Source: Lytechinus variegatus (taxonomy: Eukaryota; Echinodermata; Echinoidea; Temnopleuroida; Toxopneustidae). Taken from it: a DNA stretch of 64,000 nucleotides. How positions within the stretch are numbered: position 1 is the stretch's first letter; the number at the start of each line of letters is the position of its first letter. Position numbers and translations under genes: made by a program. This document shows, piece by piece, positions 1 through 64,000 of this stretch. Location of the stretch: positions 58,109,048-58,173,047 of the forward strand of contig NC_054741.1 of NCBI RefSeq assembly GCF_018143015.1, written 5' to 3'. The notes under the pieces are model-generated. The model made no database searches. It was not told the DNA's origin and saw nothing but the letters and a program-made list of their open reading frames with translations.

Positions 1-488
1 CATTCCATAAACGCAATTTATTTGGTCGCCACGAAATGCTTTAGTTAACACTATCCAATGTATTCTATTCCAAGCACTGGCGTATATGGATGTCGGGGGG
101 GGGGGGGGCTTGGAACCAAGTACCTTTACAACTTGTCAAGATCAAGACATGAATGAGAAAAAGAAAGAAAAGGGGAAAGGAAAGGAGGTGAAATGTGATT
201 GTGTTGTGAATATTATGTAAAAAGCAGTAAAAATTATTTGTTTAAAATTTTTTTTTTACGCCGTGTTTGGCCCCTTATTTTTTATTAGCTAATTACGCTA
301 CTATTAGATCCTTTACTTATTACATATCTACAGTCAAACAAGATGATATTTGTCATATGATAATGATGTATTCTTCTGTTATCAATATAACGCACCTGTT
401 GGTATTTAATTGAAGACATGCACTTTCTGGATTGTAAAGATTTTTAGAACTCATATTGCAAGCAGAGATTATTTGAATATCAGCAACC
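1..488. other. 5' flank of gene 1
   Basis: AT-rich sequence with a G-run near 97-109. No gene or clear repeat is seen. An AT-rich stretch about 75 bp before the ATG (near 410) could serve as a TATA-like element, but nothing in the sequence proves promoter activity. Confidence 0.3.
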
Positions 489-3400
489 ATGAATTTGGCG
501 GGAATAATTTTTATACTTATAGCAGTTGGTCGTTTTTCAGAAGCAAAATATGAAGGGTAAGTGTAATCATGAATATGATAAATGATCCACTCGTTTATTT
601 TCTTTGTGTTGGTACAGCTAAGCTGAAAAGATTATGTAGTGAAAATGAAATTAGAAAAAGGTGCAAACTTTGACTTAGATATGAATACAATACATTAAAG
701 ATAGAAAGCCATTAACATGCTTCCGGTCGATTTGCAATCCGATTAGGGAATAACGTTAAACAATGACAAATCTTCATACGCACTCAATTTCTAAACAGTC
801 ATTTGTGACAGAGAAAATAGAGATAGTGATATAATTTTTTTTTGTGATTGTGAATTTGCAGCCAGATCCCGGAGCCAGATTGTGGAAAGAGCTTTTGCAA
901 TTAATCCTCTTGAAAGAAGACTCCGATTGTATCTTTAAAAAATTCTGACTTACTTAATGTTATCTCTCAAGTATTTCATCTACTGCTGTAAATTTCAAAA
1001 CATAAACCAACCTTCCATTCTTTTAAGGTATCAGGCGCGCCGGAACACTTTCAGTTTGGGGGGGGGGGCAAAATCCCGAAGGGGGCACAATATTTTTGAC
1101 AGCGTGAGATACCGAAGCGATCGAGCGGGAGAGGCTGTGGGACCCCCCCCCACGGTAAGGACTTTGTGTAAAAATGGAGTATAAAAGTTGCGTTTCTAAG
1201 AGCATTCAAAAATAAATTTCTTGAGAATTAAACAGTCTTGGAGTTCTTTTTGCTCCTTCTGTTTCCTCCCTTCTGACCCAGACTGGTGTTTCTTCATGAT
1301 CAGGGTCGCAGTTCCAGCAAATTACGAGCCTTATTGCAAACGAAATTGTTTCAAACCGATGTAATATAGGCCTTTTAAAGACTTTAAGATGACAAACATG
1401 ACCGTACGCAGCCGGTGGCCGCCGATCGAGAGGGCAAAATTCACAAAATTCACCAAAAGTGTGCACGGAATCCTTCAATTTTATTCTAGAAAATGCAAAA
1501 GCTCCCCATCACAAACCCCCTCGCTCTTAAGTTTCTTCGAAAATTTAGGTCTTGCAGCCCCACCCACTCCCGGATTGTTTTTTTTTTGCAAACGTCCATG
1601 AATAACAAAAGCTGGGATGAACCACAGAACATATAGCTGCCATCTCGTTCTGATTAGTAACTGGTAATGTGAAGGAGTTTTGGAATCTAAAATACATAAG
1701 TGCTATATCATATGAGCTGAAATAGTATCAGACAAAACGCCTTCCAATCATGCCAATGAAAAGGAATTGAGGAAAATACGGGGCTGTGAAAATATCTTAA
1801 GATTTTTTTTTTTTAGAGTAGAGCAGTACTGTAACGCTTATTTTTTTTCTATTATATTCTTTATTTACATTTTTATTCATATCTCGGATAATATGAGTCC
1901 GGTCAAGAAGACTCTTTCACAGACGATTTTATTTTTTTCATGTCTAAACATTATCTCTAAGTTTCTTTCGACTGGGATTCACCATTTTCAGAAATTATAA
2001 ATTATAATCCTCTACACATGATTATTCTGTGTGTAATTTTCTGATAACATGTCTATATTGAGTTGAAATAACCTTGGTATTTTCTTTAGGGCACTGACTT
2101 GTTATCACTGTATTAACTCAATTTATATATTTTTTTAAATGAAATAATTGAAACAAGTTTCTCGAGATATTATGGTTTCTGGGCTTGACAGCTATGACAT
2201 AGATTGCTCGAGTAACTACATAGAGATGTACATCTCTATGAGTAACTAGTGTTCACGCGCGTTAGTGATATCGGGTCCGGTCTGAGCGTTTCTGGGCGAC
2301 CGCGCGTTTGTTAGACGACACAGCCAGCATCATAGAGTTATAAACCTAATCATTGGTGGACCACTATCAATTTGCCATTCGGTTTTAGTCTGAAATGTAG
2401 GGGAAGGCGGGGTAAGTTGAGCATAGGGGCAAGTTGAGCCACCAGCCCCAGGCCAATAATGAATGAGTCAGACATTGTGGTGGTGTCATGTATTGATGAC
2501 CCATAGCATAACCCCTAACCCCACCATATTGTTTTCAACTTTGAAACAAAAAGTAGTTTTTTAGAGGGAAAAATATGAATTTCAGCCAAAAAAGTAAAAA
2601 AGAGTGTGAAATAGATAAGTGCTTTATAAACACACACGTCTTTAAATATAATGAAGACATGATAACAACATTATTAGTCCAGGTATGGATCTTCATTCTT
2701 GTCATAGTCTTTTATATGATGGATGCATAATAAATGTGTGGATACAAAATTATCGCATTAAGTTCGGACTGGGGTAAGTTGAGCCAAACAGCATGGGGCA
2801 AGTTGAGCCATGGTAATTCCTATGGTAATGTATCTTAGAAAACAAACAAACCATAAAAATCGATTGAAATGCTGGCTGAAAGGAGTTAATTTACATGGCT
2901 GCTCTTTTCCTTTTAAAGGATGTTAGTATTTATAGAGAATTAGCAAGTGAAAAGACTTTAAACAAAATATTGATATGCTGGTTCTCCCCTCATACATTTT
3001 GTACATAGTTTTACCCCAGAAGGTGGCTCAAATTTACCCCATACATGGGGCAAGTTGAGCCATTTGACATCGTTTTTTTCAAAGGTCACGATGACTTTCA
3101 GTGTGGGGATAGAAAGTTATATATAGGTGGAAAATATTCCGGAAGAATTAAATTTCAAGGCAAGGTACTTATTTCGACAAGATTTTTAATCATATCAATT
3201 CTAACATGCAAAAAGCAAAAACTGTCACAACTTACCCCGCCTTCCCCTATTCATTGAAAGGTTAAACGTTATCACACTGTAATAAGATGGAAAAGGGGCT
3301 TATAAATGGTATGTTTCACAGAGGAACTGTTCGTCAAAAGACGCGAGGCTTACTATGATAATGTATTTGCACCGTCAGGGGCAAATTTTTTTCATTTTTG

Positions 3401-6400
3401 ACAATGGAAATGACAATTTTCAGGAAGAAAAGTGCCTTCGTTTACTTTTGTCCTTAAATAATTTATCATTTTTCTACTTTCAGGGGGGGACATTGGGGGG
3501 GGGGCAAAATCTCGTTTTGCCCCCCCAAAAATTTATTGGGGGGGGGGCAAGTGCCCCCCCTGCCCCCCCCCCGCTTCCGGCGCCCTTGTAAGGTATACAT
3601 GGGAAAACAAAAGGAAACTGAGTATTATCTGGCTTAAAAGAAAGAAAACTCCATATTCATGTTTAGAAATGGAAATTTGACCTCCAAAACATTTTGAATC
3701 GTTTATAAATGTCCATTATTGTAGATTGTATAAATGTCAAATTTCAAAACTCCCCATGGCAGATTTCTTTATCATTATTATAGGCACCATAGTACTATTA
3801 TTATTATTATTTTAATGTTGTTGATATGTTTTGTTTTGTAGTATTGTAATTAATGTTACTGATTGTTTATTATTCTGCTGATCATGAAATCAATGAAACA
3901 TTTAATCATTAAAACATAAACGCTCATATGAATTTTTAATTGATCACTGTTCCGAGTGCTATGCCTCGTAAAGTATTCAATTCATTGAATACCTAAATGA
4001 AATTTTCTCAAGGCCAGTGCGACCGATAAAGACATATATTTTTCTATTTTATGACGATCAAGATAATGGACAAAGTAAAACAAAAACAGTCACCTGATTG
4101 ACCTAAACCTACGGAGCTTTTAAAGTACCATCGACTTGACGACATGGCGAGATACTTTATTTTGCCATGTTGACATTATAGCCTTATTATGTCGACATGG
4201 CGAGATACGTCATCTCGCCAAGTCGACTTGTAAAAAGTTATATGTCGATATGGCGAGATACGTTATCTAGCCAAGTCGAGTTATAAAAAGTTATATTCAA
4301 CATGGCGAGAAATATTTATCTTGACAAGTTGACGTATTAAAAGTTATATGTCAACTTGGCGAGATATTCATGATATTTGGACTCTCGCCGTGCCTCGGAC
4401 ACTTCATATCTCGCCATGTTTTATAAATCGACTTGGGAAGATAGAATATCTCGCCATGTTGACATACGACTTTTATAAGTCGACTTGGCTAGATAACGTA
4501 TCTCGCCATGTCGACATACAACTTTTTACAAGTCGACTTGGCGAGATAACTTATCTCGCCATGTCGACACAAAATAAGATTATTATATCGACATGGCAAG
4601 ATAAAGTATCTTGCCAAGTCGTCAAGTCGATGGCACTTTAAAGGCTCTCGAAAAATAAGCATTTTGCCAATGGCTGACTTACGCCTAAAATAATTGAAAT
4701 TCCGACGAGAGACATTGGCTGATGTCCTTGTCCCGGCAAAGAGGAGGGGGGACCCACGACGACCCCCTAGGCTGCTGTAAAAAAATGAAAATGAACTAAG
4801 GTGGACATGACCTCCCCCCAAGCATCCTCCGGATAGCACATCACTCTTTTTCAATACTATTCTTTCTTGTATCTCAATTTCTCCTCTTCTTGATAAAAAA
4901 AAAGTAACATACGAGGAGGTCAAATCTTACCCATTGGCGCCCATCCTCTCATCGTGTTCACACTGTTAAAAACCCCGTGATTTTACAGAAAATAAACAGA
5001 AGATTTTGCAGAAAGCAATAACAGAATCATTCTGTAAATTCATAAAACAGGAATTTTTCTGCAATTTAACATAACAGGTCTGTTAAAAAAAAGGAAAAGG
5101 GTATTTTATTCAAGGAAATTTGTAAGATTCCATACACCAAATACCAAATTCCTGTAAGATTACGCAATTCAATAAGATTACAGATGATCTCGAGACTCTG
5201 CTGCAGGAACTTCTTTTATTTTAAGGATAAATTTTCTAACAGTGCACAGTGGTATTCATAATAACCTTTAATACCCCTGTTTCATTTTAAGACATCAAGT
5301 ATGGCGGATAATACCAGCGACATATCAACATGTTGAATGGCTCGGTGAACTTGAACGGACGAGGGGAGACGAGGTAAGAAATCTCGAAGGGGTATACTCC
5401 AGGCAGATAATAGTAACATTTGAATAAATAGTGTGAAGTTATACATTATCCTGCATGACAAAAACACGCTTGTCGGAATGTCGAGTTTGGTTGGTCCTTA
5501 ATAGGACCAACACAAGTCCTAAATAAAATATATGGTTTACCATGAAACATCTACACTTTTTCCCTTTTTTGGGCATTAATAAAAAATCTTCAGAAGTTAA
5601 ACAATTATACGAGCAAAACGATGAAAATTTCGCAAAATCTGAACATTAAGGAATTCGTTGATTTTTAAAGTCTGACATTATTTGGGGGGAAGAGTTATGT
5701 CATCATGAATATACAATACCGATGGCGTCATGTCAGTCCAATTATCCCCCCCCTAGGGGCCCTAACTGTAACAATTCATAATCATTTCATATTTCTTAAA
5801 TGCGTGTAAACTATGTCTTCTTTTAATGAAATAAAACTTTTGTGGCATTCCCGAGGACCAGATTAATCTGCTTTCATCAATAATTTACAAGCATGAGAAC
5901 CTCTCCAGCTGACTACACCTCAGTAATAGACGCTCGTTTTATCTTGTTTGCACGACATTGTTTGAGTTGATAAGCTATTCTGGCTCCCTCGTCAGGACTA
6001 GTCCGCAAAATACCAATGACTAACTCCATGTTATTTTTTCTTTTGGCAATATGCAGTTTGACTTTTGGACTCCCGTTCTTAAAAGAGTAAACCACCCTGT
6101 CGATATTATGGTACGACCTGATCTCCAAAACCTTCTGCGCACGCTCCTGCAGCACAGGGGGCTGGGCTACCACGTCATGATAGATGACGTAGGCAAACTT
6201 GTGTCCAGTCAGATGTCAGAACTATCAGAACGGCGGGAAAATGGGCGATTGAGTGGGACTGCACTGAGTGGCTTCGATTATAATGTTTATCATACGTACG
6301 AAGAGGTACTTGATATATTTGAATCAATAACGAAAAATAAACCTCTCTGAAATTGGAAAGTAAAAAGTATGTGTAGCAAAGTTTCCATTAATTTTATGAG

Positions 6401-8317
6401 GATTTATGCCATGGTCGTTTCAAATTTACACTGAAATCAGTCTCGTATAAGAGGATTAGTGAGGAAGAAAGAAGGAAGAGAAGTGAGTGGTGGAGGGAGA
6501 ATTTCCATCATTTTTATACGGCGGTATATGTTGCTCATACTTAACAAGAAATAAGCTGCACGTTTTCATTTCCCGACACGTGTATCATGAGTGTATACAA
6601 GCACCAGAAAGTGTCTTAATAGTTGATTTGGGTGGATGGTTCTAAAGCTACCAAATAATAATGATGTTGATGATGATGATGATGATAATGATGATGATGA
6701 TGTGATGATGATACTGATGATGATGATGATAATAATGATAATAATAATGATAATAGTGATGAATAATAATGATAACAATAATAATAACAGTCATAATGAT
6801 AATAATGAAATAATAATATTACTTTCATTACTAAACAAGAAGTAAACAGCACGTTTTTATTTCTCCATACGACCATACCATGAGTATCAAGCACCAGTAA
6901 AGATTTTTACTGATTTTTTTTAATTTCTCACAGATTATGCAGTGGGTAGATGACGTAGCTACTGAATACAGTCATATTGTCGAATCGTTCCTACTCGGGT
7001 ATTCATACGAAGGACGGCCCATTAAAGGAATAAAGGTATGTAGATTCTTAACTTGACACCAACCGATCTTTTTTATTATTATTTTAAAAGGGGGGGGGGG
7101 GGCGTAGAATCATGCAATTGATTTGTTACGTAGCAAAACTAAAATAAAAATATTTTTCAAGCAATCCATATTTGGTAGAGGGAATAATAACAATAATCCT
7201 TATTATAAATTCAGATTCATCCAAACAATCTAAATATGCAGTCATAACAAGTATGGAACGCTAGAAGGGAAACACTGAATCAATTAATACTTAATATTTT
7301 TAATTAATCACTGATGGCTATCATTTTATTCAATTTGATCAAAAACATTTTTTATTTTGATCACCGTCGCTATTGAGTTCATGGCTATATATGGTACATT
7401 TCTATCTTTCATCAAATATATTCCTGCCGCGACTAATCCAATTCTCCCTGTCTTACGGTTGCGACATGTTGCCCTATCCACGTTTTATAATCTAATATAA
7501 TTTTCTTAACCTACCCTTTCTATTACACTTGTTAGACAAATTTTTCGTTTTAATAGGCAAAATATGATTTTTTTTCTATTTAGACGTAATTGGTATATTA
7601 TATTCTAGAAGGAGAGCGAAGAAACACTCTAAAAATTTCGAATGTTAAACTCAACATTTGAAAGGTTGGAGGAGTGTCAACCTTTTCCAAATGTTACATC
7701 CAACCTTGTATAAAGCTGAATCCAACATTTTAAGTGTTGGGTAGAACCATTAAAAGTGGTAAATGCAACATTTAGAAAATGTTGTCATTCCTCCAACCTT
7801 CAAATGTTTAGTTAACATTTCTCTTTTTTAGAGTTAATTTGCAACCTTCATTGCAAATAAAATGAATGAAGGTTGACTCCTCTTAATGTAGCTGAGAAAA
7901 TAATATATGACTATTCCATGCAGTTCATTTTCATTTTGTGTTTCAGATCCGGGGAACTGGAAGCCATGATGCAAATCCTCGCGCTGTCTGGTTTGAAGGT
8001 GGCATTCATGCTCGAGAATGGATCTCACCGGCTACTGTCATGGGATTCACTCAGAAGGTATATAGAAAGGAAGGGGAAAGAGAGAGAGGGAGAGAGAGCG
8101 AGAGAGTGGGAGATCGGGACTAGAGAGGAGGGAATAATCATTGTTATAATCAATCAATATCAATTGTTATTATTCATTTGACTATATCATTATTATTGTC
8201 ATTGTTGTTGATGTTGTAATATGATTATCATTACCATCACCATCACCGTCATTATAAGCAGCCTTATTATAATCATGATGATGATGATGATAATGATGAT
8301 GGTCATCGTGATCATCG

Positions 8318-8380
<63 letters not shown>

Positions 8381-8382
8381 GC

Positions 8383-8413
<31 letters not shown>

Positions 8414-11400
8414 ACATCATCATCAGCATCATCGTCATCACCATCTTCAGCACCATCATCATCGTCATCGTCACTACTAAACCTTTAATATTATCATCCA
8501 TTAATTTTTACTGGCATGGACAATGTTAATTAGCTTGCATGACCCTGTCTTTCTCTCAACCATCTAAGTTTTTTCTTCTTTTTCTAGCTTCTTGATGAAT
8601 ACGACAACGGTGATAACCTCGTGGTCGAAATGTTCGACAACCTAGACTGGTACATCATCCCATCTCTGAATGTAGACGGCTACAGCTACACATGGCTATC
8701 GGTATGAAAAATAATTTGATAATCTATATCATTTTACGCGTATACGGTGTTAAAATGACGATTAGTTATAAGATATTCATTTTTTCTTCAACAATGCCAC
8801 AAAGGTAATACACACAACTGCTGCTATGGGATAGCTTGAACCCAGGTCACTACTAAGAGCACTCTGGTGGTATAGTGGTTGTGACTATGGTCTAGTAACC
8901 CAGAGGTACTGGGTTCGAATCCCGCCCGGTCTACCTGTGAATAATTTTACAGGCAGACTTTCGCAAAGCGGTTGCGTGTGTTAGACTTATGGTGTTGTTG
9001 GAGAAAAAAAACTGAATATCTTGTCTATTTTCTTGATCACCCAATGAATATTATTTCATTTGACGCTGAGTTTGGTTTTGTTCTCTGTTAGCTCCATGTT
9101 TTAAGTTGTTATTTATTCAATTCATTCAACACATCAGTACAATATCATAACATTTTTTTCGAGTAACGTAACATACATTGTATATATGCACAGATGTTTA
9201 AACATTATTTTGACTTGATCAAAATAAATAACTGCAAGAATATATACATACGTAAACATCTTAAATGATAATTATCTATATTTGAAATCAAAATGATTTG
9301 TACTATTGAACCCGTATATTGTGCACCATCCTTTCCTGAATGAATTAGATTAACTTATGCCTGCTTTTGAAATCGCAATGAACGATCAGTCGTATATAGG
9401 TACAATTTTCTACTTCACTTTTCAACATAAAGCTGTTTATTTATCTATTCTATTGTTAATAAGGCAAAAAGTTTTATTAATATTTTACCTAAAAAATAAC
9501 ATTACGTGAACAACTCATACTATATAGAGACAATGTGAACAAATTATAGATATACACAAATAATCATTTCGTGTCATTAATTCTCTGCTCATTCCTCAAA
9601 CATTGAAAAAAATCACGATTCTATTTAGTTGAGACGTGATTAGTCTTTCAAATTGTATGTTCCCTTCAGTCTTCAATTTGATTATCCTTTTTTAATCTAT
9701 GCACTGTTCGTTATTCTATTAGATTTTTTTTCTTTAAAAGATTATCTCAATGTTATTTTTCAGGATCGAATGTGGCGTAAGACCCGCTCACTGAACGCCA
9801 AATCAGCATGCATTGGTACCGACCCAAATAGAAACTGGCCCTACGAATGGGGAGGTATTTATGTGTTTTAAGTAAAATAACACAAAGCTTATAGCATTGA
9901 TTGTAGAAAAAATTTTCTATGATTTATTTCTTTTGCTACAATGTACAACAAACCATGTTACGGTACCCAGCTTATATTTTGTGTACAAGCATAGAAGTAG
10001 GAATTTGCCACATGCGCCATTTTGTGCTCCTCAATGTTCTTCTGCTCATTTCGCATCTATGAACGTGTTTCGCGTGTGCCGACAGAACAAATAAAAAAAG
10101 AGAAATGAGGCGATCGTGATCGTGATTCAAATGACAGTTCTTTTTGCGATTTTTCAGAATCATCGCGATAAATTTGCCCAGCGCAGTGAGTAGTCTTCTT
10201 GCGAATCGAAAACGTTTTTCTCTACGATGTACTATAGATTTCGTACCCGGGTAAACGTGTCCCATATGGGGGGTATTATTTTTTCCAAACCTATAGGCCC
10301 ACACAAATTTACTCACCACTGGTGATCCGTTCTTGTGTTCTAGTTATATATTTTTTTAAAGAAAAGAGCGTTAAGGGGGAGGGGTCACATTAATCAGTCA
10401 GTTATGTCGACTGCAGAGGCTATATTCTTGTAAACGAAAATGTTACAGGAAGCAAACTTTCCTTTCAGAATCATTTTAAAAAGACATTGTGTTCTCAAGA
10501 CCCACCAGTATTTTTTTTATTATTTCAACTAATTGCAAGAAAATGATGTCTTTACGAAGGTGTCGGGGCCAGCACTTGGGAATGTTCAGATACCTATCGA
10601 GGCGAAAGAGCCGTCTCCGAGATCGAAGTTTTCAACGCCATAGATTTCTTGAGAAAGAAGAAAGATGACGGGCAGGACTTCATCGTGTTCATTGATTTCC
10701 ACAGCTACTCGCAGTTGATCATCGCACCGTGGTCGTACCTAGAGTCCGAACCTCGCACCGAAGACTATGATGACCAGGTGAGTTACAAAGTGTTAACTGG
10801 AGGATTTGAAGTCCGGTGTTGACCATTCGGTGTTGGTATTGGTGTTCGGTCGATGATTACATCAGTGTAACATAAACATATTTATGTTCAATACACAATG
10901 TCAATTTGAGAAAATATATAACCAAGCTCCGACTGAGCGCTCATAATCTACCAATAGAAACAGGGATGTACAAAAGACCGGAGAAGATACCATCTAACCT
11001 GAGATTTTGTGAGGATTGTAATTTGAATTTGGTCGGGGATGAGTTTCACATTATAATGAAATGTAACAAATATAATGATTTGCGCAAAGATTTTTTTGAA
11101 AAGATAAGTACCTTTAATATTAGGTTTACTGAAATGGAGTGCCAGGAAAAATTTATTTACATCATGAAATTGGAAACTGATGCTTTGATTAAATTATTTT
11201 GTTCTTTTGTCCAAAACATAATTAATATTAGGGGGGAATTCTGAGTACTAAAAATATCAACCGGCAAACACTTTGAAGTAATACATTCGCAATATTCTTA
11301 CACAATAAGTTTACATGTGATGCCATTCTTCTCACTCTTCCTCTCTCCCGCCCTCTCTATTTTCGAACTTCTTTCCTCTTTATTTCCCTTTCCTCTCCCA

Positions 11401-14400
11401 CTTTCCTTTTGTTTTCCTTGTCCTTTCTTGGACATCAGCTTATTTTACTCATTGTTAAAATGAGTACCCGAATAATGCCTATGTTTATAGTGTATATTTG
11501 TATATATAAGTTGTTTTGCTATGTTTTGTTTTGATTTTGTCTTTTGTTTTGTTTGACATCAAATACTATTTTGTTTTTGTTTATCTGTTATATATTTTCT
11601 TGTTTTGAACAAAATGTTGGCAATTGCCAGTGACGTTCTGTAATAAATTCAATTCAATTCAATTCATAAAGCTGTTTCTGGGGAAAGTTTCACGAGGTGT
11701 TGAGCTATATCCATAACGCAATGCGTATGATGTTTGTTTTCAACTAACGTTAGGCTTATACAAGCATGGGAAGGCAATCAATTATTGTGCTCTCAAAATT
11801 GACACCAGTAGCTATATATTATATTCACTGAACTTGGAATCACCAAATGTGCAGTAAATATTGGATGTTTTAAAATGAATGGAAAAATTGAAAGTCTCGG
11901 ATGTTTAGGATCTTGGGGATTGTGAGTTTCACATATAATACGAATGATTTTATGAGCGACTTATATACGGTAAACAAGAATAATCTTTGCATCTCCATAA
12001 TTACACAAGACAAATCCTAGTTCACGCGGACTGCCAGTGCCGTATAGCCATGATAGCTATATTATATGGTAAGCAGTATTGGGGTGAAAACTCATCGTTT
12101 TATGAAAGTGCAAACATACTTATAGGGGGCAAACAGAGAGACTATTCCCTTTCCTTGCTCACATTTCTTCATTAAGATTTATGAAAGTACATAAACTGAA
12201 CTTTCTAGAAATGTGATTTTATTCTCAGAAATTTACATGCTTTCCCCCAAATAAATTGTTTGTACAATTTAAAGAAACTTGTATTCAACTTATAATGTTC
12301 ATTATTCACCCATCGTTTCCATCAAATGAAAAAAGTTAATCTAAGCTTTACAAATAGGCCTACCTAGTTTTGATATTCCATATTTTTGTTTTATTTTATG
12401 GGCTATTGCGTTTTAATATTTTGATATTCTGTATTTTTGTTTTATTTTATGAGATTTTAAACAAACTCATCAGGCTTCGGCACCATGCACATTCTTACGT
12501 ATTTCTCTTCATTAGCCTTCTGTAACCGCACTTCTAATCATTTGCATCCTCTCTTCATAGATAATTTGTAGTATGACTAGACTAATCATCACCTTATAAC
12601 AATGTTAACATGTAAATAATAATAATAATACCCAATTCTTATAAAGCGCTTTTCCCAGAATGGCCCAAAGCGCGTTACAGCATATTATTACCCCGGTCAT
12701 TGGATTCATTTCAATCCCGCACGAAAAGTGCACAATTTCCACTCCCTGGGGAGCATTCCTTGCATTCATCGCAACCTCATTATGGCGCTGGCAAAATCAA
12801 ACATACAATATCTTTCGCATCCTACCGGGTACCTATTTAGCACCTGGGTCGAGAGTGACAAAGTGTGGATTAACGCCATGCCAAAGGACTCTAGACCGCG
12901 GTTGGATTCGAACACACGTCCCTCTGTTTACAAGGCGAGAGTCAGAACCACTACACCACGGCTCTTCCATGTAATCGATGTAATACTTTTTTTTTTAAAT
13001 AGCTTAATAATGGGAAAATTCACCGCAACAGTATCAATCTTGTCTAAATAAAAACGGAAAATGATGTTTAACGTGTACATTTTATGACGTCATTGCAAGC
13101 AGCTCCTCAATATGTCATGTCATACGCTTTCGGTATCATTCCACTTTCTAAGAAAGTTGAAAATTATTCTGTGCACGTAATTTATTATTAGACACATTAT
13201 TACAGTACATATTCACCGCGAACTATTAAAAGATAAGAATTTATAGTATGTTAAAATACAAACTTCAAATTGAAAATGGGTTTCATCAAATTGATCAATA
13301 TGTTTGTATTATCTTATGTTTACATCAAACGGACTTTATGTTACGATGGACATCCCTTTCAAGGCTTTATGGGAAGTGTGATGTTAACTAAGTTTGAGAT
13401 GTTTTGTTTTCTTTCTTTTAATCATCCATAATAGATGGCGTTGGCTTTGGAGATGCAGTCGGCCATCAAAGATACACATGGTGTTGTATACAATTACGGG
13501 GCCGGGGCAGACATTTTGTGTGAGATATTTTCTATTTTCTATCTCGTTCGCCTCTTTTTCTCTCTTTTTTTAAAATTCGTTTTCCCCCTCTTTGTTGACA
13601 GTATTTCTTTGCTCCTCATCTTCCCTTTTTCTTCGCTCTTCTTCTTGTTTTTCTTCTTCTCCCCCTTCCCATTCTTCTACTTCTTTTTCTTTCCATTTTA
13701 TTATTTTTCTTCTCTCCTCTTTATCATCCTCCTACTCTTCGTATCAAGATGCATAACTATAAAGGGGTTAATCATGTTAATGAAACCTTAATTATTTTCG
13801 TGGAAAATTACAATATTTATTTTTTTAAGATAATTTTAGGTAAATCAAGCATTGCTTGCCAACCATGTCAATGTAATTGAGTATTTTTTAATGTTCGTCT
13901 CAACGGCAAGTTGCGAAATTCGCGAAGTACAACATCCTGACGAAAATAACAGCTTATTGCGTCAACCTTCTCCCTCCTAATACATATTTGTTGTTGTTGT
14001 TGTTGTTCAATTTTGTACACAGTCATGTAATGATAAACGCCCCTCTCAGGGTTTTCCAATAAGGGGGGGGGCACATTTTCCCGAGGAAAAATTTGACAAG
14101 CAAAAAAAAGTCCTCACTTTCTAAAGGGGGGGGCACACTTCCGTTTTAACGGCATTTTTACATTACAAATTTTAATTGTGCCTCTCAGGGGGGGGGGTGC
14201 CTAGTCTGCAGGCACAGGCCCTGATTGAAACTTAGATCAATAAGTTGCTCTGGTGTCCACCCCCTTTGAAAATAAGGATAAAGTGAAGATACTGCTACAT
14301 ATATTATCTTTGCCATCCCTAAACAAAGTAAATAGACAAATAAATGAATAAATAAATAACAAAACATTTTAAAATATGAAATATGGATCCGCCCTTGTCT

Positions 14401-14691
14401 CGAGCCACTTTGTATATTTTTTAGACTCTTACAGTGAAAAATTCTTTACTTTCAGATGCCTGTTCTGGTGTGACCAGCGACTGGGGTTATGGCACCTTTT
14501 CCACACACGGGGGCAACACTGATGGTGGACTGGGGGCCAAGTATTCCTTTACTGTAGAGTTGCGCGATGAAGGCCAACACGGATTTCTTCTCCCTGCGGA
14601 TCAAATACAACCAAGTTACGAAGAGATGCACGCTGCCGTGCGCGCTCTCGGGGCTCATGTCCTGAACGAGATGAGTGCTACCGTTCAATAA
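489..14691 (+). CDS. Gene 1: secreted zinc carboxypeptidase A/B-like (M14A), 10 exons, 451 aa
   Basis: Coding exons: 489-556, 5292-5373, 6057-6305, 6934-7035, 7947-8057, 8588-8701, 9764-9854, 10560-10777, 13435-13519, 14456-14691. All junctions are GT-AG and the phases join without a break. Residues 1-19 form a signal peptide ([14 protein letters not shown] start). Residues 20-133 are the inhibitory prosegment, with a basic RR/GR stretch where trypsin-type activation would be expected. The M14 domain follows. Visible active-site residues are zinc ligands His188 and Glu191 in HAREW and His320 in FHSYSQ, Arg247 in WRKTR, Asn264-Arg265 in DPNRNW, Tyr374 (Tyr248 of bovine CPA, its codon split by the last intron) and catalytic Glu408 in VELRD. 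Cys258 and Cys281 match the conserved disulfide. The family removes C-terminal residues from peptides, typically as a secreted digestive enzyme. The S1' positions are Gly369 (243) and Ser381 (255), which match neither CPA (Ile/Ile) nor CPB (Gly/Asp), so substrate choice is open. A 12-residue insertion lies between Trp383 and Glu408. An AATAAA overlaps the stop codon. Confident in family and exons; the true 5' UTR is unknown. Confidence 0.92.
2398..3249. mobile_element. 0.85-kb TIR element (GGGGAAGGCGGGGTAAGTTG ends) in gene 1 intron 1
   Basis: The left end reads TAGGGGAAGGCGGGGTAAG and the right end is its reverse complement (CTTACCCCGCCTTCCCCTA), giving terminal inverted repeats of about 22 bp. 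Copies of the motif GGCAAGTTGAGCC also recur inside, near 2430, 2770, 2800 and 3050. There is no coding capacity, so it is a non-autonomous DNA element. The TA at each edge could be the target duplication. Confidence 0.65.
3478..3595. repeat. G/C-run degenerate repeat
   Basis: Runs of 7-10 G and of C surround GCAAAATCTCG and GCAAGTGCCCCCC in the large first intron of gene 1. It resembles the other G-run repeats near 1060, 14060, 18700, 25320, 31200, 47010, 57600 and 59260. Confidence 0.45.
4114..4648. mobile_element. Fold-back (long inverted repeat) element, arms of about 255 bp
   Basis: The left arm (4114-4380) and right arm (4390-4648) are reverse complements for most of their length, including the outer GCTTTTAAAGTACCATCGAC against its complement at the far end. 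Each arm is built of units of about 54 bp carrying GTCGACATGGCGAGATA, an inverted TATCTCGCCAAGTCGAC, and a spacer ending AAAAAGTTATATGTC. The units are therefore themselves small palindromes. There are no coding sequences, and the structure is like foldback-class DNA transposons. It lies in gene 1 intron 1. Confidence 0.75.
4961..5244 (-). mobile_element. MITE family A, copy 1 (TIR CACTGTTA)
   Basis: Begins CACTGTTAAAAACCCCGTG and ends TTTCTAACAGTG. The interior holds repeated TTACAG/CTGTAA motifs. It is homologous to 19751-20033, 23422-23694 and 42506-42815, all about 275-310 bp. It lies about 50 bp before exon 2 of gene 1. Confidence 0.75.
6661..6836. repeat. Microsatellite (GAT/AAT)n
   Basis: Imperfect trinucleotide array of gatgat and aataat units in intron 3 of gene 1. 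The long Asp/Asn/Met open frames across it are low-complexity artefacts. Confidence 0.85.
7631..7835. mobile_element. Small MITE-like element (ACTCTAAAAA ends) in gene 1 intron 4
   Basis: Starts ACACTCTAAAAATTTC and ends TCTTTTTTAGAGT. Its interior is rich in the inverted motifs CAACATTT/AAATGTTG and CAACCTT/AAGGTTG. About 205 bp, non-coding. Confidence 0.5.
8264..8476. repeat. Microsatellite (ATC)n
   Basis: Long run of ATC/CAT trinucleotides in intron 5 of gene 1. It creates artefactual poly-Met and poly-Ile frames on both strands. Confidence 0.9.
8868..8945 (+). repeat. tRNA-derived SINE head (A and B boxes)
   Basis: Contains an A-box-like TGGTATAGTGG and a B box GGTTCGAATCC at normal tRNA spacing in intron 6 of gene 1. 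The would-be acceptor and T-stem halves do not pair fully, so a SINE relic is preferred over a working tRNA gene. Confidence 0.6.
10797..11857. mobile_element. TIR element split by a LINE insertion, gene 1 intron 8
   Basis: The left arm GGATTTGAAGTCCGGTGTTG (about 10803) and the right-side AACTTGGAATCACCAAATGTG (about 11834) correspond to the two ends of a compact element at 36590-36824. The LINE 3' end at 10870-11666 lies between the arms, suggesting the LINE entered the older element. Arm similarity is only moderate. Confidence 0.4.
10870..11666 (+). mobile_element. 5'-truncated LINE (non-LTR) 3' end with (AATTC)n tail
   Basis: An open frame at 10906-11244 encodes the typical C-terminus after a LINE reverse transcriptase. 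It has [15 protein letters not shown] and then a C-x2-C-x9-H-x4-C zinc motif (FCEDC...DEFHIIMKC). A 3' UTR of about 400 bp follows, ending in AATAAATTC and four AATTC units at 11646-11666. The 5' part, including the reverse transcriptase core, is absent, so this is a dead-on-arrival copy. Confidence 0.75.
12618..12968 (-). mobile_element. tRNA-derived SINE, copy 1
   Basis: On the minus strand it starts GGAAGAGCCGTGGTGTAGTGG (A box) with GTGTTCGAATCC (B box) about 50 bp later. The body includes GCGTTAATCCACACTTTG, and it ends in an (ATT)n tail. A second copy lies at 37318-37629. The open frames across it are shadows. Confidence 0.75.
14050..14215. repeat. G-run repeat with GACAAGCAAAAAAAAG core
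   Basis: Shares GACAAGCAAAAA, a following GGGGGGGCACACTTC, and ATTGTGCCTCTC with 31140-31278. It lies in intron 9 of gene 1, non-coding. Confidence 0.55.
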
Positions 14692-15690
14692 ACAACCTTG
14701 ATAAACACCGTTCATTTACGAGCTTATTATCTATAACATCGCTAATTTAATGATTTATCAGTTATTCAAAGGTTAAGCAAGAAATGGTTACTTCAAAGTT
14801 TTACAGATCGATGTCTTTATCTTACTGAATTATCTGATTTTGTGAGATAGTATTGATTGAAACCACGCATTTCGTGTTAGAAAAAATACTGGATGACTAA
14901 AAAATATTCATATAGGGTCCTGAAATATTTTTAATGAAAAAAAATATTCATCAGACCTTCTTGGTTGGCAATATTCCCTTTTCCACACCTTTTCCACACC
15001 AACAACGGATATATCATGGAGGTGGCGTCAAATTTTTAGAAAAAAAAACATTAAAACTATACCTGAAGGTTGGGGGTTTAATTCCAAGTTCGTTAAATAG
15101 TAAGAAATTGATGGCAGGAATTCATTTTTAAAATACCCCAAAACATCTTATTGACAGGTTAGCCAGAATGGGTTGATATTGAATCTTGTGAGGAATTCGC
15201 ATGTGGCCCCTGTTATCACTTTTTAATTGTAATATTACAGACAGGTATTGCAGAATGTATAATTAAGCAGGCACCTCACAAATTCTTCCAAAATAGTCAT
15301 TTATCGCCAGTACCATGGAGATCATATACAAACCATCGGCCTATAGGTGCAACAATTTTGCTTATTTCCCCCCTGAATATGCGTATTAAATTATTTAAAA
15401 CAACATATAAAATGAGAATCAAATTAGGGGGACTCTCATAAATCTAATGAAAATGTTTAGAGGCGAAATCTCATTAATCACATGAAACAGTCAATGACAG
15501 TGAAGTAGCCCTAATTCTGCCACTATTCGAAAAGTAAAGTGAAATTTCTTCCCCATATTGGGTAAATGAAGTACAGCAATTACCCTTCCTAGAATCAGTG
15601 TTAGATTGCTAATCATGATTATACATTTACTTTGTCAATCAGCTTTATCAAATCTTCGATATGAGTTGCTTTCTGTTGTAGTGAAAAAGA
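14692..15690. other. Intergenic, 3' flank of gene 1
   Basis: AT-rich sequence after the gene 1 stop codon. It must contain the 3' UTR end, but no clear poly(A) site, repeat or further gene is recognised. Confidence 0.4.
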
Positions 15691-15860
15691 GAGGGAGGCA
15701 ATATGGGGGGGGGGTGAGAGGAGGGGAAAGGGGGGAGAGAGATGTAGGCCTATTGTGAGTTTCATTATATTTTCTCTGACGAATATTGCTCCGCTATAAA
15801 TTCCACACACTAACCGAATGATTAAATTCAACCTTGGATTTACCAATATACGCTACCCTA

Positions 15861-16598
15861 CACTGTGAAAAAATTGGGCAATATTTTACCCAATATTTTG
15901 CCCAACGTTGGGCCGATAGTCAACCCTACCAACTACTGGGCAATATTTTACCCAACGTTGTTGGGGCATTAATGTGCCCAACTGTTGGGTAATATTTTGA
16001 ACTACATTTTGGGGGACATTAATTTGCCCAACTTTTTAATAAAGTTATTAACCCAACATCTGGGCAAGGCCTACACTCACTTCGTGTACCTGGTCCGTGT
16101 CGATCCAGAGACCTTATCCGAAAGTGCTTTGCATGCACAATAACGCTGCATACAAGTGCAAGTGCATATCTCAAGTGAGTGAAGCAAAAACAAAACAGCG
16201 TCAGATATATGTCATGTATGTAGGCCTATTCTGACAAATTCCTTACAAATTATGCTTAACGTAAAGTCCAAAATAAAAAAATTAAAAAAACGTTTAAGCA
16301 ACTCATCTATGAAAGATTCAGCGAGGCTCCCCAGCCCCCAGTCATCTAGAAGCTCCTCCATATCTTATCGACCGTGTGTAGCATGCTGCAAGCGCAACTC
16401 GTGATCGTAAAGTTTCGCAACATTTACCACTCAGCAGGGCAATTACTAGCCCAACAATTGGACATCTGTATTTTGGCAGCGGCAGAGTAAAAATTTGCCT
16501 AAGTATTGGGCACATAATGCCCAACAAAACAATAACCAACGTATATATTACCCAACAAAAAAATGACCAACGTAAATTTACTCTTTTTTTTCACAGTG
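15861..16598. mobile_element. MITE-like element C (CACTGTGAAAAAA TIR, TA target site)
   Basis: Ends are CACTGTGAAAAAAT and TTTTTTTTCACAGTG, with a TA on each side. The interior repeats TTGGGCAATATTTTACCCAA-type blocks. The paralogous spot in duplication unit 2 reads CTACCCTAAAC without the element, so the insertion and its TA duplication are directly visible. Confidence 0.8.
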
Positions 16599-17140
16599 TA
16601 AACATAACGTAAACTCCCTTTTCCAACCCTAACCCTAAAGCCCGGAGCATTAGTTGCTGGAGCAATTCAGCGGACCTCTACGTTGATTCGCCTTACTGAC
16701 GAACCCATTGGCGGAGCAACCGAAAGGCATTCGTCCAAGTGCACCCCCCCCCCCTCCTCTGGAGGATTTAACTGGGAAAATTACAAAAAAATAGAAACGG
16801 GAAAAAGAGAATAGGGAAAGAGAGAAGAAAGAAATGGAAAAGGAAGAAAAAGAGAGAAGGAAAAAAATGAATGGAAAAGGGTGATTTATGATATTGTTTT
16901 GTTTAATATTATGTCAAAATCTAGCATCAAATTAGAACTGCATTATACAAAACCCCAAAAGTTCTCTTGCACTTCGTCCACACTTTTAGAAAAAAATGTC
17001 CATGTTTTGCACCCCTCTCAATTCTTCTCATGTCATTACGTCATTCAAATAAAGTGACTGTGTTGTGTAAAACCTTTCCCAGTGCAGGGCCGTGCTTAAT
17101 TTGGTTTTAAAAAACCGCCATCTTTATGGTTCAATATGGC

Positions 17141-17557
17141 TTAAGGCCACCGCACACTTTACGACTGTTCGTGATCCGATTTCGGAACAAATCGCATTTA
17201 GCTCATTTTCTGAAAATGTGATTGGAACATATCATTTCATGTGAGGCTAAAATTAATTGAAAGAATACTAATATAGCAATTTTGAAAGATTTTGGAGTAA
17301 AGGCCAAGTTAGTTTCAAATCGTAGCCAATCATACGACTGCTATGACGTCATTACGACTAGATATCAAATTCGCTTTTATTCTAAGAAGGATGATAGCAT
17401 AGTCACAGATTTGAACATAGGTATTCGTACGATGATTTAGAACATTACACAGGAAGATGTTCCAAGTCTCAATTTTAGCATCAAATCCTACTGCATTTTA
17501 TTCTGAAATCGGGTCGCCCCGTCGCAGACCAATCGTAAGGTGTGCGGTCGACTTTAT
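17141..17557. mobile_element. TIR element G (GGCCACCGCACACTTTACGA ends)
   Basis: The left end AAGGCCACCGCACACTTTACG mirrors the right-end CGTAAGGTGTGCGGTCGACTT. It is about 410 bp and non-coding. It is missing from the matching position of duplication unit 2 (near 20770), so it was probably gained after the duplication. Confidence 0.65.
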
Positions 17558-17729
17558 ACCTCGGTCACACTTGCTCTATACGGCGGCAGTACGGCAAGTC
17601 TAAAACAGCCGTTTTAACATTTTTCGCACCAGCTACACTTATGTGGTTTGAAAAAAATGAATAAAACGGCTGTTTTCGACTCACCGTACGGCTGCCGTAG
17701 ACATGGTAGAGCAAATGTGACCGAGGTAT
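17557..17729. mobile_element. MITE family D, copy 1 (TACCTCGGTCACA TIR)
   Basis: Nearly palindromic. TACCTCGGTCACACTTGC at the left is mirrored by GCAAATGTGACCGAGGTA at the right, with inner AAACAGCCGTTTTA / TAAAACGGCTGTTTT arms. Copies at 19667-20100 and 22099-22262. Confidence 0.8.
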
Positions 17730-18672
17730 GAATCTCGAGAGTAAAAACTCGCCGCCAAGTCGATGAGCGGCGTGTTTTGGGGGTATTGAGCAGATCCATG
17801 ATCATTGAGAGCCTTGCGTGCATGCCTGGTTACACTCGATCATGCACAAATCGACGCCAGATAAACTGACTGGCTTACTGCTATTTAACTTGTGCCACAT
17901 TGTTATTTAAATATCTAGCTTTTAAAAAAGTCTATTTACATGACAAAATACTCCATACAAATGCCCCATCATTCAGGATAACGTGTGAACTTCACGAATT
18001 TATTTATTACACCCTTTTAAATCATGAATAATCAAAACAATAAGTCAAGTTATATAATTCGTGCTATGTGATGAATATTAATTTTCACGACATTTCGAGC
18101 TGTACATGATAAGTTATATCATTATAAAAACCCTCATCATTAACAGGATTCTAAAACATTAACTGTTTAAGAAGTGTGAAATAATTGTTTAAGGAACGAG
18201 ACAGACGTCTTGATGTTATTCTTTTCAATTTCTCCAGTAGGGCCTTGCCTCCGAAGTCGGAGGCGAGATCCAAATAATCGTATAAAAGACAGACTTTCCA
18301 CTCTATATATTTACTTTCTGATAAAATTTTAATCTTCCATCATATTCTTCTGTTAGATGAAAGCGTCACTTAGGCCATTTACCGAGTAGACCCTCTTTCC
18401 ACTATCTCTTTCTGATAAGATTTTAATCGTCCACCATATTCTTATGTAAGATGAAAGTGTCACTGTGGCCACTTACCGAGTAGACCCTCTTAAAAATAAA
18501 GTAAAATAACTCATTTGTGAATAAAATCTAACAACCTAAATATAATGCCCACATGTATTAGAAAAATGAACTTTTGAATATAAAAAAACCAAAATACCCC
18601 CTTCATTGTCCTCTATCATCTGTTTTTTCTCCCTGGTTCGTACTGTAAAATGTCTACATGCACTGATAATCA

Positions 18673-19268
18673 GTAGCGTAGCAGGATTTTTCAAGGGGGG
18701 GGGGGGTTAAGCTGAATGTTAAATCAATGCTGACAACCAAAAATAAATAATAAAATAAAAAGGTCTTCACTTCAAATTTTAAATCGTTTCCTACCAACAA
18801 GCAAAAAAAAGAAAAAGGGCTTCACTAAAAAATTTACGTCTTATCGACAAAATTTGACAAGCAAAAAAAAAAGGTCTTCGACAAATTTTTAGGTGGAGGT
18901 GGGTATAAAAGAAAATTGTAGGGGCCGGGGGTTGAACACCCCGGCCCCTGAACATGTTTGCATCAATATGATTTCTTTTGTTCTCCTTTTCTTTCCTGTA
19001 ATACATGCATGTACGCATATAAGAATAAGTCAACTATAATTTCTTCATTTCCAAGGGGGATCCACACTCTACAAGCTTTGCTGTTTAGTGGATCCCCCTC
19101 ATTTCCATTTATGCTCTATATTATACTGTTTTTTCTGTTTTACGAAGTAAGAATGCCCTATAAAATTGTACTTGATTTACATTGCTTTGTATTACTTTGT
19201 ATTATGTTTTGAATGGAAATGAAATAAAAGAATTGAAAAGATTGAAAAAGAACCCCCCCCCCTCCTGC
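18673..19268 (+). mobile_element. Composite insertion: G-run repeat plus LINE 3' end, flanked by GATAATCA
   Basis: The octamer GATAATCA lies at 18665-18672 and again at 19269-19276. Duplication unit 2 lacks the intervening 596 bp. The left part is a G-run repeat with GACAAGCAAAAAAAA. The right part (about 18990-19250) is a LINE 3' UTR with a GGGGGATCCAC hairpin and an A-rich tail. Confidence 0.6.
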
Positions 19269-19666
19269 GATAATCATCAGGGGTGCGTTTGGTATTTCAG
19301 CTGTCCAACGCGTTATCATCTTAAATTCTTAGACTAATTAGCGTCGATTAAGTAATCAATTGGCGTGAAGTAATGTTCATTTTCCCACACTTTATCACTG
19401 TATCTTTTCAAATGGGTATTTGTTTCTTGAAGATTTTGTTAGTGAATAACTAATTTGAGGAGAGAGAGTGGGTGTGAGAGGAGGGGAGAAGTGGAAAGAA
19501 ATTGATGTATATCGGGTTTCATGACATTTGCTCCGACGAATATTGCTCCGCTTTAAATTCCACCCACTATTCGAATGATTAAATTTCAGCCTGAATTTAC
19601 CACTATACCATGGATCCTACACCTACCCTAAACCTAACGTAAACTCCTTTTTCAACCCGTACCCTA

Positions 19667-20100
19667 ATACCTCGGTCACATTTGCTCTACGGCGGCCGTA
19701 CGGCGAGTCGAGAACAGCCGTTTTATCTATTTTTATACAAACCACCTGTACACTGTTAGAAAATTTATCCTTAGAATAAAAGAAGTTCCTGCAGCAGAGT
19801 CTCGAGTACACCTGTAATCTTACTGAATTGCGTAATCTTACAGGAAATTGGTATTTGATGTATGGAATCTTACAAATTTCCTTGAATAAAACACCCTTTT
19901 CCCCTTTTTAAACAGACCTGTTCTGTTAAATTGCAGAAAAATTCCTGTTTTATGAATTTACAGAATGATTCTGTTATTGCTTTTTGCAAAATCTTCTGTT
20001 TATTTTCTGTAAAATCACGGTTTTTTTACAGTGTATGTAGCTGGTAAAACTATTGAAACGGCTGTTTTCGGCCACCGTAGAGCAAATGTGACTGAGGTAT
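19667..20100. mobile_element. MITE family D, copy 2, interrupted by a family A MITE
   Basis: 19667-19750 and 20034-20100 together make a family D element (TACCTCGGTCACA ... GAGGTATAA) of about 150 bp. The intervening 19751-20033 is a complete family A element bounded by TA. Confidence 0.8.
19751..20033 (+). mobile_element. MITE family A, copy 2, inserted in family D
   Basis: CACTGTTAGAAAATTTATCC at the left and TTTTTTTACAGTG at the right, flanked by TA on both sides. The interior matches the other three A copies (CCTGCAGCAGAGTCTCGAG, GACCTGTTCTGTTAAATTGC). Confidence 0.8.
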
Positions 20101-20120
20101 AAGGCCTGGGGGGGGGGGGG

Positions 20121-20268
20121 CGTTTCATGAAAGGACTTGTCGGACGTTTTATCCGACAAGTCCCATTTTATCCGACAGTTACCATAGGAACAGTGCCTCT
20201 CAGCCAATCAAAATCATGGAAAGATGTCAGATCTGACAACTTGTCGGATGAAAATATTGATGAATCGC
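20121..20268 (+). repeat. Interspersed inverted-repeat element E, copy 1
   Basis: CGTTTCATGAAAGGACTTG, then TTATCCGACAAGTCCCATTT and CAGATCTGACAACTTGTCGG. The same sequence occurs reversed at 26117-26265. It contains internal TCCGACAAGT/ACTTGTCGGA inversions and is non-coding. Confidence 0.6.
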
Positions 20269-21984
20269 ACCCCAGGATTAATCAAATGTTGCGTCACCGT
20301 ATTTTTCATAAGACACGAATTCAGCGGATCTTTACGCTGATTCGCCTTACTGATGAGCCTTTTGGCGGAGCAACCGAAAGGCATTCGTCCACCCCCCCCC
20401 CCCCCTTAACCGGGAAAATTACCCCCCCCCAAAAAAAAAAAAAATAAATTAATAAAAACGGGAAAAGAGAAAGGGAAAGGGGGAGAAAGAACTGGAAAAG
20501 GAAGAAAAGAAAAAAGGGGAAAAATTAAAGGGACAAGGGGGATTTATGATATTGTTTGTTAAAAAAAAACCGTAGCACCAAATTGGAACTGCATTATACA
20601 AAGCCCAAAAATTTCTCACGCACTTCGTTCGCTCACAATTTTTTGAAAACATGTCAATGTTATGCCCCCTCCCCTCAAAATGTTTGTGTCATTCCGCAAC
20701 TAGCTTGAAGTAACTCTGTTGTGTAAAACCATGGAGGTAGAAACTGCCATATTTAAGGTTTAATATGGCTGAATCTGGGGAATTATAACTCAACGCCTGG
20801 TCGATGAGCGGCGTGTTTTGGGGGTATTGATCAGGTCCATGATCATCGAGAGCCTTGCATGCCTCCCTTGGAAATTACCCGCATGCCTGGTTACACTCCG
20901 GCACAAATCGCCGCCAGTTAAACCGACTGGCTTACTGCCATTTAACTTGTGCCACATTGTTATTTAAATGTATAGCTTTTTAAAAAGTCTTTGGTCTATT
21001 TGCATGACAAAATACTCCATACAAATGACATTCAAATGCCTCATCGTTCAAGATAACGTGTGAATTTCACGAATTTGTTTATTACAATCCTTTTAAATCA
21101 TGAATAATTGAATAAGTCAAGTTATACCATTCGTTCTATATGAGGCTTATTTAATTTTCACATTTCGAACTGAACATCATTATCATATACATGATAATGA
21201 GAACCATCTGTATATTTCATCACTAACAGGAATATACAAAATTAACTGTTTGAGAAGTGTGAAATAATTGTTTAAGAAACGAGGCAGACGTCCTAATGGT
21301 ATTCTTTTCAATTTCTCCAGTAGGGTCTTGCCTCCGAAGTCGGAGGCGAGATCCAAATAATCCTACTAAAGACAGATTTTCCACTCTCTATTTATGTTTT
21401 GATATAATTTTAATCTTCCATCATATTCTGCAAGTAAGATGAAATTATCACTTAGCCCCACTCAGCCCATATACCGAGTAGACCGTCTTGAAATTAAAGG
21501 ATAACTAATTTATGAATAAAATCGAGCAACCTATATATTATCTAGCCCAAATATGAACTTAAACATAATCATACATACCGCTATTCCCCCTGTAGTGTCC
21601 TCCAGCACCTGTTTTTATTCTCACTAGTATATTTCTACATTTTATAATCATCAGGGGTGCGTTTCGTATTTCAACTGTCCAACGCGTTATCACCTTAAAT
21701 TCTTAGACTAATTAACGTCGATTAAGAAATTAGAAGGCGTGAAGGAATGTTCATTTTCCCACACTTTATCACTGTATCTTTTTAAATGGGTATTTGTTTC
21801 TTGAAGATTTTGTTAGCGAACAACTGTAATTTGAGGAGTGCGTCCAGCACCAAACGGGCAGCTAGCTCTGATGGGATATTTTAACCTAGTTCTGCACAGG
21901 CGCTCCAGGTTTTCGCGGTAGTAATCGGAAACAAATTCAGGTTTCGGTATAGGCCTACGCAAGACTCCCTGCAAATGCTTCAAG

Positions 21985-24900
21985 ATGGTTTGGTGCAAAG
22001 GAATTGTTCTTGTATTTGGGATTTTGGCGTTCTTTTGTGGATCAATACTTGCTGTTTTAGGTCCTGGAGACAAATATAATGGGTAAGTGTATTTGGTAAT
22101 ACCTCGGTCACATTTGTTCTACGGCGGCCGTCCGGCGAGTCGCAAACAGCCGTTTTCATATTTTTTGTACCAGTTTAATATGGGTGGTTTGAATAAAAAT
22201 GAATAAAACGGCTGTTTTCCACTCGCCTTACAGCCGCCGTAGAGCAAATATGACCGAGGTATTAAATGCATCGACTTTCCTTGATTAGCCATAGATTATG
22301 ACGATGAAAATAAACAAGGAAAATATTTTTCAAATAGCTTTTTAGCAGTCTCATCAGTATCATTTTTTTTTACCATATTGTACACTGAATTATTCATACC
22401 CCCAATTTCTCTGTTAGGTTACATCGGCCTACTTTACTTTGTGCAGTTTTGTTATTTAATTGTTAGATTTAATTTAATTTTATTTTTTCAATTTAAGATA
22501 CGTCTTCCTTCAACCATGCATCAACAATTTATTCCTACTATGTATTTTCATCTGCCGACATAACACTCTATTCTGTCAATGTGAATATTATTTTAATACA
22601 TGAAGTAAATAAAACAAACAGGTGATCATAGATCTAACCTATATCCTGATTATATTGTCAGAAATTGGTTTGAAACGCGAATTTTAACAGAATGAAATAG
22701 TGGTGGGGTGTGGCAGTCCCTGAAAATTTTAAAACATTACGAAACGATATTAGATTTTTTTAAAGACAAAAGACGAGGTTTAAATCAAGGTACGAAAATA
22801 CCATGAATTTTCTGTTTTCATCTCTCTCTGTTTCCATCTTTCCCCTTTCCTTCAGTTTCTTTCATTTGTCCCGCTTAGTAATTTTCTGTATTTTTCTGTC
22901 TTCCATTCATTAAAATAGCTAATTCTTTCTTCCCTTATTCATCTACGTGTTTCTAAACTTTTAAAAAGGATTGGTAAAAATCAACTATTTCACCGGGCTA
23001 TTTCATTGCTGGAATCTACCAGAATTTGGGTTGATATTGGTCAACGGTCGGACACCGTTATTCATCACCTACACATTATTTCTGTTAGTTTGACCATATC
23101 CTTTTTACGGGGATTGAGCAACTTTGTGGAGATTTGTAAAAAAAAAAAAGCTGAGCTTTAAGACCCAACATGCTGTCAGTGCATCCAATAAAGTTTCAAG
23201 AGAGAACTCTGAAAATTATATTTCATAATCACCATTATTATAATCATGCTTCGTAAAATACAACATCCAACATCCATAGCCTACAGTACGAAACTTTAAA
23301 CTTTAAGCATCCAAATGGGCGCTTATGACTGCAGTCAACATCATTGCAGCAATATTGTAAGCGACCGATCAACTTAAAATTATCAGGCGATTCCTGTCTG
23401 ACCTATTAAGGTTTGCAGTTACACTGTTACAAAATTTTTCCTTAAAGTTCCTGCAGCGGAGTCTCGAGAACACCTGTAATCTTACCAGATCATATAAAAT
23501 TACAGAAAATTGATATTTGGTGTGTGGAACCTTACAAATTTCCTTTAATAAAACACAATCATTTTCCCCTTTTAAACAGACCTGTTATGTTAAATTGCAG
23601 ACAAATTCCTGTTATATGAATTTACAGAATTATTCTGTTATTGCTTTCTGCAAAATCTTCCTATTTCTGTAAAATCAGGTGTTTTTTAACAGTGTTTTCT
23701 GTGGGAGAGAGAAAAAACCGTCGATCCTGAATTAAATTAATAAACCCGTCTAGGGGTGTCCTTATCTTTAAATTTCCACTTATACCTCCATGTTTGTATT
23801 ATACCATACAGATATCAAGTTTGGCGCGTAGTACCTACCAACGTAGACCAAATCAGAAGTCTCATTAAACTCGAGCACAACTTCGATGGATTCGATTTAG
23901 TAAGTTACACAATTTATTTACTTGGATCGTGGGAATTAAAACAATCAAATCTAAATTACAATTAATGACTGAAAGTGATAATGACCCCTGTTCCACCGGA
24001 TTTCCTAAGTAGTCTCGAGTAGGTTTCTAATTCGATGTAAACGCAAAAACCTACCCGAGACACCCTCTCAGCAAACTTATCTCGGATCCACCTGGCGTAA
24101 ATCCGCGTTGATGGGGGGGGGATGACTAAAATATTTTGGCTTTTTTTTGGCAATCAAGTTTTTAGATATGCAAGGAATTGTCACTGATATGTCCACAGTG
24201 GCGTACCGTGGGTCACGGCATCGGGGAGGGGGCACCAGCAAAATGTTCGAATCACTCAGTGAGCGCGCTCAGTTGCCTGTTACACTGACCTCAGTTTTCT
24301 GGACAATGTCACTAAACGGATATGCATCTCACTGATCAAATAATGCGAGCGCGTAGCGCGAGCTGAATTTTTTTTATATTCAGGCCCATAAAAAGAGACA
24401 TTATAATCAAATTTGTGTAATCATGATAGGTACCTGTCTCGCTAAACAATACGAGCGCGAAGCGCGAGCTGAAGTTTTTGTATATTTTGACCCCAAACAG
24501 CGAGATTTTTAGGAATATATTATAGGAACCCATTAAGAGTATGCATATCTCACCATAGTCATCTAATGCGAGTGTCAAGCGCTTGCTGGTTTATAAGAAT
24601 TACATTTGAACACATGAAACAATTTTTGTAGCCATTGCAATCATGATTATCATCTCACTAATCAAATATTGCGAGCGCGAAGCGCGAGCTGGAAATTTAG
24701 ATAATTCAACCCTGAAGTAGGGCATTCTAATGTTTCTTTGTAGGAATTAACTAGGACCATACGTATTTCATTATCCAAATGATGCGAGCGCGAAGCGCTA
24801 GCTGAAATTTTTTTGATATTCAGATCAGAAGAAGGGACAGTTTAAGGACTGATTTTAGGAATTCATGAAGAGCAGACATATCTCACCAATCCACTAATGC

Positions 24901-27900
24901 GAACGTAATCACGGACAGGAAATGTTTCATATATACGAAGACTTTAACATGGGGCAATCACTTTTTGAGTCATGAAAACGAAGCATATGCCACTACATAA
25001 AACAATGATAACTCAAGTGCTAGGAAATATATTTGGTTTATATTGACTTGAAAACGGGATGTTTCAGTACAACAGGATTATATATCTCGTTAACAGACAA
25101 TGCAAGCACCGGGAACAATGAAAACGTAGGCCCTGGGCAAATTATGTTTCATGAAGTTTTGATAAAAATGTTTCTTATGTAATGTAACATAACATAATTA
25201 TAATATAACATTATAATGAATAATATTTTCTTCTTTTCCCACTATACGTTTCTCTTCCTTTCTCCCTCTTTTCTCATTTTCCCCCTTTTCCCCGTTTTTG
25301 GGGTTTTTGTTCGTCCGATGGGGGGGGGGGGGGGGGGGGGGCACGTGCCCCCCATGCCCCCCGTAGTTCACGTCACTGTATGTCCATATGGCAAATACCC
25401 CTCCAATATTATTATCCTCTTTATCCCATGATGGATTAATGGTTTATTAGAGATTACATTAAAAAAATTGAAATTCCATCTTAATCCCTTCCCAAAGATC
25501 CCAACATTAATGATTTGGAAGAAACGGGAATTTCTCTTCAATGTTATAATAAGGACATAAGTATTTCGTTTGGAAATGGTGAACTGGCTCGTTATTTGCA
25601 TTTTATGATTCAATAATATTGTTTTATTTGTTAAGTGGTATTTCAGGAAGAATTTTCACCAATAAAACAATTATCTCTTGTGATTTTTTTTTCATTTCTT
25701 TCGTAAAAAGTGGGGGATGTTTGTAAAGGATATATCCCCCCACCCCCGGGATTTACGCTAGTGCTCGGATCAACTAACAATGTGTTCCAAGACCGGTCTC
25801 GGGGCGCCCCGAGACTGCTTTGGACGCTTTGGATTCGGTGTAAACGCAAACCCGCCCGAGACTGGTCCGAAACAGGTTCGCTTGATACGCTCCATGTGGA
25901 AAGATTACATAGCGCGCGCTTGGAGCCCTTCCAAACCTCAGACAGCTTTGGTAAAGTCGGTGCAAACGCGTAGATAGCTGTCTCGGGGCTCCCCGAGACT
26001 CGGAACGATTCCGGTGTAATAAGGGGTCAACAATTTAGGTCAGCTTTTTTTAAACCAGACTCGGGGCGCCTCGAGTCTGGTTCAAAAAAAAATCAAGAAT
26101 CCCACATATTCAGTTAGCGTTTCATCAATATTTTTATCCGACAAGTTGTCAGATCTGACATCTTTCCATGATTTTGATCGGCTGAGAGGCACTGTTCCTA
26201 TGGTAACTGTCGGATAAAATGGGACTTGTCGGATTAAACGTCGACAAGTCCTTTCATGAAACGCCCTCCCCCGTTCTCATTATTGCCGATGCTTTACTGT
26301 TTATATGTTTTTATCAATAACGGGGGTCTATGATGACAAAATCTGTGCATGCAACTCCGCGAATACGAATTTTTGTGGGCTATTGGAACTTTCGAGCTTA
26401 GCCCGAGTCACACTGCGAAAGGCTGAGCAGAGACTTTTTTTTAGTAAATTGCCAAACGATTATGGAGTTCTTTGAATATAGTGTGATGTGCTTGTAAAGA
26501 CAATTGGACAATATCTGGCTACTTAGTAGGTATATAGTCCTATCACAAAATATTTCATCCTAAAACATGAATTACACGTATGGTATTCAAAATTTTCAGA
26601 CTTAACATTTAATCCAAGTATGCCATTATGCATTCGTAAAAAAAAAACATTTGAAAGAATATCAAGCGTGGGAAATACTAAAGCCCTTTGAACATACATT
26701 AAAGCTTTGTCATGAATTATGTTTCTTGATCAAGATATCATAAAAAGCAAAGCATCGGCAATAGTGAGAAACATAACTGAATATGTGGGATTGTTGATAT
26801 TTGTAAAAAAAAAAATATAAAGCATGATAAAAATATTTCTAAACATTTAACACAAAAAACGAAGACAATAAACTTTCTATATTGCTTTTAATTCGAGTTT
26901 ATCGAGGTTCACATAGCGAAACATTCGTAGTTCTAGTTTATTATAATGATTTGTACTTCACTTTTAATGACTTACAGGGGTCTGCGTGTATTACATAATT
27001 TTTCTTTACAAGTCAATGACAAAGGAGATAATTATTTATTCTTCATAGATTATGAATTGCTATAGATATACTGCGAGTGCAGGCATCGGTATTTTGTGTA
27101 TTTCTGAAACCCTTCAACACTGTGTTATTTGGTGTTTTAGTTTCCCCCTTGACGAAATATATGACAGTCCAATAGATTTGTTAAAAATCTGAGAATTAGA
27201 AAAATGGGATGAAATAAAGTAAATTGTAAGAACAAGCACAGATGCGATGCCAATGTATCCAAACCTTGTTATTTGGATTGCTTATTCTGAAAGATCATCA
27301 CCGTATATATTGACAGCAGTATGGCGTCGCACAGTTCTTTTAGATTGGAACAGTTATTATTTTTTTTCTTATTTCAAGTTCAAGTTATCAGGCATGTGAT
27401 AACATCTACCAGTCCTAGACATGTAACATTGCTGTTCAGTAAAAGAAGCTATGCTAAAAATCCGAGTTGATACGTTAAAAACACTATTCTCCAACCTTGT
27501 ATACTATAAGAACCTTTATTACAAGAAATGATCATAATTGTTTAAATTTACTCAAGAGATTTGAAATCTAAACAGTAATTTCCCATATCCTACATTGATA
27601 TTGTTTGTAATATTGAATTATTTTTCTGGTGACTTTTTTGTGACTAATTTTTAACCAAACCTCCGACTTGGTTTAACAAAACTGATTAACAATGTCGCTC
27701 GGGATGCTTTATGAATGCAGTATACTACCTCCACACAAATTTAAAACACATTTTTAGGCCTGTAGAATTATAGAATGGAATTAGACAACCACCCAGGCTG
27801 AAGAATTAGGGGATAACGTGTAAAGATGTGACTTTCAGAGCCTCGTACGTTTCTCTCCCGGATTTTTCGATGTACGCCGAGCTGATAATGAAACTCCTCG

Positions 27901-30900
27901 TATTACGAAGCTCCACGGCGTACGAGTGAACAATGCCAAGCTCTCCGTACGTCCAATCAACGCTCGACCCATGCGCCTCATCTACGTAACAATAATGATG
28001 AAAAGTAGACAAATAAGTAGTTGGTCGTCATTTTTCATGCAGTGTTTAGTAACATAATATGCAAAAGAATTATTTACATTATGAACTCCTTGATGATCTT
28101 GATCATGATAATCATGAGAATATTTTTTTACAATGAAAATGATGATCATGATAATGATAATAATTATGATAATGATGATAGTGGTGGTATGGTATTAGTG
28201 ATTTTGATGGTATTGCATGGTGATAACGTTCACGGTATGGCATCGCTTCGGTTCAGTTTATTTTACTTTTCAACAAACAATCATGGACATATACATGGTA
28301 AGGAGTATTGAGTATGACCCTAGTTTTGATGGTTACACTTCGTAATTCCGAAGGTTCGTGATTCCGAAAACGAAATAAAGTTCGTTGTTCCGAAAACGCG
28401 GGCACAAATTTTTGAAATGCTTTTCTGTCAGCGCCATGAGCACTGAAATGTTTACCCGTGCGCTATATAAGTAGCCGCTATTATCATGATTATTATTATC
28501 ATCATCATCATTATTATTATGGTCAATTTTGAGCACTTATTTGATTTTTACGCGGGCTTGAAAATACGCGCGCTTCATGACTTTTTGTCTACTTTCGTCG
28601 ATATGTTCCGTCGACTCGGAAGTTTAATAATGTGATGTAAATATTTATAGTGATCCGTAATGTTGATGTGATCATTGATGGAATTTAACAAACGGCGCCT
28701 TGAAGACTTCGTTATGACCTGATGACATTGAAAAAGGTTCGCTGCACATATCCATAGTAACCTCCATAGATGACATGAAAGTGAGTATGGTGAAGGAAGT
28801 GGTCGATTTTGAGATAATGAAGGGGGAAAATGGCTATTAGATTAAAACAAAATGATAGAGATGATTCCGACGAAATTGATAATAGTGATGATAATAATAG
28901 TAATAATAATGAAGATAACAATAATAAAAGGTATTTTTCTAGCGCACTTATTATCCAATAAGTGATCTGTCATACAGACAAACAATAATCCTTATTTACC
29001 CAAGCAAGGTAGCCGCTGATGCTATAACTGATCTTCCACACAGCAAAATCTGTGGTGTTAACCGGTGTACATAGAGGACCACACCAGTTATTTTACACCG
29101 GTGTTAAATTGTCAGTGCTATTTTAACACCTATAGGTTATATTGTAACACCACTGGTTGTTACATTTACACTATTTGGTGTTTTGGTAAATCTCGAGGGT
29201 GTAATTTTAACACCTCAGGGTGTGGTCCTCTATCAACACCAACTGGTGTCAGTTTTAACACCACAGTTTTACAGTGCAGAAGGCGGCCTGCATGACAGGG
29301 CCTTTTCACATGTGAATCTTAAATCATCATTGTAATTATGACTGCAATTCGTCTGTAGAATAATCGGACCTTTCACACGCTCACTCGAAAACTGTGGTTT
29401 GAATTCGAATTCCCGAGCAAAGGCGGTATGTGTCAATAATGATAATATTATTCATTTTTTGTTCTAATTTTCATAGTCACCATCAACAATGTTGTTGTTA
29501 TTGTTATTATCAACAAATTGTAATTATCTTTATTATTATTGGTATATATATTGATATTATTATCATTGTCATTATTATTACTATAATTATTATCATTATT
29601 ACTACTAATATTATTAGTATTATTTTAATCATTATTTGTACAACTGTTATCATTGTTATCAATATTTATCACTAAGGAATATCCAAACAAATGAAATACA
29701 TTACTCACATATAACTGTAGCAATTGGACCCAAATTGGTGTGGTACACTGTTTCGCCATCATACACACTTTGCAGTGCACTTACTGACCTAGTAGCCACA
29801 TCAATCTGGGAAAAAGAAGAAGAGCAAGAAGAAGAAGAAGAAGAGGAATGAGAAGAAGAAGTTTTCCATTGTTTATTTTGTAACATAATAATAAATCGAT
29901 AAGAAATTAATGACATAAATTTTACACAAGCGAAGTCATATACGCTACAATGCAGGTAGAAATTAAGTCAGCGAAATCGTTCATTCCTCGGGAGGCAAAA
30001 CAATGACGTATAGGACTACAAAACGAGCAATTTATAGTGTCATCGTAGGTTGAAATTGTAACATGAACACTCGATTTCGAAGTAATTATGAGACATCTAT
30101 GAATATAATGGATATTTGGTGAATCGTCATCGTCAAATTCCCTCCAAGTGCTCGTTCCTGTAGGACATATTTGCTTTCTACTATACATTATTTGCAATAT
30201 TGCGTAAAATTGTGTACGCCCAAACGCGCATCTGCGTATAAATAACGCATGCACGATTTTATTTGTCAGTCTTCCTTTATTGAAATTTCTTCAATGTTTC
30301 TAGTCAAAGTAGTACCCTTACCTCAAAATAATAGGATTTGAACAGATGAAGAAAAATCAGACAAACAAAACACTAAAAATTTGATAAAGATTGGACTAGG
30401 AATTACGAAGTTATGGCCTTTTCAAGATGAACATTCAGTGAGCAAACTGCATATCCCCTCTTGTTCGTTTGTAGTTTATTATATGAATTCGGTTTATTCA
30501 TTTTTTTCCTCCAATAGCTAACAAGGAAATCGATTGACAAATCATTTAGTGCATTCGAAATTATTTGCTTCAATCACATTTCATTATAAGGAAGACATAT
30601 TATCATTCACACATGACATGAAAAACAAGAAAACAATTATGATTTCATGTAATAGCATAAAGGAAAGTGGGGATGTAATATCATCAGCCCGTCTCATGAA
30701 TATTCATGACGACATGCATGAAACTGTTTTGACAATAGTATATTGCTAATCTTAAAAAATAAATAACTTAGCTATCTATTATCAGATTTTGATGTTATGT
30801 CATTATAAGGGAGATATATCATTCACGCATGTATGAAAAACATGAAAACAAGTATGATTTAATGTAAAAGCATAAAGGAAAGTGGGGATGTGACATCAGC

Positions 30901-33900
30901 ACGAATGACAAAACATGAAATATTTGTTTTCTACAAGTGTAACTAGACCAAATCATCTGGTCTATGAAGGAAAAGGACTAGAACTAGACGCAGTTCTGCG
31001 GGTATACGCGCATGCAGTTGCTTGTTTGGAATCCATTCAGTGCACTGTCGGCTTTCTTGGTCGAGCGAGCAAACATATAAATAAACCTAACAAAAAAGTT
31101 CTCAGCCTCAAAATATTAAGTACATTTCGTCCACGAACAATTTTGACAAGCAAAAAGAAAACAAAAAAGGAAAATAATAATAAGGTCTTTACTTTCAAGG
31201 GGGGGCACACTTCAGTTTAAACGCCATTTTTCATTATAAATTCTCATTGTGCCTCTCGAGGGTGGGGGCACGGCCCCGGATCCTCCCGTGCTAACAATAG
31301 TCACCTGTTCGGCGTAGTCTGGTGGTAAAGTCTCTGTGTATCCACATGGAGTCATCCACATCTCACCATATGCGTGAAAGTCGATGAAAGCAAGAACGCC
31401 ACGTTCATTGTTAAGTTTTTGTATGTGATCGGTCACCGAGGAGACTTCAATTTCGGAAAATGCGTTAGGACCGGGGTATGTCTCTGAACACTTAATCGAG
31501 GATGCAACTAAAGACATGTAGAAGATAAGAAAATTAATTAATTGTGAGCATATTCATTACACGGACAATATTAACAATCGTCCAAAAAATACATCTTATT
31601 GAAATGTGTTATAATCGGTAAATCATGATTTCTTTTCTAAGATTTTGTTTTCTTTATTTTGGAAGAAATAAGTATTGGGTTCATCATCTCAAGATACGAT
31701 TAAATACAATTCAATAGGCAGTAAAGAGTCAAACAGTAATTTGAAAAAGGTCGTTGCTCTAAAAAATGAAGGTGAACACGTTTATAAAACAAAAATGACA
31801 AGCATAAGGGGAAAAAAATTTGATCCAAAATAAAGGTGATTTTGGTCAAATTTCTACTTTTTGGTACAACAACTTTATTTTCAAAAGGTGATGCCAATGG
31901 TGTATAACCCCCGAGATAAATATTTGGATGTGTTTCAGCACGCCATGTAGCACCCCCGCTTCCCAGGGCAATGTGAAGAGGCAGACCCCTCCCTTGCTCT
32001 AGGGGGGCGCGGAACGGTTTTCTAAGTTGGGCTGACCATGCAAAAAATCACAATCATATATGGTCATTTTTACGTTTTTGTGCACGGTTTTGGAAAAAGT
32101 GGGGGGCTGAAGCGCCACCCCCCCACCAGCCCTCCGCTTCCGTGGCCACTGGCTCTCTCTACCTATATCCCCTCCACAGCCCTATCGCTCTCTCTTTCAC
32201 TCCTCCCATTCCATCCCCCTTTCTTTTGTATATAATGTACAATATAGGCTTATGGCTTATGCATGAAATATTTTAAGAAAACCAGCAGTGGTTTATATAC
32301 ACTGTAAAAACATTGCGTAACATTTTAACCAGCGCAAGGGTAATTATGTGTCCAACCGATTTGGGGCAGTATATTACCCAATGCGGGAAGCATGTTTTTC
32401 AGTAAGATTAAAAAATAAGCAGCACTTACTTTTTCAAAAATTTTCATCACGCTGCATAAATAAAATTGCCCAAAAGAAATGCCAAATATTGGTTGGACAC
32501 ATAATTACCCTCTTGGAGCATTTTTTTGAGTATGTGTGTGTATATAATGAGTAAAAATACACTGTAAAAACGCTGTTTGGAATTTGAAGCACGTCGTTTA
32601 ACACTTATTGTTTAAACTTTTCAAATAAGTTGTTTAAAAAGTTTAAACAACTTGTTGTTAGAGTGACTGGCTTCAACAATATACTATTTTTTGAAATATA
32701 TATATATATATATATACATATCAAAGACGGGAGATTTAAGAATTGAATTGAACTAAGGAAACTTACCCCACTCGTAATCCCAGTTCCTATTCGGATCTAC
32801 ACCATAGCACGATGAGAGTGGAAGTGGTTTGCGTGTCTTGCGCCACATGCGATCCTTATTAAAGGAAATGACAAGCAAATAATCAATTAACAATGGTTTA
32901 ATGAATATTCAACGTCAAGTTAGGAGTATTTTAATGGATGCTCAACATCAGTTAACAACGTTTCAATGAGTATTTAAGAAGAAGAAGAGTAATAATAATC
33001 ACAATCGCGTTTAATGTTTTTAACACAAGTACACACTTGCAACAATAACGCATATGGTATTTTCCTTTAATTGATTAACGATAAGCCCAGGATTGTCATG
33101 AGGCCTTATACCAAGTTCTCACTTTCACGATTCAAACGTACTCAATCGTGAAGTGATCTTAGTGATCTTATCAGATCGTATCAGATCATATCACATCAGT
33201 CGTGACGATCGTATTGATCGTAGAAGAAAATTTGAATGGTTCATAAACTTTTGCGATCAGTTACGATAGGCCAATCGTGTCGTTCGTATAAAGATCGCAC
33301 GACAATGGGAATGAGTTATTAGGCCACACGGTCATCGTACCTGCGCTATGAAATCGTAGATAATCGTAGATACTTACGTCGGTCCAGGTAAACTCGTAAC
33401 CATCGACGTTATACACAGGCAGCATGTACACGTCTAAATTGTCCAATATATCTCTTGCGTCCAAATCGTTGGCCACGTAACCTTCAACGAGCTGCAAAAA
33501 AGAAAAAAAAAATAATGCATTATGAATTTCAAAATGCTCTAAATGCATTAAAATTGCGACAAAAGACATGGAGTTTAACGACTGCTCGACTAGATCAAGG
33601 CATTCCACCCCAAGGCCCACTTGAGCTTTATTTTGTGGTTTTTTTTTCGAGAGGGATAATGACATTATATGACAAAAAGAAGCAAAATGTGTAGTTTTAA
33701 TGGAATAAACACACTCGGCTCTCATCAACTCAAAACACTAAAAGTTTTTAAATCTTTCTCTATAAATCCATATGGAGTTTAATTTTTCTTGAAAACAATT
33801 CATCTTAATCAAATATGTGACAAATAACATTTCATACATATTTTACATCGTTGAAAAGAAAAAAGGAAATTTTTGACTGATTTCGTAGCAAAAGTGAAAA

Positions 33901-36900
33901 AGCTCTTCCTTTAGTAGGATGCAAACAACATAGATATAAGATTTGACCCCCCCCCCTCCTCCCTCCACCAAAAATAGTGAATAAATGAAATAAGATTGAA
34001 AAAAAAAATTAAAAACAAGAAAATATTGAAGGAGAGTATCCAAATTAGTGTAAGAATGTGCATTATTGTCAATTAAATTACCCAAATATGTTATCACGTT
34101 ATCGAAGAAAGCATTCATTTTGAGATGAGTATGCGCCTAATTGCCTTCAAATTGCGAACAAATTTTGGTAAGGAAATTCACATTATCTGGTCTACATAAC
34201 TGTTCCCTGTTTGATCTATAGGCGAATACAGCGAGAGGATTGTATACTATAATGCACATTTTTTTTCTTGATTACGGGTGATTATGAAAGCATTTCAAGT
34301 GTTTATCAAAAGATCAATCCGATTTATTCTACTCGTCACAGGAACCATTCCAACATCATTTCGAGTAAAAGACACTTGCTCCTCCCCTCCGTCAGAATCG
34401 AAGGTCAATTGGGATTTTGTTACGACGAAAAAAAATAGTTATGTTACAGAAGGTTCACTATTTTGCATCTGAGGTATTAAAGAAAAACACACCTTTTTCA
34501 AAGGGAAGACATACACACCTCTTCGGAGACCCCCCCCCCCCGAGTAAATAACTTACATGTATGCCCCCACCCACATAAACAAATCTGGTTACGACACTGT
34601 CATAGAGTAGGATATATTCTCTAGAAGTCGGTTGTGTTAGTTTGTGTAACCGTCCCCCGGGAACCGTCCAAGTATTTTGACATAATTATAAAGCCCCCGA
34701 ATATTCATGTCGTTACCAAAACTTGCAACACTTTTATACAAATTGAAATAACATTTAGCTTTTCATAATAAGCATCAGTGTGTAGGCTTATCAATACTCA
34801 TACCAGTTTAGTCATGTAAATAATTGTAGCTGGGGAGATCCACTCGCGGGCGTGGATGCCGCCTTCGTACCAAACGACCGGTTTTCCTCCCGTTCCTCCA
34901 CTTATCTGGTGATAGAAACACAAATCAACGCTGTAATAACAATTATGTTTTAAAAAAGCACGGTCGCCATTATTGGCTATATGCTTTCAGATACAAATTG
35001 CAGACATCTATTCTGATTGATTCATACTGATTTTTTTTTTTTTTTGGGGGGGGTTGTTCAAAGAAAAGGATTTTATCCGTATATTTAAAACATTTGTGAT
35101 ACAGGAGAAATTGTGGAAGTAAGACATTCTACAAAAATTACTGTTTTCACTTTGTAATTTATTGTTTGAACCCAAATAATGTATGCATTATGTCAAAGCT
35201 AAAAAAAATCAATGCTTTCATATAATGTAAGTTTGAAAAAAAAATTGTTTTGGTTTGATCGGATCAAGATCACTCTTCCATATTGGCCAAGGACATTTAG
35301 CAGCTTGAAAATAAGAAAACTGCATTCTGATTAATTAGTCAATGACCTTTTTATTTTAGTCATCTTGACACTCATAAACGCTAAAATATAAAACTGTGCT
35401 CATTTTTTTTTACTGGGGTCTTCTGAAGCAAACCTTTAAAGCCCGAATCGTCCGTCCTTCATAAGAACTTCCGACGTCAACGACTTCTACGAGATTTGGA
35501 TATGACAAAGCCAAGTCGTCCATCCAGTTATTAATCTGGAAAAAGAAATAACAAAAAGAGAGAAAAAAAGGGAATCGCGGGTGGGTGAATATCATCATGA
35601 AGAGAAGATCAGACCGGAGAGAGAGAGGAAGAGAGATACACTTTTCTTTCTGAGGAGTCAATTTGACTAATGAATGGCGCTAACTGGGTGTCAATTCATT
35701 TTCGAGGCAAGTAACTCGTTTCCCAGTTACTTTCAGTCGGAGTTTGAGTATTTTTCAGCGGATAATTTATCACTCTGAATACAGTTGACTCCAAGTTGCA
35801 CTGATTCCGAGTCAATTTACTCCGCAGAAATAAGAGTGGAGATAGGTAGACAGAGAAAGGGAGGGAGAGGGGATTCATCGTGGGCTCAATAGCGATATAG
35901 TGGGAAGAGATGACAAGAACCACTATACAGTGTCTCCCACATAAAATAAAAGGAAACCCGTATTTAGAGTATGATAGCTCAATAATATGTTTCGATCATT
36001 AAATCATCGTTACTCGTAAGATTGGAATCTCTTCTTTGATTCGAGACCAAATACAATATTGAGTTATTCACACATTGCGGAGTAAAATCAATAATCAGAC
36101 AAGATGATTTGAAGAAGCATCCCGGATCGGACGTGAAACTGTATACTCCGTTTCAATAATAGATTTATTTTTTTCTTTCGTAATTTAAAGGAACAAAATC
36201 ATTATAAAAGAAAAATAAATCGCTTTAAAAAATCTGTAAGCGTGTTGTATAGCTGCTATTGAGTGTCTCCATTATCTATCGCATAAAAATAAAAAAAGCA
36301 AAATGCTAGGGCCTATAATAGTCAGAGTTGGTTATTGCCATTAATTTCTATGTTACCATCTTGTTAATGAAGAGAGAGGAAAGAGCCAGTAGAGGTACCA
36401 TGGAAGAGTGGTCTAAGGGGTCCGTTATACACGAAATTCCAGCCACGCGGTTCATTGAGCAAGGCAACATTACAACTGGTCTACAACCATGACTGTGCAT
36501 ATGTTCTTCTAATCAGTTGTTGGAAAGTTTCACTCCAATCCGGGCCGTAGTGTGCTGGGCAAACCCTTCACTCGAGTTAAGGGTCTGAATGGATGATTTC
36601 AAGTTCGGTGTTGACCTTTTGGTGTTGGTGGGTGTTAGGTCAATTTTTACACGATTATAACACCAAACATAAAATGAAGTTGGTCCCGAAAAGTCACTCA
36701 CTAGTTGATGAGATGTCAATAATATGATCTGGATCAGTTTTACAAACTCTGAGTAAGTTTTGGAGCAAGGGAAGCAATCAAAATTTCAACACCAACACCG
36801 GACTTGAAATCACCCAATGTGCAGCCTTCTCATGCCTTGCGTACTGAAGGCTCTAAGTTTTGCATGTGCTAGTCTTTGCGTGGAGGCACACTTGTTGATC

Positions 36901-39900
36901 AAAGTTCCAATCAGGGCCTGTGCTTGCAGACTATATCATGATATATATATAAAAAAATATATAGTTACCGTATCAAGGGTGTTGTAATCGGTGTAGCTAA
37001 AGCCAGGCACCGCTTCCACCCTCTCCCCATCGATATCCTTTTGAAGATCCTGGACTGTGACTTCGAACTCGAGATTGCGACGATTGATTTGACCGACAAC
37101 AAGATCTTGGTGCAGAGGGCTGATTAGCATGTCGACAGGGCGATCGACTGTGGTAGGGGACTTCCAGAAGTCGACCTAAAAGGGACATAAACATGATAAA
37201 CTTCGTCTAAAAATATTACATCTCGGGACTCGGGGTACATTAATTTTCTTTCTTTTTTTTACAAATAAATTCATCTCGCTTTCATTAGCGTGTATTTTGC
37301 TCCGAGACGTAGGGCGCATTAATAAGCGCTTTTTTCAGAATGGCCCAAAGTGCGTTACAGCATATTATTACCCCGGTCATTGGATTCATTTTAATCAAGC
37401 ACGAAAAGTGCACAATGTGGCTGCATTCGTCGCAGCCACATTATGGCGCTGGCAAAATCAAACATACAATTTCTTTCGCATCCTACCGGGTTCCAATTTA
37501 GCACCTGGGTCGAGCGTGGCAAAGTGTGGATTAACGCCTTGCCAAAGGACGCAAGACCGCGGTGGGATTCGAACACACGACCCTCTGTTTACAAGGCGAG
37601 AGTCAGAACCACTACTCCACGACTCTTCCACAGTGCATTCATGCACAGAGGTAACAAATTAACTACGTCCGTCGTTTTCGTATCAGACGCTTTCTGGAAC
37701 GTAGAGAATCTGTTGTCAAAAGCCTATCATGACAAAGTAGTCTTTGTCGAAAATCGCTGAATCAAAACAGCTGTGTCGTCCTGGACTCTGGACAAACGAC
37801 AAATATACAATGTTTCGTCAGCTCCGAATCTTAGGACGACCAGCTGGCCCGGTCCACCGATTTTCGACAAAGGCCTCTGAAAGGATCCCATGGAAGCACA
37901 GTGGTATATTATTGAAACCGCTGAAATGGGCCATCCTCCATCTGTATGTTATGTTTAATTGATCATGTATATATTTTATCTTTTTATATGGAAATAAATA
38001 AATACAAACAAACTGTCCACTGTGATTTGACTCGTATCTTCAATAGATTTTCTACGTTGTAGAATTCGTCCGCGTTGCAACTGCGAAAGTTTGCTGGATT
38101 TTGCACCTTCAACAGGGTCGCATGCACGCTAGATATTTTTTCTTTCCTGCGGCAGATAACCCAATAACAAGATTTATTCCGTCAAATAATACATCTCATG
38201 AATATTCGTAAACACGATTCGTAAAGATATCAAGAAACTTGCAACACCTGGAGCAACTCGTCAGCATGATGTAATCCTTATATGTTTGCACAGCAAAAAC
38301 TCTGGTGTTAACCAGTGTACTTAGAGGACCACACTAGTTATTTTACTGCGATGTTAAATTGACAGTATTAGTTTAACACCTATAGGTGTTATTACAACAC
38401 CTTTGGAGGTATGGAAAAGGTTGCTATATTTCTATTTAACCTACATGCAAATCATTATAAGAAATGGCAAGTGTTATTATGGAATCATTACTTACATAAT
38501 CTTTCACGGTGTCCTTAAGTGAGAAGAGTTTCCCAAGCTCCTGGTCATTTTTAGGAGTTACCCTGAGTACTTTGTATCTGACACGAAGATGAAAAAAATA
38601 AATGAAATTAATATCATACGATAATACACTATTCATTTGAGGTAACTGCTGAGTATTCGAGTTGTAGCAATAGTGATACTGAAGCACTTTCGATAATAGG
38701 CCGTTTCCAATATTAAGAATTTTCCAATTGTTGCAGACTTTGTGCAATTTTTCTTTTTCCTCATGATGATCAAACGCTTGGCCCTTCAAGAGATCATTTT
38801 GGTTGACCAAAAATACCTGATGTAAATCTTTCACACTGCCAAGATTTGGATGCCCAACTTTCAACCCTGAGCAATACACTATCCACACAACTATTGGTTA
38901 AAATCTGCCCAAGTTGGGTAATAAAAACGAATAACTAGGTAATGAATTTGCTCAATAGGATAATCATCACTAATAACCGTCCACTGTTCACATCGCGCGG
39001 CGCCTGCACCAGCCCCCTAAGACTTGCCGACGCTATGATAACTCGTGCGCGGCAGCGTCTTTGCTCATTGCCTGACGAAGTCCAGCAGCTTGAAGACGAA
39101 ACGTCGCTTTCCAACTACGTTGTGAGACAACTGGTTATTTCTTTTACTTAGGATAACAATCGCCCAGAATATATAAATTACCAACGTACATTACCCAACA
39201 CAGTGTACAGTATGTTGCCCAACATCAGACTTACGGTCTTTTGTCACAAATCTATCTTTTTCTGCTGTAAAAGCCAAGTCCACATGAACAAAACGTTTTC
39301 AAGAATTTTTTTTTACAAACCATGAACATTAAAAAAAAATCGGGTGCAAAGTAATGGCATTCCAATATTTACCTTACTCTCAAAGAACATTTATATGCAC
39401 GTCACGGTTGTATGCATACGAGGGAAACAGTGATATCATATACTACTTATGCTATTACTTTTCCATTTTTTCCCCTCATGATAATGTAAAATATTCCTTC
39501 TTTCTGAGCTGCTGAACATGCGGAATTACCATAATTAAAAACTACAATGGTGATTCAACGGAGAGCGTCATCATTTTCAAGTCAGCAAAACATATATTTT
39601 ATCTTTCGTTTGATAAAATATAAAGGCATTAGTGAGTGTGTGAAATATCATCGACTGTTTCATTTGCATGTAACCCGTATATTGTTCATAATATATAATA
39701 AATATATTACTATTCTGAAACAAAATAAAATAAACAAACGTTAAAGTGTGTCTTCATCGTCAAATCTGAAAAAAAGGAAATATATTATAATAAAATAATC
39801 TCTCTCTCTCGTCTTCCCTTCCTCTATATTTTATCAAACATATTTACGTAATGAAAAAAAATATGATTATGTTTGATAAACAATATCACATTATTATTGC

Positions 39901-42900
39901 CAAAAGACTTTGAAAAGGAAACTCTGAAATTAATTAGATTTTAACGTACCCATTGTATTTCTTGGCAGCCAGCGCGCTGGCTAAAAGAACGGCAAATGTC
40001 AGAACACGAAACATCTTCACTTCTGTTCTATCAGGAACGGTAGCAAAGAATAAAGTGGTAACAGTTCATCATGACTTGTAATAGTCGTTCACTATCACCC
40101 ACCTGGGGAATAGATAATTATGGGATAGATAAAAGTAATGAATATTCAACGACTTAAGGGTACATAATTTTAGGAGACGGAGCGGGTGCTGAAAGGAGAC
40201 AACATCCTCCTCCCCATATTAATTTCTCAACAATTGCACACTCAGGCCCGTATTCTGATAGCAGTTCTAAAGTTGTGGTTTAAGTATGGATAGCCAATTG
40301 TTGCATAAATCACTAACAGTAGGGATATCATACTTCAGCTCATTTGGCTCTCAAATCATTCATAATTGTGTAGGAAGTATAAATATATGATTGTATTCAC
40401 CATTGATGAATCAAGAAAGAGCACAGTAAACACAAGAAACATACAACTTCATAAAAATGTTGATACGTATGGCTTCCCATACTTAACCACAACTTTAAAC
40501 CTGAGTTTAAGTTAAACCCGACTTCAGAATACGGGACTCAGTGATCATTATTTTAAATCATGTATCATGTGTATTTGTCGTCATCCCAGTGGAAGACAAT
40601 TTATTACCTTAATAACATTTTCACAAAAAATTGCTTTATTCTGACGGTAGTTTTATTCAGTTTGTTTCGTCTTTCTCATTTCCAATAAAATGATGCCAAG
40701 GTCCCCCAAAACAATTAAAAAAATATATATATATATATAGATTGAATACCATTAGTATACAAGCAATATAAGTACGAAACAGGTCTGCCATACATAATGT
40801 AAATAAAGAAGAATTGTACAATTCAAACTCAGAATGATCAAAACATATTATAGTTTAACATGATACATCGATGTTGGACATCTGTATAGGTCCATGCACT
40901 GCCGTCACTATCAATCATCAAATATGAATTATCTAAACCCCGTGCACAATAAAGTGAATGTAACAATGCAATGATTGCTCAATTACTGAAGTATAGTGTA
41001 TGAACTTTTTTTTTATTTTGTAACACACTTATTTCAATACAGATTTTTTTGTTATACACGAATCAAATTACTTATAGACATTTAGGGAGAAAAAAAACAA
41101 CGTTCATTTTCGAAATGAAAGTAATAGTAAGCATGGTAAGAGAATTATTTCTCTAAACATTCCAATTCCACCCAACAAATCCACAGATCATTGCTCCACC
41201 CTCTGTCTTTTTGCGCACGGTCCATGACTTTGCACACGATTCACGACTTTGCACACCGGCGGTCTGCTAGGCAACCACTCCTCGTCACATCCATCACTTT
41301 GATCTGATAATGTCATAAACATCCTTTGTTTCCCATCATCTTGTTGGCATTTTAGTTATTTTTCAGCGACGTTATCTTTTTCTTCAAAACCATTTCACCT
41401 CGAAAGTTGAACTTTCATAATCAATTAGCCGTAGAGGTAGAAGCCTATTGGTATATATTTATGAATGGAAAAGATGCCAAGGTCCAGGGTTCAATTCCCT
41501 ATACATAATGATACTTTTACACATTTCCCGGGATATAATTAATTTAAAGTAGATAGTCGACGTTGTTATTTTGTATGCTTGTATTTCGACGGCGGCTATC
41601 TATTTTCTAGTGATCATAAAAGTGATTGCATGTCGATCAAAGATACTCAAATAAGAAAGCTTGACGATCTGATTTTTTTGCACTAACCTGTCGTGCATAA
41701 TACCAGCGAAACTGATATCAAAGCCCCATCTTACAAAAGAGTCGTGTTTGATCCGACCAAACTCAACTATATGGAAATCCGCCAGTGTCATACGACCGGA
41801 AATTTGCACAGTGTTATTTGAAAACAAGGAGGAGCATATCGAATCGTCAAGACAACAATGAATGTATGAATATGCATCTGACCTAGAAAACAGTTTGAAC
41901 AAACATGCATTTTAAATGTTGGCGTTGTTGGCTTTCCATATATCGGTTGGATCCATCGCAACTCTTTGTAAGAGGGGCCAGACCGACAAAAGCTATCACG
42001 TTATTAACCATCTTTTATATCGGTTTAAAGTTTTTTTTTGATGGAGGGACTGTAGCCCAGAGCTGTGCATACAGCATAACGTAGGTATATACCAAAACCG
42101 CAGATATTAGTTTTATCATTCCACATAACAGCTGCATAAATTCCCATAGCTCTCTGTTATCATTTGTTTGATTATGATGTTTAAGTTAGTATAAAAAATA
42201 CGATATGATTGTTTTAATATTACATCATTTCATAAGTCATCATCAGGTTATAGGGTCGAGAATCTTTATTCTTAGTTGATCGTGAAAAATACGTGTATCC
42301 TTACATGAGTGATTTTATTCAAATTATTCAACTTCTTTTATGTATATTTGATCATGGGTGCATCCTCCATTTCAAAGAAATCAAATAGATCAAAGGCTTA
42401 ACAGAATGCTGCAATTAATTAACCATTGATTATTTAAAAATTATTGCCTTGTTTTACTTATGTAAATTACATCAAAATGAAATTTAAATACATATTGATA
42501 TACTACACTGTTAGAACATTTATCCTTAAACATGTTAAAATAAAAGAAGTTCCTGTCGCAGACTCTGGAGAACACCTGTAATCTTACCAGATTGCGTAAT
42601 CTTACATTATGTCATAGGATTACAGGAAATTGGCATTTGGTGTATGGAATTTTCACATCTCCTTTAATAAAACACCCTTTTCCCCTTTGTAATCAGACCT
42701 GTTCTATTAAATTGCAGAAAAATTCCTGTCTTATGAATTTACAGAATGATTCTGTTATTGCTTTTTTGCAAAATCTTCTTTTTTTTCTGTAAAATCAGGG
42801 TTTTTTTTAACAGTGTAGCCATGATGCAAATATCTTCGGATCAAAATTCTACATAACAATAGCAGGATGTATGAGGAAGATGATGGAGAGAAAAAATATA

Positions 42901-43063
42901 TATATTAACAGAAATAAGAAGTATTACAAGTAAGAAGTAGGAAGAGAAGAAGAAGAAGAAGTAGAAGAAGAAAAGAAGAAATAGATGATGATGAGGCCTT
43001 CATCAATTTCAAGCTCTAAGCTTAAGATGAAGGTCTTCCATATTTCAAAATGTACTATGTTGA

Positions 43064-43101
<38 letters not shown>

Positions 43102-46100
43102 TTTTTCTGCCATTTTTTGTAACAATTAAATAAAAATGTCAGGTATAAATATATTTTAATTAGATTATTAGATTGTATATATGTATATGTTATTAATGTA
43201 TATGTTATTAGTTATATCATTTACTTATGTTATGCTAAGAAAAAAACATTATTTCACTTGTATATGATATTATTGGAATGTGGAAATAAATAAATCAAAT
43301 CAAGATGAAGAAGACGAAGAAGAAGAAGAAAAAAGAAGATGATGATGATGATGATGAAAATTTGTACAGATTGAATTACCTATTTTGTAAATATCTCTAG
43401 CAATATCTTATTGATGAATCAGTAGCATATATGCCCAATCGTGACAAGCCCCTCTGTTAACACAATGGTCTGACTCACTGCAAGTCGCCGAACTTTTAGC
43501 ACGAGGTTTTAGATTGATTGATTGATTGATTAATAACGAATTCATTTCGTTCCAAAATTTCAACAAGGTTACAAAATAAAGCAAAATATAATATTACATT
43601 ATGAAATGAAATAGAAACCTTCTGAAAAGCAAAGCTTGCTATTGAAGGTTTCCTTCAATAAATAAGACATATTAATGCAGAATACAAAGTTCAATACATA
43701 TATACAAATCATATCTTTCTTGTAGAAGTTTAAAATATATATAATACACTTGTAAGTCATCATATCTTTCTTGTAGAAATTAAATGTAAATCCTTGTTAA
43801 ATATATTTTTTAACATATTCTCCCAAGTAAATGATGAACAAGCTAGGCTTGATTATATTACAAGATATGAAGAAAAAGTGAAAAGGACTCACAAAACAAA
43901 ACGTTACAAAAACAGGACGTGACAGAACGGTACAAGAACAAGGCATGACAAAAATTTATACAAAAACAAGACATACGAAATAGTATAAGAACAGACAAAT
44001 TGAAATAAAAAACAACAACAATAAAACAAAGGACAAAAATCGAGTAAAAGAAAGCAAACAAAAGAAAAAAAGGGTTCATGTTTCATATCCCATCGCAGCA
44101 GCTGCACTCGCGTCCTTTTGCACGGCGTTTATCTACATTTTACACTCTCCATCCAGGGTCCGGTAACACATAACACAAAGTTTAACAATAATTGTACGCT
44201 TGATTTCTTACGATGGATTGTACATTGTAGTCAATGAAATCAATCGTAGAAAAATGTTCGACGATCAATGTCACGCTTTGTGTTACGGGCCTCAGGTGTA
44301 GTTGATGGGTACCCTATAGTAAGGGAAAATGCTCGAGCGCTTGAAGAGGGTAGCCGTGCATGCTAAGGCCTGGACAATATGCAGTGCTTAGAAATAGTGT
44401 AAGAATTACTCTATTAATGTTGCATAATATTCTTTAATCTATTATACTATAATGTTCATCTTATATGTTATGACATTTTATGGGGACATTGTGAAAAAAT
44501 ATTTTCTAATGTATCCATATTCTTGAATAAAACACCCCGTGGAATACTATGATTAGTTGTCGTCTAAGAATTGCCGCTCTTTTATCGATTTCTTAAAGGT
44601 CGACTTCTGGAGAGAGGCGACACCGTCGTCGCTTCACCGTCCGGTCGACATCATGGTTCCACCGAGCCTACGTAATAACCTCCGTGACATCCTGACGTCC
44701 CTTTCTCTCGACATCGAAATCAACATCCCTGACGTTGGAGCTCTAGTGACTGGCCAGATGTCAGAGATTCAAACGAGACGCGCGAACGAGCCAGTCGGTA
44801 CAGCAGCCCTGTCAGATTTCGACTACACACGGTACCACACTTACGATGAGGTAAGGGATTCATCAAAGGAATTTCTTTAAGTAAAGGTATTGTGGCTCAG
44901 TACTTCGAACCACAATGCCCGGGTTTCAAATCTCAGTGCAACCACCCTCGAAATATTTGGCAAGGTACTTCCCTGGACCATCCTTGCAAAATCCATTTTT
45001 ACTTTTGAAGGCCCAAGACTCTGGGGAACTATTAATAATAACATCAAAGAATCACCAAGCCTAAATTCTTTCAAATATAAGTTCAAAAAATTTCTCCAAG
45101 ATAACCATTGAATTAACTCTTCATTACTCAAACTCTCATTTTTTTAATCAAACATGATTATTATGTGACGTACATTTTTCCATCTCTTTCGTTTTCCTGT
45201 TGATCAAGGAGGTCCGTTTGTGAGTGCTGGGGCTGGATTGTGGAGACCTTTAATCTCCCTTTTTCTTATTTCCTTTTCTATTTTGATTTCGTCTATTTCT
45301 TTTTAATTTAGCTGGTTTATGCTCAAGTTGTTATTTTGATTTTTATGTGCTATGTAACTGCAATAATATTTATTAGGAGGTTGCATCTACAAGCTCCGCT
45401 TTTTAGCAGCCTCCTCCATTTCCAACCTGATCTTGAATATAATTTTTGTACAGGATACTTGAAATACGTTTTGTTATATTTATATGTCAAAATGTACAAA
45501 ACAAACTGTAATTGTTGAAAATGGAAATAAATGAAATGAAATTTATGTGCATTTGCCAATCTCCAATATGTAGTAAATGTGTATCCGAAAGGAAAGAATC
45601 ATTAAATGCTCGAGCACAAGTGGTTGCCATCAACCGCGTAGCCAGGATTTCATTTTGGAGGGGGCGGTAAATGCACGCGAAGCGTGCCAACACTTACAGA
45701 GCGCGCGAAGCGCGCTCCCTAGGGGGTGGGTGCAGGGACGCGCGAAGCGCGAAGCTTTTAGTGTTTCATAAATTAAAATGAAAAGGAGCCGTTTCTCTTG
45801 TCTATAGTACCTCCAATTCGGTTGACTATATTGCGATTTTGAACCTTGTTTTCAAAAGTGATTGTGAACGCACAAAAGAGGTATACAATGGAGGAAATTA
45901 AAATGATAATAACTCCGCGCGAAGCGCGGAAGCTAAAGTGTTTTATCAATTTTCTTGCCATAAAAAGGGTCCCGAGAAAAGGGTATTCTCAAAGATATAT
46001 TGAAACTTTCTTTGGAAAGATCAGATTTGATTACAAACAATTTAGCATCAGTGCATATTTTTAACTCGCAAAACAGAGGAGAAGATTGGTAGAGGAAGAT

Positions 46101-49100
46101 ATTCCTCCCCGCGCAGAGCAATGAAACTCTGAAATTTCAAAGGGCGGACGTTTCATCAAATGTAGATATCTCTAATACCCAATCGGCTCTAATTCAATTG
46201 ATTTTCTAAGATTATTGAACTTCATTATAAGGAAAACAGTGCGCAAAAAGTTGAAACTTCTGTGATTTATTGAATTCATCTATCTATATAAAAAAGGATG
46301 CATAATTTTTTTTATTTATCCTGAAGCGCTTCATTTTGAATATAAAGAAACTTAAGTGTCATTCAAAATTTCAAACTGAGGGCGCAAAACAGGACACGAG
46401 ATGAATGTATACAGGGAAATGACATGAAGTTTAATACAATTTGATAAAAAAATATTGTACTTTTTTTTATTTAATACGACACGAATTCCATACCTTCCTC
46501 TTTTTAGATTAGGAACCTGTTTGCCCCCAAATTATGGTTGTTTAGTAATGAGCTGAAAAGCGGGAGAAGTTGACTTTATGGAGGTGACGGCAGAAACTGA
46601 TATAAAGATTTTACCCGCTCGGAGCCGACCAGACCAGAAGTTGCGCGATCAATTGAAAAAAAGATAACTTCATATATTTACTTCGGCCTAACCTTACTCA
46701 AATTCATGCCCTAATGTATACAATTTTAACTTTAACTGGCAAGAAGCACATAGCTGAGGTGGAAAAACAGGGTTAGAGCTAAAGGTGGGGGAACAATGGA
46801 GAACTTCAATATTGTCATTTAACCGCGCGCAGCGCGGAAGCAAAATTCATATATGAATTTAGAGCAAGAAGAGTGAAGGAGTTTCTCTTTTGAGAAAAAG
46901 TAAAGACTAAAAAGAAAAAAAATCACAAAGCTACCTTTCTTCCCTTTCCTCCCTTCCCTTTTCCTTTTCTCCTCTCTTTTTTCCCTTCTTTTTTCTTTTT
47001 GGGGACGTTTGGGGGGGGGGCGACCGCCCCCACCGCCCCCCCTGGCTACGCGCCTGGTTGCCATGCTAAAGCCAGGGTACAGAAATATTGTAATTATGGC
47101 AAATGCAATATAAATGTTTCATATCATGGGTAAAGCTAATAACTTTCTTTGATTTAACACAGCAAAAATTGTGGTGTTAACCGGTATACATAGAGGACCA
47201 CACCAGTTATTTTACACCGGTGTTAAATTGGTGGTGTTAGTTTTACACCTGTAGGTGTTATTGCAACACCGTTTGTTGTTACATTTACACACTTTGGTGT
47301 TATGTTTAATCTCTAGTGTGTAATTTTAACACCTCAGTGTGTGGTCCTCTATTAACACCAATTGGTGTCAGTTTTAACACCGCAGTTTTTATCTTATTTT
47401 CTTTTCAGATCCAGCAGTGGGTATCAGATATTGTGACAGAGTACAGTGACATCACATCTCACTTTTTGCTTACAACGTCATATGAAGGAAGGCCAATCAA
47501 TGGATTCCGAGTAATCAATTCGACACTTTCATGACAATCAGTTTAGAACTTTATGATTATAAAATGGGAGTATAGGGGGTAAGAGAGACCAAGGGACTCG
47601 GAAACAGGCAGGCAGCGGCATAAAGGAATTAAGAGGGGGGGGGAGGGGTGGGGGATGAAAGGGAGACAAATGAGGAAGAAGGGCAGAGAGACAGAACGAG
47701 AAAAAAATAGAGATAGGGGACCCCTTAAATGGAAGCGAAATATTACAGTTAATTGGAAAGAAAAAAAAGAAAGAAAGAGAGAGAGAAAGAAAGAAAGAAA
47801 GAAAGAGAGAGGGAGGGGGAGAGAGGGAGAGAAAGAGAGAAAGAAATAAATAAAGAAAGAAAGGTAACATAAATCTAAGTATAGAAGCAGACTGAGAGAC
47901 AGACAACATATAAAATGCCATAAAGCGAGGGCAAATAGAGAGAGAGATAGAAGATGACGAGAGAGAGAGAAAGAAAAGAGACAGAAAAGAAGAAAAAATA
48001 AACGTTATAAACACTGTAATTAAATTTCAAGGTGGAATTTTAAAAAAAGGAAAACAAGACACAAAATTAATTGACTAGGGGTATACACCCCCCCCCCCAT
48101 TTTCTCATCTGTATAGATCAGAGGAAGAAACAGTGTTGCCAGTGATCCTCCTCCCCCAGCGGTGTGGTTTGAGGGCGGTATACACGCCAGAGAGTGGATC
48201 AGCCCAGCCACCGTTATGTGGTTTACAGCACAGGTAAATAGGCCTATACAGATGTTTGTTTGTGGATTAAATTCAATTTTCTATATGTACATTCTATTTT
48301 TTTAAATATGTCACCCTAAATTATATAATTCTTGCTGTTTGAATATCTCATTGTACCTTTAACATCATAGCATTTATGTGACCTCATTTTTTATTTCCCG
48401 TTCTGTATTTTGGGAGCAAAATAATCACGCTTGTTTAATGAAAAGAGATATGCATTAGCCTTAATAGCGCCACCTCATGCCCTCAACTACTTGCACGGGG
48501 CCAGCATAATGCAACATTCTTTTCTTTGTAGTTTTGTAATATAGAACCGCTTGAATGGTAAAAATAGTTCTTTCTTAATAAACTAAATATTGAATCACCC
48601 CGTTTAAACAAATTGCATATCATTTCTATTTGCTCATTTAGAGATAAATGAATCAAAATATACCAATATATTTGTAAAAACTCGAAAATGAAAAGCCATT
48701 GTAAAGATGGGTTACGCTCCACAGAATAGGAGCACGTATTAACATTTTTTTTACGTCTTTATTTTCCACGAAGCTTCTACAAGATTATGAAGACGGTGAT
48801 GAATTGGCTATGAGTATGTTTGATAACATGGACTGGTACATCGTCCCATCTCTTAATCCAGATGGCTACACCTACACTTGGACTAACGTAAGGAAGACGG
48901 GATTTGTTACCACTTCAAAAATGGACGTTACATTGACGAAATCCCTCATTGTTACATGATGAGATTTTATTCTAATTCCCCTGACAGCACTGTTTAATGG
49001 AAAATAACTATGATGTTGGAAATATACTTTTATTCGCCTTATTCAATACAAACAAATCACCGAATTCTGTGTAGGGTTTGTAATAGATTGGGAATATGCA

Positions 49101-52100
49101 TGTTAGCTTTGACTTGGGGGGGGGGGGCTTGTCAAAAATAAAAGAAAGTGTGCCCCATGTGGCCTGTTGGTAAATGCTGGATTCATAAGTGGTACCCACA
49201 CACTAAGAATTTGGGGTGCAAAAACTTTGCGGAGCAAGCTTTGGGGTGCATGAAATGCACTTATGGTGATAATTTGTTTCTTTTAGAGAGGTGCAAAGAT
49301 GCATATTTTCCTGTTTTCCCCAGTGTAACATTCGGTGTGCACCTTTGAAATCACAAAGTTGAACCTATTTTTCTTACTGTGCAGGAAAAAATAGTGTCCC
49401 TGAAGTTAAAAGTTGTTAAAAAAAATCTCGGATGGAAAGGGGGGGGATAAACTGCTGGTAAAATTTTGAACGACAAGGCTAGGGAAACCCCCAAATGAGT
49501 TCATTAATCAATTTAGCCACATGAGCTGATGTTGAAATATGGAAATGTTTATTCGTATCCCTACTGCAAACAGAGCGTGCCTGTATATTTTGCGAAGTAC
49601 ATGAACTATGTTATTTACCACGATCAAATTGAAATTACACAAATACAATCTATCAATTGAACAAGAATTGATCTCTCTGAATATGTTAATACGCCGAAAT
49701 TGTAGGAAACAGTAGACTCTGAGACAATCAAGTCAAATTCAAAGAAATATGGCAGCGCATTATGTGCATGACTTTGTTAAAATTAATAGAATCATAGTTC
49801 CGAGAATTCTTGTCGTTTTTAATGAAATCAAGTTGATTTAATAGCAACCTATTAGTTTATATAGATATCTATACAAATTGAGTAGTGAAAAGTTAGTTTA
49901 AAAATGGACTACAAACCTGCAACATATTAAGAAATAAATTTTATTTTGAGTCTCCAAATGCAAAAAGTAAATATGTTTTCAATTGATCAAAGAAAATTTA
50001 CATGCTGCTGAAAAAACTCCCTTAAAACAGATGAGACTGGTTAAATATTTGACATTCTATTTCTATTCACCATTGCAATTTCATTAATCGACTTTGATTA
50101 GTCTTCGCCTTTCATCATTTTCAGGACCGACTTTGGCGAAAGACCAGATCGGATAATCTAGACAGCACAGGTAGTGGTTGCAGGGGAGCCGATCCGAACC
50201 GCAACTTCCCTTTCGGATGGGCCGGTAAGTTAATTAAATCCGGGGGTCGAAACAATAGAGAGATTTCGATTGTCTGCGACTGCAACGTATTCCTAGTTCA
50301 CCGGAAGTGGTGACACCGCTCGTTCAGTATCACGTTCGTACATTGATGAAAACAGTTTCGATTTAAGTCGACGTACCCGTACCACGCCACAGCATATACC
50401 AGCGTGATAGTGAGCGGGCCGTGGGCCGATGCTTGGCCGGAGAATCAGGCGTAGCATCACGCTACGAACCAGTTGGGCGACTGTGTGGGTGCAACATTTG
50501 CACTTTTGCGCAAAAAGCCGAAAAACACGGTTCTTTGGAAATAAAACATAAATTACCTATCGGATATGTAGTGTCTGAAAACAGGACATACTAAATGTAA
50601 TGGAAAAGCTGGTAACAAGCAGTAATTTGCAGTTTACCAGCCCTGCTGAATCAACGAAACTCGAGTGTTGATGCGGCTTCATTCATTTTTGCCAAGCTGG
50701 GATGACGTCATCATGTACGAACTAGCGCTCGTTCGAGCACTATGACACCGAACGTCAAAACCCTCAAATACGAGTCACAGATTTGGTCAGTGGACGAGAA
50801 GGCTCGTCACAGATTACTTCGCGCATGCGCAGTGCTCCCAAAATTCCTTAATCTCGTACGTCCACATGGCACGTCACAGAAAACGAAAGGTCTCAAATAC
50901 CTCCAACCTCGCCCCACTCAATGTCACATGGTTCAAATGGTAGAAGATACTTTAGAGAATTATATTGACAATGTCAACTTCCCAGTAGTCTGCACCTCCA
51001 CCCATTTTAAGGAGTGGCGTCTAGTCAAATAAATTATATATAAATGTATATAAAAAGAAATCGTGACTAAAAAGACATACTGATATACCTGTTAAGAATG
51101 CCAACATAACAGAGAACAGGAAACGTTTCTTAAAAGTCGATATCACTAGCAAAGCATATTTTATGACAGGTACAGAGAACTCATAGGCTTTGATTGTTCG
51201 AGAAGCCAAATTGCGGTGCCGGGGGGGGGGGGGGGCAGCCAGGGGTTACTTCCCTCTTGTAATTTTTAGTAAAATAGAAAGAGAAAAGGGAGGGGAAATG
51301 AAAGGAAGCAAAGAGGAATAAAAAGAAAATATTTTCAAGTATACAAGAGATATTTGGTCGTTTAATTCTATCACATCCTTATTTTTCAGAAGAAAACAAA
51401 ATACGTCGCGTTTGGATCATCTTACCCGGCCCTTCCACCCACTCCCTCATCAAAATAAAGAAAGGTGTGACCTCTAATGGTCATCTAGTGAAATGGTATC
51501 CTTGTTTATATTAATTATATCTACCTTAATATGATCACTATCCTAGGAAACGGCACCAGTCCATTCCCGTGTTCAAACATCTATCACGGCAAATCGGCTC
51601 TCTCTGAACCCGAAGTCGATGGCGTTGTTGAATATCTTCGCAACCTGAAGGCTAATAACCAGAACTTCCTCATCTTCCTCGATTGGCACAGCTACGGACA
51701 ATACTTCCTCTCTCCGTGGTCCTACTCGGCCTACGCCCCAAACCCTCCCGACTATGACGCAATGGTGAGGACATTTTTTAGTGGCCCCTTTCATGAATTC
51801 TGGATCATTTCCTTGATGTCCTATTACACACTTAAATTAATTTATTGGATAATTACATTTGATTAATTTAAGAATAATTATGATATTGGCGATCGCTAAA
51901 ATAATCTTGATATCAAGAATGTTGAAATGAAAATTTCTGATGATCAAAGTGTCCTTTTTCATTGAACAAAAAATCATGACAGGAATAACAGCCCTTATCA
52001 CACAACTCGATGGAAAATTATACCATCCACTAACATGTAACTTTTAACTTAAGAAATACACAATGGAAAATATCAAATAGAAAACTACTACCGTATATAT

Positions 52101-53606
52101 AAAACTGCCAAAATCAGCTTCAAATTCCGAAGGCAGATTCGACAATGTAGCTGAATTCGATGGAATTTATTCCGATTCGATTCTTCGGATATTCCTTCAA
52201 CTTTTCGTCAGTTCGTATGATGTTTACTTTTGGCAAATTCCCCTTTAAATTTTCACCAATTTTATACTTTCTAATCCTTTACTGGTTCCTTTCTATAGAT
52301 GGCAATGGGTAAGGCTGCGAGTGATGCCATAGCAGCCGTCCACGGTACAGTCTTTCAGAGCGGCTCATCCATTGAACTCTTGAGTAAGTATGATGGAATT
52401 TTTAATTCATAAGATCGATGTTTCTTTTGTTGTTGCATGATTATTAGGGTCATTTAATTGTTGGAAATATTGGCAGAACATGCTAGGTGTGAGAAGTTCT
52501 TTGATGAACGGTGATATATGTCAAGTTCAAATACAACGACTGGAGCCAAGCAAGGTCTCAGCTGCACAGCTGTCGATATCACAGGCTGGTGGTACTGGCG
52601 TATACGTACGCTTGGGGGCACTGACGTCCAAACATTTCAACGACAGTCTCCCCCCCCAAAAAAAAAAAAAGAAGGGGAAGGAAAAAAGTGTGAAAATCGA
52701 TGTTATATCCTTAGTATTTCCAAAGAACGGCACAATATAAACTTATAGCCAAAAATAAGGAAAAGAACGTAACATTTTAACAAACGGAACATGTTTCGAC
52801 GAAGTTCAATCCTCGAAAGGTTTTTTAGGCTGATGATGAGGTGTGAACTTCGAAAGATGTTCCGTTTATTAAAATTCTATGTTCTTTTCACTATTTTAAT
52901 GTGCTGATACATTTCTTGCTGAAGGAATGCATGCCATGGCTGGGAATCGAACCATTGAGATTTAACTTGCATTTTCAATGCATTTGCTGTGTTCTGGGAT
53001 TCGTTCTGCGTAACGTTGTAAAAAAAACTTCCTATCATCAAGACAGTATTGATGTTATCTTCAAGAGGGTAATGATGTTAACATCTCGACAGTATTGATG
53101 TTACCACCAAGACAGTAATAATGTTATCATCAAGACAGTAATGATGTTATAATCAAGACAGTAATAATGTTAACATCTCGACAGTATTGATGTTATCCTC
53201 AAGACAGTAATGATGTTATCATCAAGACAGTAATGATGTTATCATCAAGACAGTAATGATGTTATCATCAAGACAGTAATGATGTTATCATCAAGACTGT
53301 AATGATGTTATCATCAAGACAGTATTGATGTTATCATCAAGAGGTTAATGAAATGTATCATTTTCACCTCTTTCAGACGAGGCCGCAGGATCCAGCAAAG
53401 ATTGGGGATACGTCCCTTACGATGAGACCAGCAAGTTTAGGGGTGGTCTTGGTGCCAAGTACTCTTATACTGTGGAACTTCGTGACAAGGGAACCTATGG
53501 TTTCCTGCTGCCCGAGGACCAGATTCAACCCGTAGGGGAAGAGATGTACGCTGGGGTCCGGGCCATCGGGGATTACATTCTTAGAGAACTTGGCTTTATT
53601 CCGTAG
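21985..53606 (+). CDS. Gene 2: secreted zinc carboxypeptidase (M14A) with Lys255/Asn248, 10 exons, 467 aa
   Basis: Coding exons: 21985-22082, 23812-23899, 44599-44850, 47409-47510, 48117-48233, 48774-48887, 50125-50224, 51547-51764, 52299-52383, 53377-53606. The start ATG sits in CAAGATGG and is followed by a hydrophobic signal sequence (residues 1-25). The prosegment runs to about residue 146, with TRR near its end. Catalytic-domain residues seen are His203/Glu206 (HAREW), Arg262 (WRKTR), Asn282-Arg283 (DPNRNF), His338 (WHSYGQ), Glu425 (VELRD), the Cys276-Cys299 pair and an NGT sequon at Asn292. Lys399 sits at position 255. A basic residue there accompanies acidic C-terminal preference in human CPO and an insect digestive enzyme (family knowledge). 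Asn392 replaces Tyr248; the codon is split A|AC across intron 9. Exons 1-2 are joined to exon 3 over 20.7 kb that contains gene 3 on the other strand. Phases fit, no rival exon 3 was seen at 23.9-27.8 kb, and no rival exons 1-2 were seen at 40.1-44.6 kb, but this join is inferred. Intron 4 starts with the weak donor GTAATC. A possible poly(A) signal is AATAAA at 54407. Confidence 0.85.
22099..22262. mobile_element. MITE family D, copy 3, directly after gene 2 exon 1
   Basis: TACCTCGGTCACATTTG ... CAAATATGACCGAGGTATT, 164 bp. It begins 16 bp inside intron 1 of gene 2, beside the GTAAGT donor. Confidence 0.8.
23422..23694 (+). mobile_element. MITE family A, copy 3 (gene 2 intron 1)
   Basis: CACTGTTACAAAATTTTTCC at the left and TTTTTTAACAGTG at the right. 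The interior matches the other A copies. It ends about 115 bp before exon 2 of gene 2. Confidence 0.75.
24240..24920. repeat. Diverged tandem array with GCGAGCGCGAAGCGCGAGCT core
   Basis: The near-palindromic core recurs near 24345, 24450, 24567, 24671, 24783 and (decayed) 24899, every 103-118 bp. Each core is followed by an AT-rich segment with ATATTCA and a later CATATCTCA. It lies in the 20.7-kb intron of gene 2, non-coding. Confidence 0.7.
25320..25341. repeat. 22-nt poly-G run
   Basis: The longest homopolymer in the window. Its last six G form the palindrome GGGGGGCACGTGCCCCCC with the following bases. Confidence 0.9.
25740..26075. repeat. GC-rich repeat with palindromes of the GTCTCGGGGCGCCCCGAGAC type
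   Basis: A perfect 20-bp palindrome at 25796-25815 is followed by two variants, near 25980 (GTCTCGGGGCTCCCCGAGAC) and 26056 (CAGACTCGGGGCGCCTCGAG). GGTGTAAACGC recurs. A decayed relative lies near 23995-24110. The open frames on both strands here are artefacts of the repeat. Confidence 0.6.
26117..26265 (-). repeat. Interspersed element E, copy 2
   Basis: Reverse complement of 20121-20268 over its full length, with a few differences. It lies in intron 2 of gene 2, upstream of nested gene 3. Confidence 0.6.
26270..27514. other. AT-rich interval between gene 2 exon 2 and the gene 3 3' end
   Basis: No exon resembling the carboxypeptidase exon 3, no clear repeat and no RNA gene was recognised. 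Its lower end holds the likely 3' UTR of gene 3 (minus-strand AATAAA at 27515-27520). Confidence 0.4.
27806..40014 (-). CDS. Gene 3: secreted zinc carboxypeptidase A-like (M14A), 10 exons, 411 aa, antisense inside gene 2
   Basis: Exons in transcript order: 39950-40014, 38496-38577, 36969-37175, 35434-35535, 34804-34905, 33378-33491, 32767-32854, 31305-31507, 29709-29805, 27806-27981. The phases are identical to genes 1 and 2. The signal peptide starts MFRVLTFAVLLASALA. The prosegment exon has 69 codons against 83-84 in the paralogs. Active-site residues are His170/Glu173 (HAREW), Arg229 (WRKTR), Asn246-Arg247 (DPNRNW), His298 (FHAYGE), Tyr354 (248, split codon T|AT) and Glu377 (VELRN). The disulfide pair is Cys240/Cys260. 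Ile349 (243) and Val361 (255) make a hydrophobic S1' pocket, so a CPA-like preference for bulky or aliphatic C-terminal residues is inferred. Oddities are Ala299 and Glu302 where the paralogs have Ser and Gln, Ala in place of Thr two residues before Glu377, and a tail lacking the usual YGFLLP block. The loop after Trp363 is near vertebrate length. AATAAA on the minus strand (27515-27520) could be its poly(A) signal. It looks intact. Confidence 0.9.
28860..28930. repeat. (AAT/GAT)n microsatellite
   Basis: Imperfect trinucleotide run in gene 3 intron 9. Related AT-rich trinucleotide stretches lie at 28135-28190 and 28480-28520. Confidence 0.7.
29039..29276. mobile_element. MITE family B, copy 1 (GGTGTTAA-rich) in gene 3 intron 9
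   Basis: CACAGCAAAATCTGTGGTGTT at the left is mirrored by AACACCACAGTTTTACAGTG at the right. The interior alternates GTGTTAA/TTAACAC and carries AGAGGACCACAC with its inverse GTGTGGTCCTCT. Homologous to 47158-47391 and, in part, 38289-38405. Confidence 0.75.
29430..29660. repeat. (ATT)n-rich microsatellite
   Basis: Imperfect ATT/ATC tract ending about 50 bp before exon 9 of gene 3 on the plus strand. Confidence 0.75.
30578..30902. repeat. Direct repeat pair of about 108 bp
   Basis: 30578-30687 and 30796-30902 share TCATTATAAG, TCATTCAC, GAAAAACA and AGCATAAAGGAAAGTGGGGA in the same order. It is a local duplication in intron 8 of gene 3 with no coding sense. Confidence 0.7.
31140..31278. repeat. 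G-run repeat, related to 14050-14215
   Basis: TTTTGACAAGCAAAAAG, GGGGGGGCACACTTCAG and CATTGTGCCTCTCGAGG in the same order as the gene 1 intron 9 copy. It ends 27 bp from the donor of gene 3 exon 8. Confidence 0.55.
32303..32570. mobile_element. MITE-like element (CACTGTAAAAA)
   Basis: ACACTGTAAAAACATTGCG, inner TTTGGGGCAGTATATTACCCAA, ACACATAATTACCCTC and a second ACACTGTAAAAACGC at the far side (about 32561). A further short inverted stretch around AGTTTAAACAACTT follows to about 32660. Probably one or two short elements in gene 3 intron 7; boundaries uncertain. Confidence 0.4.
36590..36824. mobile_element. TIR element (GATTTCAAGT..GGTGTTG) in gene 3 intron 3
   Basis: GATGATTTCAAGTTCGGTGTT at the left is mirrored by CAACACCGGACTTGAAATCA at the right. 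About 235 bp. This is the compact relative of the LINE-split element at 10797-11857. Confidence 0.65.
37318..37629 (-). mobile_element. tRNA-derived SINE, copy 2
   Basis: Same family and orientation as 12618-12968. Shared stretches include CAGAATGGCCCAAAG, CATTATGGCGCTGGCAAAAT and TTTACAAGGCGAGAGTCAGA. The minus-strand A box (GTGGAGTAGTGG) and B box (GTTCGAATCC) are recognisable. It lies in gene 3 intron 2, just upstream of exon 3. Confidence 0.75.
37678..37790 (+). repeat. Unnamed interspersed sequence, copy 1
   Basis: Homologous to the reverse strand of 54770-54890. Shared stretches include GAGAATCTGTTGTCAAAAGC-like, CATGACAA, GTCTTTGTCGAAAAT and CGTCCTGGACTCTGGACAAA. Translations of the two are also similar (ENLLSKAYHD / ENVLSNALHD). 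It may be a fragment of a multicopy coding element. Confidence 0.45.
38289..38405. mobile_element. MITE family B, partial copy
   Basis: CACAGCAAAAACTCTGGTGTT, GAGGACCACACTAGTTATTTT and CCTATAGGTGTTATTACAACACC match the left half of 29039-29276; the right half is missing. It lies about 90 bp beyond the donor end of gene 3 exon 2. Confidence 0.65.
40015..40246 (-). promoter_or_regulatory. Putative 5' flank of gene 3 with GATA-type motifs
   Basis: On the minus strand upstream of the ATG, TTATCTATCCC and TTATCTATTCC sit about 100-120 bp away. GATA factors drive endoderm genes in echinoderms (known), so gut expression would be consistent. Two short motifs are weak evidence. Confidence 0.2.
40247..40535. 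mobile_element. TIR element (CCCGTATTCTGA ends) just upstream of gene 3
   Basis: CCCGTATTCTGATAGCAG at the left and TTCAGAATACGGG at the right. Inner AAGTTGTGGTTTAAGTATGG mirrors CCATACTTAACCACAACTTT. ACTCA lies on both flanks (possible target duplication). It starts about 230 bp before the gene 3 start codon. Confidence 0.7.
42506..42815 (+). mobile_element. MITE family A, copy 4
   Basis: CACTGTTAGAACATTTATCC at the left and TTTTTTTTAACAGTG at the right, with TA on both sides. It is about 30 bp longer than the other copies owing to an extra ATGTTAAAATA and CATTATGTCATAGG. Confidence 0.8.
43068..43098. repeat. (AT)n microsatellite
   Basis: Uninterrupted TA dinucleotides in intron 2 of gene 2. 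GAAGAA-type purine runs lie on both sides (42945-42985, 43305-43355). Confidence 0.85.
44885..45540 (+). mobile_element. LINE 3' end preceded by a tRNA-like/SINE head, gene 2 intron 3
   Basis: 44890-45110 encodes a stretch ending GPRLWGTINNNIKESPSLNS and then FKYKFKKFL, the usual C-terminus of many non-LTR elements. The 3' UTR contains the hairpin AGGAGGTTGC...GCAGCCTCCT (45375-45415) and an A-rich tail at 45520-45540. Just before the coding part, TGGCTCAGT, CCCGGGTTTCAAATCTC and GGCAAGGTACTT resemble a SINE head. Confidence 0.6.
45640..47062. repeat. Composite repeat with GCGCGAAGCGCG cores and G-run end
   Basis: The left edge GCGTAGCCAGGATTTCATTTT and right edge CCTGGCTACGCGCC are inverted. 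Palindromic cores such as GCGCGCGAAGCGCGC lie near 45702, 45740, 45918 and 46823. Between them is AT-rich sequence with no gene. It is related in style to 24240-24920. Confidence 0.55.
47158..47391. mobile_element. MITE family B, copy 3, abutting gene 2 exon 4
   Basis: Matches 29039-29276 from CACAGCAAAAATTGTGGTGTT to AACACCGCAGTTTTTA. It stops 17 bp before the acceptor at 47408, so the 3' part of intron 3 is derived from the element. Confidence 0.75.
47630..47990. repeat. Purine-rich (GAAA/GAGA)n tract
   Basis: Strand-asymmetric G+A sequence in intron 4 of gene 2, with clean GAAA repeats at 47755-47860. The long open frame on the minus strand is a low-complexity artefact. Confidence 0.75.
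50240..51060. other. GC-richer unexplained block in gene 2 intron 7
   Basis: The composition is less AT-rich than the surrounding intron. It holds a 96-codon open frame (50742-51032) with no recognised family and the palindrome ATGACGTCAT near 50702. It could be an inserted repeat or processed fragment; no function is assigned. Confidence 0.3.
52880..52960 (-). repeat. SINE fragment
   Basis: ATTTCTTGCTGAAGGAATGC then CATGGCTGGGAATCGAACC corresponds to the TTTCTTGCTGAAGGAAAT / CATGACTGGGATTCGAACC part of the SINE at 60641-60923. The rest is missing. Confidence 0.5.
53031..53349. repeat. 23-bp minisatellite next to gene 2 exon 10
   Basis: About 14 units of the type ATCATCAAGACAGTAATGATGTT. 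A variant AACATCTCGACAGTATTGATGTT recurs after four units, so a higher-order period of about 92 bp is visible in the left part. The array ends 27 bp before the last coding exon. Confidence 0.9.
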
Positions 53607-56034
53607 CTTCCAGGTCTTCGTTACACAAAGTTTGGCCATCAATGGCGAAACATATCATAACTGCCTCCGTTATAATTCCCATCTAAACATTCTTCTACAA
53701 ACCATAAAAAATATATGTCTTACCAGCAACACTAGCCAACGTTTTAAGAGGACAACTTGTATCAGCCCTTGTTGAAAATACATCAGGGAGTTAGGACATA
53801 ACATTAAATGTGACTAGTCACCCTCCTCCAAAAAAAAAACAGTCGTCAGGGAAGGTTCTCTGTAAATAACCATAATGTCAACTTGGTCTTTAAAAATGAA
53901 AACAGTTGTTAAACTATCTTATCTGAAAGAATGATTATTCTTCACACTGTATACATTTTGCGTTGTAAAGTTACGTTTAAGAACATAATTATATAAGAGT
54001 TTCGTTGACAATCATTTTTTCGGACCTCCTCTAAGTTTCACTGTAAATGTAAGATCAGAGAGGACATTTTATGCTTTTGTGAACCCCAAACTTCGAACCT
54101 TGTTTTCTCTAGCTTTGAAGCTCTCATTGAATCTTGTTTAAACATTTATTAAAATACTTTTGCGAGTTATATTTGAGCAATTGATTCTGAATAACGTATG
54201 TTAATTAGAAAAAAAACTTATTACCTTTACAATTATTTATCGTGTACAAAATTGTATTGAACGGTACGTTGTTGATAAAAGAAACATTTTAACCTATTTA
54301 CCCGACATACCCGTATACTAATATTCACAATGTACTGGTTGTTTATTTTGGAAATGATTAATCTATACGTATACACTTACTATACAACCTATATGGATTT
54401 ATTCGTAATAAACCTGGATTGAACTTGGATGTCAACAATGGATATATTTATACCATATTTCCCGTCAACTCTGTCCAAACAGATAATCTTGAAATTAGAA
54501 ATTTAGATAACTTTTTGTTGAATGTAAAATATTGATCCCAAATCACTATAAAATCCACGTTCGGATTTCTGTTTACTTTCAAAATGGGATCAGTCTAAAT
54601 TTCATTAAAAAGCCAGTTTCCTTTGCGTGACAATGGCGAGTTCTTGCACTACAACTCAGGACGAATGCTAGAGCACAGTAAATGTATTGAAATTGCACGT
54701 CAAATGACAATAAACAGCTGACATGTCTTTGTGAAATATTGGTGACAAAAAAATGTAATATAATTTGTCCATAGTCTAGGACGAAGCTCTGTTATGATTC
54801 ACCAATTTTCGACAAAGACTTTCTTGGATGCTCATTGTCATGAAGGGCATTTGACAATACATTTTCTATGTTCTTAAAAGCGTTCTGCCTCGTGGTGCAA
54901 ACATCCATTTGGCATTGCGACGTATTTAAAGGTAGGCATATCTCACTATTAAAGTCGACTGTCAAACATTCCCTGTTATCGCGAAATGTTTTATTCTTTA
55001 GTCGACTTGGCAAGATTATGAAGTTTAAAACTGTCTGGGAACTGACTTATTTCCAAAGCTAAGCCCGGAGAAAATATCATGAGCATTTTAAATACTTATT
55101 CTGAATTTAAAAAATGAAATAGATCATTGGCTGTCTTAAACAGCTTTGGTGTGGTCAACAACAACGATTGCGGAAGAAAGAAATGTGAATTATAAATGGG
55201 ATCGCCCTACTTCTGTCAATAATTTCGTTCTCTTGATTGTTGATTCTTGATCGAAGTTATATAAGAGAACTTAGGCAGAAGCGTTCCAGTTGTGCCTTTT
55301 CTGGATGACTTCAGTAAGTTCAGTAAGGTCAACATTTCAATAAAGGGATCGAGACAGACAGACAGACAGGGTCGGGTCACATGGGTAATAGGGTTTATTT
55401 TGGAGAATCATTCGAACATATCGGGACACATTACTAATTACAGTGGCAATCTTACGCAAAATAGTTTTGGAAACCTACAAATGATTCGCACAGTGTCAGT
55501 CAAATATTTTATGGGCCAATCTCGGTAAAGAAGAAAGAAAAGTACGAGAGACATGGTCATTGGACATGGTGACGTTATAAAAGTATAGTTGGGTGAATAT
55601 ATAGTGAAGAGAGAGAGAAAGAGATGTAGAAAGTGGAAACATATCATATACATACATATATATATGCTGAAAAATTAGTGAACCCACAAGAAAATGAAAA
55701 TTATATAAAGTGTTCACGTTCTGCCATGTTTTAGAAATTTTGATTGTGAAGTCAGGTGATACGATATTACATTCAGTAGCCTATAATTTGTTTCTCTGGG
55801 CTCGCCGAACTTGTTTAACACTCGGCATGAAGAAGTGAATTTTGTGGCGATGTTCACTAATTTTTGAACAGTCGAATAAGAGTTGAAGTTTTACTAGCAC
55901 ATATTTGGGTCGGCGAATAAAGCGGGAAAGAGGAGAGAGATGGAGAAGGTAGAAACATATGTCTTATTAAGAGGAGAGAAAGGGTATAAAAGAGAGAAGA
56001 AGAGACATAAAGAGGAGAGAGAGAGTATAATCTT
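53607..56034. other. Intergenic region after gene 2
   Basis: AT-rich. AATAAA at 54407-54412 could end the gene 2 transcript. 54770-54890 is a repeat. From 55590 to 56035 there are purine-rich GAGA stretches. No further gene was recognised. Confidence 0.4.
54770..54890 (-). repeat. Unnamed interspersed sequence, copy 2
   Basis: Reverse-strand match to 37678-37790. The minus frame 54792-55013 (73 aa, ENVLSNALHDNEHP) is similar at the protein level to the first copy, which could mean shared coding ancestry. Confidence 0.45.
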
Positions 56035-56548
56035 GTTAAATGTCAAGTCTATCCCAGAAAATTGTGGATATGAATCAATAGAGAAAATTCAAATAGGCAT
56101 AAAGGTGAAAATTTCACTAAAATCGGATGTAAAATAAGAAAGTTATTACATTTTGAAATTTCTCTTATATTCTTTATTGTTTGAATCATACAATATTCCC
56201 GTTTTTACAGATTTGAAAATAAGGACCCATTTGACTTAACCATAAACTGTCAAATAATTCCACCACTGGCTCAGGGAGGAATGATATTTTGCTTCTCATA
56301 AGGAGAAAATTAGAATTTTCCATATTTCATATAAAATACAAAAGAAATAGTGAGTGGAAGACGTCATCGGTCTGCTCATTTGCATACCTACCAGGATGTG
56401 CATAAAAAAATTGTGACATTAAGCGAATTAAAATGTCATAACTTTCTTATTTTACATCCGATTTTGATGAAATTTTCACTGTTATGCTTGTCGGATTTTC
56501 CCCTTTTATTCAAATCAATGTTTGTTGGGGTGGACTTGTCCTTTAAGA
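56035..56548. mobile_element. Inverted-repeat element with arms of about 120-150 bp
   Basis: The left arm (56035-56160: GTGAAAATTTCACTAAAATC, GGATGTAAAATAAGAAAGTT) is mirrored by the right arm (56400-56548: AACTTTCTTATTTTACATCC, GATTTTGATGAAATTTTCAC, then GGGGTGGACTTGTCC). The centre is AT-rich and non-coding. Confidence 0.65.
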
Positions 56549-57116
56549 AGTGCAGGTTGGTGAGGGGTGGGGAAATGAGAGGCAATGAAACAGAGGCAGG
56601 GCAACCCCAAACAGCGGCATTCCTCAATGTTAATATCTGTAAACATATTGATCACTGTTCAATTACACACCCATTTTAAGTTTTTTTCCCCTCTCTTTCA
56701 TTGTGGCGCCTCGTATTGTTACGTCATCACTCTCAGAAGCACCCACACACTGAACCACCGAACTTAAAACCTCTCAACTACTTAGTCCTTTGTATTGTCT
56801 ATGGTCTTTGTGTACTCAAAAGACTTGAGGTTACTCTGTGAGAGAGGGATGTACCTACGATAAATGCCTTTATGCATAACACTGGATCTTACAAAGAACT
56901 TTTGTTCGATCAGTTGCATAATAAAGAAGGCATTGATTTGGTACGTAACGTGTACAACTTGAAAGGAAGCAGAGATGTAGACCCTGTAGGTGGTTGCAAA
57001 AAAATGCCGTGGATCACATATTAACCAGGATCAGAGGCACCACATCTGTGACATGGTTGGCTCCTCAAAAACAGTCTTTAAGAATAAATGAGAGTTCTGG
57101 TAGAAGTGGGTAAAAT
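56549..57116. other. 5' flank of gene 4
   Basis: No repeat or gene recognised. It should contain the gene 4 promoter and 5' UTR, but no decisive element is seen. The start ATG is in TATGGCGGCG context. Confidence 0.35.
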
Positions 57117-58193
57117 ATGGCGGCGGGAATGTACAAATTCCGAATCGCCTTGTTGCTGCTCGCGTCCTGTTCAGCGGTGTACTTTGTTATCGGGCCAATG
57201 GCGTGGACTAGAAAAGAAAAGAGGAGTCAGACTGAAATAACGAATAAAGGTAAGATGATAAATTATCATTCTTCCCCTTTCAACTCCTTGAATAGTTACT
57301 CGAGATCACACAGTTTTCAAAACAACATCTATGCTTCGTTGGCATAAATACACCTCTTAACATGACAATTTAGTTATTCCCCCCACCCCCGTTTGTGTTG
57401 AGTCTAAAGGATAACCACGAAAGTGACAAATTTTACTGAGATTTGAGGTCCGGTGCATATCAATTCTTTTATTTTTAGTGGATATGCAAGTGGGCTACCG
57501 TTAATAATCTGAATCAAGTCTTGGTTTTAAATCCAGTAGGCAGCGTGTTTTATAAATTCCTGTGAAGTTTTCCATCAAGCACTTGTGTATAGAAGGGGGG
57601 GGGGGGCTGGCACGTACCTACGGGGGGGGGGGCAGAGGGGGCAGACTGCCCCCCTGATGAGTCACAACCCATGCAAGGGATGTATCCCTGCCCCCCCCCC
57701 CCCTGACGAGTCACAACTGATCCCTGGCCCGCTCCTTTGAACTTGAAGACCCTTTTTTAATTCGAGCAATATGAAAATTAGTTACAAATTAGATGATTAT
57801 CATAATTGGGTACAATAACTAATGAAAACCTTCTCCTAGTCCCTCTTTGTTGAAGGACAAAAATTAAATACATAAACCTAGTACATGTATAACTTAAATC
57901 CTTCATTTACGCAATGAAAACTGTACACGATACCTTGGAACAACCCGCATAAATGAATACCTGAAACAAAAAATTGCATTACATTATTCTATTAAATGTC
58001 TTTGTGCAGGCATAATTCTCCCATTACATTACTCAGTATGTGTAAGGCCACAATAAAATTATGCATGATTAATAAATTTCGGGACATAAATGCAACTGAA
58101 ATTTCTGAAGTCAAACCTGTCTTCTCGAGATCTCCTGTCAATGACAATGATATCCTGTCTTTCGTGGCCACAAAAATAACTCAAATTTGAGAG

Positions 58194-58274
<81 letters not shown>

Positions 58275-61200
58275 AGTGTGTGTGTGTGTGTGTTAAATCT
58301 CCTGTTTTATAGAGGTCGCCTATGTTTTCTTACGTTGGGTCGCCTGTGTATCAGATGTATTTTCTCTAAACATGCTGAATAATAACTATTCCCTACTTTT
58401 TTTTAAATTCACATTTCAAAAAACAAACAATTAAGCACACGTTTGTATCGATAATCGATGATACATAAAGCATTTTCATTTGTCCGATGCAAGATAATAG
58501 AGCAATGTGTATAAGAATTCCTGGGTATCGTCGGGAATCGAACCCCGGACTTTCGTTGTGTAGCCGAGCGCCTTAGACCACTGGGTCACGGCATCTCGCC
58601 TCTGTTACTTTATATAGAGCGATAATTATTACATGGCATATCACGTCTCATGTCGTCTTAATTTATTTGATTGTTGATCATTTTCTTATTACAGATACAC
58701 GGGCAAAACCTCAGAGTATAACATACGTAAAGAAAGTATTACAAGCACCAGGGCAAGCCTTACAACTCACTCAAAGAGAAATAAATCTTATAAAACGATT
58801 GCCAGTACGACCTCCGATAGACCTGGCTTTAAATCCAGTCGTCGCGGTGGACGTGGTCGAGACGGACATTGATCGTGCTAAGAGTGGATTGATATATGAT
58901 TGTGACGACGATTTCCGAGATATTGTGGAAAGCAGGCATTCTGTCAATGGAAAGCCAGTATATGATAAGGTAAGTGAAATAATTACATTTTTCAATTGGC
59001 AGTATACATGCAAACATGCACCAAACTGAAGTGCATTTAGAAGACACCAGTTTATATACAACGTGCACACACACGCATCCGCCCCCATACACATAATTTC
59101 ATAATTTTATTTATATGATATTGTGTGGCTTTATCAATTACCTAAATTTCTTTAACATTAAAATCTTCCCCAGAACAAGCAAGAGAAAAGAATCTTAATG
59201 ATTATAAATGATTATAATGATTACCTCAATGCAGTATACTTAGCGTACCTGGGATTTTCCACGGGGGGGGGGGGCAAAATCGTCCGCCAAGTTTGACGAG
59301 AAAAAAAAGGTTTTCAACCACAAATAAAGGATTTCGTACCAGGAAAAAATGACAAGCCAAAAAAAAAAAGTCTTCAACTTCTCGTCAGGGTCAGGGCGGG
59401 GGGGGGGGGCAGAACGTCCCTTGCATGGGTTGTGACTCTTCAGGGAGGGGGGCAGTCTGCCCCCTATACGCTAGTGCCTCAAGATGAATTTAAGTAGCTG
59501 ATAGTTTTATTCTAGTGTGACAATTTGTACTAATTACAATAAAACCAATTTCTGTCCATCTCTTGGAAACCAGGAAATTGCAACTTTAAACACGATCTTT
59601 CATTGTTGGTTTTATTTATAAAAAAACCGATTCAATCTGTTATATCGTTTGCATCTGTCTATAGGGGATGCCACACATCTTAAATCATGACAGGAAGAAT
59701 CTAATTCTTAATATTTGAAAAAAAATCAAATGCATGATATCAGGTATTCCATCTTCATAAATTTTATCGAGTTCTAATGTTAAGTTATTAACAAATGACA
59801 TTTCATAATAATCAAAAAGCGTCCGATAAGCCGTTTCATGAAACACTTCCCTTGACTCTGTAGTAGATTTATTAAAGCGGGACTGAACTGTGTGTGGTCT
59901 CTCATTAACTACGTGTCATAAATACATAGTCTTAAAATATACGTTTTCAGATATCTACTAATACTACAGAGAATAAATTGACCCATAATTGTATTTGTAT
60001 AGAGAAAATAAAATGTTTTGAGAGGAAAGGTGATTGTTTTGCTGCTTGTTCACATAATTATTGCGGTATAAATGTGTTTAGTAGTTAATTAACATGTTAT
60101 CATTCAAGTGGGTCTATATTACTAGACTACACTAGCATTATGGGTAAGGAAACTGGCCTGATGGGTGCTTCATAAAGCTGTTCGTAAGTTAAGAGCGATT
60201 TTAAGAACGACTGGTGATCCTTTTTTGTGGTACATAGTATATTCATTGGCGATGGTTTAGCGCGGTAAGAAAGGTACACTAGTCATCCTTAAAGTCGCTC
60301 TTAACTTACGAACAGCTTTATGAAACGGCCCCCAGGTATGAGTAGTTGAGGACTCGAGATGGCACAATTGGTTCGTATCTGCACCTGGGATGTGGTCCTC
60401 TAAGAAAATTGACTTGTGGTGTTATTACTAATTAAAAAAAAATTCTCTTTCATTTTAACCAGAATAAAACTGTGATGTATATAAGCATGCCAAAGTGTGG
60501 AAGCAGAACATTTGTATGGACAGCCATGAGACTCCGGGATATCCATCATTTTGGGTCAACGGTTAATCTCGAATACATGCTGGGGGAGAATCCGCCTTTA
60601 AAAATTGTAAGAGCAATTTCCTTTTTTTTGTATTATAAAGTAATAATAATAACAATAATAATATAATAATATAGGGTATTTATATTGCGCACATATCCAC
60701 CTTGTTAGGTGCTCAAGGTGCTCCTATATTACCCGGCTAAGCTAGGCGTTCATAGCGCACACAGCTTAGGAATTACTTCCTACCGGTACCCATTTACCTC
60801 ACCTGGGTTGAGTGCAGCACACTGTGGATCAGTTTCTTGCTGAAGGAAATTACGCCATGACTGGGATTCGAACCCACGACCCTCTGTTTCAAAGTCCGAA
60901 GACTACTCCACTGGGCCACAAAGTGATCAAAGATAAACTGATGAACAGATCAGATTATTTCAATGAGGCTTGTGTTCCTGAATATGATTTTAGATCAAAT
61001 ATTGACAGATACCGCTATTAATGATTATGGTTTCCGTCACTCCGTAACATCGGTGATTTATATATGCAGTGTTGAATTAGGCCTTTTTAATTAAGCGAAT
61101 GCCAATTTATGGATGCCATATTATTAGTCTTTGAAATTCTATCTGTAAAATGAAAATGATAAGCTTGTTTGTCACATTTAAACATTTCTAGATTTAATTG

Positions 61201-62500
61201 ACTAGCAATGAGGCATGGACGAATTTCAATGTCATCTTATCTTTATCCACCCTTAAGGTTCATTTACACATTCATTAAAATGTAATCATTGCGTAATCAT
61301 TGCGATAAAAGACTTGTTATTCAGATCATAAGACACGCTTGTTATTTATGTGTGCGAATTTCAAAACATATATACAGCAGATGTCAAACACAATTTATAA
61401 TGGAAATTGTAGAATAACATATATATTTTTTTACTTGCAGTCACTCAATCTGTCAGTTAATTTCGAAAATTACAAGATTCCTGATGCGAACGACTGAAAA
61501 AATGATCAAGACAAACTTACGCCATTCCTTCAAGACAAACTGAGTCCAATTATTTTTTCAATTTTTTCAAAGAAATACTTTGGAGAGCGGTGACATAACG
61601 TTTAAAATTTATGATTTTTAATTATACTTCCTCTCCAAAATTAATTTTGATGATCTTTCATGTATTTCACAGTTTCTCCGTTTTTATATGTTATTTTATA
61701 GAGAGATTTTATAGACGACAGAATAGAGGAATCGGAGAATGGAGCGATAATACATGGTCATTATCGCTTTATTGACATGTATGGGTAAGTGGATCTTCTA
61801 AATGTCTGTTTTCGAAATAATTATTATTATGAGTCAGAAACTATGGATTCAAACATAATACATTTACATAAATACAAACCGTGAAGGATTATCTGATTAG
61901 GGTAAACCTTGCATGTTTTTGTCTCGCCTGCAAAGCAGAGCGAGACTATAGGCGCCGTCAACACTGAATTCTTGGCCAAGGTAAAGTTTTTGAAGCATCG
62001 TCATACGTTAGATATTTTTGTGGGAACAGTTCATAAAACGTGTACATATTAAGGGTAATCAAGTATTACTGTTTCTTTTGCACGAGGCTTAGGTCACATG
62101 ACCAAGGTCAGTGAACATAATATTTTGTGTATTTGTTTTTATACTATTACCGGTACTTATTGTGACGTTTCGATTTATATTGAATCGTGTAATGTAGAAG
62201 AGACTGCCAGAGGCGTTTTACTTGTTTAAAAATAAAATTGGATCTTCCGGAAATACCAACTATACAAAAGATTCGTTTTTACTACAGTTTATCTCTCCCT
62301 TGTAGTATTTAGTACTATTTATTTTTTATTATCATTATCTCTGCTCTAGTTCTCCAAAGAAACCCATCTTAATGAGTATGCTCCGTGATCCAGTCAGCCG
62401 ATTTGAATCTTATTTCTATTTTATGCGACACGGTGATAAGGATATGAGCAAAGAAGAACTTGTCAAACAATTAGGACCGAGAATGGCTCTACCAAACGAG
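57117..62500 (+). CDS. Gene 4 (partial): uronyl / heparan-sulfate 2-O-sulfotransferase-like, type II membrane protein
   Basis: Visible coding exons: 57117-57249, 58695-58969, 60463-60606, 61702-61784, 62350-62500. They give 262 residues, and the reading frame continues past the window. Exon 1 encodes a short basic N-terminus and one hydrophobic signal-anchor (about residues 9-28), as in Golgi sulfotransferases. Exon 2 is a stem region with no recognised domain. Exon 3 has the 5'-phosphosulfate loop PKCGSRT (residues 146-152); human UST has GKCGSRT. Exon 4 has HGH (202-204), matching the catalytic-histidine motif of HS2ST. Exon 5 has RDPVSRF (224-230), the 3'-phosphate-binding motif followed by an F/Y-rich helix. 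The family moves sulfate from PAPS to C2 of uronic acids in dermatan/chondroitin or heparan sulfate in the Golgi lumen. KCGSRT favours UST while HGH favours HS2ST, so the exact substrate is not decided. The C-terminal half with its cysteines lies outside the window. Start chosen as the first ATG before the anchor. Confidence 0.85.
57595..57715. repeat. G/C-run repeat, copy inverted at 59395-59475
   Basis: GGGGGCAGACTGCCCCCCTG, GAGTCACAACCCATGCAAGG and a C-run. The reverse complement occurs at 59395-59475, on the other side of gene 4 exon 2. Confidence 0.7.
58198..58292. repeat. (AT)n(GT)n microsatellite
   Basis: About 27 AT units followed by about 20 GT units, with one GAG interruption, in intron 1 of gene 4. 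Confidence 0.9.
58512..58600 (-). repeat. tRNA-like sequence (SINE relic)
   Basis: On the minus strand, GCCGTGACCCAGTGGTCTAA (A box) and GGGGTTCGATTCCCG (B box) are spaced as in a tRNA. The T-stem pairs only in its inner three positions and no acceptor partner is found, so a functional tRNA is unlikely. Confidence 0.5.
59255..59475. repeat. G-run repeat with GACAAGCCAAAAAAAAAAAG core
   Basis: Two G-runs flank AAAAAGGTTTTCAACC and GACAAGCCAAAAAA. The right part is the inverted partner of 57595-57715. Gene 4 intron 2. Confidence 0.6.
60163..60333. mobile_element. Short MITE with 50-bp inverted ends
   Basis: GCTTCATAAAGCTGTTCGTA and AGTTAAGAGCGATTTTAAG at the left mirror CTTAAAGTCGCTCTTAACTT and TACGAACAGCTTTATGAAAC at the right. 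171 bp, non-coding, intron 2 of gene 4. Confidence 0.75.
60641..60923 (-). mobile_element. tRNA-derived SINE (second family), gene 4 intron 3
   Basis: On the minus strand, CTTTGTGGCCCAGTGGAGTA (A box) and GTGGGTTCGAATCCCAG (B box) head a body of about 280 bp that ends in an (ATT)n tail at 60641-60675. The body differs from the family at 12618 and 37318. Confidence 0.7.
61919..62010 (+). repeat. Hairpin-headed interspersed repeat (GTCTCGCCTGC...GCGAGAC)
   Basis: GTCTCG(CC)TGCAAAGCA(GAG)CGAGAC forms a hairpin, followed by TATAGGCGCC. The right boundary is unclear. Confidence 0.45.
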
Positions 62501-62617
62501 GTAATGTTGATGGTACTTTCGTGTTCTTTTCACATCATATTGCGTCTGTTTTTTTAAATGTATTAATTCGTGCAACATATTCAGGTCAATAGGCCAAGAT
62601 GATATTTTCGTTTTTTT

Positions 62618-63740
62618 AGCTCAACCGGCCCGAAGGGCCACATGAGCTTATGCCGTGGCGTGGCGTCCGTCGTCCCTCCACAATTTCAAAAATGCTTTTT
62701 CTTCGTCATTTCGAGTCCGATTTCAATTATTGTTTTCTTTTATATGATATCATTGGGTGGAGGATTCAAAATTTCTACACAATTTTGAAACTCATTAAAT
62801 ATGCTAATTTATGTGCATTTTTCAAAATTCACAAAAAATGCTTCCCCTTTGTTGACCGATTTTTTTTTTGTTTTTGCTTCCTTCTGGTAGAGCTTTATGA
62901 GCTTCGCCAAACTTCTATCCAGAATTTTGAAATTTTGACGAAATTTTTTACTGCTAATTCATGCGTATTTTTAAAATTTCACACAAAATGCTTCTCCTTC
63001 TTTAATTATTGACCGATTTTAATTCTTTTTCCTTCCATCTGGTAGAACTTTATAAGGTTTACCAAACTTCGACACAGAATTTTGAAATTTTTAGTAGAAA
63101 ATTATTTATGCTAATTTATTCATAAATCACAGAAAATGCCTCTTCTTTATTTGTTGACAGATTTTGATTTTTTTCCTTCCATCTCGTAGAGCTGCATGAG
63201 GTTCACCAAACTTGTACACAGAATTTTTAAATTTTGACTAGAAAATTATTTATGCTAATTTATGCATATGCAAAATTTATTCATGACTCACAAAAAATGC
63301 CTTTTTTCCATTTGTCGATCAATTTCAATTTTGTTTACTTTATAATAAATTATGATAGCTCTAGTTAGGGATACAAAATTTCAACACAGAATTTTGAAAC
63401 TCATGAAATATCCTAATTTATGCATAGTTTTCAAAACTCACGAAAAATACTTATTTATTTTGTTGACTGATTTTATTAATAGTTTTATCCCATCTGAGAG
63501 CTACATGAGGTTCACCAAGGTTCTACACAAAATCTAGAAATTTTTACTAGAAATTTATTTATGCTAATTCATACGAAATTTTTTCATAAATCACAAAAAA
63601 TGCTTGTTTTATGTCATTTCCTCATCAATTTCAACACTGTTTCCTCAATTTATGCCACCAATAGAATTCACTATGTACAGTGTCAACTTGGCTGAAATTA
63701 AGAATTGCGTTAAATTTCGTTACGAGATGCCGGATGAGCT
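62618..63740 (+). repeat. Hairpin-headed repeat with decayed tandem units
   Basis: Begins AGCTCA..GGCCCGAAGGGCC..TGAGCT (a nested hairpin), then GCCGTGGCGTGGCGTCC. About six units of 130-170 bp follow, each with a TTTGTTGACCGATTTT-like part, ATGAGGTTCACCAAACTTCT, AGAATTTTGAAATTTT and ATGCTAATTTATGCAT. It follows the last visible exon of gene 4; no coding exon was found from 62501 to 64000. Confidence 0.6.
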
Positions 63741-64000
63741 CCACATCATTAATGTGCTAGTTTAAGATTCTTAAATACGTACATAATTATGTAGCCTGCA
63801 AGGTAAGGAGAATCTTTAATGGATTTTTAAAAATGAATTTCATGAATTTTTACATGAAAACAGATTTAATGAATTAATGTATAAATAAATCTAAAGTGGA
63901 ATGAATAGTATAATCAACATCGCACACAGTCTTGTTAATAAAACTGCTTTCATATCATTTTTTTTCAAATGATCTAAGCACGTATCGACAGGTATATACA

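What the first reader, a model, noticed from the sequence alone, without database searches (positions are those of the whole stretch)
21985..53606. A whole carboxypeptidase gene nested antisense in an intron of its own paralog
Seen: gene 2 exons 1-2 end at 23899 in phase 0, and the next plus-strand exon of matching type starts at 44599 in phase 0. The complete ten-exon gene 3 lies between them on the minus strand. No alternative exon 3 was seen at 23.9-27.8 kb and no alternative first exons at 40.1-44.6 kb. Inferred: an inverted duplicate entered a 20-kb intron, or an inversion caught one member of a tandem array. Overlapping convergent transcripts of related sequence could form double-stranded RNA. 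A mis-assembly or an orphan pair of 5' exons is the competing explanation.
Basis: partly seen in the sequence, partly recalled or inferred. Interest (0 to 1): 0.72.

Follow-up and report, generated by a model that had tools for sequence, protein, structure and literature searches.

The report
Peptidase gene inside a relative's intron
In what looks like a sea urchin genome, a complete digestive-type carboxypeptidase gene lies backwards inside a 20.7-kb intron of another carboxypeptidase gene; the layout appears real and is seen twice in the assembly, but it is an unusual case of a well-known arrangement (nested genes).

Summary
Host gene 2 (+, 21985-53606) and nested gene 3 (-, 27806-40014) are both complete ten-exon M14A procarboxypeptidase models with GT-AG introns in the same phases. 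Scans found no other exon 3 after 23899 and no other exon 2 before 44599, and only two weak exon-1-like strings there. In the genome search, exons 1, 2 and 3 of gene 2 each have one close match elsewhere, all in a second copy of the region. That copy, about 2.75 Mb away on the same contig, has the same exon order and strands, so a chance mis-assembly is very unlikely. Between copies the joined gene 2 differs by 22 synonymous and 0 non-synonymous changes. The proposed origin is not supported: gene 3 is not an inverted member of the local array but nearest to a gene 9.7 Mb away (49%; AU p 1.4e-4 and 2e-6). Gene 3 may be decaying in the second copy (frameshift, 4 amino-acid changes, 0 silent). 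The double-stranded-RNA idea has no special support: exons do not overlap. New member of a known kind; no transcript evidence was available.

The parts
21985..22082 (+). Gene 2 exon 1 (start codon, signal-peptide-like, ends GG|GT phase 2)
   Evidence: identical in copy B
23812..23899 (+). Gene 2 exon 2 (start of activation peptide), ends phase 0
   Evidence: identical in copy B
23900..44598 (+). Gene 2 intron 2, 20,699 bp, holding all of gene 3
   Evidence: 24,884 bp in copy B by the exon positions
44599..44850 (+). Gene 2 exon 3 (rest of activation peptide, start of mature enzyme)
47409..47510 (+). Gene 2 exon 4
48117..48233 (+). Gene 2 exon 5 (HAREW, zinc motif; role recalled)
48774..48887 (+). 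Gene 2 exon 6
50125..50224 (+). Gene 2 exon 7 (DPNRN motif)
51547..51764 (+). Gene 2 exon 8 (DWHSY, third zinc ligand; role recalled)
52299..52383 (+). Gene 2 exon 9
53377..53606 (+). Gene 2 exon 10 (VELRD with the catalytic Glu, role recalled; stop at 53606)
39950..40014 (-). Gene 3 exon 1
38496..38577 (-). Gene 3 exon 2
36969..37175 (-). Gene 3 exon 3
35434..35535 (-). Gene 3 exon 4
34804..34905 (-). Gene 3 exon 5 (HAREW)
33378..33491 (-). Gene 3 exon 6
32767..32854 (-). Gene 3 exon 7
31305..31507 (-). Gene 3 exon 8 (intact here; one-base deletion in copy B)
29709..29805 (-). Gene 3 exon 9
27806..27981 (-). Gene 3 exon 10 (VELRN; divergent loop after it); AATAAA on the minus strand 286 nt past the stop
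489..14691 (+). Gene 1, complete ten-exon neighbour on the + strand, with its own exons 1 (489-556) and 2 (5292-5373), so exons 1-2 at 22-24 kb are not its own

Best explanation
This is a true opposite-strand nested gene pair. Gene 2 is one of three same-strand neighbours (a gene just upstream of the window, gene 1, gene 2) and its pre-mRNA is spliced from 23899 to 44599 across a 20.7-kb intron. Gene 3, an intron-containing procarboxypeptidase of a different subfamily, sits whole and backwards in that intron as its own transcription unit. It most likely arrived as a DNA-level copy or move of a gene of the C2:67.9-Mb type (it keeps all nine introns, so it is not a retrocopy), and stays because splicing removes it from the host mRNA. 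Shown: anatomy, exon absence tests, second copy, subfamily difference, coding constraint on exons 3-10. Inferred: the splice 23899-44599, separate transcription of gene 3, direction and time of arrival.
For: Three complete models with the same exon number and phases. Joining exons 1-2 to exon 3 raises the Propep_M14 score from 42.1 bits (exon 3 alone) to 60.1 and covers profile positions 1-70 of 73; the joined protein aligns from residue 29 to 459 with procarboxypeptidase A4 and similarly with A2 and A1. No rival exon 2 or 3 and only two weak exon-1-like strings. In all 13 other genes whose exon 3 region was fetched, the exon-2 scan found an exon 2 close upstream, two of them (genes 1 and 3) being in the training set. 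Exons 1, 2 and 3 of gene 2 have one close match each outside the window, all in copy B. Copy B has all 20 exons of genes 2 and 3 in the same order and on the same strands. Joined gene 2: 22 synonymous, 0 non-synonymous differences. Gene 3 with gene 2 rejected, p=2.0e-6; gene 3 inside gene 2's subfamily rejected, p=1.4e-4 (that group was named after the tree was seen).
Against: No RNA evidence of any kind was available. Exons 1-2 have 0 of 186 nt changed between copies, but flanks are also little changed (e1 flanks 0.5%, e2 flanks 2.2%), so constraint on exons 1-2 by themselves is not shown; all 22 silent changes lie in exons 3-10. Any exon 1-2 of this family could splice in frame to any exon 3, so phase does not prove the pair. 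Intron 2 is seven times longer than the next longest measured. The two copies may be two haplotypes or a duplication of one event, so they are not independent evolutionary evidence. Tree support is moderate: only 2 of 9 inner branches are starred.
Confidence: 0.85

Rival explanations
1. Exons 1-2 at 22-24 kb are an orphan pair left from a lost array member, and gene 2 starts from its own unrecognised first exon or promoter near 44.5 kb, perhaps without a complete activation peptide.
For: Intron 2 is far longer than in relatives; exons 1-2 alone show no measurable constraint; two weak exon-1-like strings lie at 42205 and 42305; no RNA was seen.
Against: Exon 2 keeps family consensus, frame and splice sites and is identical in both copies; no exon-2 candidate in 39.9-44.7 kb; the two exon-1-like strings lack the K-Y-x-G ending of the family.
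Confidence: 0.1
2. Mis-assembly or mis-orientation of a block holding gene 3.
For: The assembly holds a second copy of the region, so duplicates may not all be purged; dispersed repeats lie in and around the intron.
Against: Both diverged copies show the same order and strand for all 20 exons; a short-word search between the two intron flanks found a single 13-bp inverted match, though diverged repeats could be missed.
Confidence: 0.03
3. Gene 3 is an inverted duplicate of gene 2 or of another member of the local array.
For: Same family, same ten-exon structure, adjacent.
Against: 37% identity to gene 2 against 49% to the C2:67.9 gene; lacks the insert before LGAKYS that genes 1 and 2 carry; AU tests reject it.
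Confidence: 0.03

Closest known systems
Opposite-strand nested protein-coding genes (e.g. ceh-10 in polq-1 of C. elegans, PMC12274878; 2mit in tim2 of Drosophila, PMC3786989; passages seen)
   Same: A whole gene lies in an intron of a host gene on the other strand; 567 such pairs are counted in C. elegans.
   Different: Host and guest in those two examples are genes of different kinds; here both are procarboxypeptidases, 37% identical.
[quoted passage not shown] passages seen)
   Same: Paralogous genes share one host intron; nesting was gained, mostly kept and in some lineages lost.
   Different: The paralogues there are all guests; the host is of another kind. Here the host itself is a family member.
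Animal procarboxypeptidases A (MEROPS M14A, name recalled), such as CPA4, CPA2 and CPA1
   Same: Propep_M14 plus Peptidase_M14 and the catalytic motifs.
   Different: Gene 2 has Lys before the conserved DW and Asn where CPA has Tyr248 (numbering recalled).

Membership tests
Opposite-strand nested gene pair | Guest gene wholly inside one host intron on the other strand | tested here: met
   27806-40014 (-) within 23900-44598 (+); no exon overlap
Opposite-strand nested gene pair | Host mRNA spliced across the guest | not testable with these tools
   needs RNA reads; only indirect evidence
Opposite-strand nested gene pair | Guest transcribed from its own promoter | not testable with these tools
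   complete reading frame and an AATAAA 286 nt past the stop; no expression data
M14A procarboxypeptidase (genes 2 and 3) | Signal peptide plus Propep_M14 plus Peptidase_M14 | tested here: met
   both Pfam domains over cut-off for genes 1-3; signal peptide judged by a hydrophobicity scan only
M14A procarboxypeptidase (genes 2 and 3) | Zinc ligands and catalytic Glu | tested here: met
   HAREW, DWHSY/DFHAY, DPNRN, VELRD/VELRN in the alignment; motif roles recalled
Inverted duplicate of the host | Guest is the closest relative of the host or of its array | tested here: not met
   AU p=2.0e-6 and 1.4e-4 against
Retrocopy in an intron | Guest lacks introns | tested here: not met
   gene 3 keeps all nine introns

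The most novel reading that the evidence does not exclude
The nesting works as a switch between two peptidase specificities: transcription of gene 3 (Val at the specificity position, read as favouring hydrophobic C-termini) interferes with transcription of the 20.7-kb host intron and so lowers gene 2 (Lys there, read as favouring acidic C-termini), and haplotypes in which gene 3 is broken differ in digestive output.
Probability: 0.05. Interest if true: 0.6.

Novelty: new member of a known kind. Interest (0 to 1): 0.32.

Why it matters
It is a clean case in which host and nested guest belong to one enzyme family but to different subfamilies, with two diverged copies of the locus to compare. It can show how a family member moves into a relative's intron, and whether the guest is free to decay while the host is held under strict constraint. 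It also warns gene predictors, which could easily split gene 2 or fuse it wrongly.

Tried and rejected
Repeats as the cause of an inversion: many dispersed repeats in the window (20 of 23 direct families and 25 of 28 inverted pairs shown), but a short-word search between the two intron flanks gave only one 13-bp inverted match; no support, although diverged repeats could be missed. Decayed extra carboxypeptidase exons in the intron flanks: family HMM scores of at most 1.4 bits at 26937 (+) and 0.2 bits at 43411 (-); rejected. Tree of the 5' part alone: exon 2 has 27-29 residues, judged too short, not attempted. Copy B as haplotype or duplication: one 1-kb probe at C2:58300001 matched C2:55569744 at 97%; the probe at C2:57900001 did not complete and the one at C2:58240001 was not sent, so it is left open. 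A long open frame reported at C2:62718696 was a run of N. Papers: six searches, of which four bear on nested genes or carboxypeptidases (12 of 139 listed, 15 of 20, 10 of 68, 1 of 1) and two on genome assemblies; listings were seen, and passages of three papers. None of the listed titles and abstract starts reports a carboxypeptidase nested in a relative. Two works on nested genes were not held. Rows dropped: blast pieces under 300 bp; two of 14 gene rows (62.72 and 65.34) left out of the IQ-TREE tree for thin or doubtful coverage, while the similarly thin C7_31.58 row was kept. The rows are tblastn projections and hold some doubtful stretches. A further AU test, holding the upstream gene, gene 1, gene 2 and gene 3 together, also rejected (p=4.3e-7), but it is partly driven by the C2:62.63 gene, which sits beside gene 1.

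Full report
What is there. Splice-aware models give three complete procarboxypeptidase genes in the window, each with ten exons, AG/GT at every internal boundary and the same phases: gene 1 (+, 489-14691, 451 aa), gene 2 (+, 21985-53606, 467 aa when exons 1-2 and 3-10 are joined) and gene 3 (-, 40014-27806, 411 aa). All three carry Propep_M14 and Peptidase_M14 over Pfam's cut-offs. The joined gene 2 aligns from residue 29 to 459 with procarboxypeptidase A4, and similarly with A2 and A1. Gene 3 lies wholly in gene 2's intron 2; no exons overlap.

Is the host really one gene? Because all three genes share the phases, an in-frame join by itself is weak evidence. I therefore looked for rivals. An exon-2 profile with splice and frame constraints, trained on genes 1 and 3 and three PDB sequences but not on gene 2, gave 14 hits at score 12 or more in the window and 16 fetched loci; each is exon-2-like, 11 of the 14 are followed by an exon 3 that a simple pattern recognises, the one at 23812 ranks third, and none lies on the plus strand in 39.9-44.7 kb. 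An exon-1 scan found the three true exon 1s of the window plus chance hits; in 39.9-44.6 kb it found one weak hit (42305), and one more (42205) under relaxed rules, neither with the K-Y-x-G ending of the family. Pfam Propep_M14 over the whole genome finds 24 places (23 over the cut-off), three of them in the window: the exon 3s of genes 1, 2 and 3. A family HMM finds nothing above noise in the two intron flanks. In the genome search with the gene 2 exon 1-3 peptide, exon 1, exon 2 and exon 3 each have two close matches, here and in copy B; the next best exon 3 is 52% identical (only the best candidates are scored by that tool).

The second copy. The window lies at C2:58109048-58173047 of an 869.6-Mb assembly in 33 contigs. 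About 2.75 Mb away, at C2:55.32-55.41 Mb, lies a collinear copy. Matched blocks from 16 kb before the window to 2 kb after it run in order at roughly 85-98% identity, with unmatched stretches between them; around genes 2 and 3 the mismatch rate is mostly 0-6% per 500 bp, with a few windows up to 18%. All 20 exons of genes 2 and 3 are there in the same order and on the same strands. A single 1-kb probe 127 kb past the window's end also matches in order, at C2:55569744, 97%; what lies between was not looked at. This looks like two haplotypes kept in the assembly, or a young large duplication; I could not decide which. Either way the arrangement is in two diverged sequences, which makes a chance mis-join very unlikely. 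By the exon positions, intron 2 is 20,699 bp here and 24,884 bp in copy B.

Constraint. Joined gene 2 differs between copies at 22 synonymous and 0 non-synonymous positions over 1,404 nt; exons 1-2 are identical (0 of 186 nt), so all the silent changes are in exons 3-10. Flanks of exons 1 and 2 differ by 0.5% and 2.2%, so identity of exons 1-2 is not surprising even without constraint; it agrees with a working gene but does not prove it. Gene 1 differs at 17 synonymous and 5 non-synonymous positions. Gene 3 shows another pattern: four changed amino-acid codons, no silent change, and a one-base deletion in exon 8 of copy B that shifts the frame; the window's copy is intact. The numbers are small and the deletion could be a sequencing error, but they fit a guest gene that is less constrained than its host. 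Gene 3 also lacks the GFLLP loop that genes 1 and 2 have after the VELR motif.

Where gene 3 came from. Genes 1 and 2 share 51% identity and each about 57% with a further gene just upstream of the window on the same strand; gene 3 shares 37% with gene 2, 40% with gene 1 and 49% with the gene at C2:67.9 Mb. In the IQ-TREE tree of 12 of 14 rows, gene 3 groups with the C2:67.9 and C1:70.66 genes (88/97); gene 2, gene 1 and the upstream gene group with the C2:62.63 and C2:81.2 genes (93/96); neither branch reaches the program's star. Holding gene 3 with gene 2 is rejected (p=2.0e-6), as is holding it inside that five-gene subfamily (p=1.4e-4; a group named after the tree was seen). So gene 3 is neither an inverted copy of the host nor a flipped member of the local array. 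It keeps nine introns, so it is no retrocopy. The simplest account is a DNA-level copy or move of a gene of the other subfamily into intron 2; the direction and date are inferred.

Intron size. Of 13 other genes tried (genes 1 and 3 among them), intron 2 could be measured in ten and is 164-2,960 bp; in three the pattern did not find exon 3. Gene 2's 20.7 kb is the outlier, as expected if it took in a gene of 12.2 kb plus repeats.

How it works. Splicing removes the guest with the intron (inferred). Overlap in transcription could cause interference, as discussed for nested genes in PMC12274878 (passages). That the genes are paralogues adds nothing to it.

What is known. Nested genes on the opposite strand are common: 567 protein-coding pairs in C. 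elegans (PMC12274878, passages), and nested genes make up about 6% of Drosophila genes (PMC3786989, passages). Clusters of paralogues inside the intron of another kind of gene are known (TipE cluster, PMC3240667, passages). That a family member hosting another member is less usual is my impression; the four searches that bear on it (listings only) showed no example for carboxypeptidases, which is no proof that none is in print.

Species. 

Noticed in passing
C2:55.320-55.410 Mb (L009-L017) against the window: A second, collinear copy of the whole region, with one further probe 127 kb past the window matching in order at 97%; likely a second haplotype left in the assembly, or a large young duplication.
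   Followed up: partly
C2:65.29-65.35 and C2:65.80-65.85 Mb; also C17:17019303 and C17:18743842: Other M14 hits come in similar pairs, so duplicated haplotypes may be widespread in this assembly.
   Followed up: no
L018-L019 (C2:58098800 to about 58107000): A further carboxypeptidase gene of the same subfamily lies just upstream of the window on the + strand, about 57% identical to genes 1 and 2.
   Followed up: partly
window 53377-53606 (exon 10 of gene 2): Gene 2 has Lys just before the conserved DW (bovine CPA position 255, numbering recalled) and Asn at the place of Tyr248; three relatives (upstream gene, C2:62.63, C2:62.72) have Lys there too. Lys suggests a taste for acidic C-termini as in CPO (recalled).
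   Followed up: partly
copy B, between exons 9 and 10 of gene 2 (C2:55387298-55395626): Intron 9 is 8.3 kb in copy B against 1.0 kb here; the extra sequence holds relatives of the repeat at 24.2-25.1 kb in intron 2.
   Followed up: no
window 52987-53351: A 23-bp minisatellite lies just upstream of the acceptor of gene 2 exon 10.
   Followed up: no
window 57114-62554, +: Open frames that read like a type II membrane sulfotransferase gene downstream (impression); the one Pfam match of that kind is below cut-off (E 0.05).
   Followed up: partly
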